Below are positions 1 through 64,000 of a DNA stretch of 64,000 nt, piece after piece (position 1 is the first letter of the stretch; every line of letters starts with the position of its first letter). This DNA is from Chloroflexi bacterium 54-19. Its GTDB lineage: Bacteria; Chloroflexota; Chloroflexia; Chloroheliales; Chloroheliaceae. A program made the position numbers and the translations under genes. The notes under the pieces are model-generated. The model saw only the letters and a program-made list of their open reading frames with translations, was not told the DNA's origin and made no database searches. The stretch covers positions 11,835-75,834 of the forward strand of contig MKTJ01000028.1 of assembly GCA_001898225.1 (NCBI GenBank), in the 5' to 3' direction.

Positions 1-1580
1 GCCTCGGTCCCGCCGATAATTTGCAGGGCCATCGCGGCTTCCTGGTAGCGCGACTTAAACTGACCCAGGTCCACGCAGGGGCGGCTCAGTACGAGCGAAA
101 AACTCATCGGCTCGAACTTGGCGGTTAACTGGTTCTTGACTTCCTGGGCGAAATACTTGGCGCGCTGGCGGGACTGCTCCATGGTCAAATTGTTCGAAAT
201 ACCCAGCATAATCACCAGCATATCGCTGCGGAAAGTGACGATACTCTTGGGATGCTGCTGGGTCACCAGTTGCGACCCAAATTTTAGCAACTGGTTTTTG
301 ATAGATAAAATGGCGTTTTCTTCAAGTTGGTAGCGCTGGATATAACCCCGGAAGTCGTCAATATCGGCCAGGATGAACCAGTAGCGGCAGTTGGCATCGT
401 AACCGACCAGGCTGGCCCGGTTGACGATATGTTCATCGTTGGTCCCGGCCAGGATTTCTTCCAGGAGTTCGCCGCGCAATCGCCGCTCCACCTCAAAAAT
501 GGACTGCTCTTTTATCATTTCCAGGGCGATAATTGTCGCGGCCTGCTCGATGGCGACGTTGGCAAAATCTACCCCGGTCTCGTTACCTAACCGGCCTGTG
601 CAGATAAATCCGAGCTTTTCGTTTCCGGCCTGAATCGGCATGACTTTGGGGTCAATGATAGGCCGGTGAAAGTCATTTAATTTGCCATTATCGAGCTGGT
701 AGGACCGGTGATTATTATAGGCCAGCAAACTATCGAACTGTCGCCACCACCCATTCGCCAGCGGTTCGACCCCCTGCGGGTAAGCCAGGGCGATTGGATG
801 GTAAACCATATCGAGGATAACCACCGGCTGTTTTAAAATATCGGAGAGGGCCTGGGTAATGACGGGCAGGCCCCGGTTTTGCAGGGCCAACGCGGCCAAA
901 GTCTTGTGGATATTGAGAGCGTGTTCGAGCTGGCGGGCTTGCTGGCGAATAATCCGGTTCAAGTCGGCCTGTTCCTGGAAGGATTCGCGTTGTTTTTCGT
1001 ACAGGCGGGAGTTTTCGATGGAAATGGTGGCCTGGCTGGCGAAAGATTGGAGCAAATCGAGGTCGAACTCGGTAAAGGCGTTCTGGTCCGAGAAATTGTT
1101 GACCGTAATGACGCCCAGGACCTGCCCTTTGAAATTCAGGGGGGCGCACATCACGCTCTGGGCCGTCAGGGGGGTGAGATTGGGTTGCAACGAGCGGTTC
1201 CCCGGCGACATATTGACAATACCTTCGTGGATGATTTTATCGCCGGAAAAAAGGACCGCTTTATTGGCAGAAAAAGCGTACCCGGTCATGGACTCGCCTG
1301 GCCGGAGCTTCATTCGCTCTATATTTTCAGTGATAAAACCAACCCAGGATTTCGCCTCGAGAATATCTTTCACCGGGTTATAGAGAAAGAGGGCCACGGC
1401 ATCCACCCCTGGGATGACCTGGGGAATTGCCTCCAGGATGGTTTGAATAACGGTAGAACTTTCGAGTGAAGCCGTTAAAAGACGGGCTACCTCGGTCAGT
1501 TTCTGAAGGCGATCTCTTTCTATCTGGGCCTGGTTCTGATAGTGCGGCGGACTGGGTTTGGTCAGGGTACTTTTCCTCAT
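1..1580 (-). CDS. GAF-domain PucR/CdaR-type transcriptional regulator (partial, C-terminus beyond window edge)
   Basis: Open frame of 526 codons on the minus strand, from ATG at 1580 (GGAGTGAG about 8 bases upstream) to the window edge with no stop. Residues about 25-175 look like a GAF sensor domain, followed by a helical linker and a segment typical of PucR regulators. From about residue 395 there is the CdaR/PucR GGDEF-like region, beginning ERRLRGELLEEILAG and including a LGQFKSRYQEAAMALQI stretch. The family ends in an HTH_30 DNA-binding domain, which would lie beyond base 1. Such regulators usually control adjacent catabolic or transport genes. This one is divergent from the peptide ABC genes, so it is the likely regulator of the locus to its right (inference). 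Confidence 0.85.
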   Translation of the reverse strand, partial: MRKSTLTKPSPPHYQNQAQIERDRLQKLTEVARLLTASLESSTVIQTILEAIPQVIPGVDAVALFLYNPVKDILEAKSWVGFITENIERMKLRPGESMTGYAFSANKAVLFSGDKIIHEGIVNMSPGNRSLQPNLTPLTAQSVMCAPLNFKGQVLGVITVNNFSDQNAFTEFDLDLLQSFASQATISIENSRLYEKQRESFQEQADLNRIIRQQARQLEHALNIHKTLAALALQNRGLPVITQALSDILKQPVVILDMVYHPIALAYPQGVEPLANGWWRQFDSLLAYNNHRSYQLDNGKLNDFHRPIIDPKVMPIQAGNEKLGFICTGRLGNETGVDFANVAIEQAATIIALEMIKEQSIFEVERRLRGELLEEILAGTNDEHIVNRASLVGYDANCRYWFILADIDDFRGYIQRYQLEENAILSIKNQLLKFGSQLVTQQHPKSIVTFRSDMLVIMLGISNNLTMEQSRQRAKYFAQEVKNQLTAKFEPMSFSLVLSRPCVDLGQFKSRYQEAAMALQIIGGTE

Positions 1581-2059
1581 GCAATCTCACTCCGGGTTTC
1601 GTAGCCTTCTGGCTATTTTAATTGCTTTTTGACATTTAGTCTTTGTTTATATTAACCAATAATAGCGTAAATTTTTGTGAGATTCAATAAAGAGATTACC
1701 AAATTTAGATTTTCACTCCTAACAGTACGGACAGAATTTATTTAGCATAGCCAGAAAGTCCCAGTTTTGTGTTCTTTCACAAAAATTTGTCTTACTTTTT
1801 GTGATTTATCCCATAGTAAGTTTGAAAAAAACTTGGTAGACTAATACAAATCTTTCCCTGCTCAGGAAGTTAATAGAATTTTGAGTTGTTATCTCACCGA
1901 ATCATAGCTGCTCAAAACCTAGTTTCAATTTCTGGCGATTACAACGAATTCAACGGTGAAACCTCGAAAATTTCAAATCGACTGTGCCTGGGAGAATAAA
2001 GTTCTCCCCTGTTTTAGGTGTGCCCATTTTAATCAAAATTCACTTGAGGAGAAGATTTA
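1581..2059. promoter_or_regulatory. Divergent intergenic region with repeated TTTTTGTGA half-sites
   Basis: A 479-base AT-rich gap between the regulator and the binding-protein gene. It contains a perfect inverted repeat, TCACAAAAA (1777-1785), ten bases, then TTTTTGTGA (1796-1804), and a third copy of TTTTTGTGA at 1672-1680. These are candidate operators for the divergent PucR-type regulator (inference). I could not assign a convincing -35/-10 pair for either gene. Confidence 0.45.
1990..2014 (+). terminator. Leader hairpin upstream of the peptide-binding protein gene
   Basis: GGGAGAA (1990-1996), loop TAAAG, TTCTCCC (2002-2008), then CTGTTTT. It is a short stem with a weak U tract about 45 bases before the start codon. 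It could act as an attenuator or 5' stabilising stem; only the structure is visible. Confidence 0.3.
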
Positions 2060-3964
2060 ATGGAGAAATTTCGTCGTTACACGGTTCCTTTACTGGCGAT
2101 TCTCATGCTGCTCACGAGTGTAGTGCTGGCGGCCTGCGGTGATGCCACCGCCACGCCCGCAGGTACTACGCCAACCGTTCCAGTAGCTACAGCGCCCGCA
2201 CAGGCTCCAACCGCCGCTTTGAGTAGCGGCACTACGGCGGCAAGTACCACGGCTGCGGCGACTACTGCCGCCGCGACCACGGCAGCCAACGCAACGACCT
2301 CCGCTGCTACTAGCGCCGCCGCGACTACAGCGGCTGCCACCACGGCTGCCGCGACTACGGCGGCTGCCACCACCGGTAAAAAGGGTGGCAACGCGACCAT
2401 AGTTACGACCCAGGACGCCAAAACCCTGCACCCTTATAACTGCACCGACGTTTACTGCGTTGCTTACATCGCCCGAATCTATGGCGGTTTCGCCAGCGGC
2501 GGTGGTGGCTACCTGGTAAACCGCGATGCCAAAACCCTGGAAGTTAAACCGCTCTTCGCCAAGAGCTGGACGGTTGACCAGCAGGCTCTTACCGTAACCT
2601 ACACTCTGCGCGACGACCTCAAATGGAGTGACGGCACCGCGATTACCAGCGATGATTTCCTCTGGACCTACCAGCAGGCTATCAAAAAAGAAAACAACTG
2701 GGTCCGCTACGGTACGGCTATCGCTGACAAAAGCGTTCCGAACTCGCCCGGTGTAATCGACTACCAGGCCCCTGATCCGCACACCATCAAAGTCTTCCTG
2801 CACACCCTGACCTTCGATATGCCCGAACGCGCCGACATCATTGTGCCGTTGCCGCGCGCCCAGTGGGAAGGCAAGGATTGGAGTGACCCGACCAAGAACC
2901 CGAACATCGACAATCCGACTGTTACCAGCGGCCCCTGGAAACTGAAATCCTGGGACAAAGGCAAGAGCATCGTGCTGGTCCGCAACGACCTTTCGACTGC
3001 CATCCAGCCGCCTTTGCTCGACAGCCTGACCGAAGTTACCGTTGACAACGCCTCGATTGGTTTCCAGAAAATCAAGAGTGGTGAAGCGGACGCCTTCGAA
3101 AACATGATGGGCTTCTCGGCCCAGGACGTCGCCGAAGCCAGCACCCTGCCCAACGCAACGGTTTACAAGTGGACCCCGGCTAATGCGTCCTGGAACGAAA
3201 TTGCTTTCAACTTCCGGCGCACTTATCTCCAGGATGTCAATGTCCGCACGGCCATGAACTACGTGATTGACCGCCAGGCTATCATTGATAAAGTCTACTA
3301 TGGCCTGGCCGTACCGATGGACTCGGATGTTCCGCCGTCGAGTATAATGTACGATAAAAACGCGGTTGTGCATTATACCTATGACCCGGATAAGGCCAAG
3401 AAGATACTTTCGGACGCCGGATATACTCTCAAGGACGGTAAGCTGATCGACCCGAAAGGGGTAGCATTACCGAAGATGAAGCTGGTCTATTCGAGCAACT
3501 TCCCTGAGTCGGTAAAGACGGCCCAGATTGCCCAGCAGGAATTCAACAACCTCGGTTTCGATGTTGACCTGGTCGGGCAGGACTTCAACACCGTGTTGAA
3601 GACCATTCAGCAAGAGCCGTTTGACTTCGACCTGTTGGTTCTGGGTTGGAGCGCCAACATCAACCCGGAAACATTCGGTAGCGTCTGGACGACCATTCCG
3701 AGCCTGAACTTCGGTAACTGGGTTAACAAGCAGGTGAACGACCTGTACGCTTCCGCCCTGAAAGAATTCGATACTACCAAACGCAAAGCGATTATGAGCC
3801 AGATTCAGAAGATTGAGTCGACCGATGGTCCTTACATCTATGTAGTGGCCCAGACCGCTTTCGCGGTAGTCAATAACCGGATTGGCGGTGTAACGCCGAC
3901 AGCCCTGGGTATTGGTATCGATAACGTAGCTTACAGCTACGCCACAGACTGGTACATCAAGTAG
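2060..3964 (+). CDS. Peptide/amide ABC transporter substrate-binding lipoprotein (family 5, OppA/DppA-like)
   Basis: 634 residues, ATG at 2060 after GAGGAGAAG. The N-terminus is a lipoprotein signal peptide with lipobox LAAC, so Cys26 is the predicted lipid anchor. Residues about 29-107 are almost only Ala and Thr, a flexible tether. The rest is a family-5 solute-binding domain: an early DAKTLHPYN motif, DGTAITSDDFLWTYQ, and LKDGKLIDPKG with SSNFPESVKTAQIAQQEF near the C-terminus. The family binds peptides, but also nickel, polyamine-like and other small ligands. It stands first in a probable operon with two permeases. The downstream ethanolamine and amide genes suggest a peptide- or amide-linked ligand (inference). 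Confidence 0.93.
   Translation: MEKFRRYTVPLLAILMLLTSVVLAACGDATATPAGTTPTVPVATAPAQAPTAALSSGTTAASTTAAATTAAATTAANATTSAATSAAATTAAATTAAATTAAATTGKKGGNATIVTTQDAKTLHPYNCTDVYCVAYIARIYGGFASGGGGYLVNRDAKTLEVKPLFAKSWTVDQQALTVTYTLRDDLKWSDGTAITSDDFLWTYQQAIKKENNWVRYGTAIADKSVPNSPGVIDYQAPDPHTIKVFLHTLTFDMPERADIIVPLPRAQWEGKDWSDPTKNPNIDNPTVTSGPWKLKSWDKGKSIVLVRNDLSTAIQPPLLDSLTEVTVDNASIGFQKIKSGEADAFENMMGFSAQDVAEASTLPNATVYKWTPANASWNEIAFNFRRTYLQDVNVRTAMNYVIDRQAIIDKVYYGLAVPMDSDVPPSSIMYDKNAVVHYTYDPDKAKKILSDAGYTLKDGKLIDPKGVALPKMKLVYSSNFPESVKTAQIAQQEFNNLGFDVDLVGQDFNTVLKTIQQEPFDFDLLVLGWSANINPETFGSVWTTIPSLNFGNWVNKQVNDLYASALKEFDTTKRKAIMSQIQKIESTDGPYIYVVAQTAFAVVNNRIGGVTPTALGIGIDNVAYSYATDWYIK
2240..2375 (+). repeat. Ala/Thr-coding degenerate tandem repeat
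   Basis: Repeated units reading roughly AAATT at protein level (GCN and ACN codons in alternation) within the lipoprotein tether. The DNA copies have drifted at third positions, so selection appears to act on composition rather than on exact sequence. Confidence 0.8.
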
Positions 3965-3983
3965 TCAAAAGGGGTTGCCCAAA

Positions 3984-4019
3984 CCGGTTGCCGGACTAAA
4001 TCCATAGTCCGGCAACCGG
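3984..4019 (+). other. Perfect 15-bp stem-loop between binding-protein and permease genes
   Basis: CCGGTTGCCGGACTA (3984-3998), loop AATCCA, TAGTCCGGCAACCGG (4005-4019). No U tract follows, so it is more likely a 3' stabiliser or partial terminator that keeps binding-protein mRNA more abundant than permease mRNA, as is common in ABC operons (inference). Confidence 0.75.
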
Positions 4020-4043
4020 GTGGGTGAATTGAGGAGGCTTGTC

Positions 4044-5003
4044 TTGAGGCGGTTTATTATTCGCCGGGCTATTCAGTCAGTCTTGTTACTGCTGGCGATT
4101 AGCTTCATTGGTTTTATGATTGTCCATCTTGCGCCGGGTGGTCCTGAAGTCAAATTTATGATGGACCCGCGCATGACCCCCCAGGATATTTACAATATCC
4201 GGGAACATTACGGTCTGAACGACCCCTTACCGGTCCAGTATGGCAAATGGTTGCTGAACGCTTCGCACCTGGACCTGGGTGTGTCTTACGAATCGCTCTA
4301 CCCCGTCACCGATGAAATAATGCGGGCTCTGCCCAACACTCTCATTCTCATTACAGCCGGGATGGTATTAGGGTTGCTCGGTATACCGATTGGCATCTTT
4401 ATCGCTTTGCGGCGCGGCAGATTCACTGACAACCTGGTCAGGGTCTTAACCGTGGCCGGAAGCGCCATTCCCTCCTGGTGGTTGGGTCTCTTAATTCTGC
4501 TTGGAACGAGCAACCTGGCTATTTCTACAGGGATTAAAATCCTGCCTTTGCCCGGTTACAACGCCGCCGAGACCAACAATCCCTGGTACTTTGTCTGGCA
4601 GTTGGTGTTGCCTTCCATATTGATTGCCCTGGCCGGCTGGTTGACCTACAGCCGTATTACCCGCACCCAGGTGTTGGATATTCTGAGCCAGGACTATATA
4701 CGGACCGCCCACTCCAAAGGTTTGAACCAGCAGGATATTAACCAGCACCACATCTTAAAGAACGCTCTTATTCCAATCATCACGACTTTCGGGGCGCAGT
4801 TGCCTTTGCTGATTGGTGGTTCCATCATCTTCGAGGAAATTTTTAGCCTGCCCGGTATTGGCAAACTGACCATAGACTCGCTAACCAGGAGTGATTTCCC
4901 GGTAGCTATCGGGGTGTTGATGTTTGTTTCGCTTGTTTCGGTAGGTGCTTTGTTTATTTGCGACATCCTTTATGCCCTGGTAGACCCGCGAGTACGCTAT
5001 TAG
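4044..5003 (+). CDS. ABC transporter permease, DppB/OppB type
   Basis: 319 residues from TTG at 4044, which has GAGGAGG six bases upstream. A GTG at 4020 in the same frame lacks such a site and lies in the preceding hairpin. The protein starts MRRFIIRRAIQSVLLLL and has about six membrane segments. The binding-protein-dependent permease region includes the coupling-loop pattern HSKGLNQQDINQHHILKNALIP. It would form a heterodimeric channel with the next gene product. No OppD or OppF ATPase gene follows, so ATPases must be supplied from elsewhere. Confidence 0.92.
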   Translation: MRRFIIRRAIQSVLLLLAISFIGFMIVHLAPGGPEVKFMMDPRMTPQDIYNIREHYGLNDPLPVQYGKWLLNASHLDLGVSYESLYPVTDEIMRALPNTLILITAGMVLGLLGIPIGIFIALRRGRFTDNLVRVLTVAGSAIPSWWLGLLILLGTSNLAISTGIKILPLPGYNAAETNNPWYFVWQLVLPSILIALAGWLTYSRITRTQVLDILSQDYIRTAHSKGLNQQDINQHHILKNALIPIITTFGAQLPLLIGGSIIFEEIFSLPGIGKLTIDSLTRSDFPVAIGVLMFVSLVSVGALFICDILYALVDPRVRY

Positions 5004-5015
5004 AAGGTTAATTTG

Positions 5016-5999
5016 ATGACACGTAGCACATCTGAGATTCTCGAACCTGAGGTTACTACAACTACTCCCACCATACCGGTGGCAAAAGATAAAGACCCAA
5101 GAGGGTTCTTTAAAACCGCGCTGTCCCGGTTCTTCAAACGCAAACTAAACGTGGTGGCCCTGGTGGTCTTTGGTTTTATCGCGATAATCAGCGCCATCGC
5201 GCCGATTCTGACTTCTACCTTTATCGGGACCACGCCCGCTTATTTCCGGGCCAGTTTTTCTCCGGCCTATGCGCCCCCCGGCACCACGGAAACGCTGCGG
5301 ACCGGGGCCAACGTGGTCCACTGGCTCGGTACTGACGAACTCGGACGCGATACCCTGACCCGGTTACTGCATGCCGGTGGAGCGTCGCTTTCGATTGGTT
5401 TTCTGGTAGCGATTATTATCGTGTTGATTGGGGTGCCCGTCGGACTGCTGAGCGGTTTCTTCGGCGGCTGGGTGGACGACTTTTTCAACGCGATTATCCA
5501 GATTATCAATAACATTCCGGGCCTGTATCTGTTTATCATTCTCGCCGGGATTTTCCGGCCTGATATCCTTTTTCTCTCGCTCATCTTCGGCTTATTAAGC
5601 TGGACCCAGACCGCCCGGCAAGTCCGAGGTCTGACGTTGACCATGCGTAACCGGGAGTTCGTGACAGCCTCGATTGCGGTAGGGGCCCGTTACCCGCGTA
5701 TCCTGGTCCAACACCTTTTACCTAACATTGTCTCAATCCTCGTTGTCCTGGTAGGAGCGGATATTGCCCTCGCTATGCTCGGTGAAGCCGCGCTCAGCTT
5801 CCTGGGCTTTGGTATCCGCGACCCCGATGTAAGTTGGGGCAAGCTGCTGGCTAACTCGTCCAACTACCTGACATATTCCGGAAACCATAACCCGTTCCTG
5901 ATTATTGGTCCTGGTATGATGATTTTCATTACTATTTTGTCTATTTATCTGATCGCGGATGGCTTACGCGATGCGTTCGATCCGGCTTTGCGAAAATAA
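5016..5999 (+). CDS. ABC transporter permease, DppC/OppC type
   Basis: 327 residues from ATG at 5016 (AGAAGG upstream; a TTG at 5013 is the alternative). It has a cytosolic N-terminal extension of about 35 residues, the OppC N-terminal membrane helix, then the permease domain with HWLGTDELGRDTLTRLL, diagnostic for DppC/OppC, and the coupling loop at VAVGARYPRILVQHLLPN. It follows the other permease after 12 bases. The next gene encodes a cytosolic peptidase, which fits import followed by hydrolysis. Confidence 0.92.
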   Translation: MTRSTSEILEPEVTTTTPTIPVAKDKDPRGFFKTALSRFFKRKLNVVALVVFGFIAIISAIAPILTSTFIGTTPAYFRASFSPAYAPPGTTETLRTGANVVHWLGTDELGRDTLTRLLHAGGASLSIGFLVAIIIVLIGVPVGLLSGFFGGWVDDFFNAIIQIINNIPGLYLFIILAGIFRPDILFLSLIFGLLSWTQTARQVRGLTLTMRNREFVTASIAVGARYPRILVQHLLPNIVSILVVLVGADIALAMLGEAALSFLGFGIRDPDVSWGKLLANSSNYLTYSGNHNPFLIIGPGMMIFITILSIYLIADGLRDAFDPALRK

Positions 6000-6043
6000 T
6001 ATCTCTATTATCTTATTTTGAATTAAGGCACTCTGTCTTGCCG

Positions 6044-6072
6044 CTGCTCACTGCTCATTTTTTACTGCTCAT
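6044..6072. repeat. CTGCTCA short repeats in intergenic DNA
   Basis: Two adjacent CTGCTCA units (6044-6057) and a third, CTGCTCAT, at 6065-6072. Similar short repeated CAG/CTG-type motifs flank the gaps at 11.9-12.1 kb and 61.1-61.3 kb, suggesting a dispersed intergenic repeat family. Confidence 0.4.
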
Positions 6073-6078
6073 GTATTT

Positions 6079-6104
6079 GCCTGGAGGAGAAATATCCTCC
6101 AGGC
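6079..6104 (+). terminator. Stem-loop after the permease genes
   Basis: GCCTGGAGGA (6079-6088), loop GAAATA, TCCTCCAGGC (6095-6104). A perfect 10-bp stem without a U tract between the permease and peptidase genes. It may be a weak terminator or an mRNA end stabiliser. Confidence 0.45.
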
Positions 6105-6166
6105 CCTGGGATGGAATGGAAACAACTTTATATTAAGTTAAGAATATTCAAGGGAGATTTCTTATC

Positions 6167-8023
6167 ATGATTGAAACTATGAGTGTTCCAGCCGTACGGC
6201 CCGGTTTTTATCCGCCGAGCTTTACCGCCGGGATGTTAGCTCAACTCCGGCACGTTGGGGATGCGTTCTGGTCGCCCGATGGCCGGTATATTTTCTACCC
6301 GCAGGACTTCGATGGCCGGACCGACCTGTACCGACTGGACCTTGAAACGGGCCGGGCCCTGCAAGTTACGACCGATGTTGAGGCCGGGGGTCTGCTCAAA
6401 ATTGCCATGTCGGGCCGGGACATTTCACCGGACGGCAAACAACTGGTTTACCTGAACGGCAAAGACGGGCGGCTCTGGCTGATGCCTTCCGGTGGAGGTA
6501 TCGCCAAACGCCTGACCCCACACGTTGAAGGTTCTCAGCACAGCGCCGCTTTCTCGCCGGACGGCAGCCAGGTGGCCTATATCGCCGCTTTTGGCGACAA
6601 CCAGGATATTGCGGTTGTCAGCAGCGACGGTGAAGGCTGGCCGCAGCGAATCAGCCGGGGCGACTACTTTGTCTTTGACCCGCAGTGGCTCCCGGACGGC
6701 CAGAGCCTGGTCTACGGCGAACACGATAACAAACGGATGCCTTTCTTTGAGACCCGGCTGGTTAAGGCCGACCTCAAGACCGGCCAATTTACGGTACTGG
6801 CCGACGGTTGGGGTAAAAATACCGCCATTTCCGCCCCGCGCCCTTCCCCGGACGGTCGCTGGTTGGCCTATCTTTCCAACGAAAGCAACTGGACCAATCT
6901 CTATCTCTTAAACCTTGAGAGAGGTAAGGTCCACCCGGTCGCTCCCGGCGCGGTTGAGCAGGGTTCCCCGGCCTGGAGCCCCGATAGCAAGGGGTTGGCC
7001 TATACGGTCAACCAGCACAGTGACATCAGTCTGAACTACACGACCCTGGAAGGCAAAACGACAGTCATTTCGGATGGTGAGGGTGTCTGCGAGGGGCCGA
7101 GTTTCTCGCCGGACGGCAAGAAACTGACTTTCTTAAAACAGAGCAGCGTTTCCCCGGCCAACCTCTATCTTTACGACTTCGCCGACCAGACCACCCGGGC
7201 CCTGACCGACGCGACGGTCGGAGGCGTGGAGGAAGCCGACCTTGTCAACGCTGAGGTGGTCCACTGGACTTCGCCCGACGGTCTCGAAGTCGAGGGTTTG
7301 CTCTATGTGCCGAAACAGGTCCAGCCAGGTAAACATCCCCTGCTATTGCATGTCCACGGCGGGCCGATTGCCCAGTACAACCGCCGCTTTGATGCCGGGG
7401 TCCAGCATTGGGTCAGCCGGGGCTGGGTCGTCATCGAGCCGAACTTCCGAGGCAGCACCGGTTATGGCCGGGACTTCCGCGACAAACTGCGCGGCACCTG
7501 GGGCCACGAGGATATGCTCGACAACCTGGGTGGAATTGACTTTGCCAACTCACGGGGCCTGATTGACCCGAAAAAGGTCGTGGCATGGGGCGGTAGCGGC
7601 GGCGGTTACGCCACCAACCTGCTGCTCGGCAAGTGGCCGGAGAAATTCAAAGCCGGGGTATCCCTGGTCGGCGTCAGCAATTTTCAGAGCTTCCCGGACC
7701 AGACAGACCGGATTGCCCAGCCGCTGATTGACGAAATTCTGGGCTGGCGGCACGAGAACTACGACCTGTACGGCGAACGCTCGCCCGTGACCTTTGCCAA
7801 GGACGTTAAAGCGCCCCTGCTGGTGGTTATGGGAGCGGAAGACCGGCGCGTCCCGGCCAAACAGGGCGAAGAAATGATTGAAGCGCTCAAGAAGGCCGGT
7901 AAAACCGACTTCGAGTACGTTAGCTACGCGGGAGAAGGGCATGGCTGGCGCAAGGTATCCACCCTCCTTGACCATCACCGCCACATGCAAGAGTTCCTTA
8001 AAAAGTGGGTGCTGGACCGCTAA
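6167..8023 (+). CDS. S9 family (prolyl-oligopeptidase-type) serine peptidase
   Basis: 618 residues, ATG at 6167 with AGGGAG upstream and no signal peptide, so cytosolic. Residues about 25-340 form a beta-propeller of TolB/PD40 repeats (several SPDG motifs), which limits entry to small peptides. The C-terminal 260 residues are the alpha/beta hydrolase domain. The nucleophile is Ser477 in WGGSGGGY, with Asp559 (GAEDRRVP) and His592 (GEGHGW) completing the triad. The family cleaves short peptides or acyl-peptides. Its place after the uptake genes suggests that it processes the imported substrate (inference). Confidence 0.92.
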   Translation: MIETMSVPAVRPGFYPPSFTAGMLAQLRHVGDAFWSPDGRYIFYPQDFDGRTDLYRLDLETGRALQVTTDVEAGGLLKIAMSGRDISPDGKQLVYLNGKDGRLWLMPSGGGIAKRLTPHVEGSQHSAAFSPDGSQVAYIAAFGDNQDIAVVSSDGEGWPQRISRGDYFVFDPQWLPDGQSLVYGEHDNKRMPFFETRLVKADLKTGQFTVLADGWGKNTAISAPRPSPDGRWLAYLSNESNWTNLYLLNLERGKVHPVAPGAVEQGSPAWSPDSKGLAYTVNQHSDISLNYTTLEGKTTVISDGEGVCEGPSFSPDGKKLTFLKQSSVSPANLYLYDFADQTTRALTDATVGGVEEADLVNAEVVHWTSPDGLEVEGLLYVPKQVQPGKHPLLLHVHGGPIAQYNRRFDAGVQHWVSRGWVVIEPNFRGSTGYGRDFRDKLRGTWGHEDMLDNLGGIDFANSRGLIDPKKVVAWGGSGGGYATNLLLGKWPEKFKAGVSLVGVSNFQSFPDQTDRIAQPLIDEILGWRHENYDLYGERSPVTFAKDVKAPLLVVMGAEDRRVPAKQGEEMIEALKKAGKTDFEYVSYAGEGHGWRKVSTLLDHHRHMQEFLKKWVLDR

Positions 8024-8048
8024 CCCAGGCCCCGTGCTTTAGCTTTGC

Positions 8049-8078
8049 GAAGCCCCCCACCTGCTCATGGGGGGCTTC
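8049..8078 (+). terminator. Stem-loop terminator after the S9 peptidase gene
   Basis: GAAGCCCCCC (8049-8058), ten-base loop, GGGGGGCTTC (8069-8078). A strong 10-bp GC stem 25 bases after the stop. It lacks a clear U tract. Confidence 0.65.
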
Positions 8079-8311
8079 ACACCTCAATAATAACCCAGTA
8101 TCAACAATCCTAGCTTTACAGGTTGATTGGAAATTTTGTTTGCCTGCGATTCCGGCAAGTGGACCGCTGGCTGTAACAGGTTATTAGGAAATTAACAACC
8201 TTTGGAGTAAATAACTCTCTTTTGGGGGAGTTGAATGTTAAATCTTATTTTTTAAGGCTATCAATGGCCGCCAGACTTGCTGTTTTTACCTAGAAATGCC
8301 GGGAGATTAAC

Positions 8312-9256
8312 ATGGCTTCTCATCAGTTGCCCGCCGAAACGCTGCATTATTGTTGGGACAATTCTATCCCGCCTCGCCTCGAAATTGAAGCGGGTGATAC
8401 TGTCTTTTTTGAAACCCAGGACGCGAGCGATGGCTTCGTCAAGCCAGGGATTACTATCGAAAAGTATGTCACCAGAAAGGCCAAAGGCCACCCCCTGACC
8501 GGCCCGGTCTTTATTAAAGGTGCGAAACCGGGTGATATTGTCGAACTCGAAATTTTGAATATAAAAACGGGCGGGTATGGTTGGACCGGCTTCCGGCCTG
8601 GTGTCGGTCTTTTGCCGAACGATTTTAAAGAATCCTCGTTCCATATCTGGGACTTGAAAGAGTCACGCGCTACGGGCAGTTGGGCCGAGTTTGTAGAAGG
8701 TATCAAGATTCCGCTGGACCCCTTCTGTGGAGTGATGGGGTTAGCACTGGCCGAACCTGGCGAATTCAGCACCACGCCGCCTCGCGCCGTTGGCGGCAAC
8801 ATGGATATTCGCCAGCTAACCGTCGGCAGCAAGGTCTGGCTGCCGGTCCAGGTCGAGGGGGCGCTCTTTTCGATTGGTGACATGCACGCCGCCCAGGGTG
8901 ACGGTGAGGTTTGTGTCACGGCAATCGAAACCGGAGGGGAAGTTGCGGTCCGCTTCAATTTGCGGCAAGATAAATCGATCAAGGAACCCTGGTTTTGGAC
9001 CCCGGCAGCCGGGCGCAGCGAATTAGGCGCTAAAGGCTATTTTGCGACAACTTCGCACTCACCGGACCTGTTCTACGCCAGCCAGCAGGCCGTTCGCTAT
9101 ATGATTGAACACCTGGTGGAAACCTATCACCTGTCGGCGGAGCAAGCCTACATCCTGTGCAGCGTGGCGGTCGAGCTAAAAATTAGCCAGATTGTAGACG
9201 GACCAAACTTTACCGTCAGCGCCTTTATGCCCAACGCGATATTCCCGAACACCTAG
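8312..9256 (+). CDS. Acetamidase/formamidase family amidohydrolase
   Basis: 314 residues, ATG at 8312 after GGGAG. Family features are IEAGDTVFFETQDASDG near the N-terminus, GPVFIKGAKPGDIVELEI, a central PPRAVGGNMDIRQL, and SIGDMHAAQGDGEVC, the usual FmdA/AmdA core. Length and order match the family. These enzymes release ammonia from short amides such as formamide or acetamide; the true substrate here is unknown. It is followed by an amide-forming ligase-like protein and amidohydrolases, so the cluster is rich in amide chemistry. Confidence 0.93.
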   Translation: MASHQLPAETLHYCWDNSIPPRLEIEAGDTVFFETQDASDGFVKPGITIEKYVTRKAKGHPLTGPVFIKGAKPGDIVELEILNIKTGGYGWTGFRPGVGLLPNDFKESSFHIWDLKESRATGSWAEFVEGIKIPLDPFCGVMGLALAEPGEFSTTPPRAVGGNMDIRQLTVGSKVWLPVQVEGALFSIGDMHAAQGDGEVCVTAIETGGEVAVRFNLRQDKSIKEPWFWTPAAGRSELGAKGYFATTSHSPDLFYASQQAVRYMIEHLVETYHLSAEQAYILCSVAVELKISQIVDGPNFTVSAFMPNAIFPNT

Positions 9257-9304
9257 CGTCGCTTAAAGGCCCTCAGACGGAATTTAATAGAAAGCGGCGC
9301 ACCT

Positions 9305-10684
9305 ATGAGTCTTCCGGTTGATATAAAAAACGATGTTTTGAGATTGACAAAGGAAGGCGGTATAAAACAAATCCGCTTTCTCTACTGCGATAACGGAGGG
9401 ATTATCCGGGGCAAATCGGTCGGCTGGCAATCCCTGGCCGACCGGATAAACGGCGGGGTCGGCCTGACCGTTGCTATGCAGGCTATGAACGGGCTCGATG
9501 AACTGGTGCCGATACAGGGAGTGGGGGCTGCCGGGGAAGTGCGGCTAACCCCCGACCTGCGCACTTTCAAGATTTTACCCTACTCACCCCGCGCCGCCAT
9601 GATGATTTGCGACATGCTGGAACTGGACGGCCAGCCCTGGGAACTTTGCCCGCGCTCGTTCTTACGGCGCATCGTGGAGCAGGGCCGGGGCGAGTTTGGC
9701 CTGACCATCCTGGCCGCCTTCGAGCCGGAGTGGTCACTGGCCCGGCGCGGGCTGGACGGCTCCTATACGGCCATTGATGACAGCCTCTGTTTTAGCACCA
9801 TCGGCATGACCACCCAGGCCGCCATGATTGACGAACTGCTCGGCGCGTTCGAGGCTCAGAACCTGAAGGTAGAGTTGTATCACCCCGAACTGGCTCACGG
9901 CCAGCAAGAACTGAGCATCAGCCCGGCCCGCGCCCTCGAAGCCGCCGACAACCATATCATCTATCGCGAAACGGTCCGGTCGGTCGCCTGGAACCACGGC
10001 TTGTTTGCCTCGTTCGCGCCCAAACCGTTTATCAACCAGGCCGGAAACGGCAACCACGTACATATAAGCGCCTGGACCGGCGACCAGGGCGACCAGAACC
10101 TTTTTTACGACCCGTCCGACCCCTACAGCCTGAGCCAGACCGGCTACTATTTTATCGGTGGCATCCTGGAACATCTCCCAGCCCTGGTAGCCCTGACCTG
10201 TCCTTCGGTCAACAGCTACCGGCGTTTGCAGCCAAAAGCCTGGTCCTCGGCTTACACCTGTTACGGCTTTGATAACCGGGAGGCGGCGGTCCGTATCGCT
10301 TCGACCTTACGCGGTAAAGAAAGCAGTTCGATAAATTTGGAGATAAAAGCTTCGGACAACACGAACAACCCCTACCTGGCGCTGGGCGGAATTATCGCGG
10401 CGGGCCTGGACGGGGTCCGGCGCAAACTCCATCCCGGCGAAAAGTTAAGGGCCGAGGTTGACCCGGCCACCATCCCGGAAGAAGAGAGGCTCGAACGGGG
10501 CATCAAGGCGCTGCCTACCAGCCTCGGACAGGCCCTCGACAACCTGGAAAAAGACGAGGTGCTTTTGAACGCCCTGGGCGGCAAGCTGGCGAAAACCTAT
10601 ATCGCCGTGCGCCGTTCGGAGGAAAAGTCTTACGCGGCCAGGACCACCGATTTCGAGCTGAACTCACATTTTTATAAATACTAA
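9305..10684 (+). CDS. Glutamine-synthetase-like ligase (gamma-glutamyl-amine ligase / FluG C-terminal type)
   Basis: 459 residues. The glutamine synthetase fold is clear: a beta-grasp N-terminus, FEPEWSL in place of the usual E-x-E-F region, HGQQELSISPARALEAADN, GNGNHVHIS carrying the ammonia-site His, NSYRRLQPKAWSSAY, and the C-terminal NLEIKASDNTNNPYLALGG. The adenylylation-site region of GlnA is not recognisable. Divergent members ligate glutamate to amines (PuuA, GlnA3/GlnA4, TdnQ-like). The adjacent amidohydrolase and ethanolamine ammonia-lyase make an amine such as ethanolamine a candidate substrate (inference). It is probably cotranscribed with the next gene, 14 bases away. Confidence 0.88.
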   Translation: MSLPVDIKNDVLRLTKEGGIKQIRFLYCDNGGIIRGKSVGWQSLADRINGGVGLTVAMQAMNGLDELVPIQGVGAAGEVRLTPDLRTFKILPYSPRAAMMICDMLELDGQPWELCPRSFLRRIVEQGRGEFGLTILAAFEPEWSLARRGLDGSYTAIDDSLCFSTIGMTTQAAMIDELLGAFEAQNLKVELYHPELAHGQQELSISPARALEAADNHIIYRETVRSVAWNHGLFASFAPKPFINQAGNGNHVHISAWTGDQGDQNLFYDPSDPYSLSQTGYYFIGGILEHLPALVALTCPSVNSYRRLQPKAWSSAYTCYGFDNREAAVRIASTLRGKESSSINLEIKASDNTNNPYLALGGIIAAGLDGVRRKLHPGEKLRAEVDPATIPEEERLERGIKALPTSLGQALDNLEKDEVLLNALGGKLAKTYIAVRRSEEKSYAARTTDFELNSHFYKY

Positions 10685-10698
10685 CTCTTAAAAGGCCA

Positions 10699-11880
10699 AT
10701 GTTAGATATAACCGATATTGCGGCAGTTGACCACCATTGTCACCTGCCGCTTGATGAAGCGCCTCCTTTGCGGGCCGCCGGGCTGGCCCGCTTTTTTACC
10801 GAGGCATCTATCCCGGAAGTGCTGGAAACTCAGACCCCCCACAGCCTGTTCTTCCGGCGGGCCGTCCGCGACATTGCCACCGTCCTGGGTCTTTCTACCG
10901 AAGACTACGTGGACTCCAGGGGCAACCTGCAATTTGAAACAGTCCTGGCGAAACGGGCCGAATACAGCGCGGACGACTGGTTCCGGTTGATGCTGGAAAA
11001 GGCCAACCTGGATGCCCTCTTTGCCGATATGGGCTACCCCCGGAGCGGCGGCTGGACGGTCGAGAAGGCCCAGAAGGCCGCCGGGTCGATGGATAACCCG
11101 CCGCTTATCCGCTCCATTTTACGGATCGAGCGGATTTTCGAGGACTTAATCCTCGAATATGACACTTTCGACCAGGCCGAGGAAGTTTTTCGGGAGACCA
11201 TCCGGCAGGCCCGCCAGCATGGAGCGGTTGGTCTAAAAAGTATCATCGCCTATCGTTGCGGCCTCGATATTGAGCCGGAAAAGACCTCGAAATATCACGC
11301 AAGCCAGGCTTTCCAGAAGTACAAGTCCGAGACTTACCGCACCGGCACCTATGCCCGTATCGCGGATAAAGCCCTGCTCGACTATGTTGTGCTGGCGGCC
11401 CTGGAAGAAGCGGCCAAGCAGGAGTTGCCGGTCCAGTTCCATACCGGCTTTGGTGATACCGACGTGGATTTAGTGAAGGCAAACCCGGCCTATATGAAGC
11501 CCATTTTCGAGAATCCGGCCTTGCGGAAAGCCCCTATCGTGCTGCTGCATTGCTATCCGTACATCCAGGAGGCCTCTTACGTGGCCGCGATGTACCCGCA
11601 GGTCTTCATGGACTTTTCGCTGTCGTCGCCGCTGGTGGCTTTTGGCGGCGGTCGGGCCATCGAAGAAGCTCTCGGCCTCGCGCCCAGCACCAAAGTCCTT
11701 TATGCCAGCGACGCCTGGGGTGTGCCGGACATTATTTACCTGGGCTCCCTGCACTCCCGCAAAGTCCTGACCGGGGTCTTAAACCGCTGGATTAGTGATG
11801 GCTGGATGGACGAACGCGAGGCCCGCCAGGTTGCCCTGAACGTTTTGCAACTTAATTCAAAAAGTCTTTACCAGGGATAA
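10699..11880 (+). CDS. Amidohydrolase-2 family metal-dependent hydrolase (FluG N-terminal type)
   Basis: 393 residues, ATG at 10699 with AAAGG upstream. TIM-barrel amidohydrolase: the metal-binding HxH is His13 and His15 in VDHHCHL, with LPVQFHTGFGD, a strand-6 histidine in VLLHCYPY, and a late aspartate in YASDAWG. In fungal FluG and plant NodGS this domain is fused in front of a glutamine-synthetase domain; here the two are separate neighbouring genes. A likely role is hydrolysis of a gamma-glutamyl amide or related compound made by the partner (inference). Confidence 0.87.
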   Translation: MLDITDIAAVDHHCHLPLDEAPPLRAAGLARFFTEASIPEVLETQTPHSLFFRRAVRDIATVLGLSTEDYVDSRGNLQFETVLAKRAEYSADDWFRLMLEKANLDALFADMGYPRSGGWTVEKAQKAAGSMDNPPLIRSILRIERIFEDLILEYDTFDQAEEVFRETIRQARQHGAVGLKSIIAYRCGLDIEPEKTSKYHASQAFQKYKSETYRTGTYARIADKALLDYVVLAALEEAAKQELPVQFHTGFGDTDVDLVKANPAYMKPIFENPALRKAPIVLLHCYPYIQEASYVAAMYPQVFMDFSLSSPLVAFGGGRAIEEALGLAPSTKVLYASDAWGVPDIIYLGSLHSRKVLTGVLNRWISDGWMDEREARQVALNVLQLNSKSLYQG

Positions 11881-11881
11881 A

Positions 11882-12060
11882 GTAGTCAGAGGTCAGAAGT
11901 CAGAGGTCAGTAAGGGTTGTTTGTGATATTGCAACTCTAAACATAGAGTCAAATCTTGGTTATAAATCAGATTTTTATCCGAGAATGCAAACACTGAGAA
12001 CGAAAGTAAGCAGGAATTAGGCGGTTAAAAACTGGCCTCCGGCTACTGACCTCTCACTAC
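11882..12060. repeat. MITE-like intergenic element with inverted terminal repeats
   Basis: The left end is GTAGTCAGAGGTCAG followed by a tandem copy of AGTCAGAGGTCAG (11882-11910). The right end, 12043-12060, reads in reverse complement GTAGTGAGAGGTCAG, matching 14 of 15 bases. The 130 bases between are non-coding. A related pair of ends occurs at 61119-61276. Confidence 0.5.
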
Positions 12061-12082
12061 TAAAAAACAAGGAACCGAAAAC

Positions 12083-12928
12083 ATGGATATTGTTGACTCT
12101 CAGGTCCATTTTAATCTGCTCGGCGACCTGGAAGCGGGTATCGCGGCGATGGACGCGGTCGGCGTGAAGGCGTTGCTCTATGACGAATTCTGGGGCTTTG
12201 ACGCCAAATCGCGCATCCTGCCCGGCTACGAACTGCCCAACGGCGCTTTCAGGTACACCTTCCAACAGGCCGAAATCGCCGCCATGAAATACCCCGACCG
12301 CTTCGCTTACCTGGTGCGCTTCGACCGGGACGACCCCGAACTGGATTACCTTATAAGCACAGTAGGAAAAATGCCCGGACGTCTGGCGATGCGGGTAGTG
12401 CCCTGGACCCCCGAAGGCTTCGAGCAGTTCGGCCAGGGCGCGGACGAGGCAATTTTCGCCGCCGCCCAGAAATACAATGTGCCGGTCTTCGTGCTGATAC
12501 CGGGGCGGACTCACCTGCTCGAACCCTACTTGAAGAAATTCCCCGGTGTAAAGGTCATAATCGACCACTGCGGCGTGAATATCTCTTTTGCGAGCAAGCC
12601 CGCCGATATCTTCGAGGGTTTCGAGGAGGTCTTCAAGATGGCCCAGTACCCGAACGTCGCCCTCAAATGGGCCCACGCGCCTTCGCTTTCGTCGCAGCCC
12701 TACCCCTTTAATGACCTCATGCCGGTGCTGGTCAAGGTGGTCGAGAAATTCGGGCCGGAGCGGGTCATGTGGGCCAGCGACCACAGCCAGAACAAGAAGT
12801 TTTACTCCTGGGCCGAGTCGTTGTTCTATATCCGCGACACCACCGAACTAGCCGAGTCGGATAAGGTCTGGCTGCTCGGCAAGAGTGCTCGCACCTGGCT
12901 GAACTGGCCGCAACCCGCCGCACAATAG
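12083..12928 (+). CDS. Amidohydrolase-2 family protein (second, divergent)
   Basis: 281 residues, ATG at 12083 with AAGGA upstream. Shorter than its neighbour. It begins MDIVDSQVHFN, so the first His of the HxH metal motif is replaced by Gln (Q-x-H), a variant seen in several amidohydrolase-2 proteins. Later come VIIDHCGVNI and WASDHSQNKKFYSW, where the Asp is the expected catalytic residue. The fold is that of ACMSD-like decarboxylases and lactone or amide hydrolases, so the reaction cannot be named. The next gene starts 11 bases downstream, indicating cotranscription. Confidence 0.85.
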   Translation: MDIVDSQVHFNLLGDLEAGIAAMDAVGVKALLYDEFWGFDAKSRILPGYELPNGAFRYTFQQAEIAAMKYPDRFAYLVRFDRDDPELDYLISTVGKMPGRLAMRVVPWTPEGFEQFGQGADEAIFAAAQKYNVPVFVLIPGRTHLLEPYLKKFPGVKVIIDHCGVNISFASKPADIFEGFEEVFKMAQYPNVALKWAHAPSLSSQPYPFNDLMPVLVKVVEKFGPERVMWASDHSQNKKFYSWAESLFYIRDTTELAESDKVWLLGKSARTWLNWPQPAAQ

Positions 12929-12939
12929 GAGAAAGAAAG

Positions 12940-13848
12940 ATGCTTGACGAACAGGGCTATTTGCCGATTACCGACAGCAAATCGGGCCAAACTTTTAAAA
13001 TCTGGTATCGCCGGATTGGGGGCGAGCACCCGACCAAAACGCCGCTTTTGTGCCTGCACGGCGGGCCGGGGGCTTTGCACAACTACCTGCTAAATATGCA
13101 GGAACTGGCCTCGGAAGACCGCCAGGTGATTTTTTACGACCAGCTTGGCTGCGGCAACTCCGATATTCCCAACGACAACTCGCTCTGGCGGGTGGACCGT
13201 TTCGTGGAAGAACTGGCCCAGGTCATCGCCGGGCTTGGCCTTGAAAAGGTCCACCTGCTCGGTCAGTCCTGGGGTGGGATGCTGGCTATCGAGTACGCCC
13301 TGACCCAACCGGGCACCATTGAAGGGCTCATCCTGGCGAATACCCTTTCGAGCATGCCGTTATGGGTGAGCGAGGCCAACCGCTTGCGCGATGAACTGCC
13401 GCCTGAAATTCAGGCGACCCTGCTCAAACACGAAGCCGAAGGGACCACCGACAGCGAGGAATACCAGACCGCCATCCTGGCTTTCTATGACCGCCACGTC
13501 TGCCGGGTGCCCTGGCCGGACTACGTCGCCTATAGCTTTGGACATATCCTGGACGGTCCGGTATATTTGTACATGAACGGACCGAGTGAGTTTCACGTTA
13601 TCGGGGTTATCAAGGACTGGGACCGCACAGCCGACCTGCCTCAGATAAAACTGCCGACCCTGATAATTTCAGGGCGCTACGACGAGTCGACCCCGGCCAT
13701 CAACGAACTGCTAAACAAAGGCATCGCCGGGTCGGAGTGGCATATGCTGGATAATAGCTCGCACCTGGCCCACGTCGAAGAACCGGAAGTTTATTTCCCG
13801 CTGGTCCGCCAGTTTTTAGATAAAGTGGAAGCCGCCAAGACAGCCTGA
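12940..13848 (+). CDS. Proline-iminopeptidase-like alpha/beta hydrolase
   Basis: 302 residues, ATG at 12940 after GGAGAAAG. The oxyanion-hole motif LHGGPG at the N-terminus and GQSWGG around the nucleophile Ser110 are typical of the tricorn-interacting aminopeptidase/PIP group. Asp248 (SGRYDEST) and His275 (NSSHLAHVEEPE) complete the triad. A helical cap lies between. Known members release N-terminal proline or other residues from small peptides, and some act on amino-acid amides. The position between amidohydrolase and lyase genes suggests a role in releasing ethanolamine or amino acids from the imported compound (inference). Confidence 0.88.
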   Translation: MLDEQGYLPITDSKSGQTFKIWYRRIGGEHPTKTPLLCLHGGPGALHNYLLNMQELASEDRQVIFYDQLGCGNSDIPNDNSLWRVDRFVEELAQVIAGLGLEKVHLLGQSWGGMLAIEYALTQPGTIEGLILANTLSSMPLWVSEANRLRDELPPEIQATLLKHEAEGTTDSEEYQTAILAFYDRHVCRVPWPDYVAYSFGHILDGPVYLYMNGPSEFHVIGVIKDWDRTADLPQIKLPTLIISGRYDESTPAINELLNKGIAGSEWHMLDNSSHLAHVEEPEVYFPLVRQFLDKVEAAKTA

Positions 13849-13859
13849 CGGAATTGCTT

Positions 13860-15245
13860 ATGTACCACCAGACCCTGGGCCGCAAATCCTATAGTTTTCC
13901 CGACCTCAAGACGCTCCTGGCGAAAGCCACGCCCGACCGCTCCGGCGACCACCTGGCGGGCGTGGCCGCCGAGAACGCGGCGGAACGGGTCGCGGCCCAA
14001 CTCTGTCTGGCCGAAGTCCCCCTCCAACGCTTTTTAGAAGAACCACTCATCCCCTACGAGATTGACGAGGTCACGCGCCTCATTTTTGATACCTTCGACC
14101 AGTCCGCCTTTGGTCCGGTCAGCCACCTGAACGTGGGCGAGTTTCGCAACTGGCTCCTTTCGGACGAACGCACTTCCGCCGAGTTAGCCGACCTCGCGCC
14201 CGGCCTGATGCCGGAGATGGTCGCGGCGGTCTCGAAAATAATGCGTAACCAGGACCTGATTACGGTCGCTCGCAAGTGCCAGGTCATCACGAAATTCCGC
14301 AACACCATCGGCCTGCCCGGTCGTCTTTCGGCCCGACTCCAACCCAACCACCCGACCGACGACCTCAAAGGGGTGGCCGCCTCAATTCTGGACGGGCTGC
14401 TTTACGGCTGCGGCGACGCGGTTATCGGCATCAACCCGGTCACGGACGACCACCGCGTCCTCTCCGACCTGCTAAAGATGATTGACGACCTGCGGCAGCG
14501 TTTCGAAATCCCGGCTCAATCCTGCGTCCTCGGCCACGTCACGACGCAGTTAGAAGCCCTGCGCCAGGGCGCGCCCGTTGACCTCGTCTTCCAGTCTATC
14601 GCCGGGACCGAGGCGACCAACCGCAGCTTTGGCATCAATTTACGAATGCTGGAAGAAGCCCGCGAAGCGGCCCTGGCCTTGAACCGGGGCACTCTCGGCC
14701 AGAACGTGATGTATTTCGAGACCGGGCAGGGAAGCGCCCTCTCGGCGGACGCCCATCACGGCCTCGACCAGCAGACCTGTGAAGCCAGGGCTTACGCGGT
14801 GGCCCGCCATTTCAAACCGCTCCTGGTCAATACGGTGGTAGGATTTATCGGTCCCGAATATCTCTTTGACGGCAAACAAATCACCCGCGCCGGGCTGGAA
14901 GACCACTTTTGTGGCAAACTGCTCGGTTTGCCGATGGGCTGTGATGTTTGCTATACCAACCACGCCGAGGCTGACCAGGACGACATGGACAATCTGTTAA
15001 CCCTGCTGGGTGTGGCCGGATGTACCTATTTCATGGGCGTGCCCGGCGCGGACGACATCATGCTGAGCTACCAGAGCACCTCTTTTCACGACATCCGGTA
15101 TCTCCGGTCGGTCCTGAAGTTGCGCCCGGCCCCGGAGTTCGAGGAATGGCTTGTCAAAATGGGCATCACGGGGGAGGACGGCGAACTGACCCGGATAGAT
15201 TTTCATAATCCCCTTATACGAAGTCTGCCGGAATTCACCTTTTGA
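13860..15245 (+). CDS. eutB: Ethanolamine ammonia-lyase large subunit
   Basis: 461 residues from ATG at 13860, 11 bases after the preceding stop. A TTG at 13854 is possible. Full-length EutB with AAENAAERVAAQ, NVGEFRNWLLSDERT, VARKCQVITKFRNTIGLPG, PNHPTDDLKGVAASI and GLPMGCDVCYTNHAEADQDDM. With EutC it forms the adenosylcobalamin-dependent enzyme that turns ethanolamine into acetaldehyde and ammonia. No cobalamin adenosyltransferase, EutA reactivase, acetaldehyde dehydrogenase or shell-protein gene lies in the window, so the lyase would work free in the cytosol with partners elsewhere. Confidence 0.97.
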   Translation: MYHQTLGRKSYSFPDLKTLLAKATPDRSGDHLAGVAAENAAERVAAQLCLAEVPLQRFLEEPLIPYEIDEVTRLIFDTFDQSAFGPVSHLNVGEFRNWLLSDERTSAELADLAPGLMPEMVAAVSKIMRNQDLITVARKCQVITKFRNTIGLPGRLSARLQPNHPTDDLKGVAASILDGLLYGCGDAVIGINPVTDDHRVLSDLLKMIDDLRQRFEIPAQSCVLGHVTTQLEALRQGAPVDLVFQSIAGTEATNRSFGINLRMLEEAREAALALNRGTLGQNVMYFETGQGSALSADAHHGLDQQTCEARAYAVARHFKPLLVNTVVGFIGPEYLFDGKQITRAGLEDHFCGKLLGLPMGCDVCYTNHAEADQDDMDNLLTLLGVAGCTYFMGVPGADDIMLSYQSTSFHDIRYLRSVLKLRPAPEFEEWLVKMGITGEDGELTRIDFHNPLIRSLPEFTF

Positions 15246-15274
15246 TTTGAAATACAACCGGAAAGAGCTACGGC

Positions 15275-16108
15275 ATGCCTGAAGAACCTGCCTCTATCCC
15301 ACCCGAACCGGGCGAAACGCACTCACCGGATGAGGGCTTAACGCTTGCCAACCCCGATTCCGGCGGTGACGCCAGTGTCATCGAAAATCCCTGGCAAAGT
15401 TTGCGCCGGTTCACCCCGGCCCGAATTGCCCTGGGCCGCACCGGGCACAGTCTCCCCACCCGCGAACTACTAAACTTTCAACTGGCCCACGCCCAGGCCC
15501 GTGACGCCGTCTATAGCGCGTTCGACCCGAACCTGGTGGCGGGGCAACTGGCCGAACGCGGCTATTCCTCCTTACAGGTCCACAGCCAGGCTACGGACCG
15601 CACCGCCTTCCTCAAACGGCCCGACCTGGGCCGCCGCTTAAACCCCACCGCCCGTGAGACCCTCCTTGAATACGCCTCGCAAGGCCATCCCACGCCCGAC
15701 CTGGTGTTCGTGCTGGGAGACGGTCTATCGGCGGAGGCCATCCACCGCCACGCCGTCCCGGTCCTCGACCTGACCGCCCAGGCTTTGCAGGCCGAAGGCT
15801 GGCAAATTGGCCCCGTTGTAATCGCCAGCCAGTCGCGGGTCGCCCTCGGTGACGAAATTGGCCAACTCCTAAAAGCGGGGCAAGTCGCTATCCTGATAGG
15901 CGAAAGGCCGGGGCTTAGCGCCGCCGACAGTTTGGGTATATACTTGACTTACCAGCCTCACGTTGGCCGTTTAGAGTCGGAACGAAACTGCATATCAAAT
16001 GTCCGGCCCGAAGGCTTATCCTACGAGGCAGCCAGTTCGACCCTGCTTGACCTGGTCAAAAGGGCGAAGCTTTTCCACTACAGCGGTGTCAAACTCAAAG
16101 AACAATGA
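15275..16108 (+). CDS. eutC: Ethanolamine ammonia-lyase small subunit
   Basis: 277 residues, ATG at 15275 with GGAAAGAG upstream. Typical EutC features are FTPARIALGRTGHSLPTRELLNFQLAHAQARDAV, PDLVFVLGDGLSAEAIHRHA, IGERPGLSAADSLGIYLTY and ERNCISNVRPEGLSYEAA. A Pro/Glu-rich N-terminal extension of about 40 residues precedes the core, comparable to the solubility-affecting N-terminus of enteric EutC. It follows eutB by 29 bases and ends the catabolic operon. Confidence 0.97.
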   Translation: MPEEPASIPPEPGETHSPDEGLTLANPDSGGDASVIENPWQSLRRFTPARIALGRTGHSLPTRELLNFQLAHAQARDAVYSAFDPNLVAGQLAERGYSSLQVHSQATDRTAFLKRPDLGRRLNPTARETLLEYASQGHPTPDLVFVLGDGLSAEAIHRHAVPVLDLTAQALQAEGWQIGPVVIASQSRVALGDEIGQLLKAGQVAILIGERPGLSAADSLGIYLTYQPHVGRLESERNCISNVRPEGLSYEAASSTLLDLVKRAKLFHYSGVKLKEQ

Positions 16109-16169
16109 GCTATCAGGGAACGACCCCTTTTCTTTAAGCCAACAACCTAATAAAGGAGGGAACCAACCT

Positions 16170-16742
16170 ATGGTTGACACAGTCATTCGCAACTGGTGGG
16201 CTTTCATCTTGCGAGGCGCGATTGCGATTATTTTCGGCATCCTGGCTTTCGTCTGGCCGGGCATAACTATAGCAGCGCTGGTCTTTCTTTACGGCTTTTA
16301 CGCTTTACTGGACGGTATTTTCGCGATTGTCTCGGCTATCCGGGCGGCAGGAGCAGGTCAACGCTGGTTTTACCTGGTGGTAGAGGGCATCCTGGGGATT
16401 GCCGCCGGGATTATCTCGATTGTCTGGCCCGCCATTACCGCCCTGGTGTTGGTCTTTATTATCGCCTTCTGGGCTATCCTGACCGGGGCTTTAGAAATTA
16501 TGGCGGCGGTCCGGTTGCGCCGGGAAATTGACAACGAGTGGGCGCTGGGCATTGCCGGGGTGATTTCGGTCGTCTTCGGGGTTGTGATGTTAATCTGGCC
16601 TGGCTCGGCCCTGCTGAGTTTTGTCTGGTTGATTGGCCTGTTCGCGATTCTATTCGGCATCAGCTTTATCGCTATCGGCTGGCGGCTCAAAGGTCTAAAC
16701 GACTTGCGCGGTGGAAGCGGGCGGCTCACCCCGGTGGCTTAG
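16170..16742 (+). CDS. HdeD family integral membrane protein (DUF308)
   Basis: 190 residues from ATG at 16170, with a strong AAAGGAGGG site ten bases upstream. Longer readings of the same frame run into eutC and lack a start signal. Six hydrophobic helices are arranged as three repeated pairs, each with a small WPG or WP motif (AFVWPGITIAALV, SIVWPAITALVL, MLIWPGSALL). This is the DUF308 repeat of HdeD, a protein linked to acid stress in enterobacteria. The function here is unknown. Confidence 0.88.
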   Translation: MVDTVIRNWWAFILRGAIAIIFGILAFVWPGITIAALVFLYGFYALLDGIFAIVSAIRAAGAGQRWFYLVVEGILGIAAGIISIVWPAITALVLVFIIAFWAILTGALEIMAAVRLRREIDNEWALGIAGVISVVFGVVMLIWPGSALLSFVWLIGLFAILFGISFIAIGWRLKGLNDLRGGSGRLTPVA

Positions 16743-16811
16743 AAAAATTCTTTGAAAAAACAAAAAAGCCCGGACCAAACTAACTTTGGTAAAATCGGCC
16801 TGGACCGAAAA

Positions 16812-16850
16812 AAGCAGTAAGTCCGGCTTTTCGCATCGGGCTTACTGCTT
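16812..16850 (-). terminator. Intrinsic terminator of the HtrA-type protease gene
   Basis: A 14-bp stem with one G-U pair (AAGCAGTAAGTCCG at 16812-16825 against CGGGCTTACTGCTT at 16837-16850). Read on the minus strand it is followed by a run of six T. It lies between convergent genes, so the plus-strand transcript may use the same stem. Confidence 0.8.
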
Positions 16851-16964
16851 GTGTGCGCTCCTGGCTAAGAGCGGCATGTGAATGAGGGAAATTGGTGGGA
16901 TTCAAGAGGTTTTACATAATTGAGGGTCATTTTTCCATCCTCTAAACCCTATCCCTCATGGGGG

Positions 16965-18632
16965 CTAGTTGCTAGCTGCCTGGGTGCCAAGGGTGACTTC
17001 GACCGAACGCTCGGTCCCAGTGCCACCCTGGGAAGTCGGGCTGACTACGGTCAGGGTTACTTTGTCGCCGGGCTGGTGCGAATTGATAATCTCGCCCAGG
17101 TCCGATTCCCCGACCAGTTTGGTGCCGTCAACCGCGGTAATGATGTCGCCCGCTTTCAGACCGGCGGTCGCGGCAGCGGAACCGCTCTGGACCTGGTCAA
17201 TGACCGTCCCCGTAGTCAGGTTGACACCTAACTGGTTAGCGATGGCGGCGGTCAAAGGCTCGCTGGCAACCCCCAGGTAAGCGTGGTTGACGCTACCGTC
17301 CTGGACAAGCTGTTGAGCAATTTGCTTGGCCTGGTTAATCGAGATAGCGAACCCGATACCTTCCGCCTGGACCCCCGGTTCAGCCTCACCCGCTCCAAGG
17401 GTATTGATACCAACCACTTCACCGTTCATATTGATAAGTGGGCCGCCGCTGTTGCCGGGGTTAATCGCGGCATCGGTCTGGATTAGACCGTAAAGCATAG
17501 TCCCGGAAGCAGCCGCCTGGGTCTGAGCGAACGGGCTTGCAGTCGTGGTCGAAGTCGCAGCCGGTTCTTCCACGCTGCGGTTCAGGGCGCTGACCACCCC
17601 GGTCGTAACGGTCGGGCCACCGGGCAGAGCCAGGGCATTACCGATAGCTACCAGGCCATCCCCGACCTGTAAGGCTGAAGAGTCGCCCAGGGTCGCCACG
17701 GTCAGGTTGTCGGCGGTAATTTTGACCACGGCCAGGTCGGTCTGCGGGTCGGTGCCGACCACCGTCCCCTGGAAAGAGCGGCCATCGGTCAGGGTAACCA
17801 GTAGCGAGTCGGCCCCTTCGACCACGTGATTGTTGGTCAGGATAAGACCGCTGGCGTCATAGATAATCCCGGTGCCAACCCCGGTAGCCTGGGTCGTGCT
17901 GCTGCCGGTCGAACCAGTCGAGCCTGTCCGGGAGTTACTCCTGGCCGTAACGGTCTGCTGGCTGGTAATCTGGACCACCGCCGGGGTGACCTTCTGGACG
18001 ATTTGCTGGACCGTCAGCGTACCGCCTGTGTTGACCGCCGAGGTTTCGTTGCTGGTGGTCGCGGTCGTTCCGGTCCCGGTACTGGTCGAGCCATTGGTTG
18101 TAGTGCTGTAAAGGACGGCGGCGCTACCGGATTTAGCTGCGGTCACGGTTGCGACCCCCGAAGAAGCGTTACCCACGGTCGAGACATACACGAACGAAAG
18201 CATCGCCACCAACATCAGGAACATGCCGATGCCGCTCCCGGTCAGAACTTTCTTAAGCTTGCTCCTGGGCTCTTTCCCTGGCTGCGGCTGGCCCTGGGCC
18301 GGGTAAGCGTAGCCGGGTTGCTGGCCGTTATAGCCGGGAGCCGGGTTGATATAAGGGTTAAAGGGCTGGCCGCCGGGTTCTTCATACCGGGCCGAAACCG
18401 GTCCTTGAACTGGTTCTTCGACCGGTTCCGCCGGGCGGATATAGGGGTTAGTAAAGTTTTGCTGCTGGGTATTTATAACCGGGTCAACACCGGCAGGTTT
18501 AACTGGTTGCTCAACTGGTTGCTCAAATTCCTGGGGAGCCGGTTCTACCGGTAATAATTCCTGATTAATTTCCCCATTTTCATTTTCTGCGGGTTCTTCC
18601 CCGTTAGCTTCGTTTGAATAAACGTTCGCCAT
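16965..18632 (-). CDS. HtrA/DegP-like membrane-anchored trypsin-fold protease with PDZ domain
   Basis: 555 residues from ATG at 18632 (GGGAGG upstream). An in-frame upstream extension has no start signal. The cytosolic N-terminus (about 160 residues, Pro/Glu/Gln/Tyr-rich) is followed by one membrane helix (GSGIGMFLMLVAMLSFVYV), a Thr/Ser-rich linker, a trypsin-like domain and a C-terminal PDZ domain (KAGDIITAVDGTKL). The catalytic triad is His269 (TNNHVV), Asp299 (QTDLAVV) and Ser395 (NPGNSGGPL). The family degrades or senses misfolded envelope proteins. It is monocistronic, with its own terminator. Confidence 0.93.
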   Translation of the reverse strand: MANVYSNEANGEEPAENENGEINQELLPVEPAPQEFEQPVEQPVKPAGVDPVINTQQQNFTNPYIRPAEPVEEPVQGPVSARYEEPGGQPFNPYINPAPGYNGQQPGYAYPAQGQPQPGKEPRSKLKKVLTGSGIGMFLMLVAMLSFVYVSTVGNASSGVATVTAAKSGSAAVLYSTTTNGSTSTGTGTTATTSNETSAVNTGGTLTVQQIVQKVTPAVVQITSQQTVTARSNSRTGSTGSTGSSTTQATGVGTGIIYDASGLILTNNHVVEGADSLLVTLTDGRSFQGTVVGTDPQTDLAVVKITADNLTVATLGDSSALQVGDGLVAIGNALALPGGPTVTTGVVSALNRSVEEPAATSTTTASPFAQTQAAASGTMLYGLIQTDAAINPGNSGGPLINMNGEVVGINTLGAGEAEPGVQAEGIGFAISINQAKQIAQQLVQDGSVNHAYLGVASEPLTAAIANQLGVNLTTGTVIDQVQSGSAAATAGLKAGDIITAVDGTKLVGESDLGEIINSHQPGDKVTLTVVSPTSQGGTGTERSVEVTLGTQAASN

Positions 18633-18988
18633 TTTTAAAAACCTCCCAATCAGAATTTTTAATATTATTTCTCTTAAAGCGGAAGGTCGGGCTGATTTCT
18701 TTCTTTTATCTGGCCTCTTTGCTTTACAGTTAGAATTATAGATTGGCAAAATTTAGCTATAATTGGAAATAAATGTGAATTTTCTAATTTATAAAACACT
18801 TTTTTAACAAATTATTCCCGGCTAAATTGAGCTCGAAATGCCAAAATGGATGCGTATTTTGCAAAAGGGACCTGGAATGCATTGCTAAAATGGGCCGGGT
18901 TGCTTACAATAAACCTCCGTTTGCAAGAACCAGCCCTTGTAACGACCAACAAACTCAAGGCAGATAACCGAGCGTAAAAGAGAGAGAA
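18633..18988. promoter_or_regulatory. Divergent intergenic region between the protease and tex genes
   Basis: 356 AT-rich bases. On the plus strand at 18882-18910 there is TTGCTA, 17 bases, TACAAT, a good vegetative promoter for tex, predicting a transcript start near 18917. I see no equally good promoter for the protease gene. Confidence 0.55.
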
Positions 18989-21217
18989 ATGACTCAGCCT
19001 AAAAAGAACGAAGCAACCCCGGCCACCGCAGTCCCGGAGGATGACAACCGGATAATCCGGCAAGCCGCCGCCAGCCTGAGCCTGAGCCCGGCTTCCGCCA
19101 CCAGGGCCCTCGAACTGCTCGATGGTGGCGCGACTATCCCCTTTATCGCCCGCTACCGCAAGGAAGTCACCGGCAACATGGACGAGGAGCAATTGCGCCA
19201 GTTGCAAAAGCTGGTCGTCTATGGCCGCCAGTTGGCCGGGCGCAAAGCCGAGGTCCGCGAAGTTATCGAAGGGCAGGGCAAATTGACCAGGGAGTTAGCC
19301 GCCAGCCTGGAAAAAGCCGCCACCCTGCAAGAAGTGGAAGACCTCTATTTACCCTACCGTCCCAAACGCCGTACCCGCGCCTCTATCGCCCGCGAAAAGG
19401 GGCTCGAACCGCTGGCCGATTTGCTGCTGGCCCAAAAAACTTATCAGGGCAAACCCGCCGAGTACGCTCGCAAATTTATCAATGCAGCCAAGGGGGTCGA
19501 AACCGCCGAAGACGCCCTGGCGGGAGCCCGCGACATCCTGGCCGAGCGATTCTCCGAGGACGCCGAGTTGCGCCGCCGCCTGCGTGACCTGTTGCGCCGC
19601 CAGGGGCTAATCCAATCCACCCTTGCCAAAGGGGCCAGGGACGAAGCCCGCAAGTTCGAGCAATATTACGATTACAGGGAACCGCTCAATCGCCTACCGC
19701 CCCACCGTACTCTTGCCCTCAACCGGGGCGACAAAGAAGGGGTCTTGAGCGTAAAAATCGTTCTCGAAGGCAACCAGGCCGAGCAAATCGCCACCCGTCT
19801 CTACCTGACCGATAGCCGCTCCATTTTTAAGGATGAAGTTACCGCGGCTATCGAAGACAGCTTAAAACGGCTGGTGCTGCCCTCGCTCGAAAACGAAGTC
19901 AGGGCCGAGCAGACCGAAGCCGCCGAGAAGCACGCCACCCGGATTTTCGCGGCCAACCTGCGCCAACTGCTTTTGCAGCCGCCTATCCAGGGTAAGGTAG
20001 TCCTGGGGATTGACCCCGGCTTTCGGACCGGCTGCAAGGTGGCCGTAATCGACCAGACCGGCAAACCAGTGGCGGTAAACCTGACCATCTATCCGCACGA
20101 ACCCCGCAACGATTGGGCCGGGTCCAAAAAGCTGCTGCTCGATTTAATCGCCCGCTACAGGGTGGAAATCCTGGCTATCGGTAACGGTACGGCCAGCCGC
20201 GAGACCGAAACCCTCGCCGCCGAGGTTATCGCGGCCTGCCCGACTCCCCGCCCGGCTTACGTCATGGTCAGCGAGGCCGGGGCCTCGGTCTATTCGGCCA
20301 GCGAGTTGGCCCGGCAGGAGTTCCCCGACCTGGACGCCACCCAGCGCGGCAACATTTCGATAGCTCGCCGCCTGCAAGACCCCCTGGCCGAACTCGTCAA
20401 AATCGACCCTAAAAGTATCGGGGTCGGCCTCTACCAGCACGACGTTGACCAGAAGAACCTGGAAGAAACCCTTGACGAGGTGGTCGAATCGTGCGTGAAC
20501 TTCGTGGGAGTAGACCTCAATACGGCCTCGGTGGCCCTCCTGCGTCACGTATCGGGCATCAACAGCCGGGTAGCCGGGGCTGTGGTGGCCTACCGCGAGA
20601 AAAACGGGGCCTTCCGCAACCGGGGCGATTTACGCAAAGTGGCGGGACTGGGTGACAAAACTTTCGAGCAGGCCGCCGGGTTCTTGAAAATCCGGGGAGG
20701 ACCGGAACCACTCGACAATACCGCCATTCACCCGGAGAGCTATCCCGCCGCCCGCAGCCTGCTCAAATCGCTCAACGTAGACCTGGCAAAAGGCTCCCCG
20801 GCCACGACCGCCATCAGGGATTTCCGCCAGACTGCCAACGATACCAGGCTTGGCGAACTGGCCCAACGGCTGGGAGTGGGGGTGCCGACCCTCAAAGACA
20901 TCCTGGATAATCTCGAAAAACCGGGCCGCGATCCCCGCGAAAACCTGCCCGCGCCGATTCTACGGCAGGACGTGTTAAAGATGGAGGATTTAGCGCCGGG
21001 GATGATTCTAAAGGGGACCGTCCGCAACGTGGTAGATTTCGGGGTCTTCGTAGATATCGGCGTGAAGCAGGACGGCCTGGTCCACATCACCGAGATGAGC
21101 GACCGCTATGTTAAGCACCCGCTCGAACTGGTCAGTGTCGGGGATATTATCGAGGTCAAAGTTTTACAGGTAGAAGGCAAGCGGGGCCGCATCAGCCTGA
21201 GCATGAAGGTAAATTAG
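18989..21217 (+). CDS. tex: Tex family S1 RNA-binding protein (transcription accessory protein)
   Basis: 742 residues, ATG at 18989 after AGAGAG. Domain order matches Tex: an N-terminal helical region with DGGATIPFIARYRKEVTGNMDE, a YqgF/RNase H-like domain (VLGIDPGFRTGCKVAVID), tandem helix-hairpin-helix (VDLNTASVALLRHVSGI, VVAYREKNGAFRNRGDL), and a C-terminal S1 domain (GMILKGTVRNVVDFGVFVDIGVKQDGLVHI). Tex binds RNA and affects transcription and stress tolerance. Its stop codon overlaps the stop of the convergent DUF3037 gene by a few bases. Confidence 0.96.
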   Translation: MTQPKKNEATPATAVPEDDNRIIRQAAASLSLSPASATRALELLDGGATIPFIARYRKEVTGNMDEEQLRQLQKLVVYGRQLAGRKAEVREVIEGQGKLTRELAASLEKAATLQEVEDLYLPYRPKRRTRASIAREKGLEPLADLLLAQKTYQGKPAEYARKFINAAKGVETAEDALAGARDILAERFSEDAELRRRLRDLLRRQGLIQSTLAKGARDEARKFEQYYDYREPLNRLPPHRTLALNRGDKEGVLSVKIVLEGNQAEQIATRLYLTDSRSIFKDEVTAAIEDSLKRLVLPSLENEVRAEQTEAAEKHATRIFAANLRQLLLQPPIQGKVVLGIDPGFRTGCKVAVIDQTGKPVAVNLTIYPHEPRNDWAGSKKLLLDLIARYRVEILAIGNGTASRETETLAAEVIAACPTPRPAYVMVSEAGASVYSASELARQEFPDLDATQRGNISIARRLQDPLAELVKIDPKSIGVGLYQHDVDQKNLEETLDEVVESCVNFVGVDLNTASVALLRHVSGINSRVAGAVVAYREKNGAFRNRGDLRKVAGLGDKTFEQAAGFLKIRGGPEPLDNTAIHPESYPAARSLLKSLNVDLAKGSPATTAIRDFRQTANDTRLGELAQRLGVGVPTLKDILDNLEKPGRDPRENLPAPILRQDVLKMEDLAPGMILKGTVRNVVDFGVFVDIGVKQDGLVHITEMSDRYVKHPLELVSVGDIIEVKVLQVEGKRGRISLSMKVN

Positions 21218-21618
21218 TCTTCCGGGGGACGGGGCAACCGGACCAGCGTATCGAGCAAATGGTCCAGGGTATGGTTGGGGTCGAGACAAAACCCGGAATG
21301 GGGCGGGGAAACCTGGATAACGGTCGAACGCGGCGCCACCAGCCAGTGGAACCGCTCCTGCTGGGAAAGTTGCCCGATAGGACCACTATCAGGCGTCCCG
21401 GCGCAAATTTTGGGGATTACCTCAAGGTGCTGGCGAAGTTCGGCCATATCCAGGCCAGGGAAAAGGGCCAACAAGCGGGCTTCGTCCAACTCGATACGGG
21501 CGTCCAGGTAGCGTTTGGTCCGGCAAATCAGGATGATACCCACGTTGACGAATTCACCCCGCTCGACCCTCGGCATTACCCGTACGACGGCATAATCAAA
21601 GGAGTTTGGTCCGGGCAT
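21214..21618 (-). CDS. DUF3037 family protein
   Basis: 134 residues from ATG at 21618, which lies inside the end of the upstream HipA-like gene and has GGAGGAGG just upstream. A longer reading of the frame is less likely. It starts MPGPNSFDYAVVRVMPRVERGEFVNVGIIL, the hallmark of DUF3037 (a small family of unknown function), and continues with RTKRYLDARIELDEARLLAL. The 23-base overlap implies translational coupling to the HipA-like gene. It also overlaps the tex stop on the other strand. Confidence 0.85.
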   Translation of the reverse strand: MPGPNSFDYAVVRVMPRVERGEFVNVGIILICRTKRYLDARIELDEARLLALFPGLDMAELRQHLEVIPKICAGTPDSGPIGQLSQQERFHWLVAPRSTVIQVSPPHSGFCLDPNHTLDHLLDTLVRLPRPPED

Positions 21619-22378
21619 TGACCGCCTCCTCCACGAATACATGCGAATTTTCCAGCCGGTTCACCAGAAAGGTCAGGAAAGCCGACCGCATTTCTTCCGA
21701 AGTGGTAAACATTTGCTCCGGGGCCAGCCACTCTGCCGGAACCTGGGCGAGAATTTCTTGCAGCTTCTCGGTGGTGAGCAAAGGACGCAATGTCTGGTCG
21801 GCCACCGCGATTTGCGAGGCGTAGGGCAGCAGGACATGACCCTTGACCTGGGAAAAGGGGGTCAGGCTGCGGGCCAGGTAGTCGCCCCAGGAATGCTGGA
21901 AATAGAGCGAAGCCCCGTGGTCAATCAGCCACAACTTCTTGTGCCATAAGAGCATATTGGTGTTGCGGGGCGTGCGGTCCACGTTGGTCACGTAGGCATC
22001 GAACCAGACCACCGCCGAGGCCAGGGCCGGGTCAAGTTCTGAGGCGACCGCCGGGTCGAAGGCCAGCGAACCGGGAAGATAATCCAATCCAAGGTTGAGG
22101 CCGGGGCTGGCTTTTATCAACATCTGAATTTCGGGGTCCATTTCGTTACGACCGAGCGCGACATCTAGTTCCGCGAAGACAATTTCAGGCACGGGCAGAC
22201 CAAGGGCGCGGCCTATCTCCCCCGCCACCAGTTCGGCAATCAGGGCTTTTGGTCCCTGCCCGGCCCCTCGAAACTTTAGCACGTACAACCCGTCGTCGTC
22301 AGCCTCGACAATCGCCGGGAGCGAACCCCCTTCGCGCAAAGGCGTGACATAGCGCGTAACATTCACGGTTCTAAGCAT
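21596..22378 (-). CDS. HipA-like kinase family protein
   Basis: 260 residues, ATG at 22378. Short relative to HipA toxins (about 440 residues). It has the kinase-like core: LYVLKFRGAGQGPKALIAELVAGEIGRALGLPVPE, then VVWFDAYVTNVDRTPRNTNML resembling the catalytic loop (D..N), and LWLIDHGASLYF resembling the DFG-type metal-binding Asp. There is no HipB antitoxin gene; the partner is a DUF3037 protein instead. Whether it phosphorylates a translation factor like HipA is unknown. Confidence 0.82.
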   Translation of the reverse strand: MLRTVNVTRYVTPLREGGSLPAIVEADDDGLYVLKFRGAGQGPKALIAELVAGEIGRALGLPVPEIVFAELDVALGRNEMDPEIQMLIKASPGLNLGLDYLPGSLAFDPAVASELDPALASAVVWFDAYVTNVDRTPRNTNMLLWHKKLWLIDHGASLYFQHSWGDYLARSLTPFSQVKGHVLLPYASQIAVADQTLRPLLTTEKLQEILAQVPAEWLAPEQMFTTSEEMRSAFLTFLVNRLENSHVFVEEAVNARTKLL

Positions 22379-22600
22379 TTTTTACTCTTTCAAATGAGAC
22401 CGGAAAAGACCCCGGCCCAGCCAGCCGTCATTCTACCACAGCGGGTTAGCCTCAAACAAGAAAATTTGCCCCCTTCCCAAATTGTGGCCTCCTTTTTGCA
22501 CTAAATTATAGAAATACCAGGCTTGTGACTGGCAGAAAATGACAGGTAGAACGATAAGGTCAGAAAATGTAAGCAAAGGTAAGAAAGGAAGGGTTTTAGA

Positions 22601-23269
22601 ATGGGTTTTTTCGATTTTAACAATCCGCAGCACCGGCAGATGGCCCAGGCGCATAACAGTGGAGACTACAGCCAGCTCGACCCCAGCCAGGTGGCAGCTA
22701 CCTATAAAGGTTTCGTGGACCACGGCCCGGAGGACCAGGTCCAGGCGGTCCACCAGGAATACTTTAACCAGATGCCCAAGGTGGAACAGATGGGCCTCTT
22801 TAGCAGCCTGATTAACACGGCCAAACAAAACGGGATTGACCCCAGTCAGGCCGGTATCAGCACCACCGACCCTCACCAGGCGACCTCGTTCGACCTGGGC
22901 AACCTGTTTAACCTGGCCCGCAATTCGGGGCTACTGGGCGGCATGTTTGGCGGTGGACAGTCGCAATCCGGCCTGGGTTCGCTGGCCGGGCAATTGATTG
23001 GCAATTCCGGCGGCTTTTCCAGCCAGAACCAGACCCCCAATAACGAGCCGAATTCGGGCGGGCTGGGTGGTTTTGGCAATATTCTTAACAACCCGATTGC
23101 CCAGGCGGCGCTGGGTGGATTGGTTTCTTATGCGGCCAACAAAGCCTTTGGCGGCAACCAATCCCAGGCGGCTCAACCCGCCAACAACCAGACCTTGCCG
23201 GGTCCGCAGAGCTTGCCTCCTACAGGCCAGAATCTGCCGCCCGAACCCCAATCCGATTTCAGGATGTAA
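22601..23269 (+). CDS. Hypothetical Gly/Asn/Gln-rich protein
   Basis: 222 residues, ATG at 22601 after AAGGAAGGG. I do not recognise a family with certainty. The N-terminal 75 residues are an ordered-looking helical segment (HRQMAQAHNSGDYSQLDPSQ, then a DQVQAVHQEYFNQMPK stretch). After that come Gly/Ser/Gln/Asn-rich stretches with short hydrophobic patches (NSGLLGGMFGGGQ, IAQAALGGLVSYAANKAFGGN) and a Pro/Gln-rich tail. No signal peptide. The next gene, 39 bases on, also encodes a hydrophilic low-complexity protein, so the two may be coexpressed stress proteins (inference). Confidence 0.75.
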   Translation: MGFFDFNNPQHRQMAQAHNSGDYSQLDPSQVAATYKGFVDHGPEDQVQAVHQEYFNQMPKVEQMGLFSSLINTAKQNGIDPSQAGISTTDPHQATSFDLGNLFNLARNSGLLGGMFGGGQSQSGLGSLAGQLIGNSGGFSSQNQTPNNEPNSGGLGGFGNILNNPIAQAALGGLVSYAANKAFGGNQSQAAQPANNQTLPGPQSLPPTGQNLPPEPQSDFRM

Positions 23270-23308
23270 AAGGGGCTAACAAATTCCTATAAGGGAGGTT
23301 TATCAATT

Positions 23309-23611
23309 ATGAGTGACCAGCAGCAAAACGCAACAAACGAGAAGGCGAGTAACCTGCAAGAAGGGGTTACCGGATACGGTGGCGAAAAAGAAGGCCTCAA
23401 CGATAAACAAAACGCCTACCAGGAGCCCAATTACCACGAAGGCGGTCTACAAACGCGAGGGAATACTGCGACCTCGTCCAGCACTTCGGGCATGTCCGAT
23501 GTACGGACGCACCAGAGCGTCGGCCAGGGTGGTGGCAACCTGGGTAGTGGTCCCGAAGGTGGGGAGACCAACCAGTACAACGACCAGGCTCAAACCCCTA
23601 ACCCTCATTAA
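23309..23611 (+). CDS. Small hydrophilic low-complexity protein
   Basis: 100 residues, ATG at 23309 with GGGAGG upstream. No hydrophobic core and no cysteine; very rich in Gly, Asn, Gln, Ser and Thr, so probably intrinsically disordered. The composition resembles hydrophilins and desiccation proteins, but no family motif is visible. It is likely in one transcript with the preceding gene. Confidence 0.7.
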   Translation: MSDQQQNATNEKASNLQEGVTGYGGEKEGLNDKQNAYQEPNYHEGGLQTRGNTATSSSTSGMSDVRTHQSVGQGGGNLGSGPEGGETNQYNDQAQTPNPH

Positions 23612-23668
23612 TAAGGTTTACAAAGCATTCATAACAAGCGCGTAACGGATATTTGCCAACGGCGCGAG

Positions 23669-23691
23669 ATTCTGAAGCGATGCTTCAGAAT
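23669..23691. terminator. Stem-loop between convergent genes
   Basis: ATTCTGAAGC (23669-23678), loop GAT, GCTTCAGAAT (23682-23691). It sits between the small hydrophilic gene and the convergent glycosyltransferase gene, where a bidirectional terminator is expected. The sequence also has the look of a dispersed palindromic repeat. Confidence 0.5.
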
Positions 23692-23703
23692 GACAAAAAT
23701 AAA

Positions 23704-25008
23704 TTAAGGCTGTTTCGGGCGGGAAACTGCCCGGGCGGCGGCCTGGAAGACCCGGCCATAGCGGGCGGAAATGGCGGTCCAGTTTAGTTCATCGAGAACT
23801 TTACGCCGGGCCGCCATTCCGTATTTCTCACGCAGGGCTGGGTCGTTTAGTAATTCGATGATGGCTTTTGCCAGGGCTTCCGGGTCGCGCTGGGGGACCA
23901 ACCGGCCATTCTCGCCATCGGTGACGGCCAGCGGAACCCCGGCTACCTCCGAGGCTATCACCGCTTTCTGGGCCGACATCGCTTCAAGCAAGGTGTTGGG
24001 CAGACCGTCCACGTTGCCCTGGTCGTCCACGATACTGGGCAGCAGGAACAAATCGCAGGCCGCCAGGTAATCCGGCACCCGGTCGTGCGCCACCGGACCC
24101 ACAAACAGAACTTTATCCCCCAATTTGAGGCTGGCCGCCAACCCTTTGAGCGGTTCCAGCAAATCGCCACCCCCTGCAATCACCAGGCGGGCTGCCGGGT
24201 AATTTTCTAGAACCACTGGCAGTGCCCGGATGGCGTACTCAAAACCCTTTTTGTAAACCAACCGCCCGACCATAAGCAGGACCGGCGCATCCGGCGCAAA
24301 ACCCAACTCCTGGCGAATTTCGGCGCGGGAGCGGGCGGGGGTCTGAAAGGTGGCAGGGTCAACCCCGTAAGGAATCACCTCGGCCCGGCCTGGTGCTGTC
24401 GGCGCACCCAGCCGTTGAGCCCTCTGGAGCAAATCGTGGCTGCTGGCCGTGACGGCAGCGGCCCGCCGGAAGGCCCAGCGCGCTACCCACCCGACCGGCT
24501 TTATCCGTTCGGCCATGTACACATCGGAACCATGTAAACTGATAATTGTAGGGATATGTCGTAATAAACCTACAAGGACCGCCACCGGGGCGTTCGGAAT
24601 GACCCAATGGGCCTGGATAAGGTCGTACTTCTCCTGCCCGGTCAGCCGCCACATTTTTATAAAACTGCTCACCAGGACAAACGGCAGTAGCAAATAAATC
24701 AACTTGCGGACCTTTACATCCCCCTGTAAAGAAGCAGCGTAACCCCAGATATTCCAGCTTTTCCGTAAAGCGTATTTATAGGTGTAAAACCTGACCCCCT
24801 TCTCGACAGGCTGGCGTTTCAGGTCGGGGTGATATGGTAAAACTACCGTCACCCGGTGGCCCTGGGCCTGGCTGTACTGGGCAATCGCCTCGATAAAAGG
24901 CGCGGTCACGTCGCCAGGATATTTAGGGTAAGACGAGGTCAACATCAGGATTTTTAAGGAAGGCGCGGTATAGGGGGTGGAAGCAATCTCAGGGCGGGTA
25001 GTTTGCAT
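23704..25008 (-). CDS. GT4 family glycosyltransferase
   Basis: 434 residues from ATG at 25008 (AGAAGGA upstream; a longer in-frame start exists at 25035). Two Rossmann domains of GT-B type: the N-terminal one begins LKILMLTSSYPKYPGDVTAPFIEAIA, and the C-terminal one has VLLMVGRLVYKKGFEYAIRALP and the nucleotide-sugar motif PNTLLEAMSAQKAVIASEVAGVP. The E-x7-E region is present (LLEAMSAQKAVIASE). No membrane segment. It probably transfers a sugar to a lipid or polysaccharide precursor; the sugar cannot be told. Confidence 0.92.
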   Translation of the reverse strand: MQTTRPEIASTPYTAPSLKILMLTSSYPKYPGDVTAPFIEAIAQYSQAQGHRVTVVLPYHPDLKRQPVEKGVRFYTYKYALRKSWNIWGYAASLQGDVKVRKLIYLLLPFVLVSSFIKMWRLTGQEKYDLIQAHWVIPNAPVAVLVGLLRHIPTIISLHGSDVYMAERIKPVGWVARWAFRRAAAVTASSHDLLQRAQRLGAPTAPGRAEVIPYGVDPATFQTPARSRAEIRQELGFAPDAPVLLMVGRLVYKKGFEYAIRALPVVLENYPAARLVIAGGGDLLEPLKGLAASLKLGDKVLFVGPVAHDRVPDYLAACDLFLLPSIVDDQGNVDGLPNTLLEAMSAQKAVIASEVAGVPLAVTDGENGRLVPQRDPEALAKAIIELLNDPALREKYGMAARRKVLDELNWTAISARYGRVFQAAARAVSRPKQP

Positions 25009-25082
25009 TTTGTCCTTCTGGCTGTTCAATATCAATCAATTCGCGCCAAATTATAACGAGGGCGGGCGGATTAGGCAATCTA

Positions 25083-25111
25083 TTGACAGGGGCAGGGCAA
25101 ATTTCTACAAT
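25083..25111 (+). promoter_or_regulatory. Sigma-70-type promoter of the alpha/beta hydrolase gene
   Basis: TTGACA (25083-25088), 17 bases, TACAAT (25106-25111). Near consensus. The predicted transcript start, near 25118, is about 60 bases before the gene. Confidence 0.7.
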
Positions 25112-25177
25112 TAAAGCCTTGAAAGAACTTTTGAAAGTAACTATTAGAAATCTTCAAAAGACCTTAAAAGTAAGTTA

Positions 25178-26263
25178 GTGAAAGCCAGGCCGGGTATGCA
25201 CAGTTATAAAAATAAAAACTACGAAAGACCGCTCGAATGGGCGCTCGGTAACCTCGATGAAGCCTTTTTCTCCTTTTCAAGCTATTTAGTGGAGAAATCG
25301 GGCAAACCGCCCTATCTTTCGGATAAAGACGAGTTGGACCGTCTTAACGAAAAACTCGGCCCGGTCGAAAAGCTGGAAGAACTTTTTCCAGGTCCACCGT
25401 ATCCCAACCTGAAAATGACGCCCCGCCAGCCCCACACCCTGCTATTACAGTCCGGACCCCAACTGCGCCATTACCGGGTCTACAACGTCGAATATCCGAG
25501 CGCGGTGGCGACCGGGTTTACCAGAAACGACCGGGTTTACGGCTTTTACCTTGAAAGACCGGGCCAGGAAACGGCCCCGGTAGTGGTCTATCTACATGGC
25601 TGGATGGAATTTGAGGCGGGTTTTAGCCTGCGCTTGCCCCTGACCTGGGCCGGGCCGCTCGGCTACAATATCCTGGCCCTGCACCTTCCCTTCCACTTTG
25701 AACGGACCCCGCCCGGCAAACTGAGCGGCGAACTGGCGATAACCGGCAACCTGCCCCTGGCCGTCAAGGCGATGGGCCAGGCCGTGAGCGACGTACGCCA
25801 GGCCATAAACTGGCTCAGGACCCAGCAACCGGAGCGCCCTATCGGTTTAATAGGTAAAAGCCTGGGCGGATTGGTCGGGGCGATGGTCCTTGCCTCCGAA
25901 CCGAACCTGGACGCCGGGGTGCTGGCAGTCCCGGCTACCGGGGCTAAAAGCTCTATCTGGCAGAGCACCTATACCAGCCTTATCCGGCGCGACCTGGACC
26001 GGCAGGGCCTGGACGAAGCCGCCACCTCCCGCCTGCTCGAAGTCATTCGCCCCGGACGTTACCAACCGGCCATTGAGGCCCGGCGCATTTTGGTCCTGAA
26101 AGCCAACGCCGACCGGGTCTGCTTCCCCGATGATACCGATAATTTCGCCAGGGAGTGGGGTACGCCCCTGGTAGCCCTCCCGACCGGGCACCTGACCGCG
26201 ACTTTTCATCCCCGCGCCCGCCAGGTCGCCCAGGCTCACCTTGAGCAGTTTTTGCACGATTAG
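25178..26263 (+). CDS. Alpha/beta hydrolase family protein
   Basis: 361 residues from GTG at 25178; ATG at 25196 is an equally possible start, as neither has a clear ribosome site. The core has VVVYLHGWMEFE (oxyanion strand), LIGKSLGG with the nucleophile Ser, and a late LPTGHLTATFHP with the likely catalytic His. An N-terminal region of about 110 residues has no clear match. It resembles the ABHD18/DUF2048-like group of large alpha/beta hydrolases, but this is uncertain. The substrate is unknown. Confidence 0.8.
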   Translation: MKARPGMHSYKNKNYERPLEWALGNLDEAFFSFSSYLVEKSGKPPYLSDKDELDRLNEKLGPVEKLEELFPGPPYPNLKMTPRQPHTLLLQSGPQLRHYRVYNVEYPSAVATGFTRNDRVYGFYLERPGQETAPVVVYLHGWMEFEAGFSLRLPLTWAGPLGYNILALHLPFHFERTPPGKLSGELAITGNLPLAVKAMGQAVSDVRQAINWLRTQQPERPIGLIGKSLGGLVGAMVLASEPNLDAGVLAVPATGAKSSIWQSTYTSLIRRDLDRQGLDEAATSRLLEVIRPGRYQPAIEARRILVLKANADRVCFPDDTDNFAREWGTPLVALPTGHLTATFHPRARQVAQAHLEQFLHD

Positions 26264-26271
26264 CGGTTAAA

Positions 26272-26925
26272 TTAAATCGTTGTAAAAATCCGGGCAAACA
26301 TGGCGTGAGCAAACTGGATTTGTTCAGCCAGGCCGGTTTCAAGGTAAAAAGCCTCGATCAACTCTGCCAGGGCGGGACTTAGTTCTTTGATGGCCGCCAA
26401 CCTTTGCTTGGGCGGCACCGACCAGTATTGATTTATCTCAAAGAAAAACCCGGTGAAGTGAAAGACCAGGGCGGTCAGGAGCATCCTGGCGGTTACAGGG
26501 TTGTTTGTTTTTAACCCCTCGATGGCTTTTAGCTGGTCGGCAGCATTGAACCTGAGCAGGTGCAGCTCTTGGGGGCCTAAAGGGGGTTTCCCGGCCTCCT
26601 CAATCTTCCGGCCAAACTCTCTCAACCGGGCCGCTGTGCCATCTCTATCAAAAAGAATCTTCCCGGCCCGCCACAATTCCACACAATCGTCTTTATTCTG
26701 CTGCCAGTACTCGGCCAGACCGCTTTCGGTCGTGTAGATTATCTCGAAGGCATAGCCCCCGCTGTACTCGATAGTCTTGTTAAAACCCTCTTTGCAAATT
26801 ACCTCTAAGTCAAAATCGCTGTCGGGACGGGCATTACCCCTGGCCCGCGAACCAAACAGGATTATTGCCAGGACATCGGGGTTATTTTGAAGCGATTCTA
26901 TAAAGCTTCTGGCGGCATCATTCAT
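26272..26925 (-). CDS. Nucleotidyltransferase-domain protein
   Basis: 217 residues, ATG at 26925. The N-terminal 90 residues carry the polymerase-beta-type signature GSRARGNARPDSDFDLEV, giving the GS-x-ARG and DxD catalytic elements. The rest is helical (RFNAADQLKAIEGLK, a hydrophobic VFHFTGFFFEINQYW segment). It resembles aminoglycoside-type or MNT-type nucleotidyltransferases with a helical C-terminal domain. No separate HEPN partner gene lies beside it. The target is unknown. Confidence 0.82.
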   Translation of the reverse strand: MNDAARSFIESLQNNPDVLAIILFGSRARGNARPDSDFDLEVICKEGFNKTIEYSGGYAFEIIYTTESGLAEYWQQNKDDCVELWRAGKILFDRDGTAARLREFGRKIEEAGKPPLGPQELHLLRFNAADQLKAIEGLKTNNPVTARMLLTALVFHFTGFFFEINQYWSVPPKQRLAAIKELSPALAELIEAFYLETGLAEQIQFAHAMFARIFTTI

Positions 26926-26944
26926 AACTGCGCACCGTCCTTAA

Positions 26945-26974
26945 AAATAAAAGGGCGGTAAGCAATTACCGCCC
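26945..26974 (-). terminator. Intrinsic terminator of the alpha-E / ATP-grasp operon
   Basis: GGGCGGTAA (26953-26961), loop GCAA, TTACCGCCC (26966-26974). On the minus strand it is followed by TTTTATTTTT. It lies 20 bases after the alpha-E gene stop. Confidence 0.85.
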
Positions 26975-26993
26975 GCGCCTTCCAGTTTCCAGT

Positions 26994-28070
26994 CTATTGC
27001 TGCTGTTGTTGCTGCGAGCTATCGGACTGGCTCCAGACCGCCCGGCTGACCCGGCCCGGCGAAAGGGTCTGGCGTTGGGGCCCCAGGGCTACGTCCTCCC
27101 CATCCGAAAAGGTATGGTAGGAGAAATAGCTTTCGTAGACCTGGTCCCCGATCCGGGCCAGCTTTTTCTGCAATTCTTCTAGCCAGGAATGAAGTCCCTG
27201 CTGGTAAATATCCTCGATAGTGGTGTAATTTAATTCGGCTTCCAGCTTACCCACCAGACGATCAGCATTGGTGGCAAATTCACGCTGGCGGCTCCCCGAA
27301 ATGTGCCAGAGAGCCTCCTGCAACATCTGGACGCAAAAGTAGATCGAGCGGGGGAAATACTGGTCCAGCACCAGGTATTGCATAACCGTTTCCGGCTCAA
27401 TCCGCGACAGGTAGACCTTACGGAAGGCTTCCAGGGCGCTGCAACTTTTCAAAACGGCCATCCACTGGATATTGTCCACCGGGTCCACCTCGTCCTTGGT
27501 CGAGGAATTAGCCAGGAGATGATACTTCACGTCCACCAGGCGCGAAGTGTTGTCGGCCCGTTCCAGGTAGCGCCCGGCCTGGACAAAGTCCCAGGCCACG
27601 CCCCGGCTAAAGGTTGCGTCTGTGATACCCTGGAACAGGTGCGAACCATTTTTAATAACCTGGTAAAAATTATAGGGGTCGGTCTGCAAAATATCGTGGT
27701 CCGCCGTATTGAGGAAGTGATAGAGGCGGTTAATCTGTTCCCACATCTCGCTGGCAATCGTTTCGATAATGCTCCGGGCATTCTCGCGGGCCAGGGCGAT
27801 ACAGGAGAAAATCGAGTTGGGATTGTTGCGGTTAAAGACCAGGAAATCGCTGACGGCGGCGGCAGTGAACTCGTTATGGAGCGATAAGAAGCGGTCGCGG
27901 TCGTCCGTGACCATAATCAGGGGTTCCCAGTAGGACCGCGAGTCAACATCGGTAATCTTATCCAGGTCGAGCAAAAGGTGAAAGTTAACGTCCAGAAAGC
28001 GGGCCGTATTCTCGGCCCGTTCGATATAGCGACTCATCCAGAACATGGATTCGGCAACCCGGCTTAACAT
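26994..28070 (-). CDS. Alpha-E domain protein (DUF403)
   Basis: 358 residues, ATG at 28070 with AAGGAAAAGAAG upstream. Begins MLSRVAESMFWMSRYIERAENTARFLDVN, the start of alpha-E (DUF403) proteins. The domain is all-helical, with a second SRYLERADNT-like motif (QAGRYLERADNTSRLVDVK) suggesting an internal repeat. The C-terminus has six consecutive glutamines, coded by CAG/CAA. The family pairs with circularly permuted ATP-grasp proteins and often a transglutaminase; a peptide-ligase role has been proposed, without an established reaction. Confidence 0.93.
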   Translation of the reverse strand: MLSRVAESMFWMSRYIERAENTARFLDVNFHLLLDLDKITDVDSRSYWEPLIMVTDDRDRFLSLHNEFTAAAVSDFLVFNRNNPNSIFSCIALARENARSIIETIASEMWEQINRLYHFLNTADHDILQTDPYNFYQVIKNGSHLFQGITDATFSRGVAWDFVQAGRYLERADNTSRLVDVKYHLLANSSTKDEVDPVDNIQWMAVLKSCSALEAFRKVYLSRIEPETVMQYLVLDQYFPRSIYFCVQMLQEALWHISGSRQREFATNADRLVGKLEAELNYTTIEDIYQQGLHSWLEELQKKLARIGDQVYESYFSYHTFSDGEDVALGPQRQTLSPGRVSRAVWSQSDSSQQQQQQ

Positions 28071-28185
28071 CTTCTTTTCCTTACTATCTTTTTCTGGAAC
28101 CCGTTAAAGTTCCTTAAATTAGGCACCCTCACCCCTGGTCCCGCCTTTGGAGAGGGGAACCATTTGGGTTATAACTTTTCTTATT

Positions 28186-28208
28186 CCCTTCCCCAGGTAG
28201 GGGAAGGG
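28186..28208. repeat. Palindrome in the alpha-E / ATP-grasp intergenic gap
   Basis: CCCTTCCCC (28186-28194), loop AGGTA, GGGGAAGGG (28200-28208). A CCCTCACCCC motif stands at 28127-28136. This C/G-rich arrangement resembles dispersed intergenic repeats and lies inside a two-gene operon with an unusually wide 178-base gap. Confidence 0.5.
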
Positions 28209-28248
28209 TTGGGGATAGGGTTAAAATTCCTTTTAGGAAAATAAAAAT

Positions 28249-29715
28249 CTATGAATAAAGCACCCAGGTATCTTTGCTGCCGCCGCCCTGGGACGAGTTG
28301 ACCACCAGCGAACCGGGCGTAAGCGCGACACGGGTCAGGCCACCCGGCACGATTTTGACCGACTCGCCGTAAAGGACGTAAGGCCGCAGGTCGATATGAC
28401 AACCTGTAAAACTGTTGTCATTGGCGAAAGCGGGGTGGCGCGAAAGGGCGATAGTCGGCTGGGCGATATAGTTGCGGGGGTCTTCCCGCAGCTTGGCCGC
28501 GAAGTCATCGCGCTGGGCCTGGGTCGAGTGCGGCCCGACCAGCATCCCGTAGCCGCCCGACTCGTTGGCGGCCTTAACCACCAGTTTGTCGAGGTTATCC
28601 AGGATATAGCTCAAATCGTGAGGGTCGCTCGCCAGGTAAGTCGGCACGTTCGGTAGGATAGGGTCTTCGTCCAGGTAATACTTGATAATCTTCGGCACAA
28701 AGCTATAGATGACCTTGTCGTCGGCCACACCTGTCCCAATTGCGTTCGCCAGGGCCACGTTTCCGGCCCGGTAGGCGTTAATGAGGCCGGGGATACCGAG
28801 GCGCGAGTCGGAGCGGAAGACCAGCGGGTCGAGGAAATCGTCATCCACCCGGCGGTAAATCACATCGACCCGTTTTAGACCCCTGGTCGTGCGGGTATAA
28901 ACCCGGTTGTCGTTGACAATTAGGTCGCGCCCTTCCACCAGGTCGATACCCATCTGGCGGGCCAGGAAAGAATGTTCGAAGTAAGCCGAGTTGTAGATGC
29001 CGGGGGTAAGCAAAGTAATGGATGGATTTTCGTTGTGCGCCGGGGCGATTTGCTGCAAGACCCTGACCAGCTCCTGGGGATAATCCTCAATTGGGCGCAC
29101 CCGGTAGTGGCTGAACAGGGCCGGAAAAGCCCTTTTCATGGCCTGGCGGTTTTGGAGCATGTAGGAAACGCCACTGGGGCAGCGCAGGTTATCTTCCAGG
29201 ACCAGGTAGTTGCCCTCTTTGTCGCGGATAATATCCGTCCCGGTGATATGAATGTAGACATTCAGGGGCGGATTGACCCCCACGAACTCGCGCCGGAAGT
29301 GTTTGCTCCCCAGCACCAGTTCCGCCGGGACCACCTTATCACGCAGGATTTTCTGGTCGTGGTAGACATCGTGGAGAAAAAGGTTCAGGGCCGTGATACG
29401 CTGGGTCAGGCCCCGTTCGACAATATCCCATTCTCGTCCGGGCACGATACGCGGGATAATATCAAACGGGAAAATCCGCTCGACGCCTTCGTTATTGCCG
29501 TAGACCGTAAAGGTGATGCCCTGGTTCAGAAAGAACACATTGACAATCTGTTTGCGCGCCTCAATCTCAGCCGGACTAAGTTCGTTAAACCGGCTAAAGA
29601 GGATTTCATAATGCTCCCGAACCGTTGTGTCCGTAGCGAACATTTCGTCAAAAAAACGGCTGGTTTGGGGATTATATATATCAAACAGATGGGGCCGAGA
29701 GTTTTCGACTAACAT
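28249..29715 (-). CDS. Circularly permuted ATP-grasp protein (DUF404/DUF407)
   Basis: 488 residues, ATG at 29715 after GAGGGGG. Contains [77 protein letters not shown] and [17 protein letters not shown], which together define the circularly permuted type-2 ATP-grasp family. Members are presumed to join a carboxylate and an amine in peptide synthesis. The alpha-E gene follows on the same strand. No transglutaminase gene is present, although the trio is common elsewhere. Confidence 0.95.
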
Positions 29716-29874
29716 ACATCCCCCTCTTGAATTCCGTATAAAAAACTAACTCCCGATTCAGAAAAGCCAGTGGAAACCTAAATTTTCCTGCTTGGTTCCT
29801 GATCGGCATCGACCAGCCAGTCGGCGTACTTCTGAATATTTTGTTGTAAATTTGGTTTTAGAATGGTTAATATA

Positions 29875-29904
29875 ACTTTACGGCACCGGACAAGCAACTG
29901 TCAA
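29875..29904 (-). promoter_or_regulatory. Probable promoter of the ATP-grasp / alpha-E operon
   Basis: On the minus strand, TTGACA (29904-29899), 18 bases, TAAAGT (29880-29875). The -35 is perfect and the -10 moderate. The leader would be about 155 bases. Confidence 0.4.
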
Positions 29905-29960
29905 GTTCTGACGAGTTTAATCGCTTTTTTGCTTGCGGGTGCCGCAAATAAGGGCGAGTA

Positions 29961-29983
29961 AGGCGCTACGGGCGGCAGCGCCT
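29961..29983 (-). terminator. Stem-loop after the Ser/Thr kinase gene
   Basis: AGGCGCT (29961-29967), nine-base loop, AGCGCCT (29977-29983), placed 12 bases after the kinase stop on the minus strand. No clear U tract, so weak support. Confidence 0.4.
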
Positions 29984-29994
29984 GGGTTTGGTGG

Positions 29995-31938
29995 TTATAG
30001 TTCTTTGCGATAAATTGAGGCCAGGGCCGTTTCTACATTCCTGATATTATTGGCCCCGGCCCCCAATGCCACGAACCCGCCGCTGGTAGCGGCTTTGGGC
30101 GGCACGGCGGAAGTGGTTGGGGTCGCGCCGGCCTTCGAATAATCGAGGTTATCCACCAGGAAGACGAAAGTATCGCCCTCTTTAAGTTGAGGACGCAACG
30201 AGGCGGGTGTATCGGCGGCGTTAATAAAGACTTTAGTTATGGGAGCCGCCCCGAACAGACCACCCTTGCCGTCCTTGAGCAGAGTTACATATACAAAATT
30301 GCTCTGGCTGGTTTCCTGGAGAAAGACCCAGCCATCCGGTTCGCCCTTGTAATAAGCTTTCAGGTCGTCAATCGACTTGGACGAGGTGTAGAGCAAGACG
30401 TGCACATCGTTACCCAGGTTTTCGTAAGGCGCTTCCAGCGATTTCTGGGCGGCTGCATCGGCGGTAATCGGTTTTAACGACTCCTCAACCGGGACCCCGC
30501 CCGGCGTAAGGTCTCCGGCCCCGCCCTGGGTCGGTTCCGGGCCGGTAGTCGGCTCCGGGGTATCGGTTGGGTTATTGGCGTCGGCGGTGGCTGTAGCTTC
30601 CTCGGTATTGGCGGGGGTAGCAGTGGCATCACCGCCAGGGGTCGCCGTAATCTGCGCGACCGTGGAGGTCGGGGTCGGGTTGCCGGGTTTGTTTCCCCCG
30701 GAGACCAGGATTACCACCAGTACAATGATAGCGATAATCGCGATAGCCGCGATTCCACCCAGCAAAAGCCCGATATTGCTCTTTTTAGGAGCGGTATAGG
30801 GCTGCTGATAAGCGTTATACCCCGGGTTATAACCGGGTTGGGAGGGGGTATTATACTGCTGCGGCGCGGGTGTCGGCGGGTGCGGATACTGGGTCGGGGG
30901 CGGTGTCGGCGGGCGCTGCTGGTAAGGCGGGACCTGCGGCCCCGCAGAATTCCAGGCGGGCTGGGCAGGCGGCACAAAGGTCGGGTTGCTGGTCTGCTGG
31001 ACCGAATAAGGGCCGCTGCCCTGGTTCGGGGTCGCGTTATAGTTGGTCGGCTGTATCCCAATGGTCGGCGCGACCTGCTGGGGTTGAATTTGCGGGTTGG
31101 TAACGGCTTTCTGGAAAGCCTCGACAAATTCCGCTACATTGGGGTAACGGTCGTTCGGGCTCTTGGATAGGGCCTTGGTGATAACCGCGTCGAGGGCCGG
31201 GGGAATATCGTGATTTAGCTGGCGGGTGGAAGGGACTGGCTTCGAGAGGTGGCCCATCACGATGGCGATTGGCGTATCGGCGTGAAAGGGGGTCTGGCGG
31301 GTCACCAGTTCGAAAGCCATCGCCGCAAGCGAATATTCGTCGCTGCGACCATCCAGGGGACTGCCGTTAGCCTGTTCAGGGCTCATATAATCGGGGGTAC
31401 CGAGACCCTCGTTGGTGCCGGTCAGGCCCGCCGCCGTATTATCGAGCATCTTGGCGATACCGAAGTCGGAAAGGACCGCCCGGTCGTTATGAGCGTCGAA
31501 TAAGACGTTGGAGGGCTTGATGTCGCGGTGAATGATTCCCTGTTTGTTGGCGTAATTAAGGGCGGCCCCGACCTGGTTCAACACTTTCGCGCTGCGCTCA
31601 AGGCTCAAGGGCTGGCGGTTCATTTCGTCCCGCAAGGTATCGCCCTCTACCAGTTCCATGACAATGTAAAGCAGGCCATTATCTTCGCCCGCGTCGTGGA
31701 CGGTCAGAATATTGGGATGGTGCAGGCGAGCAATTGAGCGGGCTTCCCGGCGGAACCTTTCCGCGAAAGTGGGGTCGCTGGCGTACCGCTCGGCAATAAC
31801 TTTGATAGCCACGTTCCGGTCGAGCGAAGACTGGTAGGCTTTGTAGACGGTTGCCATACCGCCCCGCCCCAGCACGCCCAAGATTTCGTAGGGGCCAATG
31901 CGACTACCTTTTCCAAGATTTGCGGACCCGTCAGCCAT
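29995..31938 (-). CDS. Membrane Ser/Thr protein kinase (PknB-like, no PASTA)
   Basis: 647 residues, ATG at 31938 after AGGAGA. Residues about 17-280 are a Hanks-type kinase: Gly-rich loop GRGGMATVY, Lys46 (VAIKV), HRDIKPSN with Asp139, DFG at 158-160, GTPDYMSPEQ. A Pro/Gln/Tyr-rich juxtamembrane segment of about 100 residues is followed by one membrane helix (IGLLLGGIAAIAIIAIIVLVVILVS, split by no charge) and a Thr/Pro-rich spacer. The outer domain of about 150 residues has no PASTA repeats and may sense a ligand. The FHA protein 1 kb away could be a phosphorylation partner (inference). Confidence 0.95.
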   Translation of the reverse strand: MADGSANLGKGSRIGPYEILGVLGRGGMATVYKAYQSSLDRNVAIKVIAERYASDPTFAERFRREARSIARLHHPNILTVHDAGEDNGLLYIVMELVEGDTLRDEMNRQPLSLERSAKVLNQVGAALNYANKQGIIHRDIKPSNVLFDAHNDRAVLSDFGIAKMLDNTAAGLTGTNEGLGTPDYMSPEQANGSPLDGRSDEYSLAAMAFELVTRQTPFHADTPIAIVMGHLSKPVPSTRQLNHDIPPALDAVITKALSKSPNDRYPNVAEFVEAFQKAVTNPQIQPQQVAPTIGIQPTNYNATPNQGSGPYSVQQTSNPTFVPPAQPAWNSAGPQVPPYQQRPPTPPPTQYPHPPTPAPQQYNTPSQPGYNPGYNAYQQPYTAPKKSNIGLLLGGIAAIAIIAIIVLVVILVSGGNKPGNPTPTSTVAQITATPGGDATATPANTEEATATADANNPTDTPEPTTGPEPTQGGAGDLTPGGVPVEESLKPITADAAAQKSLEAPYENLGNDVHVLLYTSSKSIDDLKAYYKGEPDGWVFLQETSQSNFVYVTLLKDGKGGLFGAAPITKVFINAADTPASLRPQLKEGDTFVFLVDNLDYSKAGATPTTSAVPPKAATSGGFVALGAGANNIRNVETALASIYRKEL

Positions 31939-32049
31939 TGTTTAGTTTCTCCTGCTTTCCCGTGGTTATCTTATTATCTCTGAGTTACTGACTCCTTAAT
32001 TATGGCTTAAGGAGAAGTAAAAATCAAATGGGAAATTTGGTTTAAGTCT

Positions 32050-32083
32050 GGTCTGACCTTGCCCGGTTTGACCGGGCCAGACC
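32050..32083. other. Interrupted stem-loop in the divergent gap
   Basis: GGTCTG (32050-32055) pairs with CAGACC (32078-32083) around an inner stem GCCCGGT (32061-32067), loop TTG, ACCGGGC (32071-32077), leaving a five-base bulge. It sits between the kinase gene and the divergent membrane-protein gene. Role unknown. Confidence 0.4.
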
Positions 32084-32162
32084 GTAACGCTATAATCGAG
32101 CCCGAAAAGGCTACCTTCTTTCAGCCAAATTGGTCCAATAAAGATACGAGAAAGAATCATTG

Positions 32163-32996
32163 ATGGATGGCGGCGCAACCGTCTGGGCAACGGCAGTTTT
32201 GTGGCTATATATCACTTTCCTGGCTTTCTGGGGAATACAATGGTGGCTGGGACGGCATATCCAGGGCCTGGTGCTGCTGATTACCAACCGCACCCGGCCC
32301 GCCTCGACTTTTTATTTCTACCTGCTGGCCCCCGGCGTAGTTCTACACGAAATAAGTCACTGGCTGATGGCCCGTGTCTTGTTCGTTCCGACCAGGGATG
32401 TTGCCCTTTTCCGGCCTCAACCCGCCGAGCCTAAAGGCGGTCCTAAAGGTCAGAAGGGACAGGCCCAGGGGGGACCGGTCACTTTGGGATATGTCGAAAT
32501 TTTTAAGACCGACCCGGTTCGCCAGAGCCTTATCGGCCTCGCGCCCCTGCCGGTCGGCATCCTGGTGCTGCTGCTCCTGGCAGCCCTTCTGAACTTTAAT
32601 ACCGGCATCAACCCGGTTTCACCGCAGGACGACAGTGTCTGGCAGAGTATCTCGCGCTTGCCTACGGAATTTGCCGCCAGCGTCCAGAAACCCCTCAACT
32701 TTTTGTGGTTATACCTGGTCTTTACGGTCAGTAACGGGATGCTACCGAGTAAACCCGACCGCCGCCCCTGGCTGTTCGGCCTGATACTACCGGGAGCCCT
32801 TATTCTCGTCCTGGCGGTAACCGGGATATTACCGCCGTTGCCGCAGGACTGGCAGCAGACCCTGCGCCAGCTTATGGGCAACCTGACCTGGATTTTCGCC
32901 TTTGCCGCCGCCATCAACCTGGTTTTAGCCCTGGTTATTTTTCTGCTGGAATTGCTGGTCAGCCGCTTCAAACGTCGCCGCGTAGTTTACAAATAA
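32163..32996 (+). CDS. Integral membrane protein with HExxH motif (putative M50-like metalloprotease)
   Basis: 277 residues from ATG at 32163 (TTG at 32160 is adjacent). About six hydrophobic helices. In the second or third helix lies APGVVLHEISHWLMARVLF; His62, Glu63 and His66 form an HExxH zinc motif inside a membrane segment, as in site-2 proteases. A loop of about 35 residues rich in Gly, Lys and Pro follows. I cannot point with certainty to the third zinc ligand (NxxPxxxxDG in M50); NGMLPSKPDRRPW near residue 197 is the nearest candidate. Function unproven. Confidence 0.7.
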   Translation: MDGGATVWATAVLWLYITFLAFWGIQWWLGRHIQGLVLLITNRTRPASTFYFYLLAPGVVLHEISHWLMARVLFVPTRDVALFRPQPAEPKGGPKGQKGQAQGGPVTLGYVEIFKTDPVRQSLIGLAPLPVGILVLLLLAALLNFNTGINPVSPQDDSVWQSISRLPTEFAASVQKPLNFLWLYLVFTVSNGMLPSKPDRRPWLFGLILPGALILVLAVTGILPPLPQDWQQTLRQLMGNLTWIFAFAAAINLVLALVIFLLELLVSRFKRRRVVYK

Positions 32997-33042
32997 TTTT
33001 CCCAGGTAACTCCATAAAATAGAGGCGAAATAAAACAAAGAA

Positions 33043-33069
33043 GCAACCCCTGAAGGTTGCCTCTTTTTT
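33043..33069 (+). terminator. Intrinsic terminator between convergent genes
   Basis: GCAACC (33043-33048), loop CCTGAA, GGTTGC (33055-33060), then CTCTTTTTT. The complementary strand also ends in a T-rich tract, so it can serve both the HEISH membrane protein gene and the FHA gene. Confidence 0.8.
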
Positions 33070-33088
33070 ATCCGGTTTACGTTCTGGA

Positions 33089-34648
33089 TTACGCGCCGGG
33101 TGTGGTCTTGAATACGCTAGCCGGGCCGCTTGCGACAATGACCAGGGTTTGCCCTACCTTGAGCTTACCTTTCAAAGCGGGTATGGTGGTTTCGAAACCG
33201 GTCACAATTTCCTGGGTCGCCATCGGAACTACCGCAACCCCGGTATTGTTATCACCTTTTTTGAAAAGGGCCTGGGAAGTATCGGACACGGTGGTATCCG
33301 GGGTCCAACCGCGATTCTTCATTTCGGTCTGGTAGAACGTCAGAATCGTCGCCGGCGTATCGGTGCTGGTAAAGAAGCCGTAATTAATCTTGCTGATATC
33401 CTGCTGGTTTGCGGTAGGATCAATCTTGGCAATATCCTGGGCCGAGACATCCAGCTTGGTCGAGTTCGGCGGGTTCGGAATATCGCTGCCGATGGACGTA
33501 CCACCACCTTTGTTAAAGAACAGGAAGAAGGCCAACACACCCAGGATGACCAGTACCACGACGATACCGATAATCAGGATTGGTAGGGGAAGGCCACCCT
33601 TTTTTGCCGGGGTCACCGCCGCTGCGGGCTGCTGGTAGCCGCCAGGGGTATACTGCCCCTGCTGCTGGCCGTAAGCCTGCTGTCCGCCATAAGCCTGTTG
33701 GCCCTGGTTATAGCCGCCCTGCTGGCCGTAGGCACCAGCGCTGGGGTTAGCCGGGTCATAAGTGCCCGCGCCGCCCGCGTAAGCCCCGGCGCTCGGATTG
33801 GCCGGGTCGTAACTCGCGCCGCTCTGGCCGTAAGGACTCTGGGAAGCCGGTTGTCCATAGCTGCCCTGCTGGCCGCCGTAGCCACCCGCGCCCGCGCCGG
33901 GGTTAGCCGGGTCGTAGGAACCACCCGAACCGCCGTAAGAAGGCGCTGCCGAAGCCCCACTACCGCCATAAGCATTCTGGCCCTGGTCGTAAGAAGAGGG
34001 GCTTTGCTGGCCGTAGCTACCCGCGCCCTGACCGCTACCATAGGCGTTCTGGCCCTGGTCGTAGGAGGAACCCGCCCCACCGCCATACGAGGGAGCAGCC
34101 GACGACGACCCGCTGCCACCGTAAGCGTTTTGCCCCTGGTCGTAAGAAGAACCGGAGCCGCCATAAGCGGAAGACTGGCCGTAACCGCCGGAGGATTGGC
34201 CGTAGCCACCGGACTGGCCGTAATCGTTAGCCGAGGGAGCGCTCGGTGCCGCGGGGCTACCGTAGCCGCCGTAATCCTGGCCGCTCGGCTGGCCGCTCGG
34301 TTTGTAACCGGATACCTGGGTAGCGCCCTGGTCGTAATCACCTGCTCCGCCCGCCGAGGGTGAACCTACCACCTTCAAAACGGTAGTGCCCACCTGAACC
34401 GTATCGCCGGGCGTCAAACTCTGGGGCGAAGTTATGCGAGTCCCGTTGACGAAAGTGCCGTTAGAAGAACCGAGGTCGGTTACAACCAGACCACCGTTGC
34501 GTTCTTCGATTTCAGCATGCCGCCGCGATACCTGCTCATCGGGCACCACGACATCATTACCAGACTGGCGACCCATTCTAATCTTCTGGGATGCTGCGAT
34601 ATCGTAGGTACGCCCTGGTTCCGAACCTGATTGCACTACGAGCTGCAT
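33089..34648 (-). CDS. FHA-domain membrane protein with Tyr/Gly/Ser/Gln-rich low-complexity region
   Basis: 519 residues, ATG at 34648 after AGAGGG. Residues about 1-95 are an FHA phosphothreonine-binding domain (KIRMGRQSGNDVVVPDEQVSRRHAEIEE, then VVTDLGSSNGTFVNG). About 240 residues of low complexity follow, built from SYDQGQNAYGGSG and SYDPANPSAGAY units. One membrane helix (LPILIIGIVVVLVILGVLAFFLFF) precedes an outer domain of about 140 residues. The FHA domain is therefore cytosolic and could bind phosphorylated threonines made by the nearby kinase (inference). Confidence 0.92.
   Translation of the reverse strand: MQLVVQSGSEPGRTYDIAASQKIRMGRQSGNDVVVPDEQVSRRHAEIEERNGGLVVTDLGSSNGTFVNGTRITSPQSLTPGDTVQVGTTVLKVVGSPSAGGAGDYDQGATQVSGYKPSGQPSGQDYGGYGSPAAPSAPSANDYGQSGGYGQSSGGYGQSSAYGGSGSSYDQGQNAYGGSGSSSAAPSYGGGAGSSYDQGQNAYGSGQGAGSYGQQSPSSYDQGQNAYGGSGASAAPSYGGSGGSYDPANPGAGAGGYGGQQGSYGQPASQSPYGQSGASYDPANPSAGAYAGGAGTYDPANPSAGAYGQQGGYNQGQQAYGGQQAYGQQQGQYTPGGYQQPAAAVTPAKKGGLPLPILIIGIVVVLVILGVLAFFLFFNKGGGTSIGSDIPNPPNSTKLDVSAQDIAKIDPTANQQDISKINYGFFTSTDTPATILTFYQTEMKNRGWTPDTTVSDTSQALFKKGDNNTGVAVVPMATQEIVTGFETTIPALKGKLKVGQTLVIVASGPASVFKTTPGA
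33613..34350 (-). repeat. Degenerate tandem repeat coding the FHA-protein low-complexity domain
   Basis: Imperfect repeats encoding SYDQGQNAYG (four copies) and YDPANPxAGAY (three copies), between GGYGQSSGG-type units. The repeats vary at the DNA level, which argues against a recent expansion. Confidence 0.8.
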
Positions 34649-34734
34649 AGTACCCTCTTTTCTTCTAGCAATTAAGCTTGTCCTGAATTAAACATAAAGT
34701 GAACCGATCCCGACGGGCGGGGCAAGCGATTTTC

Positions 34735-34763
34735 ATTATACAACTAACTTTTCAGTCTAGCAA
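34735..34763 (-). promoter_or_regulatory. Sigma-70-type promoter of the FHA gene
   Basis: On the minus strand, TTGCTA (34763-34758), 17 bases, TATAAT (34740-34735). The -10 is consensus. The leader is about 80 bases. Confidence 0.65.
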
Positions 34764-34875
34764 CGCCCAAAAAAGGCCCTGCAAACCGTTTTGCCCCATA
34801 AACACAGGACAAACTTATATGCAATATACGGGCCAAAACCGGTACCCTGACAGGGCCGGGAGTTATAAAGCGGGG

Positions 34876-36468
34876 TTATGATTTAGGCGGGATTGCGTCT
34901 ACATTATAGCGGCTGTTGGAATTGTAAAGCACCCAACCTATCCTGGTCTTCTGGACTTCTTCGACCGCCCGGATTTCGTCACGCACCTGGGAAGCGCCAT
35001 AGGTGCCGTTGGGCGGGTTGAAGTCCTGCAACCAGGGCCGGACCTGTGAAATGCGCTCTTTTAAAGCGCTTTTAGCGCTCAACATGGCTTGCTGGACCAG
35101 GTCGTAAGGCTTTTGGGCCGGTTGGTCAATCCCGAACGCGCCCGGACTCCATTCCGAGGGGTAAATCAGGGGCGAGATATAGTCCACCTGGGGGGCCAAC
35201 TGGGCCACGTTCATCCCGATGCCGAGGTCGTCGGCCTCCACCAGGGCCGTACCGTATACCGTCGCCGAAGTATAGACGCCCAACGGGGACAGGCGGTCCC
35301 TGGCCGCCTTGAAGAAGGCGTTTATCGTATCCATGCGGGTCGATTCGTTACTGGTCCGGCCTTCGGGCAATTCATAATTTATGTCGTTGAGCGCTCCGAG
35401 GACCGGGAAGTGGAACCCGTCGAATTGGACCTCGTCTACACCCGCTTTGGCGGCTTCGTCGGCCAGACCCAGGTAATACTCCCACGAGTCGCGTTTGTAG
35501 GGATTAATCCAGTTATAGCCGCCCGTATCGGCCCAGGGTTTGCCGGTGCTTTTACTTTTGAGAGTCCAATCCGGCTTTACATCGGTCAAAACCGGGTCCT
35601 GGAAACCGACAATCCGGGCGATAACGTAGTAATTTTTATCCTGTAAGGTCTTGACCAGGGCCGCCAGGTCGGGAATCTTTTTATCGTTCGCGGCAATAGC
35701 GGCTGAGGCTTCCGGCACCTTGCTATCAAAAAGGACTTTGCCCGACTCGTCTTTGAGGTCAATCACGACCGCCGTCAATTCAGTATTGTTAAGCGAACTC
35801 AGGACCGAATTCAAATTGCTGGTGACAGCGGCATCGGCGGGAGCGATAAAAGCGGCCTTAACGTTGAATTGTTGGAGCGTAATATCGGCCCGCACGCTCT
35901 TATTAAAGGTCACGCTACCTTTGCGGTAGCCTGAGGCTCGCGCCTGGATTACACCGGTTTCCGGCACATCTGAGAAACTGAAACTGCCGTCCGCGGCGGT
36001 TTCGACCGTCTTACTACCGAGACTAACCTGGGTCCGGGGTAGCGGGTTACCCTGGGCGTCCTTAACCTGGCCCCGCAAGAGAGTCGGCACCATTTTTACT
36101 TCCAAATTTGTCTGGCCGGATTGGGTTGCCTGGTAGGGCTTGTAGTTATTATTTTCAGCCGAGATGGAAAAAGTATCGGTAGCCTGGGGGAATTGAAAGG
36201 CACCGTAATTATCGGTCGAAGCTTTGAAGGTCTGGACCACCCCGGCGGTACGGGCTTGCTGGCGGTCATTGGTCAACACGAGGGTCACCCCGCCGAGAGG
36301 TTGCCCGCTATAGGCGTCCACCACCTTGCCGCTCACCACCTTGACTAAATTTTGCTTGCTCAAATAAAGGCCGCCAACGCACAGCAATGCCACGAAAATA
36401 TATACAAATAGTGGAGTTAATTTCGGTTTGGTGGGCAAACGGCTGAGAGTTCGCCTGCGGCGTCGCAT
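34876..36468 (-). CDS. Putative glycoside hydrolase (DUF4015) with carboxypeptidase-regulatory-like repeats
   Basis: 530 residues, ATG at 36468 after AAGGAA. The N-terminus is basic followed by one membrane helix (TPLFVYIFVALLCVGGLYL), giving a signal anchor. Two CarboxypepD_reg-like beta domains follow (GKVVDAYSGQPLGGVTLVL; GQVKDAQGNPLPRTQVSL). From about residue 195 comes a DUF4015 TIM-barrel-like domain with LTAVVIDLKDESG, AGVDEVQFDGFHFPV and a C-terminal IGWVLYNSNSRYN. The domain is related to glycoside hydrolases, with no tested substrate known to me. It probably acts on the outer face of the membrane. It is a paralogue of the next gene. Confidence 0.88.
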   Translation of the reverse strand: MRRRRRTLSRLPTKPKLTPLFVYIFVALLCVGGLYLSKQNLVKVVSGKVVDAYSGQPLGGVTLVLTNDRQQARTAGVVQTFKASTDNYGAFQFPQATDTFSISAENNNYKPYQATQSGQTNLEVKMVPTLLRGQVKDAQGNPLPRTQVSLGSKTVETAADGSFSFSDVPETGVIQARASGYRKGSVTFNKSVRADITLQQFNVKAAFIAPADAAVTSNLNSVLSSLNNTELTAVVIDLKDESGKVLFDSKVPEASAAIAANDKKIPDLAALVKTLQDKNYYVIARIVGFQDPVLTDVKPDWTLKSKSTGKPWADTGGYNWINPYKRDSWEYYLGLADEAAKAGVDEVQFDGFHFPVLGALNDINYELPEGRTSNESTRMDTINAFFKAARDRLSPLGVYTSATVYGTALVEADDLGIGMNVAQLAPQVDYISPLIYPSEWSPGAFGIDQPAQKPYDLVQQAMLSAKSALKERISQVRPWLQDFNPPNGTYGASQVRDEIRAVEEVQKTRIGWVLYNSNSRYNVDAIPPKS

Positions 36469-36537
36469 GAGCTTTCGTTCCTTATAGACTCATTGCCAGC
36501 CTGGCCGGTCTAGCATCACCCGCTAACAAGTGGAGAG

Positions 36538-36570
36538 ACCTCTAGCTGTTCATTAAGAACAGCTAGAGGT
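36538..36570. terminator. Perfect 14-bp stem-loop between the two DUF4015 genes
   Basis: ACCTCTAGCTGTTC (36538-36551), loop ATTAA, GAACAGCTAGAGGT (36557-36570). It follows the stop of the upstream DUF4015 gene by about 40 bases on the minus strand. No U tract, so it may end or protect that transcript. Confidence 0.6.
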
Positions 36571-36611
36571 CGTTACGGGACTAGACCATTACCCAGGAGG
36601 CGTTGGTAAAC

Positions 36612-38519
36612 TTACTTTTTGGCCTGGGCAAAATTTTGTAGAACCGTAGTAGAGTATTTCCCGGCAGCATTCCAGAGGGTCCAACCCCAGGAACCGAGGT
36701 CGTTCGCAGCCTGAATCTGGAGACGCACCCGCTCCGGGGTATGGACCACCGGGGGCAAGCTAAAATCTTCCAGCCAGGGCCGGTACTTGGCAATCGGTTT
36801 AAGCTGTTCTTCCAGCTTATTGGCAATTTCCCCGCTCTTGGTGATTATAACACCGGGGTAATTGCCGGTCGGGCCGGGATATTCCTTCTGGTCGAGTGTA
36901 CCGGTCTCGAAGTGTGTCGGGTAAATCATCGGGCAGATATAGTCGGCCAGGAAGACCAGGTCATTATACTGCTGACCGATGTTGTTGTCGTCCACTCTCC
37001 AGAGGCTCATCCCGAAGACATCGAGCGACAAGAAAGTATCGCTGGTCTTGAGAAGGTCGTAGGTCTTTTTGACCACGCCATCAATGGTCTGTTCGCGCAG
37101 CTTCTCGTCGTCCGAAAGCTGGGTCCAGTCCAGGTCAGGCTTGTACTGGATGTCACTCAGTTTACCGTCGGTCGGGAAGCGGATGTAGTCGAACTGTACT
37201 TCATCCACGCCCAGGTCGGATAGTTCCTTCGCCAGGGCCGCGTTATAGTCAGCAATTTCGGGAACGAACGGGTTCGGCCAGACCAGCCCGTTGGTATCCT
37301 TCCAGGGTTGACCGGTAGCCTTGCTTTTGAGCGACCAGGCCGGGTTAGCCCCCGCAATCGCCGGGTCGCGCATAATCACCATACGCGTAATGACGTAGAG
37401 ACCGTGTTTGTGAGCGTCGGCCAGCATGGCTTTGACGTCAATCAAAACGTCAGGGTTTGCGCCGCCATCCCGAATGGTTTTGTACTGCTTGGCCTGGGGT
37501 GTCTGGCTATCAAACCAGAGGGTGCCGTTGTCGTCAAACTTCATATCCACGACAATGGCGTTTATCATCCCTTTATCGGCCATATCAAGGTAAGGCGTGA
37601 ACAAATCCTGGTAATTGGCCCGGATGGCAAAAACCCCCGGTACATAAACCGCGTTTACCTTGAACTCGTCCATCTTGGCGCCTTTAGCCAGATCGGAGGC
37701 TTTGAAGGTCTGAATTTTATAACCGGGAGCGCGCACTTTTAACTGAGTGTCGGCGTCGTGGGTCAGGTCGCTAAAGGTAAATTTGCCGTCCTGGCCGGTC
37801 GTCGCCATGTTGCTGTCATCCAGGGTCTTGACAAGGGCGTGCGCAATCGGCTTATTAGTCTGGGCGTCAATCAGACTGCCGCTAAATGAAGTAGATTTAA
37901 TCGCCACCGTCAGGGCTGTCGAAGAAGTGCCGACAGTCTGTTCGGCCTTCTGGTAACCAATGAGGTCTACGGCAATCTTGTCATCGTCGGAGAGGCCGGT
38001 GAAAGTGAATTTACCAGAGTCATCGGTTACGGCGGCTTTATCGCCACCCCGGACCAGTTTACCGGCAATCGGCTGCTGGGTATCGCTATCAACGAGAGTG
38101 CCGGTCGTAACGCGCTGCTTTAATTGGATCGACTTGGCAGCGTCATTCGTGAGAGGTAACGGCACGGCTTCATAGCCGGGCGCGGAGACGGTCAATTTAT
38201 CTTTATCGGCAGGTAATTTATTGATTGTAAACTGGCCTTTATCATCGGCCTTTGCAATTACGGTACCATCGGCTCCTTTTATAACAGCCTGAGTGAGTGG
38301 GGAGGTAGAAGTGGCATCTACCACAGAGCCTACTAAATCCGGCGTGGTACTGGCATTAGGGCTGTTGTTGGCTTGATTGGTAGTCCCCGGAGTAGCTTGA
38401 GCAGAATTGAAGAAAAAGGGTATGACAAACTGCCACAACAAAAAGAGAAGGACCAGCCCCCCAAGGCCACCAACGATAAGCTTCCCGCCGGGACCGAGCG
38501 ACGATCTTCTTTTATTCAA
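36612..38519 (-). CDS. Putative glycoside hydrolase (DUF4015), longer paralogue
   Basis: 635 residues from TTG at 38519, with GGAGG ten bases upstream. It starts with a signal anchor (LIVGGLGGLVLLFLLWQFVIPFFF), then a Thr/Asn-rich linker and three carboxypeptidase-regulatory-like beta domains (GSVVDATSTSPLTQAVIKG; GTLVDSDTQQPIAGKLV; GSLIDAQTNKPIAHALV), one more than its neighbour. The DUF4015 catalytic-type domain shows NAIVVDMKFDDNGTLWFDS, LGVDEVQFDYIRFPTDG, YNDLVFLADYICPMIYPTHF and GSWGWTLWNAAGKY. Likely extracytoplasmic and membrane-tethered, perhaps binding or cutting a surface polysaccharide (inference). Confidence 0.9.
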   Translation of the reverse strand: MNKRRSSLGPGGKLIVGGLGGLVLLFLLWQFVIPFFFNSAQATPGTTNQANNSPNASTTPDLVGSVVDATSTSPLTQAVIKGADGTVIAKADDKGQFTINKLPADKDKLTVSAPGYEAVPLPLTNDAAKSIQLKQRVTTGTLVDSDTQQPIAGKLVRGGDKAAVTDDSGKFTFTGLSDDDKIAVDLIGYQKAEQTVGTSSTALTVAIKSTSFSGSLIDAQTNKPIAHALVKTLDDSNMATTGQDGKFTFSDLTHDADTQLKVRAPGYKIQTFKASDLAKGAKMDEFKVNAVYVPGVFAIRANYQDLFTPYLDMADKGMINAIVVDMKFDDNGTLWFDSQTPQAKQYKTIRDGGANPDVLIDVKAMLADAHKHGLYVITRMVIMRDPAIAGANPAWSLKSKATGQPWKDTNGLVWPNPFVPEIADYNAALAKELSDLGVDEVQFDYIRFPTDGKLSDIQYKPDLDWTQLSDDEKLREQTIDGVVKKTYDLLKTSDTFLSLDVFGMSLWRVDDNNIGQQYNDLVFLADYICPMIYPTHFETGTLDQKEYPGPTGNYPGVIITKSGEIANKLEEQLKPIAKYRPWLEDFSLPPVVHTPERVRLQIQAANDLGSWGWTLWNAAGKYSTTVLQNFAQAKK

Positions 38520-38684
38520 TATTAAATGACCTCCATGAAACTTTCTTAGAAGTATACTTCATTAGAATGTAAATCGGCCCGGCAAGTTGACAGCTAACCG
38601 GAGCAGGAAAAATGACATAGGCATAGAACGAGGTGTCGTCATATAAGGCATTTTAACTGCGGGTTTTGGCTGTGTCAAGCAAAT

Positions 38685-39317
38685 TTAAAGCGTGCCGGCG
38701 AATGTTAAGAAGTTTTTGTAAAGCTGCAAGCCCAACTTGCCGCTTTTTTCCGGGTGAAACTGGGTTGCCATCCAGTTATCTTTGGTAAAAGCACTGGCGA
38801 AATCGAACCCATAGTCGGTCACTCCGACCACGCTATCCCTGGCCCATAGCGCCGGGTCGGGATAGTAAGAGTGTACGAAATAAAAGTAGGAGCCGTTGGG
38901 CACATTCTCCCACAGAGGTGAAGGATTGGTCTGCCTGACCTCGTTCCAACCGATCTGGGGAACTTTCAGGCCGGGCCGGTCGGGGAACCGCCGGACCTCG
39001 CCGGGCAATACCCCCAGACCTGCCGTGTCATCTTCTTCGAGGTGGCTGAAAAGAAGTTGTAGCCCCACACAGACCCCCATGAAGGGCCGCCCGCTGTTTA
39101 TCCGTTCGCGGACAATCTCGGAAAGATGGGTCGTATTAAGGTTTGTCATGCATTGCCCGGCGGCACCCTGTCCGGGGAAGACCGCCGCGTAGGCGTCGCG
39201 GATTTTGGCCGGGTCTGAAGTGACTTCCACGGTAGCTTCAGGTCCAGCCGCTGCCTGCAAGGCCCTCTGGACGCTCCGAATATTCCCGGCTTCGTAATCA
39301 ATTACAGCAATTTTCAT
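38685..39317 (-). CDS. hisH: Imidazole glycerol phosphate synthase, glutaminase subunit
   Basis: 210 residues, ATG at 39317. Class-I glutamine amidotransferase of the HisH type: start MKIAVIDYEAGNIRSVQRAL, oxyanion region FPGQGAAGQCM, nucleophile Cys in GVCVGLQLLF, and the His-Glu pair in QFHPEKSG. HisH supplies ammonia to HisF in histidine biosynthesis. It follows hisB by five bases. No hisF or other his gene is in the window. Confidence 0.97.
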   Translation of the reverse strand: MKIAVIDYEAGNIRSVQRALQAAAGPEATVEVTSDPAKIRDAYAAVFPGQGAAGQCMTNLNTTHLSEIVRERINSGRPFMGVCVGLQLLFSHLEEDDTAGLGVLPGEVRRFPDRPGLKVPQIGWNEVRQTNPSPLWENVPNGSYFYFVHSYYPDPALWARDSVVGVTDYGFDFASAFTKDNWMATQFHPEKSGKLGLQLYKNFLTFAGTL

Positions 39318-39322
39318 ATTAT

Positions 39323-39919
39323 TTATTCGATTTTGCCTTTGGTGCTGGGCAGGGTCGTGCCGGTGATACGGACCGCCTCGCGCAGAGCCTGGGCGAAACT
39401 CTTAAAGATGGCTTCCAGGATGTGATGAGCGTTTTTGCCCCGGATTTTATCCACGTGGACTGTCAGACCGGCGTTAAAGCTGACCGCCCGCCAGAATTCC
39501 TCGATAAGCTGGCAATCGAACTGGCCAACTTTCTCCGGCAACCCGTCTACCTCGTAGACCAGGAAAGGCCGCCCCGAAATATCAAGAGCGGTGCGGACGA
39601 GAGTTTCATCCATTGGCACATAGGCGTGACCGTACCGGTTGATACCAATTTTGTCGCCGAACGCCTGGCGCAAAGCCTGGCCCAGACCGATACCGACATC
39701 TTCCACGGTATGATGGTCGTCAATCCAGTTATCGCCCTTGGCCTTAATGGTCAGGGTAAAGTTGGCGTGTTTGGCAAAAAGGGTCAGCATATGGTCGAAA
39801 AAACCGATGCCGGTCGAAACCTGGCTGGTGCCGTCGCCATCCAGCCGGACCTCAATATCAATATTGGTTTCAAGGGTATCGCGGGTAATGTGCGCAGACC
39901 GCACTTTTTCCAGTTGCAC
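39323..39919 (-). CDS. hisB: Imidazoleglycerol-phosphate dehydratase
   Basis: 198 residues from GTG at 39919, which has AGGAAGAAGG just upstream; a longer frame adds 20 residues not typical of the family. The two repeated metal sites are clear: GIGFFDHMLTLFAKH with DDHHTVEDVGI, and CQLIEEFWRAVSFNAGLTVHV with GKNAHHILEAIFK. Monofunctional, without the histidinol-phosphatase domain of enteric HisB. It catalyses the dehydration step of histidine synthesis. Confidence 0.97.
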   Translation of the reverse strand: MQLEKVRSAHITRDTLETNIDIEVRLDGDGTSQVSTGIGFFDHMLTLFAKHANFTLTIKAKGDNWIDDHHTVEDVGIGLGQALRQAFGDKIGINRYGHAYVPMDETLVRTALDISGRPFLVYEVDGLPEKVGQFDCQLIEEFWRAVSFNAGLTVHVDKIRGKNAHHILEAIFKSFAQALREAVRITGTTLPSTKGKIE

Positions 39920-39988
39920 CTGTGGCCTTCTTCCTGATTCATAGAAACTTATGACAAAACATAAAGCGGTAATAAGCAATTCGTTACC

Positions 39989-40018
39989 ATTATAACATAT
40001 GAAATCTTACATATATAA
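39989..40018 (-). promoter_or_regulatory. Possible promoter of hisBH
   Basis: Consensus TATAAT on the minus strand (39994-39989), 70 bases before hisB. The -35 is poor (TATATA or TTATAT at 17-18 bases), within very AT-rich DNA. Confidence 0.35.
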
Positions 40019-40025
40019 AATAAAA

Positions 40026-40050
40026 TGGCCGGTAGAGCGAATACCGGCCA
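40026..40050 (-). terminator. Intrinsic terminator on the minus strand
   Basis: TGGCCGGTA (40026-40034), seven-base loop, TACCGGCCA (40042-40050), followed on the minus strand by TTTTATTTTATATA. It would end transcription from the AraC gene 300 bases upstream, just before the hisBH promoter region. Confidence 0.8.
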
Positions 40051-40350
40051 CTGGCTGTATCATAGGAGAGTTGCATAAGCAACTTGTTGAGGATTGAATT
40101 GAATACACAATTAAGGGGTAGAGGAGTAATAAAATAAGATAATTTCTACTGGTCCGAAGACCGTTAATACCCCGCTTACAATCCTGCCTACGATTAATAT
40201 TTTTTTCTTTAAAAGGCCTTAAAAAGACCCACTAAAACTATAGCAATTATCGGGCCACGAACTGAACTTTTTGTGTATGAAAGCGAAAAGAGGATTGTTC
40301 GCTACACAAAGTGTTTATTAAGCAATTTTTATGCCAGTAATAGGCAAAGC
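40051..40350. other. Non-coding stretch between AraC gene and its terminator
   Basis: About 300 AT-rich bases with no convincing open frame on either strand. It holds a short stem GTTGC-ATAA-GCAAC at 40070-40083. On the minus strand it would be a long 3' untranslated region of the AraC mRNA. Confidence 0.4.
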
Positions 40351-41208
40351 TTAACTTTCCTGGAACTGCTGGCGGTAAACCTGGGGACTTAAACCAAAGG
40401 AGCTCTTAAACTGGCGCGAAAAGTGGTAGCTCGATTGAAAACCGACGCTCCGGGCAATTTCCCCGACCGGGCGGTTGGTAAATTCGAGCAAACGGCGGGC
40501 CTGGCTGAGCCGGAGGCGGGTCAGGGTCGCCATGATAGATTCGCCCGTGGCTTCCTTAAAAAGGTGGGCTACCCGCGAGGGCGAGAGGGCCAGGCGGCGG
40601 GCAATCTGGGGCACATCGAGCGGCTCGGCCAGTTGCTGGGAGAGGATTTCCAGGATTTGCTGGACCCGCGTATCCAGGCTGGAAGCCTGCTGGCATTGGC
40701 GGGCCAAAAGGAGCAGCATTTCTTCGAGGGCGTTGGCGCAGAGGGCTTCCTGCAACCCGGTCAGCAGGTAGTTATCTTTCAGGAGTCTTTCAAAGGCGAT
40801 TTCAAGCCGTTCCAGAATGGCCGGGCCGTCCGGTTGCATGACGATAAGACCGGGCCACTGCTGGGGTAATTCTTTAAGCCAGAGCAGCCAGTCGGAGCGG
40901 GCTACGAAGTGAGCCCAGTAAAAATCCCAGGGCTCCTCGGGGGAAGCGGTGGCATAATCCTGGGGTAAACCCGGCGCGATAATGGTAATTTCGCCGGGGC
41001 GGGTCTGGTGGCGGCGGTTTTCGTGCTGGAAAACCCCGGCCCCGCTCATTGTAAAAAACAACAGCCAATCCTCCCGGCCATGAGTGCGGCGGACGTGATA
41101 GCCCACCTCTTTCTGGAAATGACTCGCCAGCAGAATCCCCATGGTGGGACCATCATCGAGGATAATATTTGACCTGTTGATAGCAGAATCCGATGTGCGG
41201 ATAACCAT
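40351..41208 (-). CDS. AraC family transcriptional regulator
   Basis: 285 residues, ATG at 41208 with GGGAGG ten bases upstream. The N-terminus is a cupin-like effector domain (GYHVRRTHGREDWLLFFTMSGAGVF; RRHQTRPGEITIIAPG; WDFYWAHF), close in layout to arabinose- and cellobiose-type AraC sensors. The C-terminal 100 residues are the double helix-turn-helix (PLDVPQIARRLALSPSRVAHLFK; PVGEIARSVGFQSSYHFSRQFK). It diverges from the PhyH gene over a 200-base gap. GH127 acts on arabinofuranosides, so an arabinose-related inducer is possible (inference). Confidence 0.93.
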   Translation of the reverse strand: MVIRTSDSAINRSNIILDDGPTMGILLASHFQKEVGYHVRRTHGREDWLLFFTMSGAGVFQHENRRHQTRPGEITIIAPGLPQDYATASPEEPWDFYWAHFVARSDWLLWLKELPQQWPGLIVMQPDGPAILERLEIAFERLLKDNYLLTGLQEALCANALEEMLLLLARQCQQASSLDTRVQQILEILSQQLAEPLDVPQIARRLALSPSRVAHLFKEATGESIMATLTRLRLSQARRLLEFTNRPVGEIARSVGFQSSYHFSRQFKSSFGLSPQVYRQQFQES

Positions 41209-41409
41209 TGTCGCTATTTACCTCCCGGCCCATTATAACCTAAAATGGGACAGTTCTATAAAAATTCCCTACTTATAAATTACTGCTAACTCTCTGCCTA
41301 CCTCAACTATATTTCAAACCTTCTTTTCAACAACCTGGGGCAGGTAGCAGAAAACGTTACAGGATTTAAGTTCAAATCCGGCCTGTGATGAAAGACAAAG
41401 GAGTTGACC

Positions 41410-42189
41410 GTGAAGTATCTTTCAGAAGAAGATGTAGTCAATTATAAACGTGACGGGTTCATTTTTGTTAAAGACTTGTTCAGCCCGGAAGAAGTCCAGA
41501 TCATGCTCGAAGACATCGAGAATGAGGGCGGGGCTGTGAACCATTATCTAAATGCAAGGCTGGACGGTTCGGGACGCCGGGCTAAGATTTCAATCTGGCA
41601 CTCGCTGAACAACGATGTCTGGGCCGCTGCTTCGACCCATCCCCGGATTGTAAATAACATCCGTATTTTGCAAGGCGAAGACGTCGCTTTCTTTCACGGT
41701 AAGGTGATGCTAAAAGAAGCCCAGTCGGGCGGGGCCTGGGAATGGCACCAGGACTATGGCTACTGGTACGACCAGGGGTTTGTCTTTCCGCGCATGATGA
41801 GCGCTTTTGTGGCGCTCGACCCTGCCACCGCCGAAAACGGCTGTCTGCGGGTCCTGAAAGGCTCTCACAAACTGGGGCGCCTGACTCACGGGGCGGTTGG
41901 CGACCAGACCGGGGCCGACATGGAGCGGCTGAACCAGATTTCGCAATATTTTGAAGAAGTGACCTGCGAAATGACCCCCGGCACGGTGCTGTTCTTCGAT
42001 AGCCTCCTGCTCCACACTTCTGCGCCGAACAACTCGGACTATCATCGCCGGTCGTTCATCATCTGCTTTAACGCTCTTTCGAACCCGCAGTTCAGAAAGA
42101 AAAAGCTGTGCAGCCTCGACCCCTGCCCGGTCGGCACCGAAGATAGCATTTTGAAGTTCGCCCTCCAGCCCGAGGTCGCCGGGGTCTAG
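41410..42189 (+). CDS. Phytanoyl-CoA dioxygenase (PhyH) family protein
   Basis: 259 residues from GTG at 41410, seven bases after AAAGGAG; the TTG at 41404 is too close to that site. Fe(II)/2-oxoglutarate-dependent fold: EEDVVNYKRDGFIFVKDLF at the start, the HxD iron motif in WHQDYGYWYDQG, NGCLRVLKGSHKLG, the distal His in FDSLLLHTSAPNNS, and the 2-oxoglutarate-binding Arg in HRRSFIICF. Substrates range from fatty acyl-CoAs to natural products and compatible solutes. Here the substrate is unknown. Confidence 0.9.
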   Translation: MKYLSEEDVVNYKRDGFIFVKDLFSPEEVQIMLEDIENEGGAVNHYLNARLDGSGRRAKISIWHSLNNDVWAAASTHPRIVNNIRILQGEDVAFFHGKVMLKEAQSGGAWEWHQDYGYWYDQGFVFPRMMSAFVALDPATAENGCLRVLKGSHKLGRLTHGAVGDQTGADMERLNQISQYFEEVTCEMTPGTVLFFDSLLLHTSAPNNSDYHRRSFIICFNALSNPQFRKKKLCSLDPCPVGTEDSILKFALQPEVAGV

Positions 42190-42461
42190 CCCTCTCCGGG
42201 GCCGGACGCTCACAGGAGTACGCTTGGTAAAAAAGCGCGATTATCTGAACTAACGAAATAGAGGCCGGAAGAAAGCGCGGTTTTAGCCCACGCCCCAACC
42301 CGGCCTTTTGTAGTTGGTCAAATTTTCTTTTTAGGTTCTTTCAATTTCCATTAAATTGTTTCTTTTGGTTGCTTTGTGGGTATATTTTCAGCTTGTTTAC
42401 TGGTAAAATTAAAGTACCCGCACAAACAATTTTCCTGACAAAGATGAGAGGAGAGAGAGTT

Positions 42462-43295
42462 TTGCAAGAGGTTAATACACCGCTCGCCGGTCCCGAACTG
42501 GCCGAAGATTATGCTTTAACACCGGAGCAAATCGCCGGGTATCAGCAAAACGGGCACATTTTGCTGCGGCAACTTGCCAACCAGGCCGAGATGGACTATT
42601 ACCGCCCGGTTATCCGCGAGGCGGCCTACCACTACAACACCGAGACCCGGCCCCTTTCCGAGCGTGATACCTATGGCAGAGCCTTTTTGCAGATTATGAA
42701 CCTGTGGGTGCGCGATGAGCGAGTGGCCCGGTTTGTCATGGCCCGCCGCTTTGCCAGAGTTGCCGCCGAACTGATGGGTGTCAAAGGGGTCCGCATTTAC
42801 CACGACCAGGCCCTATTTAAGGAAGCCCACGGCGGTCCGACCCCCTGGCACCAGGACCAGTATTACTGGCCGCTCGTGACCGACAATTTCGTAACCATGT
42901 GGATGCCCCTGACTGATGTCGCGGCTGAAATGGGACCAATGACTTTCGCCAGCGGCTCACACAAACTGGGTTACCTGGGCAAAGTGCCGATTTCGGACGA
43001 ATCGCAGGCCATCTTTGAGAGATTTATCAGTGAGAAGCAGTTGTCGTTAAAGTACGGCGAACCGATGCGAGCGGGGGATGCGACCTTCCACGCCGGGTGG
43101 ACCTTACACGGCACTCCGGCCAATACGACCGACCGGCCCCGCGAAGCCATGACCATTATTTACTTCGCCGATGGTGTGCGAATCGGGGAGACCGACAATC
43201 GTAACCGGGTGAACGACCTGAATAGCTGGTTGCCTGGCTTAAAAACCGGGGATATTGCGGCAAGTAAACTCAATCCTTTAGTGTATAATAGTTAA
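42462..43295 (+). CDS. Phytanoyl-CoA dioxygenase (PhyH) family protein, second
   Basis: 277 residues from TTG at 42462, preceded by GAGGAGAGAGAG; ATG at 42444 is an alternative with no ribosome site. Motifs: LTPEQIAGYQQNGHILLRQL, TPWHQDQYYWPL with the HxD iron pair, MGPMTFASGSHKLGY, FHAGWTLHGTPANTT with the distal His, and RPREAMTIIYFADG. It is only distantly similar to the first PhyH protein, so it is not a recent duplicate. The two oxidations may follow each other in one pathway (inference). Confidence 0.9.
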   Translation: MQEVNTPLAGPELAEDYALTPEQIAGYQQNGHILLRQLANQAEMDYYRPVIREAAYHYNTETRPLSERDTYGRAFLQIMNLWVRDERVARFVMARRFARVAAELMGVKGVRIYHDQALFKEAHGGPTPWHQDQYYWPLVTDNFVTMWMPLTDVAAEMGPMTFASGSHKLGYLGKVPISDESQAIFERFISEKQLSLKYGEPMRAGDATFHAGWTLHGTPANTTDRPREAMTIIYFADGVRIGETDNRNRVNDLNSWLPGLKTGDIAASKLNPLVYNS

Positions 43296-43433
43296 AATTT
43301 TTCTGTTTTCACTAACTGCTATCCCTCCGGGGATTAGTGAAGGCTTGTAGTCAATAATTTAATATCGGTAGCCGTTCAATACTTCCTGACAAAGGGGTGA
43401 GAGACAGACTGAGGGGCTACAAATTGAAGGAAA

Positions 43434-46400
43434 ATGCGAAATTTAAAGGTTTTATGGTCTTACCTGGCAAAACACACTGTTAGCCTGGTGGCCGGTATTG
43501 TTATTTTGCTGGTCCTTTCAGCAATAACCCTCGTCCAACCTTACCTGCTCAGGGTAATAATTGATAACTTGCAACAAGGTAACTTCCTGGTATGGTTGTG
43601 CCTGGTAATCGTGGGAGTCGGCCTCGCCCAATTGGGGTTGGGCTTCCTGCAACGCTGGGCTATCAACCGCACTGGTTACCAGGTAGAGACCGAACTCCGC
43701 AGCGACCTCTTTGCCAAGCTTCAGAAGCTTGACCGCAGTTACTACTCCGAGACCAGTATCGGCAACTTAATCGTCCACAGCACTTCCGACATCACTGTCC
43801 AGCGCGACTTCGTTATCCAGGGTGTAACCAACGGTTTTAACTCATTGTTTTTAGGGGTGCTGGCGCTGGCTTTGATGTTCATGCAGAATTGGCGGTTAGC
43901 CATAATCGGGGTTATCCTGTTGCCGTTCCTGGCCGTATCGCTGTCGTGGCTGAGCCGGAAAATGGCCCCCCATTACCGGGCCGCCCAGGAATTACTCGGT
44001 GAGGTAAGCGACCGCGCCCAGGAAATTTTTACCGGTGTCCGGGTCGTTAAAGCCTATACCGCCGAGGAAAAAGAGGTCAATGGCTATCTCGCTGAAAACC
44101 AGAAACTGGTCAATACCAGCACCAAATTTATCCGGCTGGGCGTAATTATTTTCCCACTCGTGGCGACCTTTATGAACACCATTACGGCGGTGTTGCTATG
44201 GGTCGGTGGTCACGAAATCGCCGATGGACGCCTCACCATCGGCCAGTTCGTCCAGTTCAACGCCTATTTACTGTTGCTAGCCGGGCCGCTTTCGAACCTC
44301 GGTAACGTCATTACGCTTGGGCAGCAAGCCATAACCAGTATGGGCCGCATCCAGCGGGTCTTTTTGATCCAACCCCTGATTACCGACCCGGCCAAACCGG
44401 TCGAACCGACACCGGCCTCGCTCCAGGCAACCCGCAACGTTATCGAGTTCAAAAATACCGGCCTGATGCTGGGTAACCGCTGGGTGCTGCGCGACATCAA
44501 CTTTGGAGTGGAAGCCGGTAAGACCGTCGCAGTGGTAGGTTCCACCGGGGCCGGAAAGAGCTCGCTGGCTTCGCTGGTGGGCCGGGTCTACGACCCCAAC
44601 GAGGGAAGCGTCAAACTCAAAGGGGTGGACGTGCGCCTGCTGCCTCTTGAGGAACTGCGACGGGAAATAGTCTACGTGCCGCAGGAAACGGTCCTCTTTT
44701 CCCTGGCCCTGCGCGAGAATATCGCTTTCGGCAAAGAGAGCGCCAGTGACCCCGAAATTCACCGGGCGACCGACCTTTCGCGGCTGGCTCAGGACTTACC
44801 GCAAATTCCGGGCGGATTGGATGCCCAGATTGGCGAACGCGGCGTTTCGATGAGTGGCGGCCAGCGCCAGCGCACCGCGATTGCCCGCGCCCTCGTCCCC
44901 GACGCCAGCGTGCTTATCCTCGATGATAGCCTGAGCAGCGTGGACGCCCGCACCCAGAACCAGATTGCCGCGAACCTGCGGACCCTCAGCGAGCAGGGGC
45001 GGACCACCCTTATCGTTACCCAGCGCCTGACCCTGGTAACGGAAGCCGACTGGATTGTGGTCCTCGACCAGGGCCGCATGGTCGAGCAAGGCACCCACAC
45101 CGAGTTAATGAACATGTCCCAGGGTCTTTATTCCCGGATGTACCGGCGCGAAGTCGAACTCGGCAAGAACGAATTGCTGGATGACATCGCCCTCGACCCC
45201 AAAGCTGAAACCGCCAAACCGAAAGCCCCGGCCCAGGAAGTGGCGACGGTCGGGGTACCGGAGAAAGGGCGCGAGTCGGCGGTACTGGGCGACCCGGCGA
45301 CCGCCACGGCAGTCCTGGAAAAACCGGCTAAATCCCGGTTTGCCGATGATGACGAGGACGACGAGGACGAACTCGTTAGCGGCGACTACCAGGGCGGGAA
45401 ACTGACCCGCCTCCTGACCTTCCTCAAACCTTACTGGAAACGGACTTTGCTGGTCGTTCCGATTTCTATCGTGGTAGCGTTTTTGGAAATGTCCGGCCCG
45501 CTCCTGACCAAAATCGCCATCGACAACTACATCACGCCGAATAAACTCGATGGCCTGGGCCTGATTATGGTCCTTTTCGCACTGGCGACGGTTGGTATCT
45601 TTTTCCTGCGCAGTTTGCGCGGTTACCTCATGCAAACGCTCGGCCAGTATGTCGTGCGGGACCTCCGCGTGAAATTGTTCGACCATCTCCTTCACCAATC
45701 GCTCGGCTTTTTCGACCGCTACCCGGTCGGGCGGTTAATCAGCCGTCTCACCAGTGACATGGAATCTATCAACGACTTGCTAAGCAACGGCGCGTCGGCG
45801 GTACTGGCCGACTTCATGGTGCTGGCGGTGCTGATTCCGACCATGTTTATCCTGGATTGGCGGTTGACGCTGGTTATCCTGTCGGTGCTGCCGCTCCAAT
45901 TTATCGTGACGTTCTTCTTCCGCAAAATTATCAGGCGGGCGTGGCGGCGGGCCCGGCGGCGCCATTCGACCATGGTTGGTTATATGGCCGAAAATTACTC
46001 CGGGATGCTGACCGTGCAGTTGTTCAACCGCCAGAAGCTAAACTTCCAGTACTTTTCGGAGTTGAACAACCGCTACTACGAGAGTAATAAATTTATTGTC
46101 TACGCGAATGGTTTCTTCCTGCCCTTCGTTACCTTCCTCGGTTCGGCGGCGAACGCGCTGTTGCTGCTGGTCGGTGGCTACCTTTTGATGGGCAACCAGG
46201 GCGTGACCTACGGTGTGCTGGTGGCGTTCTTGCAGTATACGGACCGGACTTTCCAGCCTATCCGCGACCTGGCCGAACGCTACACCACTTTCCAGTCTGC
46301 CGCCAACAGTTGCGAACGCATCTTTGGGCTGCTCGACCAGAAAAGTGTTATCCAGGACCCTGCCCAACCGAAGACCCTGGTGGAACCAGACCGGAAGAAC

Positions 46401-47141
46401 TGGGCCGAGGTACGCTTTGAAAAGGTTGGTTTTGGTTACAAACCGGACTACCGGGTTATCAAAGATGTTTCGTTTACCATCAAACCGGGCGAGAAAGTTG
46501 CCATCGTGGGCGCGACCGGGGCTGGTAAGAGCAGTCTCATGGGCCTGCTCAGCCGTAACTACGACATTCAGGAAGGGGCTATCCGGGTCAACGGGGTAGA
46601 TGTCCGCGAGGTTGCCCAGAGAGACTTGCGCCAGCACCTGGCCCTGGTGCTACAAGACCCGCTTCTATTTAAAGGAACCATCGCGGATAACATTCGCTTT
46701 GGTAACCCGAACCTTTCCGACGAGCAGGTTTACAAGGCCGCCGAGCATGTCGGGGCGAACAGCTTTATCGAGCAGTTACCCGGAAAATACGAGTACCAGC
46801 TTGAGGAACGCGGTGCCAATCTTTCGGTGGGGCAGCGCCAGTTGTTGAGCTTTGCCCGCGCCCTGGCCTTCAACCCGGAAGCGATTCTTATCCTCGACGA
46901 AGCGACTTCAAGCGTCGACTCCGAAAGCGAGGCGATTATCCAGGTAGCCCTTAAAAAGCTGCTGGAAAACCGCACCGCCTTGATTATCGCGCACCGCCTG
47001 AGTACCATTAAAGACGTGGATAAGGTTATCGTGATGGACAAGGGTAAGGTCGTCGAAATGGGCGGCCAGGACGAACTGCTGGCGCAACGCGGCTGGTATT
47101 ACCAGTTGTACCGCCACCAGATGTCCGTCGCCAGTTACTAA
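43434..47141 (+). CDS. Single-chain double ABC exporter (two fused half-transporters)
   Basis: 1235 residues, ATG at 43434 after GAAGGAA. Order: membrane domain 1 (about 1-310), ATPase 1 (about 330-570), an acidic linker (DDEDDEDE), membrane domain 2 (about 660-970), ATPase 2 (about 995-1230). ATPase 1 has Walker A GSTGAGKSS, MSGGQRQR, and Walker B LILDD in which the catalytic Glu is Asp498. ATPase 2 has GATGAGKSS, LSVGQRQ and LILDE with Glu1156. This is the asymmetric pattern of heterodimeric exporters of the TM287/288 or LmrCD kind, joined into one chain. The cargo is unknown. Confidence 0.94.
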   Translation: MRNLKVLWSYLAKHTVSLVAGIVILLVLSAITLVQPYLLRVIIDNLQQGNFLVWLCLVIVGVGLAQLGLGFLQRWAINRTGYQVETELRSDLFAKLQKLDRSYYSETSIGNLIVHSTSDITVQRDFVIQGVTNGFNSLFLGVLALALMFMQNWRLAIIGVILLPFLAVSLSWLSRKMAPHYRAAQELLGEVSDRAQEIFTGVRVVKAYTAEEKEVNGYLAENQKLVNTSTKFIRLGVIIFPLVATFMNTITAVLLWVGGHEIADGRLTIGQFVQFNAYLLLLAGPLSNLGNVITLGQQAITSMGRIQRVFLIQPLITDPAKPVEPTPASLQATRNVIEFKNTGLMLGNRWVLRDINFGVEAGKTVAVVGSTGAGKSSLASLVGRVYDPNEGSVKLKGVDVRLLPLEELRREIVYVPQETVLFSLALRENIAFGKESASDPEIHRATDLSRLAQDLPQIPGGLDAQIGERGVSMSGGQRQRTAIARALVPDASVLILDDSLSSVDARTQNQIAANLRTLSEQGRTTLIVTQRLTLVTEADWIVVLDQGRMVEQGTHTELMNMSQGLYSRMYRREVELGKNELLDDIALDPKAETAKPKAPAQEVATVGVPEKGRESAVLGDPATATAVLEKPAKSRFADDDEDDEDELVSGDYQGGKLTRLLTFLKPYWKRTLLVVPISIVVAFLEMSGPLLTKIAIDNYITPNKLDGLGLIMVLFALATVGIFFLRSLRGYLMQTLGQYVVRDLRVKLFDHLLHQSLGFFDRYPVGRLISRLTSDMESINDLLSNGASAVLADFMVLAVLIPTMFILDWRLTLVILSVLPLQFIVTFFFRKIIRRAWRRARRRHSTMVGYMAENYSGMLTVQLFNRQKLNFQYFSELNNRYYESNKFIVYANGFFLPFVTFLGSAANALLLLVGGYLLMGNQGVTYGVLVAFLQYTDRTFQPIRDLAERYTTFQSAANSCERIFGLLDQKSVIQDPAQPKTLVEPDRKNWAEVRFEKVGFGYKPDYRVIKDVSFTIKPGEKVAIVGATGAGKSSLMGLLSRNYDIQEGAIRVNGVDVREVAQRDLRQHLALVLQDPLLFKGTIADNIRFGNPNLSDEQVYKAAEHVGANSFIEQLPGKYEYQLEERGANLSVGQRQLLSFARALAFNPEAILILDEATSSVDSESEAIIQVALKKLLENRTALIIAHRLSTIKDVDKVIVMDKGKVVEMGGQDELLAQRGWYYQLYRHQMSVASY

Positions 47142-47162
47142 CCGGGTAAAGCCCCGGCTGAT

Positions 47163-47208
47163 ACCGGCCTGTCCTCCACCGATTAAATGTTGGACAGGCC
47201 GGTTTTTT
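47163..47208 (+). terminator. Intrinsic terminator of the ABC exporter gene
   Basis: ACCGGCCTGTCC (47163-47174), 17-base loop, GGACAGGCCGGT (47192-47203), followed by TTTTT. A strong 12-bp stem just before the GH127 gene. Confidence 0.88.
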
Positions 47209-47246
47209 GCAAATAAACCATAAATATAGTTGCAAAGGAGTCGTTA

Positions 47247-49142
47247 TTGTCAACCGAATTAAAAACTTCCCCGGTGGTTGTGGATACCGCTAATAGTCCC
47301 GCCGCCCGCCTGAGACCTGTGCCCCTTAACGCGGTTGAGCTTTCGGATACTTTTTTGGAGCCACGCCGCCGGATTAACCGCGACCAGACCATCCCCTCCC
47401 AGTATCGCCATATCGAGGATACCGGGCGCATGGATAATATCCGAAGGGCGGCTGGAAAAAAGAAAGTTGATTTCAAAGGCTGGCATTTTAACGACTCGGA
47501 TATTCATAAATGGCTGGAAGCCGCTGCCTGGGATTTGGCCTCGCACCCCTCACCCGAACTGGTCGAGTTGATTGACCGGGTCGGCGTGGAAATCGCGGAT
47601 ATGCAACAACCAGACGGCTATCTTCACAGCTATTTCACCTTTGAACGTGAGCCGGAACGCTGGACCAACACCCGCTTCATGCACGAACTCTACGTAGCGG
47701 GTCACTTTATCCAGGCGGCGGTGGCGCACTACCGGGCCAGCGGCGATACCAGGCTTTTGAACGTGGCCCGGCGGCTGGCCGACCACATCTGCGACACTTT
47801 TGGCCCGGCGGAAGCTGGCAAGAAGGCCGAGGCGGACGGCCACCCCGAAGTTGAAATGGCCCTGGTCGAACTCTACCGGGCCACCGGCGAACGCAAATAT
47901 CTCGACGAGGCCAGTTTCTTTGTAGAGGTGCGCCGGGGTATGGGCCGCATGAACGGGGCTGAATACGAACTGAAACCTTACCGCGAGTATGACCGGATGG
48001 TCGGGCACGCCGTTTGCGCGGTCTACCTGGCGGCTGGTGTCACGGACGTAGCCCTTGAAACGGGCGACCAGACCCTGGTCGCGGCCCTCGAACGGCTGTG
48101 GGACCACATGGTCACCAAACAGTTGTACGTTACGGGCGGGATAGGGTCGCGCTACGAAAACGAGATGTTCGGCAAGGATTACGAACTCCCTTCGGACCGG
48201 GCTTATACGGAGACCTGCGCTGCGATTGGCAATGTGATGTGGAACCACCGCATGCTGGCCCTGGACGGTCAGGCCCGCTACGCCGATTTGCTTGAACATA
48301 CCCTTTACAACGCGGTCCTGCCCGGCCTTTCGCTGGATGGGCAACTCTATTTCTACCAGAACCCCCTGGCCGACGACGGCACCCACCGCCGCCAGGAATG
48401 GTTCGGCTGCGCCTGTTGTCCGCCTAATGTAGCCCGGTTGCTGGCCCAGTTGCCCGGCTATTTTTACAGCAGTGACAGTGACCGCCTTTATGTGAACCTC
48501 TACGCCGAAGGCAAACTGGATTGGTCGCTGGAAGGCCAGCCGGTCCGTTTAACCACTAACACTCGCTACCCCTGGGACGGCGACATTGCCATCACGGTAG
48601 AGTCAGCCGGGAATTTTGAGTTAAATTTGCGGATTCCGGCCTGGTGCGAAGGGGTAATCGGCCTGGAAGTCGCGGGCGAGCAGTACCACGGCCAGCTTGT
48701 ACCCGGCACTTACGCGTCCATCCGGCGGGACTGGCAGGCGGGTGACACCGTCCGACTGCACCTCCCGATGGCGGTCCGGCGGCTGGAAGCGCATCCCTAT
48801 TCGCTGGAAACCTGGGGGCGGGTGGCCTTTATGCGCGGTCCCTTGCTTTACTGTTTCGAGCAGACCGACAACCCCGGCCTCGATTTGCGCGATTTGGTGG
48901 TGCCGGAAGGCACGGTGTTCGCGGCGGAGTTCGAACCGGACCTGTTAAACGGGGTCGTGACCTTGCGGGGCCAGGCGAAGGTGGCAGCGCCCGGTCCCGG
49001 GTGGCAGGATAGGCTCTACCGGCCCCTGACTACGGCTGTCGAATCGGCGCAGCCTCAAACGGTCGAGCTAAAAGCGGTGCCCTACTACGCCTGGGCCAAC
49101 CGCGAACCGGGCCAGATGCTTATATGGTTGCGGGCCAGATAA
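47247..49142 (+). CDS. GH127 family glycoside hydrolase (beta-L-arabinofuranosidase type)
   Basis: 631 residues from TTG at 47247, six bases after AAAGGAG. No signal peptide, so cytosolic. The GH127 zinc site is complete: Glu322 and Cys324 (YTETCAAIG), then Cys388, Cys390 and Cys391 in FGCACCPPN. By alignment with Bifidobacterium HypBA1 the nucleophile is Cys390, and Glu306 (NEMFG) fits the acid/base position. Known members release L-arabinose from beta-linked oligosaccharides. The binding-type HDSDIH-like early segment reads WHFNDSDIHKWLEAAAW. It may share control with the AraC gene. Confidence 0.93.
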   Translation: MSTELKTSPVVVDTANSPAARLRPVPLNAVELSDTFLEPRRRINRDQTIPSQYRHIEDTGRMDNIRRAAGKKKVDFKGWHFNDSDIHKWLEAAAWDLASHPSPELVELIDRVGVEIADMQQPDGYLHSYFTFEREPERWTNTRFMHELYVAGHFIQAAVAHYRASGDTRLLNVARRLADHICDTFGPAEAGKKAEADGHPEVEMALVELYRATGERKYLDEASFFVEVRRGMGRMNGAEYELKPYREYDRMVGHAVCAVYLAAGVTDVALETGDQTLVAALERLWDHMVTKQLYVTGGIGSRYENEMFGKDYELPSDRAYTETCAAIGNVMWNHRMLALDGQARYADLLEHTLYNAVLPGLSLDGQLYFYQNPLADDGTHRRQEWFGCACCPPNVARLLAQLPGYFYSSDSDRLYVNLYAEGKLDWSLEGQPVRLTTNTRYPWDGDIAITVESAGNFELNLRIPAWCEGVIGLEVAGEQYHGQLVPGTYASIRRDWQAGDTVRLHLPMAVRRLEAHPYSLETWGRVAFMRGPLLYCFEQTDNPGLDLRDLVVPEGTVFAAEFEPDLLNGVVTLRGQAKVAAPGPGWQDRLYRPLTTAVESAQPQTVELKAVPYYAWANREPGQMLIWLRAR

Positions 49143-49159
49143 AGAAAAAGTAAAGTTAT

Positions 49160-49193
49160 AAAATGGCCTGATGGCAGGACCAGGCCATTTTAT
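49160..49193 (+). terminator. Intrinsic terminator of the GH127 gene
   Basis: TAAAATGGCCTG (49160-49171), ten-base loop, CAGGCCATTTTA (49182-49193). The stem ends in a T run, 18 bases after the stop codon. Confidence 0.85.
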
Positions 49194-49202
49194 AAATATT
49201 CA

Positions 49203-49231
49203 TTGACTTCGAGCCTGCGTAAGTGTAGAAT
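49203..49231 (+). promoter_or_regulatory. Promoter of tRNA-Pro
   Basis: TTGACT (49203-49208), 17 bases, TAGAAT (49226-49231). The predicted start, near 49238, is ten bases before the mature tRNA. Confidence 0.75.
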
Positions 49232-49247
49232 ACCTGGGGTAAATCGT

Positions 49248-49324
49248 CGGGGCGTAGCACAGCCCGGTAGTGCGCTTGCTTTGGGAGCAAGAAGTCGTAG
49301 GTTCGAATCCTATCGCCCCGACCA
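49248..49324 (+). tRNA. tRNA-Pro (anticodon TGG)
   Basis: The acceptor stem CGGGGCG (49248-49254) pairs with CGCCCCG (49314-49320). The anticodon arm is CTTGC-TTTGGGA-GCAAG with anticodon TGG, and the T arm is CGTAGGTTCGAATCCTACG-like (GTAGGTTCGAATCCTAT). The discriminator base is A and CCA is encoded. The TGG anticodon with U34 reads CCA and CCG. Confidence 0.96.
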
Positions 49325-49750
49325 TCCATCTTTTCCTCCTCCTTACAACCTTTTGATTTTCTCACGACTCCAAAATTCACCCTTCAACGGTTAAAATTAC
49401 ACCCGGCAAACTTAACATACCACTAAACAAATCAAATAAGTCGAAAGTCTGAGATAATCAGCCTCGAATTTGTGTTATTATTAAAAAACCACAATGAATG
49501 TGGGCGGGAAATACCAATACTTCACCAGGATTAATACGATTTTTTAGAACCTGCGTCAAAGTTTGCAACTTTCTCCCTCTGCCGTGCATTTAGCAGATGA
49601 AGGATTTCGGTTTTGCTTAAGCCGGACCCTGTAATCTGGCTCTTCTCCTCGTACCGGCTTTTTTGTCTTCACAAGAGCCCTATTTCAGAGAAGGTCATTT
49701 AACCGGCCACAACGCTGTAAGCCCGATCATTAAATGCCCGGCGGAGGGAA
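49325..49750. promoter_or_regulatory. Intergenic region between tRNA-Pro and the sigma-factor gene
   Basis: 426 bases, AT-rich in the first half. At 49619-49665 there is AAGCCGG, a 28-base loop, CCGGCTT and a T run, resembling a terminator or leader attenuator about 90 bases before the sigma gene. I see no other gene here. Confidence 0.4.
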
Positions 49751-50539
49751 ATGTTAAATATCAAGCCGCTTTTTACGGTGCCGCTTTCTCCTGCAAACGC
49801 TTCCCCGGAAACGTTAAAAAGGACGCCCGTCAGACCGGCCCAACCGACCCAGGTCTCAACATCAGTTGAACCAATGTCAAAAATTAACAACCACGCTGAA
49901 TATGATGCGGACTCGGAGTGGAATCCGGCTTATTTCGAACGGGTAATCGCTCACTACGAGACCCGGATTTACCGTTTCATTTACGCGATGGTTGGCGAAG
50001 CCGAACTGGCCCAGGACCTGACCCAGGATACCTTTCTCTCGGCCTACCGCAACCTCTGCCGGAGGTCCGCCGCCGGGGAATTCGACCAGGACAGCGACAG
50101 CGGTAACTGGCAACAACCCCCATCCCAGAACAATATGTCCGCCTGGCTCTATACGATTGCCCGCAACGCGGTTTTAAGCGAAATGCGGCGGCGTAAAGTA
50201 GTCCGGTTCTTACCCTTTTTACACCGGAACAACTCCTCGACCGGAACCGAGGAGGAACTCGACGGCCTGGCCGATACGCCCCAGGTCGAACCTGGTGAAA
50301 ACCTGGAGGCTCGCACAGCGTTGCGCGACGAGCTTGAGAAAGCTATGAACAAGGTAGGCCGCGATAAATTGACAGCCTTGCTACTACATATGGACGGGTT
50401 CTCTTACAAAGAAATCTGCGAAATCACGGGTGATTCGCTCTCCAGCGTAAAGTCGCAAATATTCCGGGCTAAAGATAGCCTGCGGCGCGCCCTGAGCGCC
50501 AACGGTTATTACCCGGAAGGGCAGGAGGGCCAGGTTTAG
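49751..50539 (+). CDS. ECF-type RNA polymerase sigma factor
   Basis: 262 residues, ATG at 49751 with GGAGGG directly before it; ATG at 49874 would give the bare ECF core but has no ribosome site. Region 2 is VIAHYETRIYRFIYAMVGEAELAQDLTQDTFLSAYRNL, with the -10 recognition segment around WLYTIARNAVLSEMRRRK. Region 4 is LTALLLHMDGFSYKEICEITGDSLSSVKSQIFRAKDSLRRAL. The start of the anti-sigma-like gene is one base past its stop, so the two are translationally coupled. Confidence 0.93.
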   Translation: MLNIKPLFTVPLSPANASPETLKRTPVRPAQPTQVSTSVEPMSKINNHAEYDADSEWNPAYFERVIAHYETRIYRFIYAMVGEAELAQDLTQDTFLSAYRNLCRRSAAGEFDQDSDSGNWQQPPSQNNMSAWLYTIARNAVLSEMRRRKVVRFLPFLHRNNSSTGTEEELDGLADTPQVEPGENLEARTALRDELEKAMNKVGRDKLTALLLHMDGFSYKEICEITGDSLSSVKSQIFRAKDSLRRALSANGYYPEGQEGQV

Positions 50540-50540
50540 C

Positions 50541-52541
50541 ATGGCCGAGAATAACAACAACCCGCATAACTGGGAAATGTACCAGCCGGATTTAACCGCC
50601 GAACATCCCAACCACCAACGGCTCCTCGAACCGCTTATTTCCCTCTACCAGGATGGGGAGGCTAACGAAGAAGAAGCGGCCACCGTCGAGCAATATCTGC
50701 TGGCGTGCGCGGAATGCCGGGCTATCAACATCGGTTTCCAGGCGCTGAACGGCTCCCTGAACGACTATTTTGAAGCTATCCCGGCCCCGCGGTTCGACCG
50801 CCGGAATTACGCTTTCCTGGATGAAGGCCCAACCCTTGCGGCGACCCGCAGTACGAGTAGACTTTCGGTTGTACCGGGCAATCCGTTAACAGGCGACCGG
50901 GAAAAACCTGGCCCGTCACGGCGGGCCGGCTTCGCCTATAACTTTGCCGGGGGCATGGCGGCGGCCCTTTTAATCGGGTTGGTTGCGGTCCTTTTGTTGG
51001 TGGTGAGCCAGCAGGTCGGCCAGAACAATAAGGACGGGACGGTCACGGCCCAGGCAATGGTGGCCGCACAGACCCAGGATGCTATCCAGAGCCAGACTCC
51101 CCAGGCTGACACCAGCCCCACCCCGGAGGTTACCACGCCCCCGGCGACCCAGGGTCAGCCGACAGCTACACCCGCCCCGACCAACCAACCGGAAACCCAA
51201 CCCGCCGGGACGCCCGCTAACGGCACCACCGAGACCGGACCGGATACCGCCGTCCAGGCAACCGCAGCGCCACCGAAGACTCCGGTCGGCCCTACCCAGA
51301 AACCGCTCCCGACCGCGACCCCGGTCCCGGTCCCGACCAACACGCCTGGCGCCAACAAAACCACGGTGGCCCCGGTCCGACCCACCGCGACGCCTACCGT
51401 CGAGCCGACCACCGCACCGACGACCGGAGTTACCACTGCCCCGGCGGTGACCACGACCCCGGCCACGCCTGAGGAAACGGTCGCGCCGACCCCTGAACCT
51501 ACGACAGTGGCTGCAACCGAAGTGCCGCCCACTACCACGCCGGTCCCGCCTACACCGGGTGATACCAGCGCCTCGGCGCCGGGTTGGATTGCCTATGTGG
51601 ACCAGTCGGACGGCCAGATTCACCTGGTTAAGGCGGACGGCAGCGACGACCAGGTTATCAGTGACCCGACGGTCAACCGCAACCTCGTCTACGAAGAATT
51701 GGTCTGGTCGAATGACGGAAAACTCCTGGTGGCGGTGGGTCGCAACACCAATACGGGCAATCGCAGCATTTTCCTGCTGGATATTGCCAACCCGCTGCGG
51801 GTGGAAGAACTGGCCGATGGGTTCGCGCCCAACTGGTCGCCGGATAATCTTTCCATCGCCTTCCTGGCCGGTCCGGCCACGGTTAAAAACGGAGCACTTT
51901 CCGGCAAACCAGCCATTTTCAGCCTCAGAAAACGGACCGTTACAAACATCAATACCCTGGCCGACACTTTTGCGCCCCAGTGGTTCGCGGACAGCACCCG
52001 GCTATTAATCGGCCAGGACCGGGTTTACGACTCGGATAGCGGCACGATTGGCACTTTCAAACTGCCTTTCACCAACACCTGCCTGGCGGCGGCGCTCTCC
52101 CCGGCAGGCGACAAACTGGCAAACCTCGAGCTGCAAGCCGACGGCAGTTACCAGACCGTTATTTATGACCTGAGCAAAGGGCAGCTTGACCCCAAACGGC
52201 CCCTGGCGAAGGCCAGCGCGAGCTTCCAGGGCAAAATCGGCCTTAACTGCGGCTCCCAGCGGTTAAGCTGGACCCCGGACAGCCGTAACGTTTATTATTA
52301 TGTCAATAACGGGGCGAACGCCGCTACCTGCCTGGTCCAGGCCAATGGTGGCGGGTCGCGCTGCCTGACCAACGTGTATGACCCCAGCTTTAACAGCGAC
52401 GGCTCGGCCCTGGTTGACATCAGCCTGACTTCCGGCGGCGACGGCCAGGTCTATACTACCGACACGGATGTTTCAGCCCGGCCACCCAGGCCCCGGTTAA
52501 TCGCCGAATCGGTAGTGTCACCGGTCTGGCAGCCGCTCTAA
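50541..52541 (+). CDS. Membrane anti-sigma-like protein with extracytoplasmic TolB-type propeller
   Basis: 666 residues, ATG at 50541. The cytosolic N-terminus has a zinc-finger anti-sigma layout, VEQYLLACAECRA, with Cys56 and Cys59, but the usual His four residues before the first Cys is Tyr52. One membrane helix at about 132-156 (AGGMAAALLIGLVAVLLLVV) leads to a Thr/Pro/Ala-rich spacer of about 170 residues. The C-terminal 320 residues form PD40/TolB propeller blades (GWIAYVDQSDGQIHLVKADGSDDQ; LVWSNDGKLLVAVG; LSWTPDSRNVYYY). It probably holds the sigma factor until the outer propeller senses a ligand (inference). Confidence 0.88.
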   Translation: MAENNNNPHNWEMYQPDLTAEHPNHQRLLEPLISLYQDGEANEEEAATVEQYLLACAECRAINIGFQALNGSLNDYFEAIPAPRFDRRNYAFLDEGPTLAATRSTSRLSVVPGNPLTGDREKPGPSRRAGFAYNFAGGMAAALLIGLVAVLLLVVSQQVGQNNKDGTVTAQAMVAAQTQDAIQSQTPQADTSPTPEVTTPPATQGQPTATPAPTNQPETQPAGTPANGTTETGPDTAVQATAAPPKTPVGPTQKPLPTATPVPVPTNTPGANKTTVAPVRPTATPTVEPTTAPTTGVTTAPAVTTTPATPEETVAPTPEPTTVAATEVPPTTTPVPPTPGDTSASAPGWIAYVDQSDGQIHLVKADGSDDQVISDPTVNRNLVYEELVWSNDGKLLVAVGRNTNTGNRSIFLLDIANPLRVEELADGFAPNWSPDNLSIAFLAGPATVKNGALSGKPAIFSLRKRTVTNINTLADTFAPQWFADSTRLLIGQDRVYDSDSGTIGTFKLPFTNTCLAAALSPAGDKLANLELQADGSYQTVIYDLSKGQLDPKRPLAKASASFQGKIGLNCGSQRLSWTPDSRNVYYYVNNGANAATCLVQANGGGSRCLTNVYDPSFNSDGSALVDISLTSGGDGQVYTTDTDVSARPPRPRLIAESVVSPVWQPL

Positions 52542-52565
52542 AGAGATAGTCAGCCAGGAAACAAA

Positions 52566-53297
52566 ATGAATCAGCCTGAAAATTTCGACCCCGCCAACCT
52601 GAGCGGGGTTCATCTTGCCCCGAATATCCAGGGCGCCCCGGATGTTTACGAAATCGAAAACCGGGCCGCCGACCCCACCAACCTCATCGAAAAGTTTATC
52701 GAGGAAATTTCCCCCTGGGCAGGTAAAACCGTCCTCGACCTGGGCGCGGGCACCGGCTTTCACCTCAAGAACTTTCACGAAGCCGCCCGCCACCTTATCG
52801 CGGTCGAACCCCATGCCCCTTCGCGCTTCAAAATAATGGAGAGAGTGGCCCGCCAAAAATTGGAAAAAGTCTCGGTAATGGCCGGGTCCGCCGAACAGAT
52901 TTTACTTCCCGGTCACGCGGTTGACCTCGTCCACGCCCGGTTTGCTTACTTCTGGGGACCGGGTTGCGAACCGGGCCTTAAAGAGCTTGCCAGGGTCGTC
53001 CGACCGGGCGGCTGGGCCTTTATCATTGATAATTACCTGGCGGCGGGCACCTTTGCGGAGTGGCTCGAAAAACACCCTTACTGGCCCGACCACCACCAGG
53101 CCGACCTCGAAGCCTTCTGGACCGGGCAGGGTTTCAAGCTCAAAATAATCGAGAGCGAATGGCGCTTCGAAAGCCGGGGCGACCTGGAAAAGGTGGTGCG
53201 GCTTGAATTTCCGGGCGAACTCGGCAACGAAATCCTGGCCGGGCATGCCGGCACCCGGGTCGAGTATCACTATGCCCTCTACTACCGGCAGTATTGA
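52566..53297 (+). CDS. SAM-dependent methyltransferase (class I)
   Basis: 243 residues, ATG at 52566 after AGGAAA. SAM-binding motif I is KTVLDLGAGTGFHLKNF, followed by LIAVEPHAP and VDLVHARFAYFWG, with a post-motif region RVVRPGGWAFIIDN, all typical of class-I small-molecule or ubiquinone/menaquinone-type methyltransferases. The substrate cannot be told. It lies 25 bases after the anti-sigma-like gene, so it may be in the same operon. Confidence 0.9.
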   Translation: MNQPENFDPANLSGVHLAPNIQGAPDVYEIENRAADPTNLIEKFIEEISPWAGKTVLDLGAGTGFHLKNFHEAARHLIAVEPHAPSRFKIMERVARQKLEKVSVMAGSAEQILLPGHAVDLVHARFAYFWGPGCEPGLKELARVVRPGGWAFIIDNYLAAGTFAEWLEKHPYWPDHHQADLEAFWTGQGFKLKIIESEWRFESRGDLEKVVRLEFPGELGNEILAGHAGTRVEYHYALYYRQY

Positions 53298-53433
53298 AAG
53301 TTACTTTGTCACCTTATTTCCCCCTTTTCCAAATTTAATTATTTTAAAAATATAAATCTCATAATTGGCCTGATACGTTATTGATACGACACTTCTTTAT
53401 ACTCAAAACGGTTTTCGAATAAATGTTACTGGA

Positions 53434-53461
53434 TTGACAACTCCAGTCTTTTTACTATACT
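53434..53461 (+). promoter_or_regulatory. Sigma-70-type promoter of the SRPBCC gene
   Basis: TTGACA (53434-53439), 16 bases, TATACT (53456-53461). Near consensus. The leader is about 45 bases. Confidence 0.75.
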
Positions 53462-53512
53462 CAATCTAATGGTTAAGTAAACTAAAAATAAGGGTTAAGG
53501 CGAGGTTGAATT

Positions 53513-54586
53513 ATGGCTACGTCCGATTATCATTTTATTACCAGGTGGCGCATCGAAGGTACCCTGGACGAAATAAACAATATCCTGAACAACGCGCTCG
53601 ATCTCCCACGCTGGTGGCCTTCGGTCTACCTGGCGGTGAAAATACTTGAACCCGCCGCCCCCGGCAGTGGCGGGGTAGGGCAAGTGGTTGGCCTGTACAC
53701 CAAGGGCTGGCTCCCCTATACCCTGAAGTGGAATTTTAAAGTTACCGAATCGCGCCATCCTTATGGCTTTACCCTTGTGGCGGAGGGTGATTTTGTGGGC
53801 CGAGGCATTTGGACCTTCGAGCAAGAGGGCAATTTTGTAAATATCACCTACGATTGGAAGATTCGAGCCGATAAACCGCTCCTGCGAAACTTCTCCTGGC
53901 TGTTCAAACCCATCTTTTCGGCCAATCACAAATGGGCCATGCGGCAGGGCGAACAAAGCTTGAAACAGGAGTTGTTACGCTACCGGGGCGCTTCGCGACG
54001 TAAAATAACCTTCGTGCCGGGCCAGCTTGCCGATTACGAGGCCAAAGGCTGGGAAGCCTACTACCAGCACAACTGGCTAAAATTCTTCTGGTTAATAACC
54101 CAGGTGGGCAAACAGCAGTTCAAACTGCCGCTCTGGCGGGCCTTCCAGGCGGCCTACTATATTGCGCGGGCCTCCGCCGAGTGGGCCAAGAAGGTCAACC
54201 GGCCTGAAATGGTTCTGGCTTATATTACCCGCTACTACCGCCTGGCTCGGCGCTACTCCGGTATGTCTTTCGACCCCAACATCGTGGCCGAACTGGAAGA
54301 AGCTTACTGGGATGTCCATCGCCGGTTGGTGGGTAAACCCGACAAGACCGAGTTTATCGAAACGCTCACCCGGCTGCACAGCGCCCTGTTTGAGTTGACG
54401 CCGGAACAGGCCCGGCCTTCCGCCAACGCCCGCGTCCTGGCAAACAACACCATTGATGAAATTATCCGCAAGGAAACAACCGACCTGAACAAAAGCTGGG
54501 CCGATTTACGCAGCTACCTGTACGAGTGCTATTCTTCCATCAAAGAGGAAGTGGGAAAACCAAGAGAGGTTAGCCCGGTAAGTTAG
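53513..54586 (+). CDS. SRPBCC-fold protein with a C-terminal helical domain
   Basis: 357 residues, ATG at 53513. Residues about 5-150 form a START/SRPBCC lipid- or ligand-binding fold (RWRIEGTLDEINNILNNALDLPRWWPSVY; GLYTKGWLPYTLKWNFKVTE; GRGIWTFEQEGNFVNITYDW). The remaining 200 residues are helical and charged, with many aromatic residues, and I recognise no family there. No membrane segment. The closest known group is SRPBCC polyketide-cyclase-like proteins; the long second domain is unusual. Confidence 0.82.
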   Translation: MATSDYHFITRWRIEGTLDEINNILNNALDLPRWWPSVYLAVKILEPAAPGSGGVGQVVGLYTKGWLPYTLKWNFKVTESRHPYGFTLVAEGDFVGRGIWTFEQEGNFVNITYDWKIRADKPLLRNFSWLFKPIFSANHKWAMRQGEQSLKQELLRYRGASRRKITFVPGQLADYEAKGWEAYYQHNWLKFFWLITQVGKQQFKLPLWRAFQAAYYIARASAEWAKKVNRPEMVLAYITRYYRLARRYSGMSFDPNIVAELEEAYWDVHRRLVGKPDKTEFIETLTRLHSALFELTPEQARPSANARVLANNTIDEIIRKETTDLNKSWADLRSYLYECYSSIKEEVGKPREVSPVS

Positions 54587-54615
54587 GACGCTCCTATTTT
54601 TAACCTAAAAACGAA

Positions 54616-54643
54616 GAAACCCCCTCCGGTTGGAGGGGGTTTC
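54616..54643. terminator. Bidirectional terminator between convergent genes
   Basis: GAAACCCCCTCC (54616-54627), loop GGTT, GGAGGGGGTTTC (54632-54643). A perfect 12-bp stem 30 bases after the SRPBCC gene and 20 bases beyond the stop of the convergent gene. Confidence 0.8.
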
Positions 54644-54663
54644 GATTAGGGACGGTAAAGATT

Positions 54664-55437
54664 TTAGAGGTGGAAAATGGCCGGAAGCTCGGGGTGCGGC
54701 GGCAATTCCGCGCCCGGCACATCTTCCATCAGGTCAAAGATACCCTGGACACTTTCGCGCACAATCGGGCCATGGACCGAGGCAATCTGCCGGACATCGA
54801 GGCTCCGCATGTAGTTAATGATACCCCGGAACTGCGACATATCGAGGCGCGGCAGCATGTGGAAGTTCATGTGCTGCCACATCGCAAAACCCTGGGCGTA
54901 CGCGTTGCTATCGACCATTTCGGCGTACTGCGGAACCTGGCCGAACTGGAGCGAACCAAAACCGTCGCTGGTAAAGAAGGTGCGGGTAGTTTTGTCGAAA
55001 AGCCAACTGGTGTGACCATCTTCCAGGAGCGATTCCTCGACGCGCAGGACGTGGTTGCCCAGGTTGATTTCCTGACCGGGGAAGACCGCCGCGAACCGGT
55101 GCGGGGGGATGTTGTACATGCTCAAACCCTTGCCCATAACAGTCATGTTTCCAACAACGCGGGCTTTCGGGGCCAGTTTCAAGATTTCGTGCAGACCGCC
55201 AACGTGGTCGAGGTCCATGTGGGTCAGGAAGATGTAATCCAGGTCCTGCGGGTTCATTACGCTGGAAAGGGCCGCAATAGTGCCTTCGGCGTTCAACAGC
55301 GGACCGGTGTCAAGCATAATGTTTTTTTCGCTGCCCCGAATGACGAACTGATTAATAGGAAGGATCGGGCCTTCCGGCATGGCGTAGGGAAAGCTAATGG
55401 CGTGGGTATCGTTGGTAAATTCGTAGGAAGTGGTCAC
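54664..55437 (-). CDS. Metallo-beta-lactamase-fold protein with flavodiiron-like metal site
   Basis: 257 residues from GTG at 55437, which has AAAGGA seven bases upstream; an ATG at 55464 gives nine more residues. The metal motif is THMDLDHVGG: His73, Asp75, Asp77 and His78, with Asp where hydrolases have the second His and where flavodiiron proteins have Glu. His142 (EDGHTSW), Asp158 (FTSDGFG) and His222 (VHGPIV) complete a flavodiiron-like set. There is no flavodoxin domain. It may be an O2-binding or O2-reducing di-iron protein of the ODP kind (inference). Confidence 0.88.
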   Translation of the reverse strand: MTTSYEFTNDTHAISFPYAMPEGPILPINQFVIRGSEKNIMLDTGPLLNAEGTIAALSSVMNPQDLDYIFLTHMDLDHVGGLHEILKLAPKARVVGNMTVMGKGLSMYNIPPHRFAAVFPGQEINLGNHVLRVEESLLEDGHTSWLFDKTTRTFFTSDGFGSLQFGQVPQYAEMVDSNAYAQGFAMWQHMNFHMLPRLDMSQFRGIINYMRSLDVRQIASVHGPIVRESVQGIFDLMEDVPGAELPPHPELPAIFHL

Positions 55438-55668
55438 AGTTTTTCCTTTCATAACATCAAACATTTTTTAATAAAGAGTTTTTTATATCTAACCGTTTTT
55501 TATAAGAACTGTGTTCGGTTGGCTATAATATAACCCCTTACCAGAAGGAAAAATGTGACCGGCTTCACGCCACAGGGCGGCCCTTGGACCGATTTTGACC
55601 TAGGCCATAAGTCGTACTTACAGCCATACCTACAGTTACAGACCTGGCTCTTTCCTGGGACTTGACCC

Positions 55669-56241
55669 CTAATTGGCCGAAAAATGGGTCAGGTCAGGAA
55701 CGCTATATTCGACTATCTCGCTGGTGGCGTTGAGTTCAAAGACGCTGGCGGCCTGGTTCCACAGCTCTAAAAGCAAGGGCAGGTCGCGGCTTTGAAAGCG
55801 AAAGACGGCGTGGTCAAAAATCAGGACGGCCACCTGGTGATGGCTGCAACTGAAAATCGCCCTCGTGGAACTGGTCCCGGCCATTAACCCGTTGTTGTGG
55901 GCCACGCGGGGGTGGCAGGCGTCTTCCAGGATGGCTCCCAGGACCTTGAACTCGGCCAATGTCAGCAGCAGACCGGTCTGGCCGAAGTCGAAGTGGACCC
56001 GGTCGGTAGCCTGGCGATAGACACACCAACCATAGGTATTAGCGGCGATAAGCCGGGGATATGAAACCTCGTGATTTTTCATGACAGGGGTTACCTCATA
56101 AGAAAAGCTAAAATTCCGGTGGCGGCAAAAAAGGCCGGGAGTGGTAGCCGTATTGTCCCCGCAGGCCGCCAGTAAAAGAGTTGTCAGCAGCGTCATAGCT
56201 GCGCTGCTCTCAGGTTTGCCGAATAAAAATATTAGCGACAA
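55669..56241 (-). CDS. Hypothetical protein, possibly with a lipoprotein leader
   Basis: 190 residues if started at TTG 56241, or 137 from ATG 56082 (GAGG upstream). The long form begins with a hydrophobic stretch and lipobox LLAAC followed by GDNTATTPG, which closely resembles the lipoprotein leaders of this genome. The rest (SYPRLIAANTYGWCVYRQATDRVHFDFGQ; LLLTLAEFKVLGAILEDACH; VAVLIFDHAVFRF) looks like a cytosolic alpha/beta domain. I do not recognise the family. The leader could be a remnant of a lost lipoprotein gene fused in frame. Confidence 0.55.
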   Translation of the reverse strand: MSLIFLFGKPESSAAMTLLTTLLLAACGDNTATTPGLFCRHRNFSFSYEVTPVMKNHEVSYPRLIAANTYGWCVYRQATDRVHFDFGQTGLLLTLAEFKVLGAILEDACHPRVAHNNGLMAGTSSTRAIFSCSHHQVAVLIFDHAVFRFQSRDLPLLLELWNQAASVFELNATSEIVEYSVPDLTHFSAN

Positions 56242-56305
56242 TCCCGTTTATGAAACGCAAAGTATTCTCCTCTCTATTAGGGTACTTCCTGGTTAATTTT
56301 ACGTT

Positions 56306-56344
56306 TTTAGGATTGACTAAAGTGTAGAATTAGCATATACTAAT
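56306..56344 (+). promoter_or_regulatory. Promoter with two palindromic operator candidates upstream of the DtxR-type gene
   Basis: TTGACT (56313-56318), 17 bases, TATACT (56336-56341) is a near-consensus promoter. The -35 overlaps the palindrome TTTAG-N6-CTAAA (56306-56321). The -10 lies in ATTAG-N6-CTAAT (56329-56344), of the same design. The centres are 23 bases apart. These are likely autoregulatory binding sites for the metal-dependent regulator encoded next (inference). Confidence 0.65.
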
Positions 56345-56386
56345 AAATACAGCTTGTCAATACTTTGCGAAAAGATTTAGATCAGC

Positions 56387-56392
56387 TATAAT
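56387..56392 (+). promoter_or_regulatory. Second possible -10 box upstream of the DtxR-type gene
   Basis: A consensus TATAAT at 56387-56392. Its best -35 (TTGCGA, 16 bases upstream) is weak. It could be an alternative start nearer the gene. Confidence 0.3.
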
Positions 56393-56525
56393 AGACTTAT
56401 TGGCTTGCCGAAAAAGAAGTTTTGCTAGAAACTTCCTCCCCGGCTTTGAGAACCCAGCTACCCGGCCTGATCCCTGCCTGGACCAAACCAAAGGCCCGGT
56501 TAGTAACAGAATAAAGTGAAGCAGT

Positions 56526-57272
56526 ATGACCGAACTCAAAATTAACGGGACGGCTGATAGGGCCGAGCAGCCCGAAGTAAAAATTAGCGAAACGATTGAA
56601 GAATATTGCGAGGCGATTTATAACCTGACCGCCGATGGCGAAGGTCCGGTCAAGTCGGTCCACCTGGCCGACCGGATGGGCGTAGCCGCCGCGACAGTCT
56701 TTGCCACCATCCAAAGGATGCAAAAAAGCGGGCTGGTGATGGTAGACCCGCACAGCCACCATATCAAACTGACCGAAACAGGTGAAGGCATTGCCCTGAA
56801 GCTGGCCCGGCGGCACAGCCTGCTCGAACGCTTCTTGCTCGACCACCTGGGACTGCGCTGGGACGAAGTCCACGCCGAAGCCTGCGAAATGGAACATGTC
56901 CTTTCAACCGGGGTGGAGGAAGCGCTGAACCGCTACCTGGGCTACCCGGCGACCTGCCCTCACGGCAACGTCATTCCCGGCAACGGGCACGTCTGCCCCG
57001 GCGATAGCCGCCCGCTCGACCAGGTCGAACCGGGCCACCGCGTAAAAATTGTCCGGGTCAGTGAAGAAGGCGAACACCAGGCCGGGCTCTTGCGCTACCT
57101 TTTCCAGCAGGGGCTGGTACCGGGAGTCCATCTTGAAGTAAAAGAAAAATGGACTTTTGACGAAACTATCACCCTGGTCAACAACGAGCAAAACGAAATA
57201 TCCCTGGGGCGCAAGACTGCTCACGCGCTCTGGGTCAGCGAGGAAACAAGCGAACCGGCCCCCGAAAAATAA
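56526..57272 (+). CDS. DtxR/MntR family metal-dependent transcriptional regulator
   Basis: 248 residues, ATG at 56526. The N-terminal winged helix is SETIEEYCEAIYNLTADGE, VKSVHLADRMGVAAATVFATIQRMQKSGLV. The dimerisation and metal domain is GEGIALKLARRHSLLERFLLDHLGLRWDEVHAEACEMEHVLS, where the H-x-x-x-E/C residues fit metal binding. A FeoA/SH3-like C-terminal domain follows (HRVKIVRVSEEGEHQAGLLRYLFQQGLVPG). With metal bound, such proteins repress iron or manganese uptake. It starts a gene run that encodes iron import. Confidence 0.94.
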   Translation: MTELKINGTADRAEQPEVKISETIEEYCEAIYNLTADGEGPVKSVHLADRMGVAAATVFATIQRMQKSGLVMVDPHSHHIKLTETGEGIALKLARRHSLLERFLLDHLGLRWDEVHAEACEMEHVLSTGVEEALNRYLGYPATCPHGNVIPGNGHVCPGDSRPLDQVEPGHRVKIVRVSEEGEHQAGLLRYLFQQGLVPGVHLEVKEKWTFDETITLVNNEQNEISLGRKTAHALWVSEETSEPAPEK

Positions 57273-57291
57273 AATTTAACAGGAGCTTCCG

Positions 57292-58182
57292 TTGCCGCAA
57301 CTTTTGGAGATTAACGAGCTTGAAAAGGTGTTCGCGCCTTATCGCGACCGGCTGAACTATTACAATTACTGGATTCAGCCCGATAACGACCTGGAAAAAG
57401 CCGCCGCCGAAGGCGAGGTTATCCCGGCCACCCAACTGCTAGACCCCAATTTTCTAAGAAGTTTGCTGATGGAATGGGACCGCACTCTCGGCTCCAATAA
57501 CTTGAAGGTAGCGGGAGCGCTCTGGTCAAAATATTACTGCCTGACCGCTTACCCGCTGGTCCTGGGCGCGATGTCGCTCGGCGGGATTGGCCTCGACCTG
57601 ACCCTGGCCCGCACAAAGGTCGTGTTGAGCCGGGAAGCCCTGCCAAAACCGATGGACGGCAAAGGCCGCCCGGTCCGCCTGATTTTCGAGGATTGCCCGG
57701 CGGTTGTATATGCGCCCCGCTGCGGAGACCCGGAGGTTGCCGCCCACGCCCTCCCGGTAGAAAGCCTGGCCGAATTGCACCAGCAGGTCGGGCGGGCTTT
57801 TTTCAAGGAACATTTCGGGCCGCTTTTCGAGGCCTTCCAGACTACCACAGGCGTTTCCCCCAGGGTGCTATGGGGTAACCTGAGCTACGGGATTTACCTG
57901 TTCTGGGAATACCTGTGTGAAAATCTCGGCTGTGAGGTCGCCTGGCATGAAGACGCCCCGGCCTTTTTTGAGACCCTTGAACATGCCGCGATTGCCGCCG
58001 GACCCAACCCGCTTTACCGGCCCGCCCGCCCGCGTCCCCTGGAATTTATCGAAAGACCCGGCCCGGCCCAGATACGGACCTCTTGCTGTCTCTGGTACAA
58101 AGTGCCCGGCGCGGAGAAATGCGGCCCCTGTCCCTTGCTCTGGCCGGTAAACCGGGAAAATAGCCGGAGGGCGGTCGCATGA
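57292..58182 (+). CDS. FhuF-like siderophore ferric-iron reductase
   Basis: 296 residues from TTG at 57292, with AGGAG seven bases upstream. The C-terminus has the FhuF 2Fe-2S motif CC-x10-C-x2-C in SCCLWYKVPGAEKCGPCP. The N-terminal part has KYYCLTAYPLVLGAMSLGG, a family feature. FhuF reduces Fe(III)-siderophores in the cytosol to release iron. The stop overlaps the next start (ATGA), showing coupling with the permease genes. Confidence 0.9.
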   Translation: MPQLLEINELEKVFAPYRDRLNYYNYWIQPDNDLEKAAAEGEVIPATQLLDPNFLRSLLMEWDRTLGSNNLKVAGALWSKYYCLTAYPLVLGAMSLGGIGLDLTLARTKVVLSREALPKPMDGKGRPVRLIFEDCPAVVYAPRCGDPEVAAHALPVESLAELHQQVGRAFFKEHFGPLFEAFQTTTGVSPRVLWGNLSYGIYLFWEYLCENLGCEVAWHEDAPAFFETLEHAAIAAGPNPLYRPARPRPLEFIERPGPAQIRTSCCLWYKVPGAEKCGPCPLLWPVNRENSRRAVA

Positions 58183-59213
58183 GTGTCGCCGCTACGCCTA
58201 TTGTAAGAAAACGGATTGGTGCAAGGCCCTGGCTGGTCGGCGGCCTGCTGGTCCTCCTGTTGTTTTTATTGATTTTCCCGGCCTTGATGCTCGGCTCACC
58301 AGTCCTTTCTCTCGGCCAACTAAATGAAATCCTGTTCCTGAACGGCGGTGAGAAAGTCCCTCATCTCATCGTCACGGAACTGAGAATGCCGCGCCTGCTC
58401 CTGGGCCTGATTGCCGGGGCGGCTCTCGGCCTGGCGGGAGTGCTATTGCAGGACAGTTTGCGCAATCCGCTGGCGGGACCGGAACTCCTGGGGGTCAGTT
58501 CGGGCGCAAGCGCTGTCGTCGCGGCCATCACGGTCTTCCGTTTGCCGTTCGCTTTTGGCCTGACGCCCTGGTTGGCCCTGGTCGGCGGTCTTATGAGCGG
58601 GATGGTAGTCATCCTGGCGATGCGGCGTATCACCAACGGGGCGAGGTTGGCCCTGGTCGGCTCGGCTATTACGGCCCTGCTCAACGCCGTGGTTATCTCG
58701 ATAATTAGCCTGGGTTCACCCAACGACGTGGCGGTGCTGTACCTGTTCCTGCTGGGCAGCCTGGCCGGGCGGACCTGGGACTATGTAAACCTCGTCTGGC
58801 CCTGGCTGGTGGTCTGTATCCCGTTGGCCTTGTTGTGCGCCCGGTCTCTCAACCTGTTGCAACTGGGTGACGATATGGCCGAAGGCCTGGGTCTGAAAGT
58901 GTTACGGATGCGCTTCCTGATTGCCCTGTTGAGTGCCGGGCTGGTGGCGTCGGTCGTGGCGGTCTGCGGCCCGATAAGCTATATCGCGCTGCTGGCCCCG
59001 CACCTGGCCCGGCGTATCCTGGGCACCAGCGACGCCCGCCAGGTCTTACCGGTTGCGGCCTTGCTGGGCTCGGCCCTCCTGGTGATGGCCGATTTGCTGG
59101 CCCGGTTGGCCCTCTCCCCGGTCGAAATGCCGGTAGGAGTCTGGACGACCCTGGTCGGCGGTCCGGTTTTGCTGGTGTTGCTACGCCGCCAGATGAGGAG
59201 CGCCAAACAATGA
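58179..59213 (+). CDS. FecCD-type iron-siderophore ABC permease (first)
   Basis: 344 residues, ATG at 58179 within the fhuF-like stop. About ten membrane helices. Family motifs are RMPRLLLGLIAGAALGLAGVLLQDSLRNPLAGPELLGVSSGA and CGPISYIALLAPHLARRILG, with LGDDMAEGLGLKV. It pairs with the next gene to form a heterodimeric channel. Overlaps the following start by four bases. Confidence 0.95.
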   Translation: MSVAATPIVRKRIGARPWLVGGLLVLLLFLLIFPALMLGSPVLSLGQLNEILFLNGGEKVPHLIVTELRMPRLLLGLIAGAALGLAGVLLQDSLRNPLAGPELLGVSSGASAVVAAITVFRLPFAFGLTPWLALVGGLMSGMVVILAMRRITNGARLALVGSAITALLNAVVISIISLGSPNDVAVLYLFLLGSLAGRTWDYVNLVWPWLVVCIPLALLCARSLNLLQLGDDMAEGLGLKVLRMRFLIALLSAGLVASVVAVCGPISYIALLAPHLARRILGTSDARQVLPVAALLGSALLVMADLLARLALSPVEMPVGVWTTLVGGPVLLVLLRRQMRSAKQ

Positions 59214-60262
59214 GCCTTTCCACCGGAGTCGCACCAGAAAAACCATTCGCCGAAAAAATCCCGGCGAACCCGCTGGCCCGGCGCTTTTTGCCGCTACTCG
59301 TGGCCTGTCTGCTGGCTATCGTGGTCCTGCTGATTCTTTATATCGGCCTCGGCACCGTTTCACTCTCCCCCGGCGAGGTTATCGCGGCTCTCGTAAACCA
59401 ACCGGTCGAAACCTTTCACCGCCAGATTGTCTGGGACTTGCGGTTTCCACGCGGGCTGGTGGCGATTTTAGTCGGGGCCATGCTGGGGCTAGCCGGGGCC
59501 ATCTTGCAGACCATCACCCGCAACCCGTTGGCCTCGCCCGACCTGACCGGGGTCAGCGCCGGGGCGGTGCTGGCCTCTGTCCTGGGTATCGCCTTCATTC
59601 CACCCCTGGCGGCGGGTGGCCCGGCCCTGCCCTTCGTAGCCTTGGCCGGGGGCGTGGTGGTCGGGGCTACCGTCTACTTTCTAAGCCGCCAGGGCCGGAG
59701 CGACCCCCTGCGACTGGCCCTCAACGGCATTTTGCTTGGGGCCATTCTCAACTCTGGGTCGTCCATTGTCCTGATTTTTGACCAGGAACGGGCCGCCAAT
59801 ATCGTTTTATGGCTGATAGGGTCGCTCAACGGGCGGGTCTGGAGTCACTTTAATACCCTGTGGCCCTGGGCGCTGGTCGGGATACCGCTGGCCCTCGGTT
59901 GCGCGGGACTGGCGAACACCCTCAACCTGGGCGACGACGTGGCAACCGGGCTCGGCCAGAACGTCGAGCGGGCGCGGGCCGGACTTTTCTTTATAGCGGT
60001 GCTGCTGGCTTCCAGCGCGGTCGCTATTGTAGGCGCGATTGGTTTTATTGGCCTTATTGGGCCGCACATCTCCCGCCGCCTGGTGGGGGACGACGCCCGG
60101 CGACTGCTCCCGATGAGCGCGGTAGTGACGGCGCTACTGTTGCTCTTATCCGACTTTATAGTGCAGGCCATTACGAAAGGGTCTTTGCCGGTCGGAGCAA
60201 TTACAGCCCTGCTGGGGGCACCATTTTTCTTGTATCTTATTTTCAGGAGAGTAAAAGCATAA
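59210..60262 (+). CDS. FecCD-type iron-siderophore ABC permease (second)
   Basis: 350 residues, ATG at 59210 overlapping the previous stop (ATGA). Same fold as its partner: RFPRGLVAILVGAMLGLAGAILQTITRNPLASPDLTGVSAGA, then LGDDVATGLGQNV and GAIGFIGLIGPHISRRLVG. Two different permeases are typical of FepDG/FhuB-like systems. No binding-protein gene is adjacent, which is unusual for such a unit. Confidence 0.95.
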   Translation: MSLSTGVAPEKPFAEKIPANPLARRFLPLLVACLLAIVVLLILYIGLGTVSLSPGEVIAALVNQPVETFHRQIVWDLRFPRGLVAILVGAMLGLAGAILQTITRNPLASPDLTGVSAGAVLASVLGIAFIPPLAAGGPALPFVALAGGVVVGATVYFLSRQGRSDPLRLALNGILLGAILNSGSSIVLIFDQERAANIVLWLIGSLNGRVWSHFNTLWPWALVGIPLALGCAGLANTLNLGDDVATGLGQNVERARAGLFFIAVLLASSAVAIVGAIGFIGLIGPHISRRLVGDDARRLLPMSAVVTALLLLLSDFIVQAITKGSLPVGAITALLGAPFFLYLIFRRVKA

Positions 60263-60263
60263 G

Positions 60264-61136
60264 ATGGGCAGCGATAACAAAACTTCTTTAAGAGAGATTA
60301 GCACCACTATAACCGGAAAAACCAGAGGCGCGGCGATGGCCGCCGAAAATGTCCGGGTCGGCTATGGCGAGAAAATCATTCTCTCAGAACTCTCGCTGGA
60401 AATCCGGCGTGGCGAAATTACAGCCCTGGTCGGACCTAACGGTTCCGGCAAATCGACCCTGCTCAAAGGCATGGCCCGCCTCTTAAAATTACATAGTGGG
60501 ACGGTCTTTCTCGAAGGCGAAGAACTGACCAAGATGGCGAACTCCGAAATCGCCCGCCGCCTGGCCGTGTTGCCCCAGGCCCCGACCGCACCTGCCGGGC
60601 TGACCGTGGGCGAACTGGTCGAGCAGGGCCGCTACCCGCACGCCGGGCCGATGCGGATGTTGCGCAAACAGGACCACGAAGCAATTGGCCGGGCCCTCGA
60701 ACTGACCGGCACCCTCGAATTCGCCAACCGCCCGCTCGAAAATCTCTCCGGTGGCGAACGCCAACGGGCCTGGATTGCCCTGACACTGGCCCAGGCTACC
60801 CCGGTGCTATTCCTGGACGAGCCGACGACCTTTCTCGACATCGGCCATCAGCTTGAAGTGCTGGAACTGGTCGGGCAACTCAACCGGGAACAGGGCATGA
60901 CTATCGTGATGGTGCTTCACGACCTGAACCAGGCCGCCCAGTACGCTCACCGGATGGTGGTGCTGCGGAAGGGGAGCATCGTGGCCGATGGCGCCCCCGC
61001 CGAGGTCATGACCGGGGAAGTGCTGGAAAAGGTCTTTAATATAAAAGCCCATATCGTGACAGACCCCGCGTCGGGCCGCCCGGTCTTCTTACCTTATGCC
61101 GTGGTTAAAAACGAGGAAGTAGGCAGAGGACAGTAG
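60264..61136 (+). CDS. Iron-siderophore ABC transporter ATP-binding protein (FecE-like)
   Basis: 290 residues, ATG at 60264 with GGAGAG upstream; ATG at 60336 is an alternative. Walker A GPNGSGKST, Q-loop LPQAPTAPAGLT, signature LSGGERQR, Walker B VLFLDEPTTFLD and H-loop VLHDLNQAAQYA. Typical of siderophore importers. It is the last gene of the iron operon and is followed by a terminator. The N-terminal 20 residues are an unusual hydrophilic extension. Confidence 0.95.
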   Translation: MGSDNKTSLREISTTITGKTRGAAMAAENVRVGYGEKIILSELSLEIRRGEITALVGPNGSGKSTLLKGMARLLKLHSGTVFLEGEELTKMANSEIARRLAVLPQAPTAPAGLTVGELVEQGRYPHAGPMRMLRKQDHEAIGRALELTGTLEFANRPLENLSGGERQRAWIALTLAQATPVLFLDEPTTFLDIGHQLEVLELVGQLNREQGMTIVMVLHDLNQAAQYAHRMVVLRKGSIVADGAPAEVMTGEVLEKVFNIKAHIVTDPASGRPVFLPYAVVKNEEVGRGQ

Positions 61137-61276
61137 CCAGAGGGCAGTTTTTAAGGCGAATAAAGCGTAAATATTCCAGGAGTTGATTCGGTTCAAAATA
61201 CAAATCAACTCCTTATTTTTGTGGAAAACCCCGGCTTCTTCGAATTTCTGACTACTGACTTCTGCCCTCCGCCTAC
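61119..61276. repeat. MITE-like intergenic element with inverted ends (second copy)
   Basis: The left end is GTAGGCAGAGGACAG plus a related TAGCCAGAGGGCAG (61119-61147). The right end at 61248-61276 reads in reverse complement GTAGGCGGAGGGCAG and so on. The ends resemble those at 11882-12060. The element overlaps the end of the ATPase gene and contains its terminator. Confidence 0.5.
61178..61220 (+). terminator. Intrinsic terminator of the iron operon
   Basis: AGGAGTTGATT (61178-61188), 14-base loop, AATCAACTCCT (61203-61213), followed by TATTTTT. Confidence 0.85.
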
Positions 61277-61370
61277 TGACTTCTGGCGTTGCAGTAAAAG
61301 AACTCCTGTGCTAATATCACCCTTGTAAATCAATCACCCGGGCAATTCCATGGGGCAGCAGGAGAAAATT

Positions 61371-62615
61371 ATGCGGTACACGCGGGCCGGGCAACTGGTC
61401 CTCAGCGACTCGATGATGAAGGTTTACCAGGACTGCGGTGCCCGGTTCTGGTTCAATTACCTGGAAAATCCCGAACCGGAATTGCAACCCCGCCTGGCCG
61501 CTTTCGAGTTTGGTACAGTCGTCCACGCGATGTTCTATGACTTTTTCAAACGGCGCGACCCCGACCTGAAAATGTTCCAATCCCCGGCCAATTTTGCCAA
61601 TGTCTTCCGGGGCCGCTGGCTCAATATCGACAGTCCGGCCCGGACCCCCAAAGGCCGGCCCAGGGCGCCCATCCTGTGGCGGTCGTCCGATGAAAAAGAA
61701 AAACTCTCCAATCTCGGCTACAAAATCTGCTACGACTTCTACCAGCGCAATATCCAGGTGCCGCTTTCACACCTGCTGGTAGAGGCGTATTTCATTGTTA
61801 ACATCACCAACGAGCAGAATGGCCGGGGTTACGCCTTGCAGGGGTATATTGACCGTCTCGAACTGCGCCAGAGCCGTCTGCCTGCCAGTTACCAGGCCCA
61901 GGACCTTGGCAAAGCCATCAAAGAGAGCCGTCCCCTCTTTAAGAGCGGGCAGCAAGCGGGTCATTTGATTGTTATTGACTATAAATCGGGCAACAAGATG
62001 GTGCCACCCGCCGCCCTTCAACTCGATACCCAGTTCAGTTGCTACGACCTGGCCGTCGAACTGCTCTACCCGGCAGCGCCCCGGCAGTTCGCCGTCGAAA
62101 ACGTGCGGGACGGCTCCCATATTCCGACCTCACGTGGCCCCGGCGAACGCCAGGTCTTGAGAGAACGAATTTTCAAGATAGGCCGCTCCATCGAAAAAGA
62201 ACAGTTTCCCCTCGCCTCGAACATGTACAAGTGCCAGGGCTGCGCCTTTTTGCGCCAATGCGCCAGCCTGCAAGCGGTCGCCGGGCGCAAGGGCATCCAC
62301 CCCGAAGACCTGATGCGGGCCAGTTCGCCCCTGGTGCGCGGGCAGCGCAAACAACCAAGCCTGTTCGACTGGAAAGACGGCGAAATCGTGGGCATTACCG
62401 ACGAAAGCCGCCTGTTACAGGCCGAAAAACTCCGCCACAAACCAACCCAGATGTCTTTCTTTTTCGGACAGGAAGAACACGAGGCCCTGGCCGAGGATGT
62501 CAGCCAGACCGCCCAGGATACCTTTACCGAGAGTATCGCCAGTCCCGAAGAATGGCAACCGGACGGCGAAAGCACCGCCGCCCTGGAAGACTGGGACCAG
62601 ACTCAAGCTTCCTGA
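61371..62615 (+). CDS. PD-(D/E)XK nuclease with Fe-S cluster motif (Cas4/RecB-like)
   Basis: 414 residues from ATG at 61371, with GGAG six bases upstream; ATG at 61350 lacks such a site. The nuclease core has Asp161 (QGYIDRLE), then Asp203 and Lys205 (VIDYKSG), and a Q-x5-Y (LDTQFSCYD). Cys22 near the N-terminus and C288-x2-C291-x5-C297 give the four-cysteine pattern of Cas4/AddB-type 4Fe-4S nucleases. The C-terminal 110 residues are acidic and look disordered. No helicase or Cas gene lies nearby. Confidence 0.85.
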   Translation: MRYTRAGQLVLSDSMMKVYQDCGARFWFNYLENPEPELQPRLAAFEFGTVVHAMFYDFFKRRDPDLKMFQSPANFANVFRGRWLNIDSPARTPKGRPRAPILWRSSDEKEKLSNLGYKICYDFYQRNIQVPLSHLLVEAYFIVNITNEQNGRGYALQGYIDRLELRQSRLPASYQAQDLGKAIKESRPLFKSGQQAGHLIVIDYKSGNKMVPPAALQLDTQFSCYDLAVELLYPAAPRQFAVENVRDGSHIPTSRGPGERQVLRERIFKIGRSIEKEQFPLASNMYKCQGCAFLRQCASLQAVAGRKGIHPEDLMRASSPLVRGQRKQPSLFDWKDGEIVGITDESRLLQAEKLRHKPTQMSFFFGQEEHEALAEDVSQTAQDTFTESIASPEEWQPDGESTAALEDWDQTQAS

Positions 62616-62646
62616 CCAACTTCTTCAGAGTCTTTCTTTTTACCTG

Positions 62647-63450
62647 CTACTCCCGCAAAATCTGATACAACAACAAACTACCCGCCACGCCGAGGTTGAG
62701 CGAGTCGGAACCGGGCCGCATCGGGATGCGCACCAGTTGGTGACAGAGCGAACGCTGCCGGGCCGAAAGCCCTTTGCGTTCCTCACCGAGCATCAGGGCA
62801 GTGGGCCGGCGGTATTCTACCCGGTCGTAATCGACCGTACCGTCCGGCGAAGCGCCAACCACGTGCAACTTGTGCTGCCGGACCCACCGCCGGAACTCGT
62901 CAAAGGTGGCCCGCGCCAGGCGCTGACCGAAAATAGCCCCCATGCTGGCCCGGACTACCGCCGGGTCGTAAGGGTCAATCCGGTCGCCAAGCAGCACGAA
63001 ACCATCTACCCCGGTCGCGGAAGCGCTCCGAATGAGCGTGCCAAAGTTGCCGGGCAACCGCACATCTTCGAGGGCTATCCAGCAGGATTTCGGGCGAGGT
63101 GTGAGGCCGGGGAGAGGTCTTATCGCCTGGTGAAGGATGGCTCCCACACCGGATGCCCGTTCGCTAAGCGAAACCTGGCGGATCTGTTCGGGCGATAAAG
63201 TGGCAAAAGGTACCCCGGCCCGTTTGGTCTGCCGGACGAGTTTACGGGCAAGTGGTGAGGTCAGGAGGCGTTCGCTATACACCAGGGTTTCCACTTCGCA
63301 GCCGCTATCGAGCGCGGCGATAAAGTTTCGGACCCCTTCGCTGTAGAAAAGGTGGGATTGGTCCCGGTAAGAGCGTTGTTGGAGGCACGCAATCCGATTC
63401 AGCACCGGGATAGCCGGAACCGGGCGCTGGCCGTTTAACTCACCGGCCAT
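62647..63450 (-). CDS. TrmH/SpoU family RNA 2'-O-methyltransferase
   Basis: 267 residues, ATG at 63450 with AAGGAG upstream. An N-terminal substrate-binding domain (about 90 residues) precedes the SPOUT domain: LEDVRLPGNFGTLIRSASATGVDGFVLL (motif 1), LMLGEERKGL (motif 2) and PMRPGSDSLNLGVAGSLLLYQIL (motif 3, forming the trefoil knot). It methylates rRNA or tRNA ribose; the target site is not evident. Confidence 0.93.
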   Translation of the reverse strand: MAGELNGQRPVPAIPVLNRIACLQQRSYRDQSHLFYSEGVRNFIAALDSGCEVETLVYSERLLTSPLARKLVRQTKRAGVPFATLSPEQIRQVSLSERASGVGAILHQAIRPLPGLTPRPKSCWIALEDVRLPGNFGTLIRSASATGVDGFVLLGDRIDPYDPAVVRASMGAIFGQRLARATFDEFRRWVRQHKLHVVGASPDGTVDYDRVEYRRPTALMLGEERKGLSARQRSLCHQLVRIPMRPGSDSLNLGVAGSLLLYQILRE

Positions 63451-63635
63451 ACTCCTTCCTGGGGGCCGGACAGGGCCGGCAATTTAGATTTTTTAGCATT
63501 TTGGAATGGGGGGAACGATTGAAAATCGCGGTTATTCAGGTTGATTTTAAGCAAAAATAAAGTTAGCACCGCTATAATTATACATATACGCAAAGTGGAG
63601 TAAGCCTCAACCAGATTAGCTTCGGAGGTAATTTC

Positions 63636-64000
63636 ATGACTTTACCCGACCTTTTAGACCCCACCGGCATCCTCAAAATAGATAACATCCTGAAAGGCTT
63701 TATCGGCCTGTGCGAACTTACCTTCCCGGAACGGATTAGCGCGTACTACCTGGGCGGCAGCTATAGCGACGGTAACGCCATCGACACCGGCCCGACCAAC
63801 AATTCGAGCGACCTGGACCTGTTCGCCATCTTCAAAGAGGAAATCAAACCGGAGGAGGAAGAAAAATTTAACGAAGTGGTGTTATGTTGCCGCCAGTTCG
63901 GCACTATCGGCCTGGACGCCCACCCGGCCGCCGAAACGCAACTGCTGGATACAGCCAGCCCGAACGTCTTGAACACCCTGATAAAAATCGCCAGCCTGCA
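63636..64000 (+). CDS. Nucleotidyltransferase-domain protein (partial, C-terminus beyond window)
   Basis: 121 codons from ATG at 63636 (GGAGG upstream), open to the right edge. It has LGGSYSDGNAI and, 13 residues later, SDLDLFAIFKEE, the G-G/S and DxD elements of the polymerase-beta nucleotidyltransferase fold. The loop between them is longer than usual. The rest of the protein and its function are not visible. Confidence 0.75.
   Translation, partial: MTLPDLLDPTGILKIDNILKGFIGLCELTFPERISAYYLGGSYSDGNAIDTGPTNNSSDLDLFAIFKEEIKPEEEEKFNEVVLCCRQFGTIGLDAHPAAETQLLDTASPNVLNTLIKIASL

Follow-up and report, generated by a model that had tools for sequence, protein, structure and literature searches.

A compartment-less eutBC block in Chloroflexi bacterium 54-19, possibly fed by the hydrolysis of an imported amide

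Ethanolamine ammonia-lyase (EutBC) is usually considered to act on free ethanolamine. The window examined in the present study, a 64,000-nt stretch of contig MKTJ01000028.1 from Chloroflexi bacterium 54-19, raises the question of where that ethanolamine comes from when eutB and eutC lie behind uptake and hydrolase genes. At positions 2060-16108 the gene order is dppABC-S9-fmdA-GS-AH1-AH2-PIP-eutB-eutC, with a GAF/PucR regulator divergent from it (Table 1). An initial annotation had described this locus as running nearly all in one direction and without a microcompartment. Every gene that it named is present where it had been placed, all locus genes are on the plus strand except the regulator, the sole gene on the minus strand, and no compartment gene (BMC shell, EutA) is found in the locus.

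Table 1 Features of the locus, in window coordinates
Feature	Position	Strand	Evidence
GAF-PucR-type regulator	3..1580	-	GAF, GGDEF_2; N-terminal 526 aa in window
Divergent intergenic region, 479 nt, likely regulatory	1581..2059	.	
dppA, SBP family 5 solute-binding lipoprotein	2060..3964	+	PF00496 (SBP_bac_5) 242 bits
dppB, peptide-type ABC permease	4020..5003	+	PF00528, PF19300
dppC, peptide-type ABC permease	5013..5999	+	PF00528, PF12911
S9 peptidase, acylaminoacyl/prolyl-oligopeptidase type	6167..8023	+	PF00326
fmdA, FmdA/AmdA acetamidase-formamidase family	8312..9256	+	PF03069 (FmdA_AmdA) 204 bits
GS-like, predicted gamma-glutamyl-amine ligase	9305..10684	+	Gln-synt_C; GGputSyn 484.6 bits
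AH1 amidohydrolase	10699..11880	+	Amidohydro_2; matches 2QPX, relative of FluG N-terminal half
AH2, COG3618-type TIM-barrel hydrolase	12083..12928	+	PF04909 (Amidohydro_2)
PIP, proline-iminopeptidase-family alpha/beta hydrolase	12940..13848	+	TIGR01250 308.7 bits, cut-off 167.65
eutB, ethanolamine ammonia-lyase large subunit	13854..15245	+	NF011649 728.6 bits, cut-off 554
eutC, ethanolamine ammonia-lyase small subunit	15275..16108	+	PF05985; NF003971 316.8 bits, cut-off 230

Intergenic gaps in the front part of the block measure 55 (dppA-dppB), 9 (dppB-dppC), 167 (dppC-S9), 288 (S9-fmdA) and 48 nt (fmdA-GS), and those in the rear part 14 (GS-AH1), 202 (AH1-AH2), 11 (AH2-PIP), 5 (PIP-eutB) and 29 nt (eutB-eutC). 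With its 288- and 202-nt gaps the block could be two or three transcripts. A promoter scan returned 12 candidates against 8.0 expected and a terminator scan 26 against 19.8 expected, and neither result was drawn on; no Rfam element, including the cobalamin riboswitch, was detected near the locus at the gathering threshold. The window edge truncates the regulator, which in the contig extends to 643 aa through a short string of undetermined bases; it is 79% identical in the congener G001. Its intact congener orthologue (L025) has a C-terminal PucR helix-turn-helix (HTH_30), and PucR would be the likely substrate-responsive switch of the locus. Past the window edge, pucR is adjoined by a peptide-amidase-type gene present in all three genus genomes, the best solved matches of which are peptide amidases, at 497 and 491 bits against 295 for the next match.

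EutB and EutC are adjacent and both score above curated cut-offs for ethanolamine ammonia-lyase, and EutB aligns to the solved EutB 2QEZ over aa 10-446. The eutB start may be the ATG at 13860. Ethanolamine is likely used here without a protein compartment. The compartment-type eut operons examined in other Chloroflexota share EutBC as the lyase, but there eutBC is accompanied by genes for a BMC shell, EutA, aldehyde dehydrogenase or EutH, none of which occurs in the window locus. Searched genome-wide, EutA gave matches in six of six genomes; only the one in G452 was full length (544 bits), those in the other five being short and at the cut-off (25-33 bits). The permease Eat had no match in five family members (G000-G004), the three genus genomes included, and uptake of ethanolamine as such would therefore be without the usual permease here; the same search returned full-length matches in G033 and G109, a weak match in G054 and none in G037. 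A gene for a CobA-family adenosyltransferase is present for cofactor supply, and the PduO type (PF01923) was matched in none of three genomes. Short eutBC-eat operons are already described in the available part of PMC6529630, so the novelty that the initial annotation saw in the gene set does not extend to compartment-less eutBC alone. The window locus shares with these operons EutBC without compartment genes, but no Eat gene adjoins eutBC, which lies instead behind hydrolase and uptake genes.

The dppA lipobox was recognised by eye. The best solved match of DppA scored 113 bits, and AapF, the type of solute-binding protein found in PipR-type Pip systems, ranked 38th of 58 solved matches with 61 bits. 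Uptake of HEHEAA through an AapF orthologue was rejected as a shown fact because DppA is merely a distant SBP5 relative. A search of plasmids with DppA, at E up to 1e-60, gave no match. The locus contains no ABC ATPase gene, 24 oligo_HPY matches being located elsewhere in the genome; DppABC would import an amide, powered by ATPases encoded elsewhere. PipR-type systems combine a PIP with an SBP5 ABC transporter, and an ethanolamine derivative elicits a response in one of them (PMC10134790, PMC4981722); in the portions of the sources available, a Kosakonia PipR relative responds to neither HEHEAA nor ethanolamine, and HEHEAA is not bound by a close homologue of AapF. SBP5-type uptake and a PIP-family hydrolase are thus shared with PipR/OryR-type Pip systems (SBP5 ABC, PIP, LuxR solo), but the regulator here is of the PucR type and none of the locus genes has a LuxR product, DppA is not AapF-like, and eutBC is added.

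Among the hydrolases, the S9 peptidase has a GxSxGG motif at aa 475 and S9 and aminoacyl peptidases as solved relatives; those of FmdA are the acetamidases 2ii1 and 2f4l, and those of PIP are proline iminopeptidases. The predicted model of AH2 (pLDDT 93.8) has 4DLF/4DO7 as nearest solved structures and pyrone hydrolases among its nearest folds, with AH2 relatives at 60-67% in Deinococcus; sources label its relatives L-fuconolactonase. FmdA and PIP belong to common families, fmdA occurring in 190 of 400 Chloroflexota genomes and PIP in 185 plasmid records, and their company alone therefore weighs little. S9, FmdA, the amidohydrolases, PIP and the peptide-amidase-type enzyme encoded beside pucR would cut capping bonds. 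The most likely releaser of ethanolamine would be the PIP-family enzyme, its gene ending 5 nt ahead of eutB, and EutBC would deaminate the ethanolamine to ammonia and acetaldehyde.

The GS-like protein resembles glutamyl-amine ligases and not glutamine synthetase, in agreement with the initial annotation, scoring 484.6 bits for GGputSyn (below the cut-off of 650) and 283.6 for GlnA. The ammonia-site Glu is lost: the window protein has Trp in its place, as do 4HPP and 9QUR, while one archaeal GS has Glu, the catalytic residue of ammonia-using GS. This loop Trp was found in 88 of 120 GS homologues, the remaining 32 being unmatched by the search pattern. GS matches 4HPP, which we take to be PA5508, and the adjacent AH1 matches LSEI_0440 (2QPX), and the two halves of FluG find these solved relatives too; here ligase and amidohydrolase are two separate genes amid uptake, peptidase and eutBC genes. 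The pair is a widespread FluG-like one, AH1 having GS as its neighbour at 13 of 22 other loci in Chloroflexota. It would handle the other amine or amino-acid product through gamma-glutamylation.

Comparison of gene order across related genomes, which the initial annotation had proposed as a check, upheld the block in one congener but not outside the genus. The congener G001 has the identical 11-gene order, plus pucR and the amidase gene, and this shared order is more than chance. The eleven proteins are 74-87% identical between the two genomes, with dN of 0.09-0.21 and dS above 1.1 indicating purifying selection; the sole stop counted in this comparison terminates AH2 itself, five codons early. 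In G002, no EutB match was obtained and GS is kept among damaged neighbours: the locus lacks dppABC, S9, most of pucR and the front two thirds of fmdA, it has AH1 fused to AH2, and its amidase ORF is broken close to the end. Misassembly is possible because of the fusion, the missing genes, the broken ORF and a coverage of 5.5, and this locus (L014) was not relied on as an evolutionary intermediate. A short eutB-like scrap with stops in the matched frame was seen in G004.

Outside the genus, GS-AH1 and eutBC are separate units, and by the test that the initial annotation had set for itself the synteny does split there. Near eutBC in 19 other Chloroflexota genomes with EutB, GS, AH1, AH2, FmdA, S9 and PIP were matched in none (in two of these stretches, L028 and L193, the contig runs out close to eutBC), and Eat lies beside eutBC in five. 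None of 11 fmdA loci, one of them the second fmdA copy of the window genome, holds GS or AH1. Five Deinococcus plasmids with GS-AH1 carry ATPase-less peptide-type ABC genes (4/5), FmdA (3/5) and PIP (2/5) at these loci, with no match to eutBC. In D. peraridilitoris a remnant of AH2 comes after a dppABC-S9 run, and other Deinococcus have dppABC, PIP or fmdA beside GS-AH1. No other locus gene was matched in the AH2 neighbourhood of Mycobacterium branderi. The Agrobacterium plasmids pAoF64/95 (eutBC, amidase and SBP5-type ABC genes) and pAspH13-3a (SBP5-type ABC genes, Zn-dependent hydrolase and eutBC) offer a parallel for eutBC amid amidase or hydrolase genes and SBP5 uptake. They differ in having kinases and ABC ATPases (and GDPD in pAoF64/95), and GS, AH1, PIP and FmdA had no match in either stretch. 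Permeases of the dppB/dppC type occur near eutBC in only 2 of 11 plasmid contexts examined. Among the open-licence papers listed, no title or abstract opening describes a locus of this kind.

Our best reading is a compartment-less eut variant fed by amide hydrolysis. The eleven genes may form one block that imports a peptide-like amide, hydrolyses it and deaminates the freed ethanolamine by EutBC, a proposal to which we give somewhat less than an even chance; we infer its substrate and every enzymatic step. Such a block would likely harvest nitrogen from ethanolamine freed inside the cell from a larger molecule. Import and hydrolysis of an ethanolamine-bearing amide, already suggested by the initial annotation, agree with the genes present, with the absence of Eat matches from the three genus genomes and with the adjacent peptide-amidase gene; the 5-nt PIP-eutB and 11-nt AH2-PIP gaps and conservation of the block in two species were also counted in support, but the block splits outside the genus. 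Also counted against it were the missing EutB match in G002, the distance of DppA from AapF, the locus's want of an ABC ATPase, the two wide gaps, the pyrone hydrolases and L-fuconolactonase labels around AH2, and the failure to find a full-length EutA. This splitting bears on a less likely alternative, namely a general peptide and amino-acid-amide nitrogen-scavenging operon, as in Deinococcus, that handles no ethanolamine amide and that eutBC joined later as a passenger, living on free ethanolamine from diffusion or the cell's own lipids. The Deinococcus plasmid loci, with dppABC-type genes, fmdA and PIP but no eutBC match, are consistent with a passenger, as are G002, which holds GS and no EutB match, and the rest of the class, where eutBC sits with Eat or without both Eat and the block genes. 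Yet eutBC follows PIP by 5 nt in the window and is kept behind it in G001 at dS above 1, and the unrelated plasmids parallel the setting of eutBC amid amidase or hydrolase and SBP5-type ABC genes. That two or three unrelated units (dpp-S9; fmdA-GS-AH1; AH2-PIP-eutBC) stand side by side by ancestry only is improbable. The two wide gaps and the occurrence of modules apart elsewhere would fit such units, but the single strand, the order kept in G001 despite saturated synonymous change and the partial groupings in Deinococcus (dppABC-S9 then the AH2 remnant in D. peraridilitoris; dppABC, PIP or fmdA with GS-AH1 in others) argue for a connection.

Less probable still is that the GS-like enzyme glutamylates ethanolamine itself, as in the gamma-glutamylethanolamide route of Streptomyces and a marine bacterium (PMC10132767), with EutBC serving here as a bypass. 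The protein falls on the glutamyl-amine ligase side, and Streptomyces GlnA4 is a characterised gamma-glutamylethanolamide synthetase (PMC6529630). The published routes, in the parts of both accounts available, include dehydrogenases and a gamma-glutamylglycine amidohydrolase, which in Streptomyces belongs to the formylglutamate-amidohydrolase (FGase) family. The window locus shares a GS-like glutamyl-amine ligase and an ethanolamine setting with the GlnA4 and ETAGA (PMC10132767) clusters, but lacks dehydrogenases and contains EutBC, and the best GS score is for the putrescine type and below the cut-off. Gamma-glutamylethanolamide, which the initial annotation had proposed as a growth substrate to try, is disfavoured as an intermediate because the FGase family (PF05013) had no match in the three genus genomes G000, G001 and G002.

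A more specific form of the amide reading, which we consider unlikely, is a dedicated disassembly line for peptide-like compounds capped at both ends. DppABC would import a short peptide of the gramicidin or HEHEAA type, N-acylated or N-formylated at one end and closed by ethanolamine at the other. S9 and FmdA would strip the N-cap with its formamide or acetamide; at the C terminus the ethanolamide would be cleaved by the peptide-amidase and PIP-family enzymes, leaving EutBC to burn the ethanolamine and GS-AH1 to dispose of the remaining amine by gamma-glutamylation. If true, this would make the locus the first operon known for the catabolism of ethanolamine-capped peptides. The broader amide reading, if correct, would mean that some bacteria obtain ethanolamine from larger imported amides cut intracellularly; it would supply proline-iminopeptidase-family hydrolases and FluG-type ligase-amidohydrolase pairs with substrates, and connect the Pip systems, of which one is responsive to an ethanolamine derivative, with a catabolic end point.

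All the genes named in the initial annotation were found on contig 28 of the 9.25 Mb genome, arranged as in the table, in which GS is a predicted gamma-glutamyl-amine ligase resembling glutamine synthetase, AH1 and AH2 are amidohydrolases, and PIP is a proline-iminopeptidase-family hydrolase.

Position and orientation of the locus genes within the window
Feature	Position	Strand	Basis
dppA, dppB, dppC, S9 peptidase, FmdA-family, GS-like, AH1, AH2, PIP, eutB, eutC	2060-16108	+	profile matches
GAF/PucR-type regulator (pucR)	3-1580, extends beyond window edge	divergent from block	domain matches

Seven of the ten junctions measure 5-55 nt, including PIP-eutB (5 nt) and AH2-PIP (11 nt), while the longer ones are dppC-S9 (167 nt), AH1-AH2 (202 nt) and S9-fmdA (288 nt). 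Neither the 288-nt gap nor the 479-nt divergent region showed a plausible compartment gene. No ABC ATPase lies within the locus, and the oligo_HPY domain has 24 matches elsewhere in the genome. An amidase gene adjoins pucR on the same strand before the window start (stretch L023, 9669-11258) and is present in all three genomes of the genus (the window genome G000 and its congeners G001 and G002). This amidase is likely part of the locus; its best solved matches are the peptide amidases 1M21 (497 bits) and 5AC3 (491 bits), the third-ranked scoring 295 bits. Peptide amidases act on C-terminal amides.

The eleven-gene block is preserved in order and orientation in G001, as are pucR and the amidase, with protein identities to the window of 74-87% and dN of 0.09-0.21 across the eleven; dS (1.15-3.4) is saturated, and a single stop was counted, where AH2 naturally terminates five codons sooner. 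On stretches L014 and L163, G002 retains GS (93%), the final third of fmdA and an amidase whose reading frame breaks close to its end, with no match to PIP, eutBC, dppABC or S9 in the contig and none to EutB in the genome (91% complete). At 3731-5044 of these stretches the first 238 residues of AH1 are fused in frame to nearly all of AH2, reflecting either a genuine deletion or misassembly, and the contig may be misassembled. By eye, a C-terminal remnant of pucR is joined to fmdA at L014 1342-1937, its break close to where pucR on the window's own contig contains a short stretch of undetermined bases.

EutB scored above cut-off in 19 of 400 sampled Chloroflexota genomes and matched 12 of 61 relatives, one of these being a scrap in G004. 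We compared the neighbourhoods in every EutB genome outside the genus from both surveys (n = 19; 18 from the 400-genome sample plus G054). GS, AH1, AH2, fmdA, S9 and PIP were matched near eutBC in none of these at E up to 1e-5 within the compared stretch, which for L028 and L193 ends near eutBC at the contig end; the union of eutBC with the block is therefore specific to the genus as far as sampled. The gene-order comparison that the initial annotation had put forward as a check keeps the group whole in G001 and matches none of these six families beside eutBC in the 19 genomes elsewhere. The ethanolamine permease gene eat adjoins eutBC in five (L026, L029, L031, L184, L193), that of L031 scoring above the ethanolamine-permease cut-off. 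EutB is 54-56% identical in another seven. For six of these, inspection of the gene listings by eye revealed compartment-type surroundings; L192 was examined by tblastn alone. Pfam confirmed BMC near eutBC in L183, L186 and L188, EutA in L186 and EutH in L183. The remaining seven matched neither Eat nor locus genes around eutBC (L027, L028 and L030 listed by eye, four compared by tblastn only). Among these last seven, L195 has peptide-type permease matches 7.4 kb from eutBC.

We favour a reading in which an ethanolamine-bearing amide would be imported and hydrolysed to yield ethanolamine, which EutBC would cleave, the second amine product being gamma-glutamylated; every step beyond gene identity is predicted from sequence. 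This reading is favoured because Eat has no match in genomes G000-G004, a CobA-family adenosyltransferase is present, PduO-type adenosyltransferases occur in none of the three genus genomes, EutA matches are short and score at cut-off, and the hydrolase family of the glutamylation route (PF05013) has no match in G000-G002. That last absence also speaks against glutamylation of ethanolamine itself by the GS-type ligase, a route we regard as disfavoured. AH2 may have a lactone or an ester, not an amide, as its substrate, since the structures nearest to its model (pLDDT 93.8) are COG3618-type amidohydrolases and pyrone hydrolases. The initial annotation knew of no described pathway with this gene set; eutBC without a compartment is already known (PMC6529630), and searches of an open-licence library did not find the joining of eutBC to a FluG-type pair (GS beside AH1), FmdA, PIP and peptide-type uptake genes.

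For GS, the glutamylputrescine synthetase profile gave 484.6 bits (cut-off 650) against 283.6 for GlnA (cut-off 429), and the best solved match is 4HPP, which is PA5508. A loop Trp replaces the Glu of an archaeal GS, as in 4HPP and the methylamine ligase 9QUR, and was found in 88 of 120 homologues listed, the other 32 being unmatched by the search pattern. AH1 has a single solved relative, 2QPX, at E up to 0.1. In PMC6478659, 2QPX and a P. aeruginosa ligase are the named relatives of the halves of fungal FluG. AH1 occurs in 105 of 400 Chloroflexota genomes (E up to 1e-10), and GS lies directly beside it in 13 of 22 wide stretches outside the genus, including two divergent pairs. A convergent family-5 binding-protein gene (37% to dppA) stands right behind AH1 in L139 (GS 59%), a weak dppA match (25%) lies 2.5 kb off in L138, and fmdA adjoins AH1 in L146. 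FmdA is widespread (190 of 400 genomes). GS and AH1 were matched in none of 11 fmdA loci, one being the window genome's own second copy; of the 11, L153 gave matches to dppA, dppB and dppC.

GS and AH1 are also adjacent in all five Deinococcus records among the 15 plasmid records matching GS. Nearby are an SBP5-type (solute-binding protein family 5) binding protein with two permeases in four, fmdA in three and PIP in two (42%, 29%); eutB and eutC were matched in none of the five loci, and the gene tables, which are incomplete, list no peptide-type ABC ATPase next to the permeases. In D. peraridilitoris dppABC-type genes plus S9 precede an AH2 remnant, and eutBC as carried by a D. aquaticus plasmid has no locus genes nearby. 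AH2 relatives in Deinococcus reach 60-67%. Since identities to the locus proteins are modest (mostly 22-49%; AH2 53-65%), these loci have been assembled repeatedly from the same families and are not closely related copies. On an Allomeiothermus plasmid (L205, 7708-11477) GS-AH1 is accompanied by an N-formylglutamate amidohydrolase gene, which brings the set nearer to a complete glutamylation route.

EutB matched 148 plasmid records, and eutBC contexts were examined in 11. Plasmid pAoF64/95 has an N-formylglutamate amidohydrolase gene, an amidase (33% to the genus amidase, partial coverage) and SBP5-type ABC sets beside eutBC, and pAspH13-3a an SBP5-type ABC set and a Zn-dependent hydrolase upstream. 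Two of the 11 carry an FAD-dependent or D-amino-acid dehydrogenase ahead of eutBC. The stretches of the remaining seven had no dppB or dppC match; among them, a Serratia plasmid matches a family-5 binding protein at the stretch edge, the pRiA4b stretch reaches the end of its record past an N-formylglutamate amidohydrolase gene, and in M. nodulans eat adjoins eutBC. On two rhizobial plasmids (L217, 4168-10210; L222, 4196-10219) an amino-acid ABC set, an FAD-dependent or D-amino-acid dehydrogenase gene and eutBC follow consecutively, an arrangement that may supply ethanolamine derived from an N-hydroxyethyl amino acid.

Plant-responsive LuxR-solo systems share with the locus a kit of PIP and SBP5-type ABC genes; on R. 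etli p42b the LuxR gene is surrounded by two PIP genes, an SBP5-type ABC set and an FmdA gene. According to PMC10134790 and PMC4981722, PipR, one such regulator, responds to the ethanolamine-derived amide HEHEAA and needs the ABC transporter to do so. Speaking against the parallel, a Kosakonia relative responded to neither HEHEAA nor ethanolamine (PMC7301841), and a close homologue of the PipR-system binding protein is unable to bind HEHEAA. The locus differs in its GAF/PucR-type regulator and in a DppA that is not like AapF, the binding protein of PipR-type systems. The PIP family is common, with matches in 185 plasmid records, and the PIP gene abutting eutB is suggestive as a parallel only.

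Elsewhere in the window, 56526-61136 encodes an iron-dependent repressor (DtxR-type and FeoA domains) and an FhuF-like reductase by Pfam and then, by eye, two FecCD-type permeases and an ATPase, with no binding-protein gene among listed ORFs of at least 200 aa. At 40351-43295, two phytanoyl-CoA dioxygenase-family genes diverge from an AraC-type regulator identified by eye.
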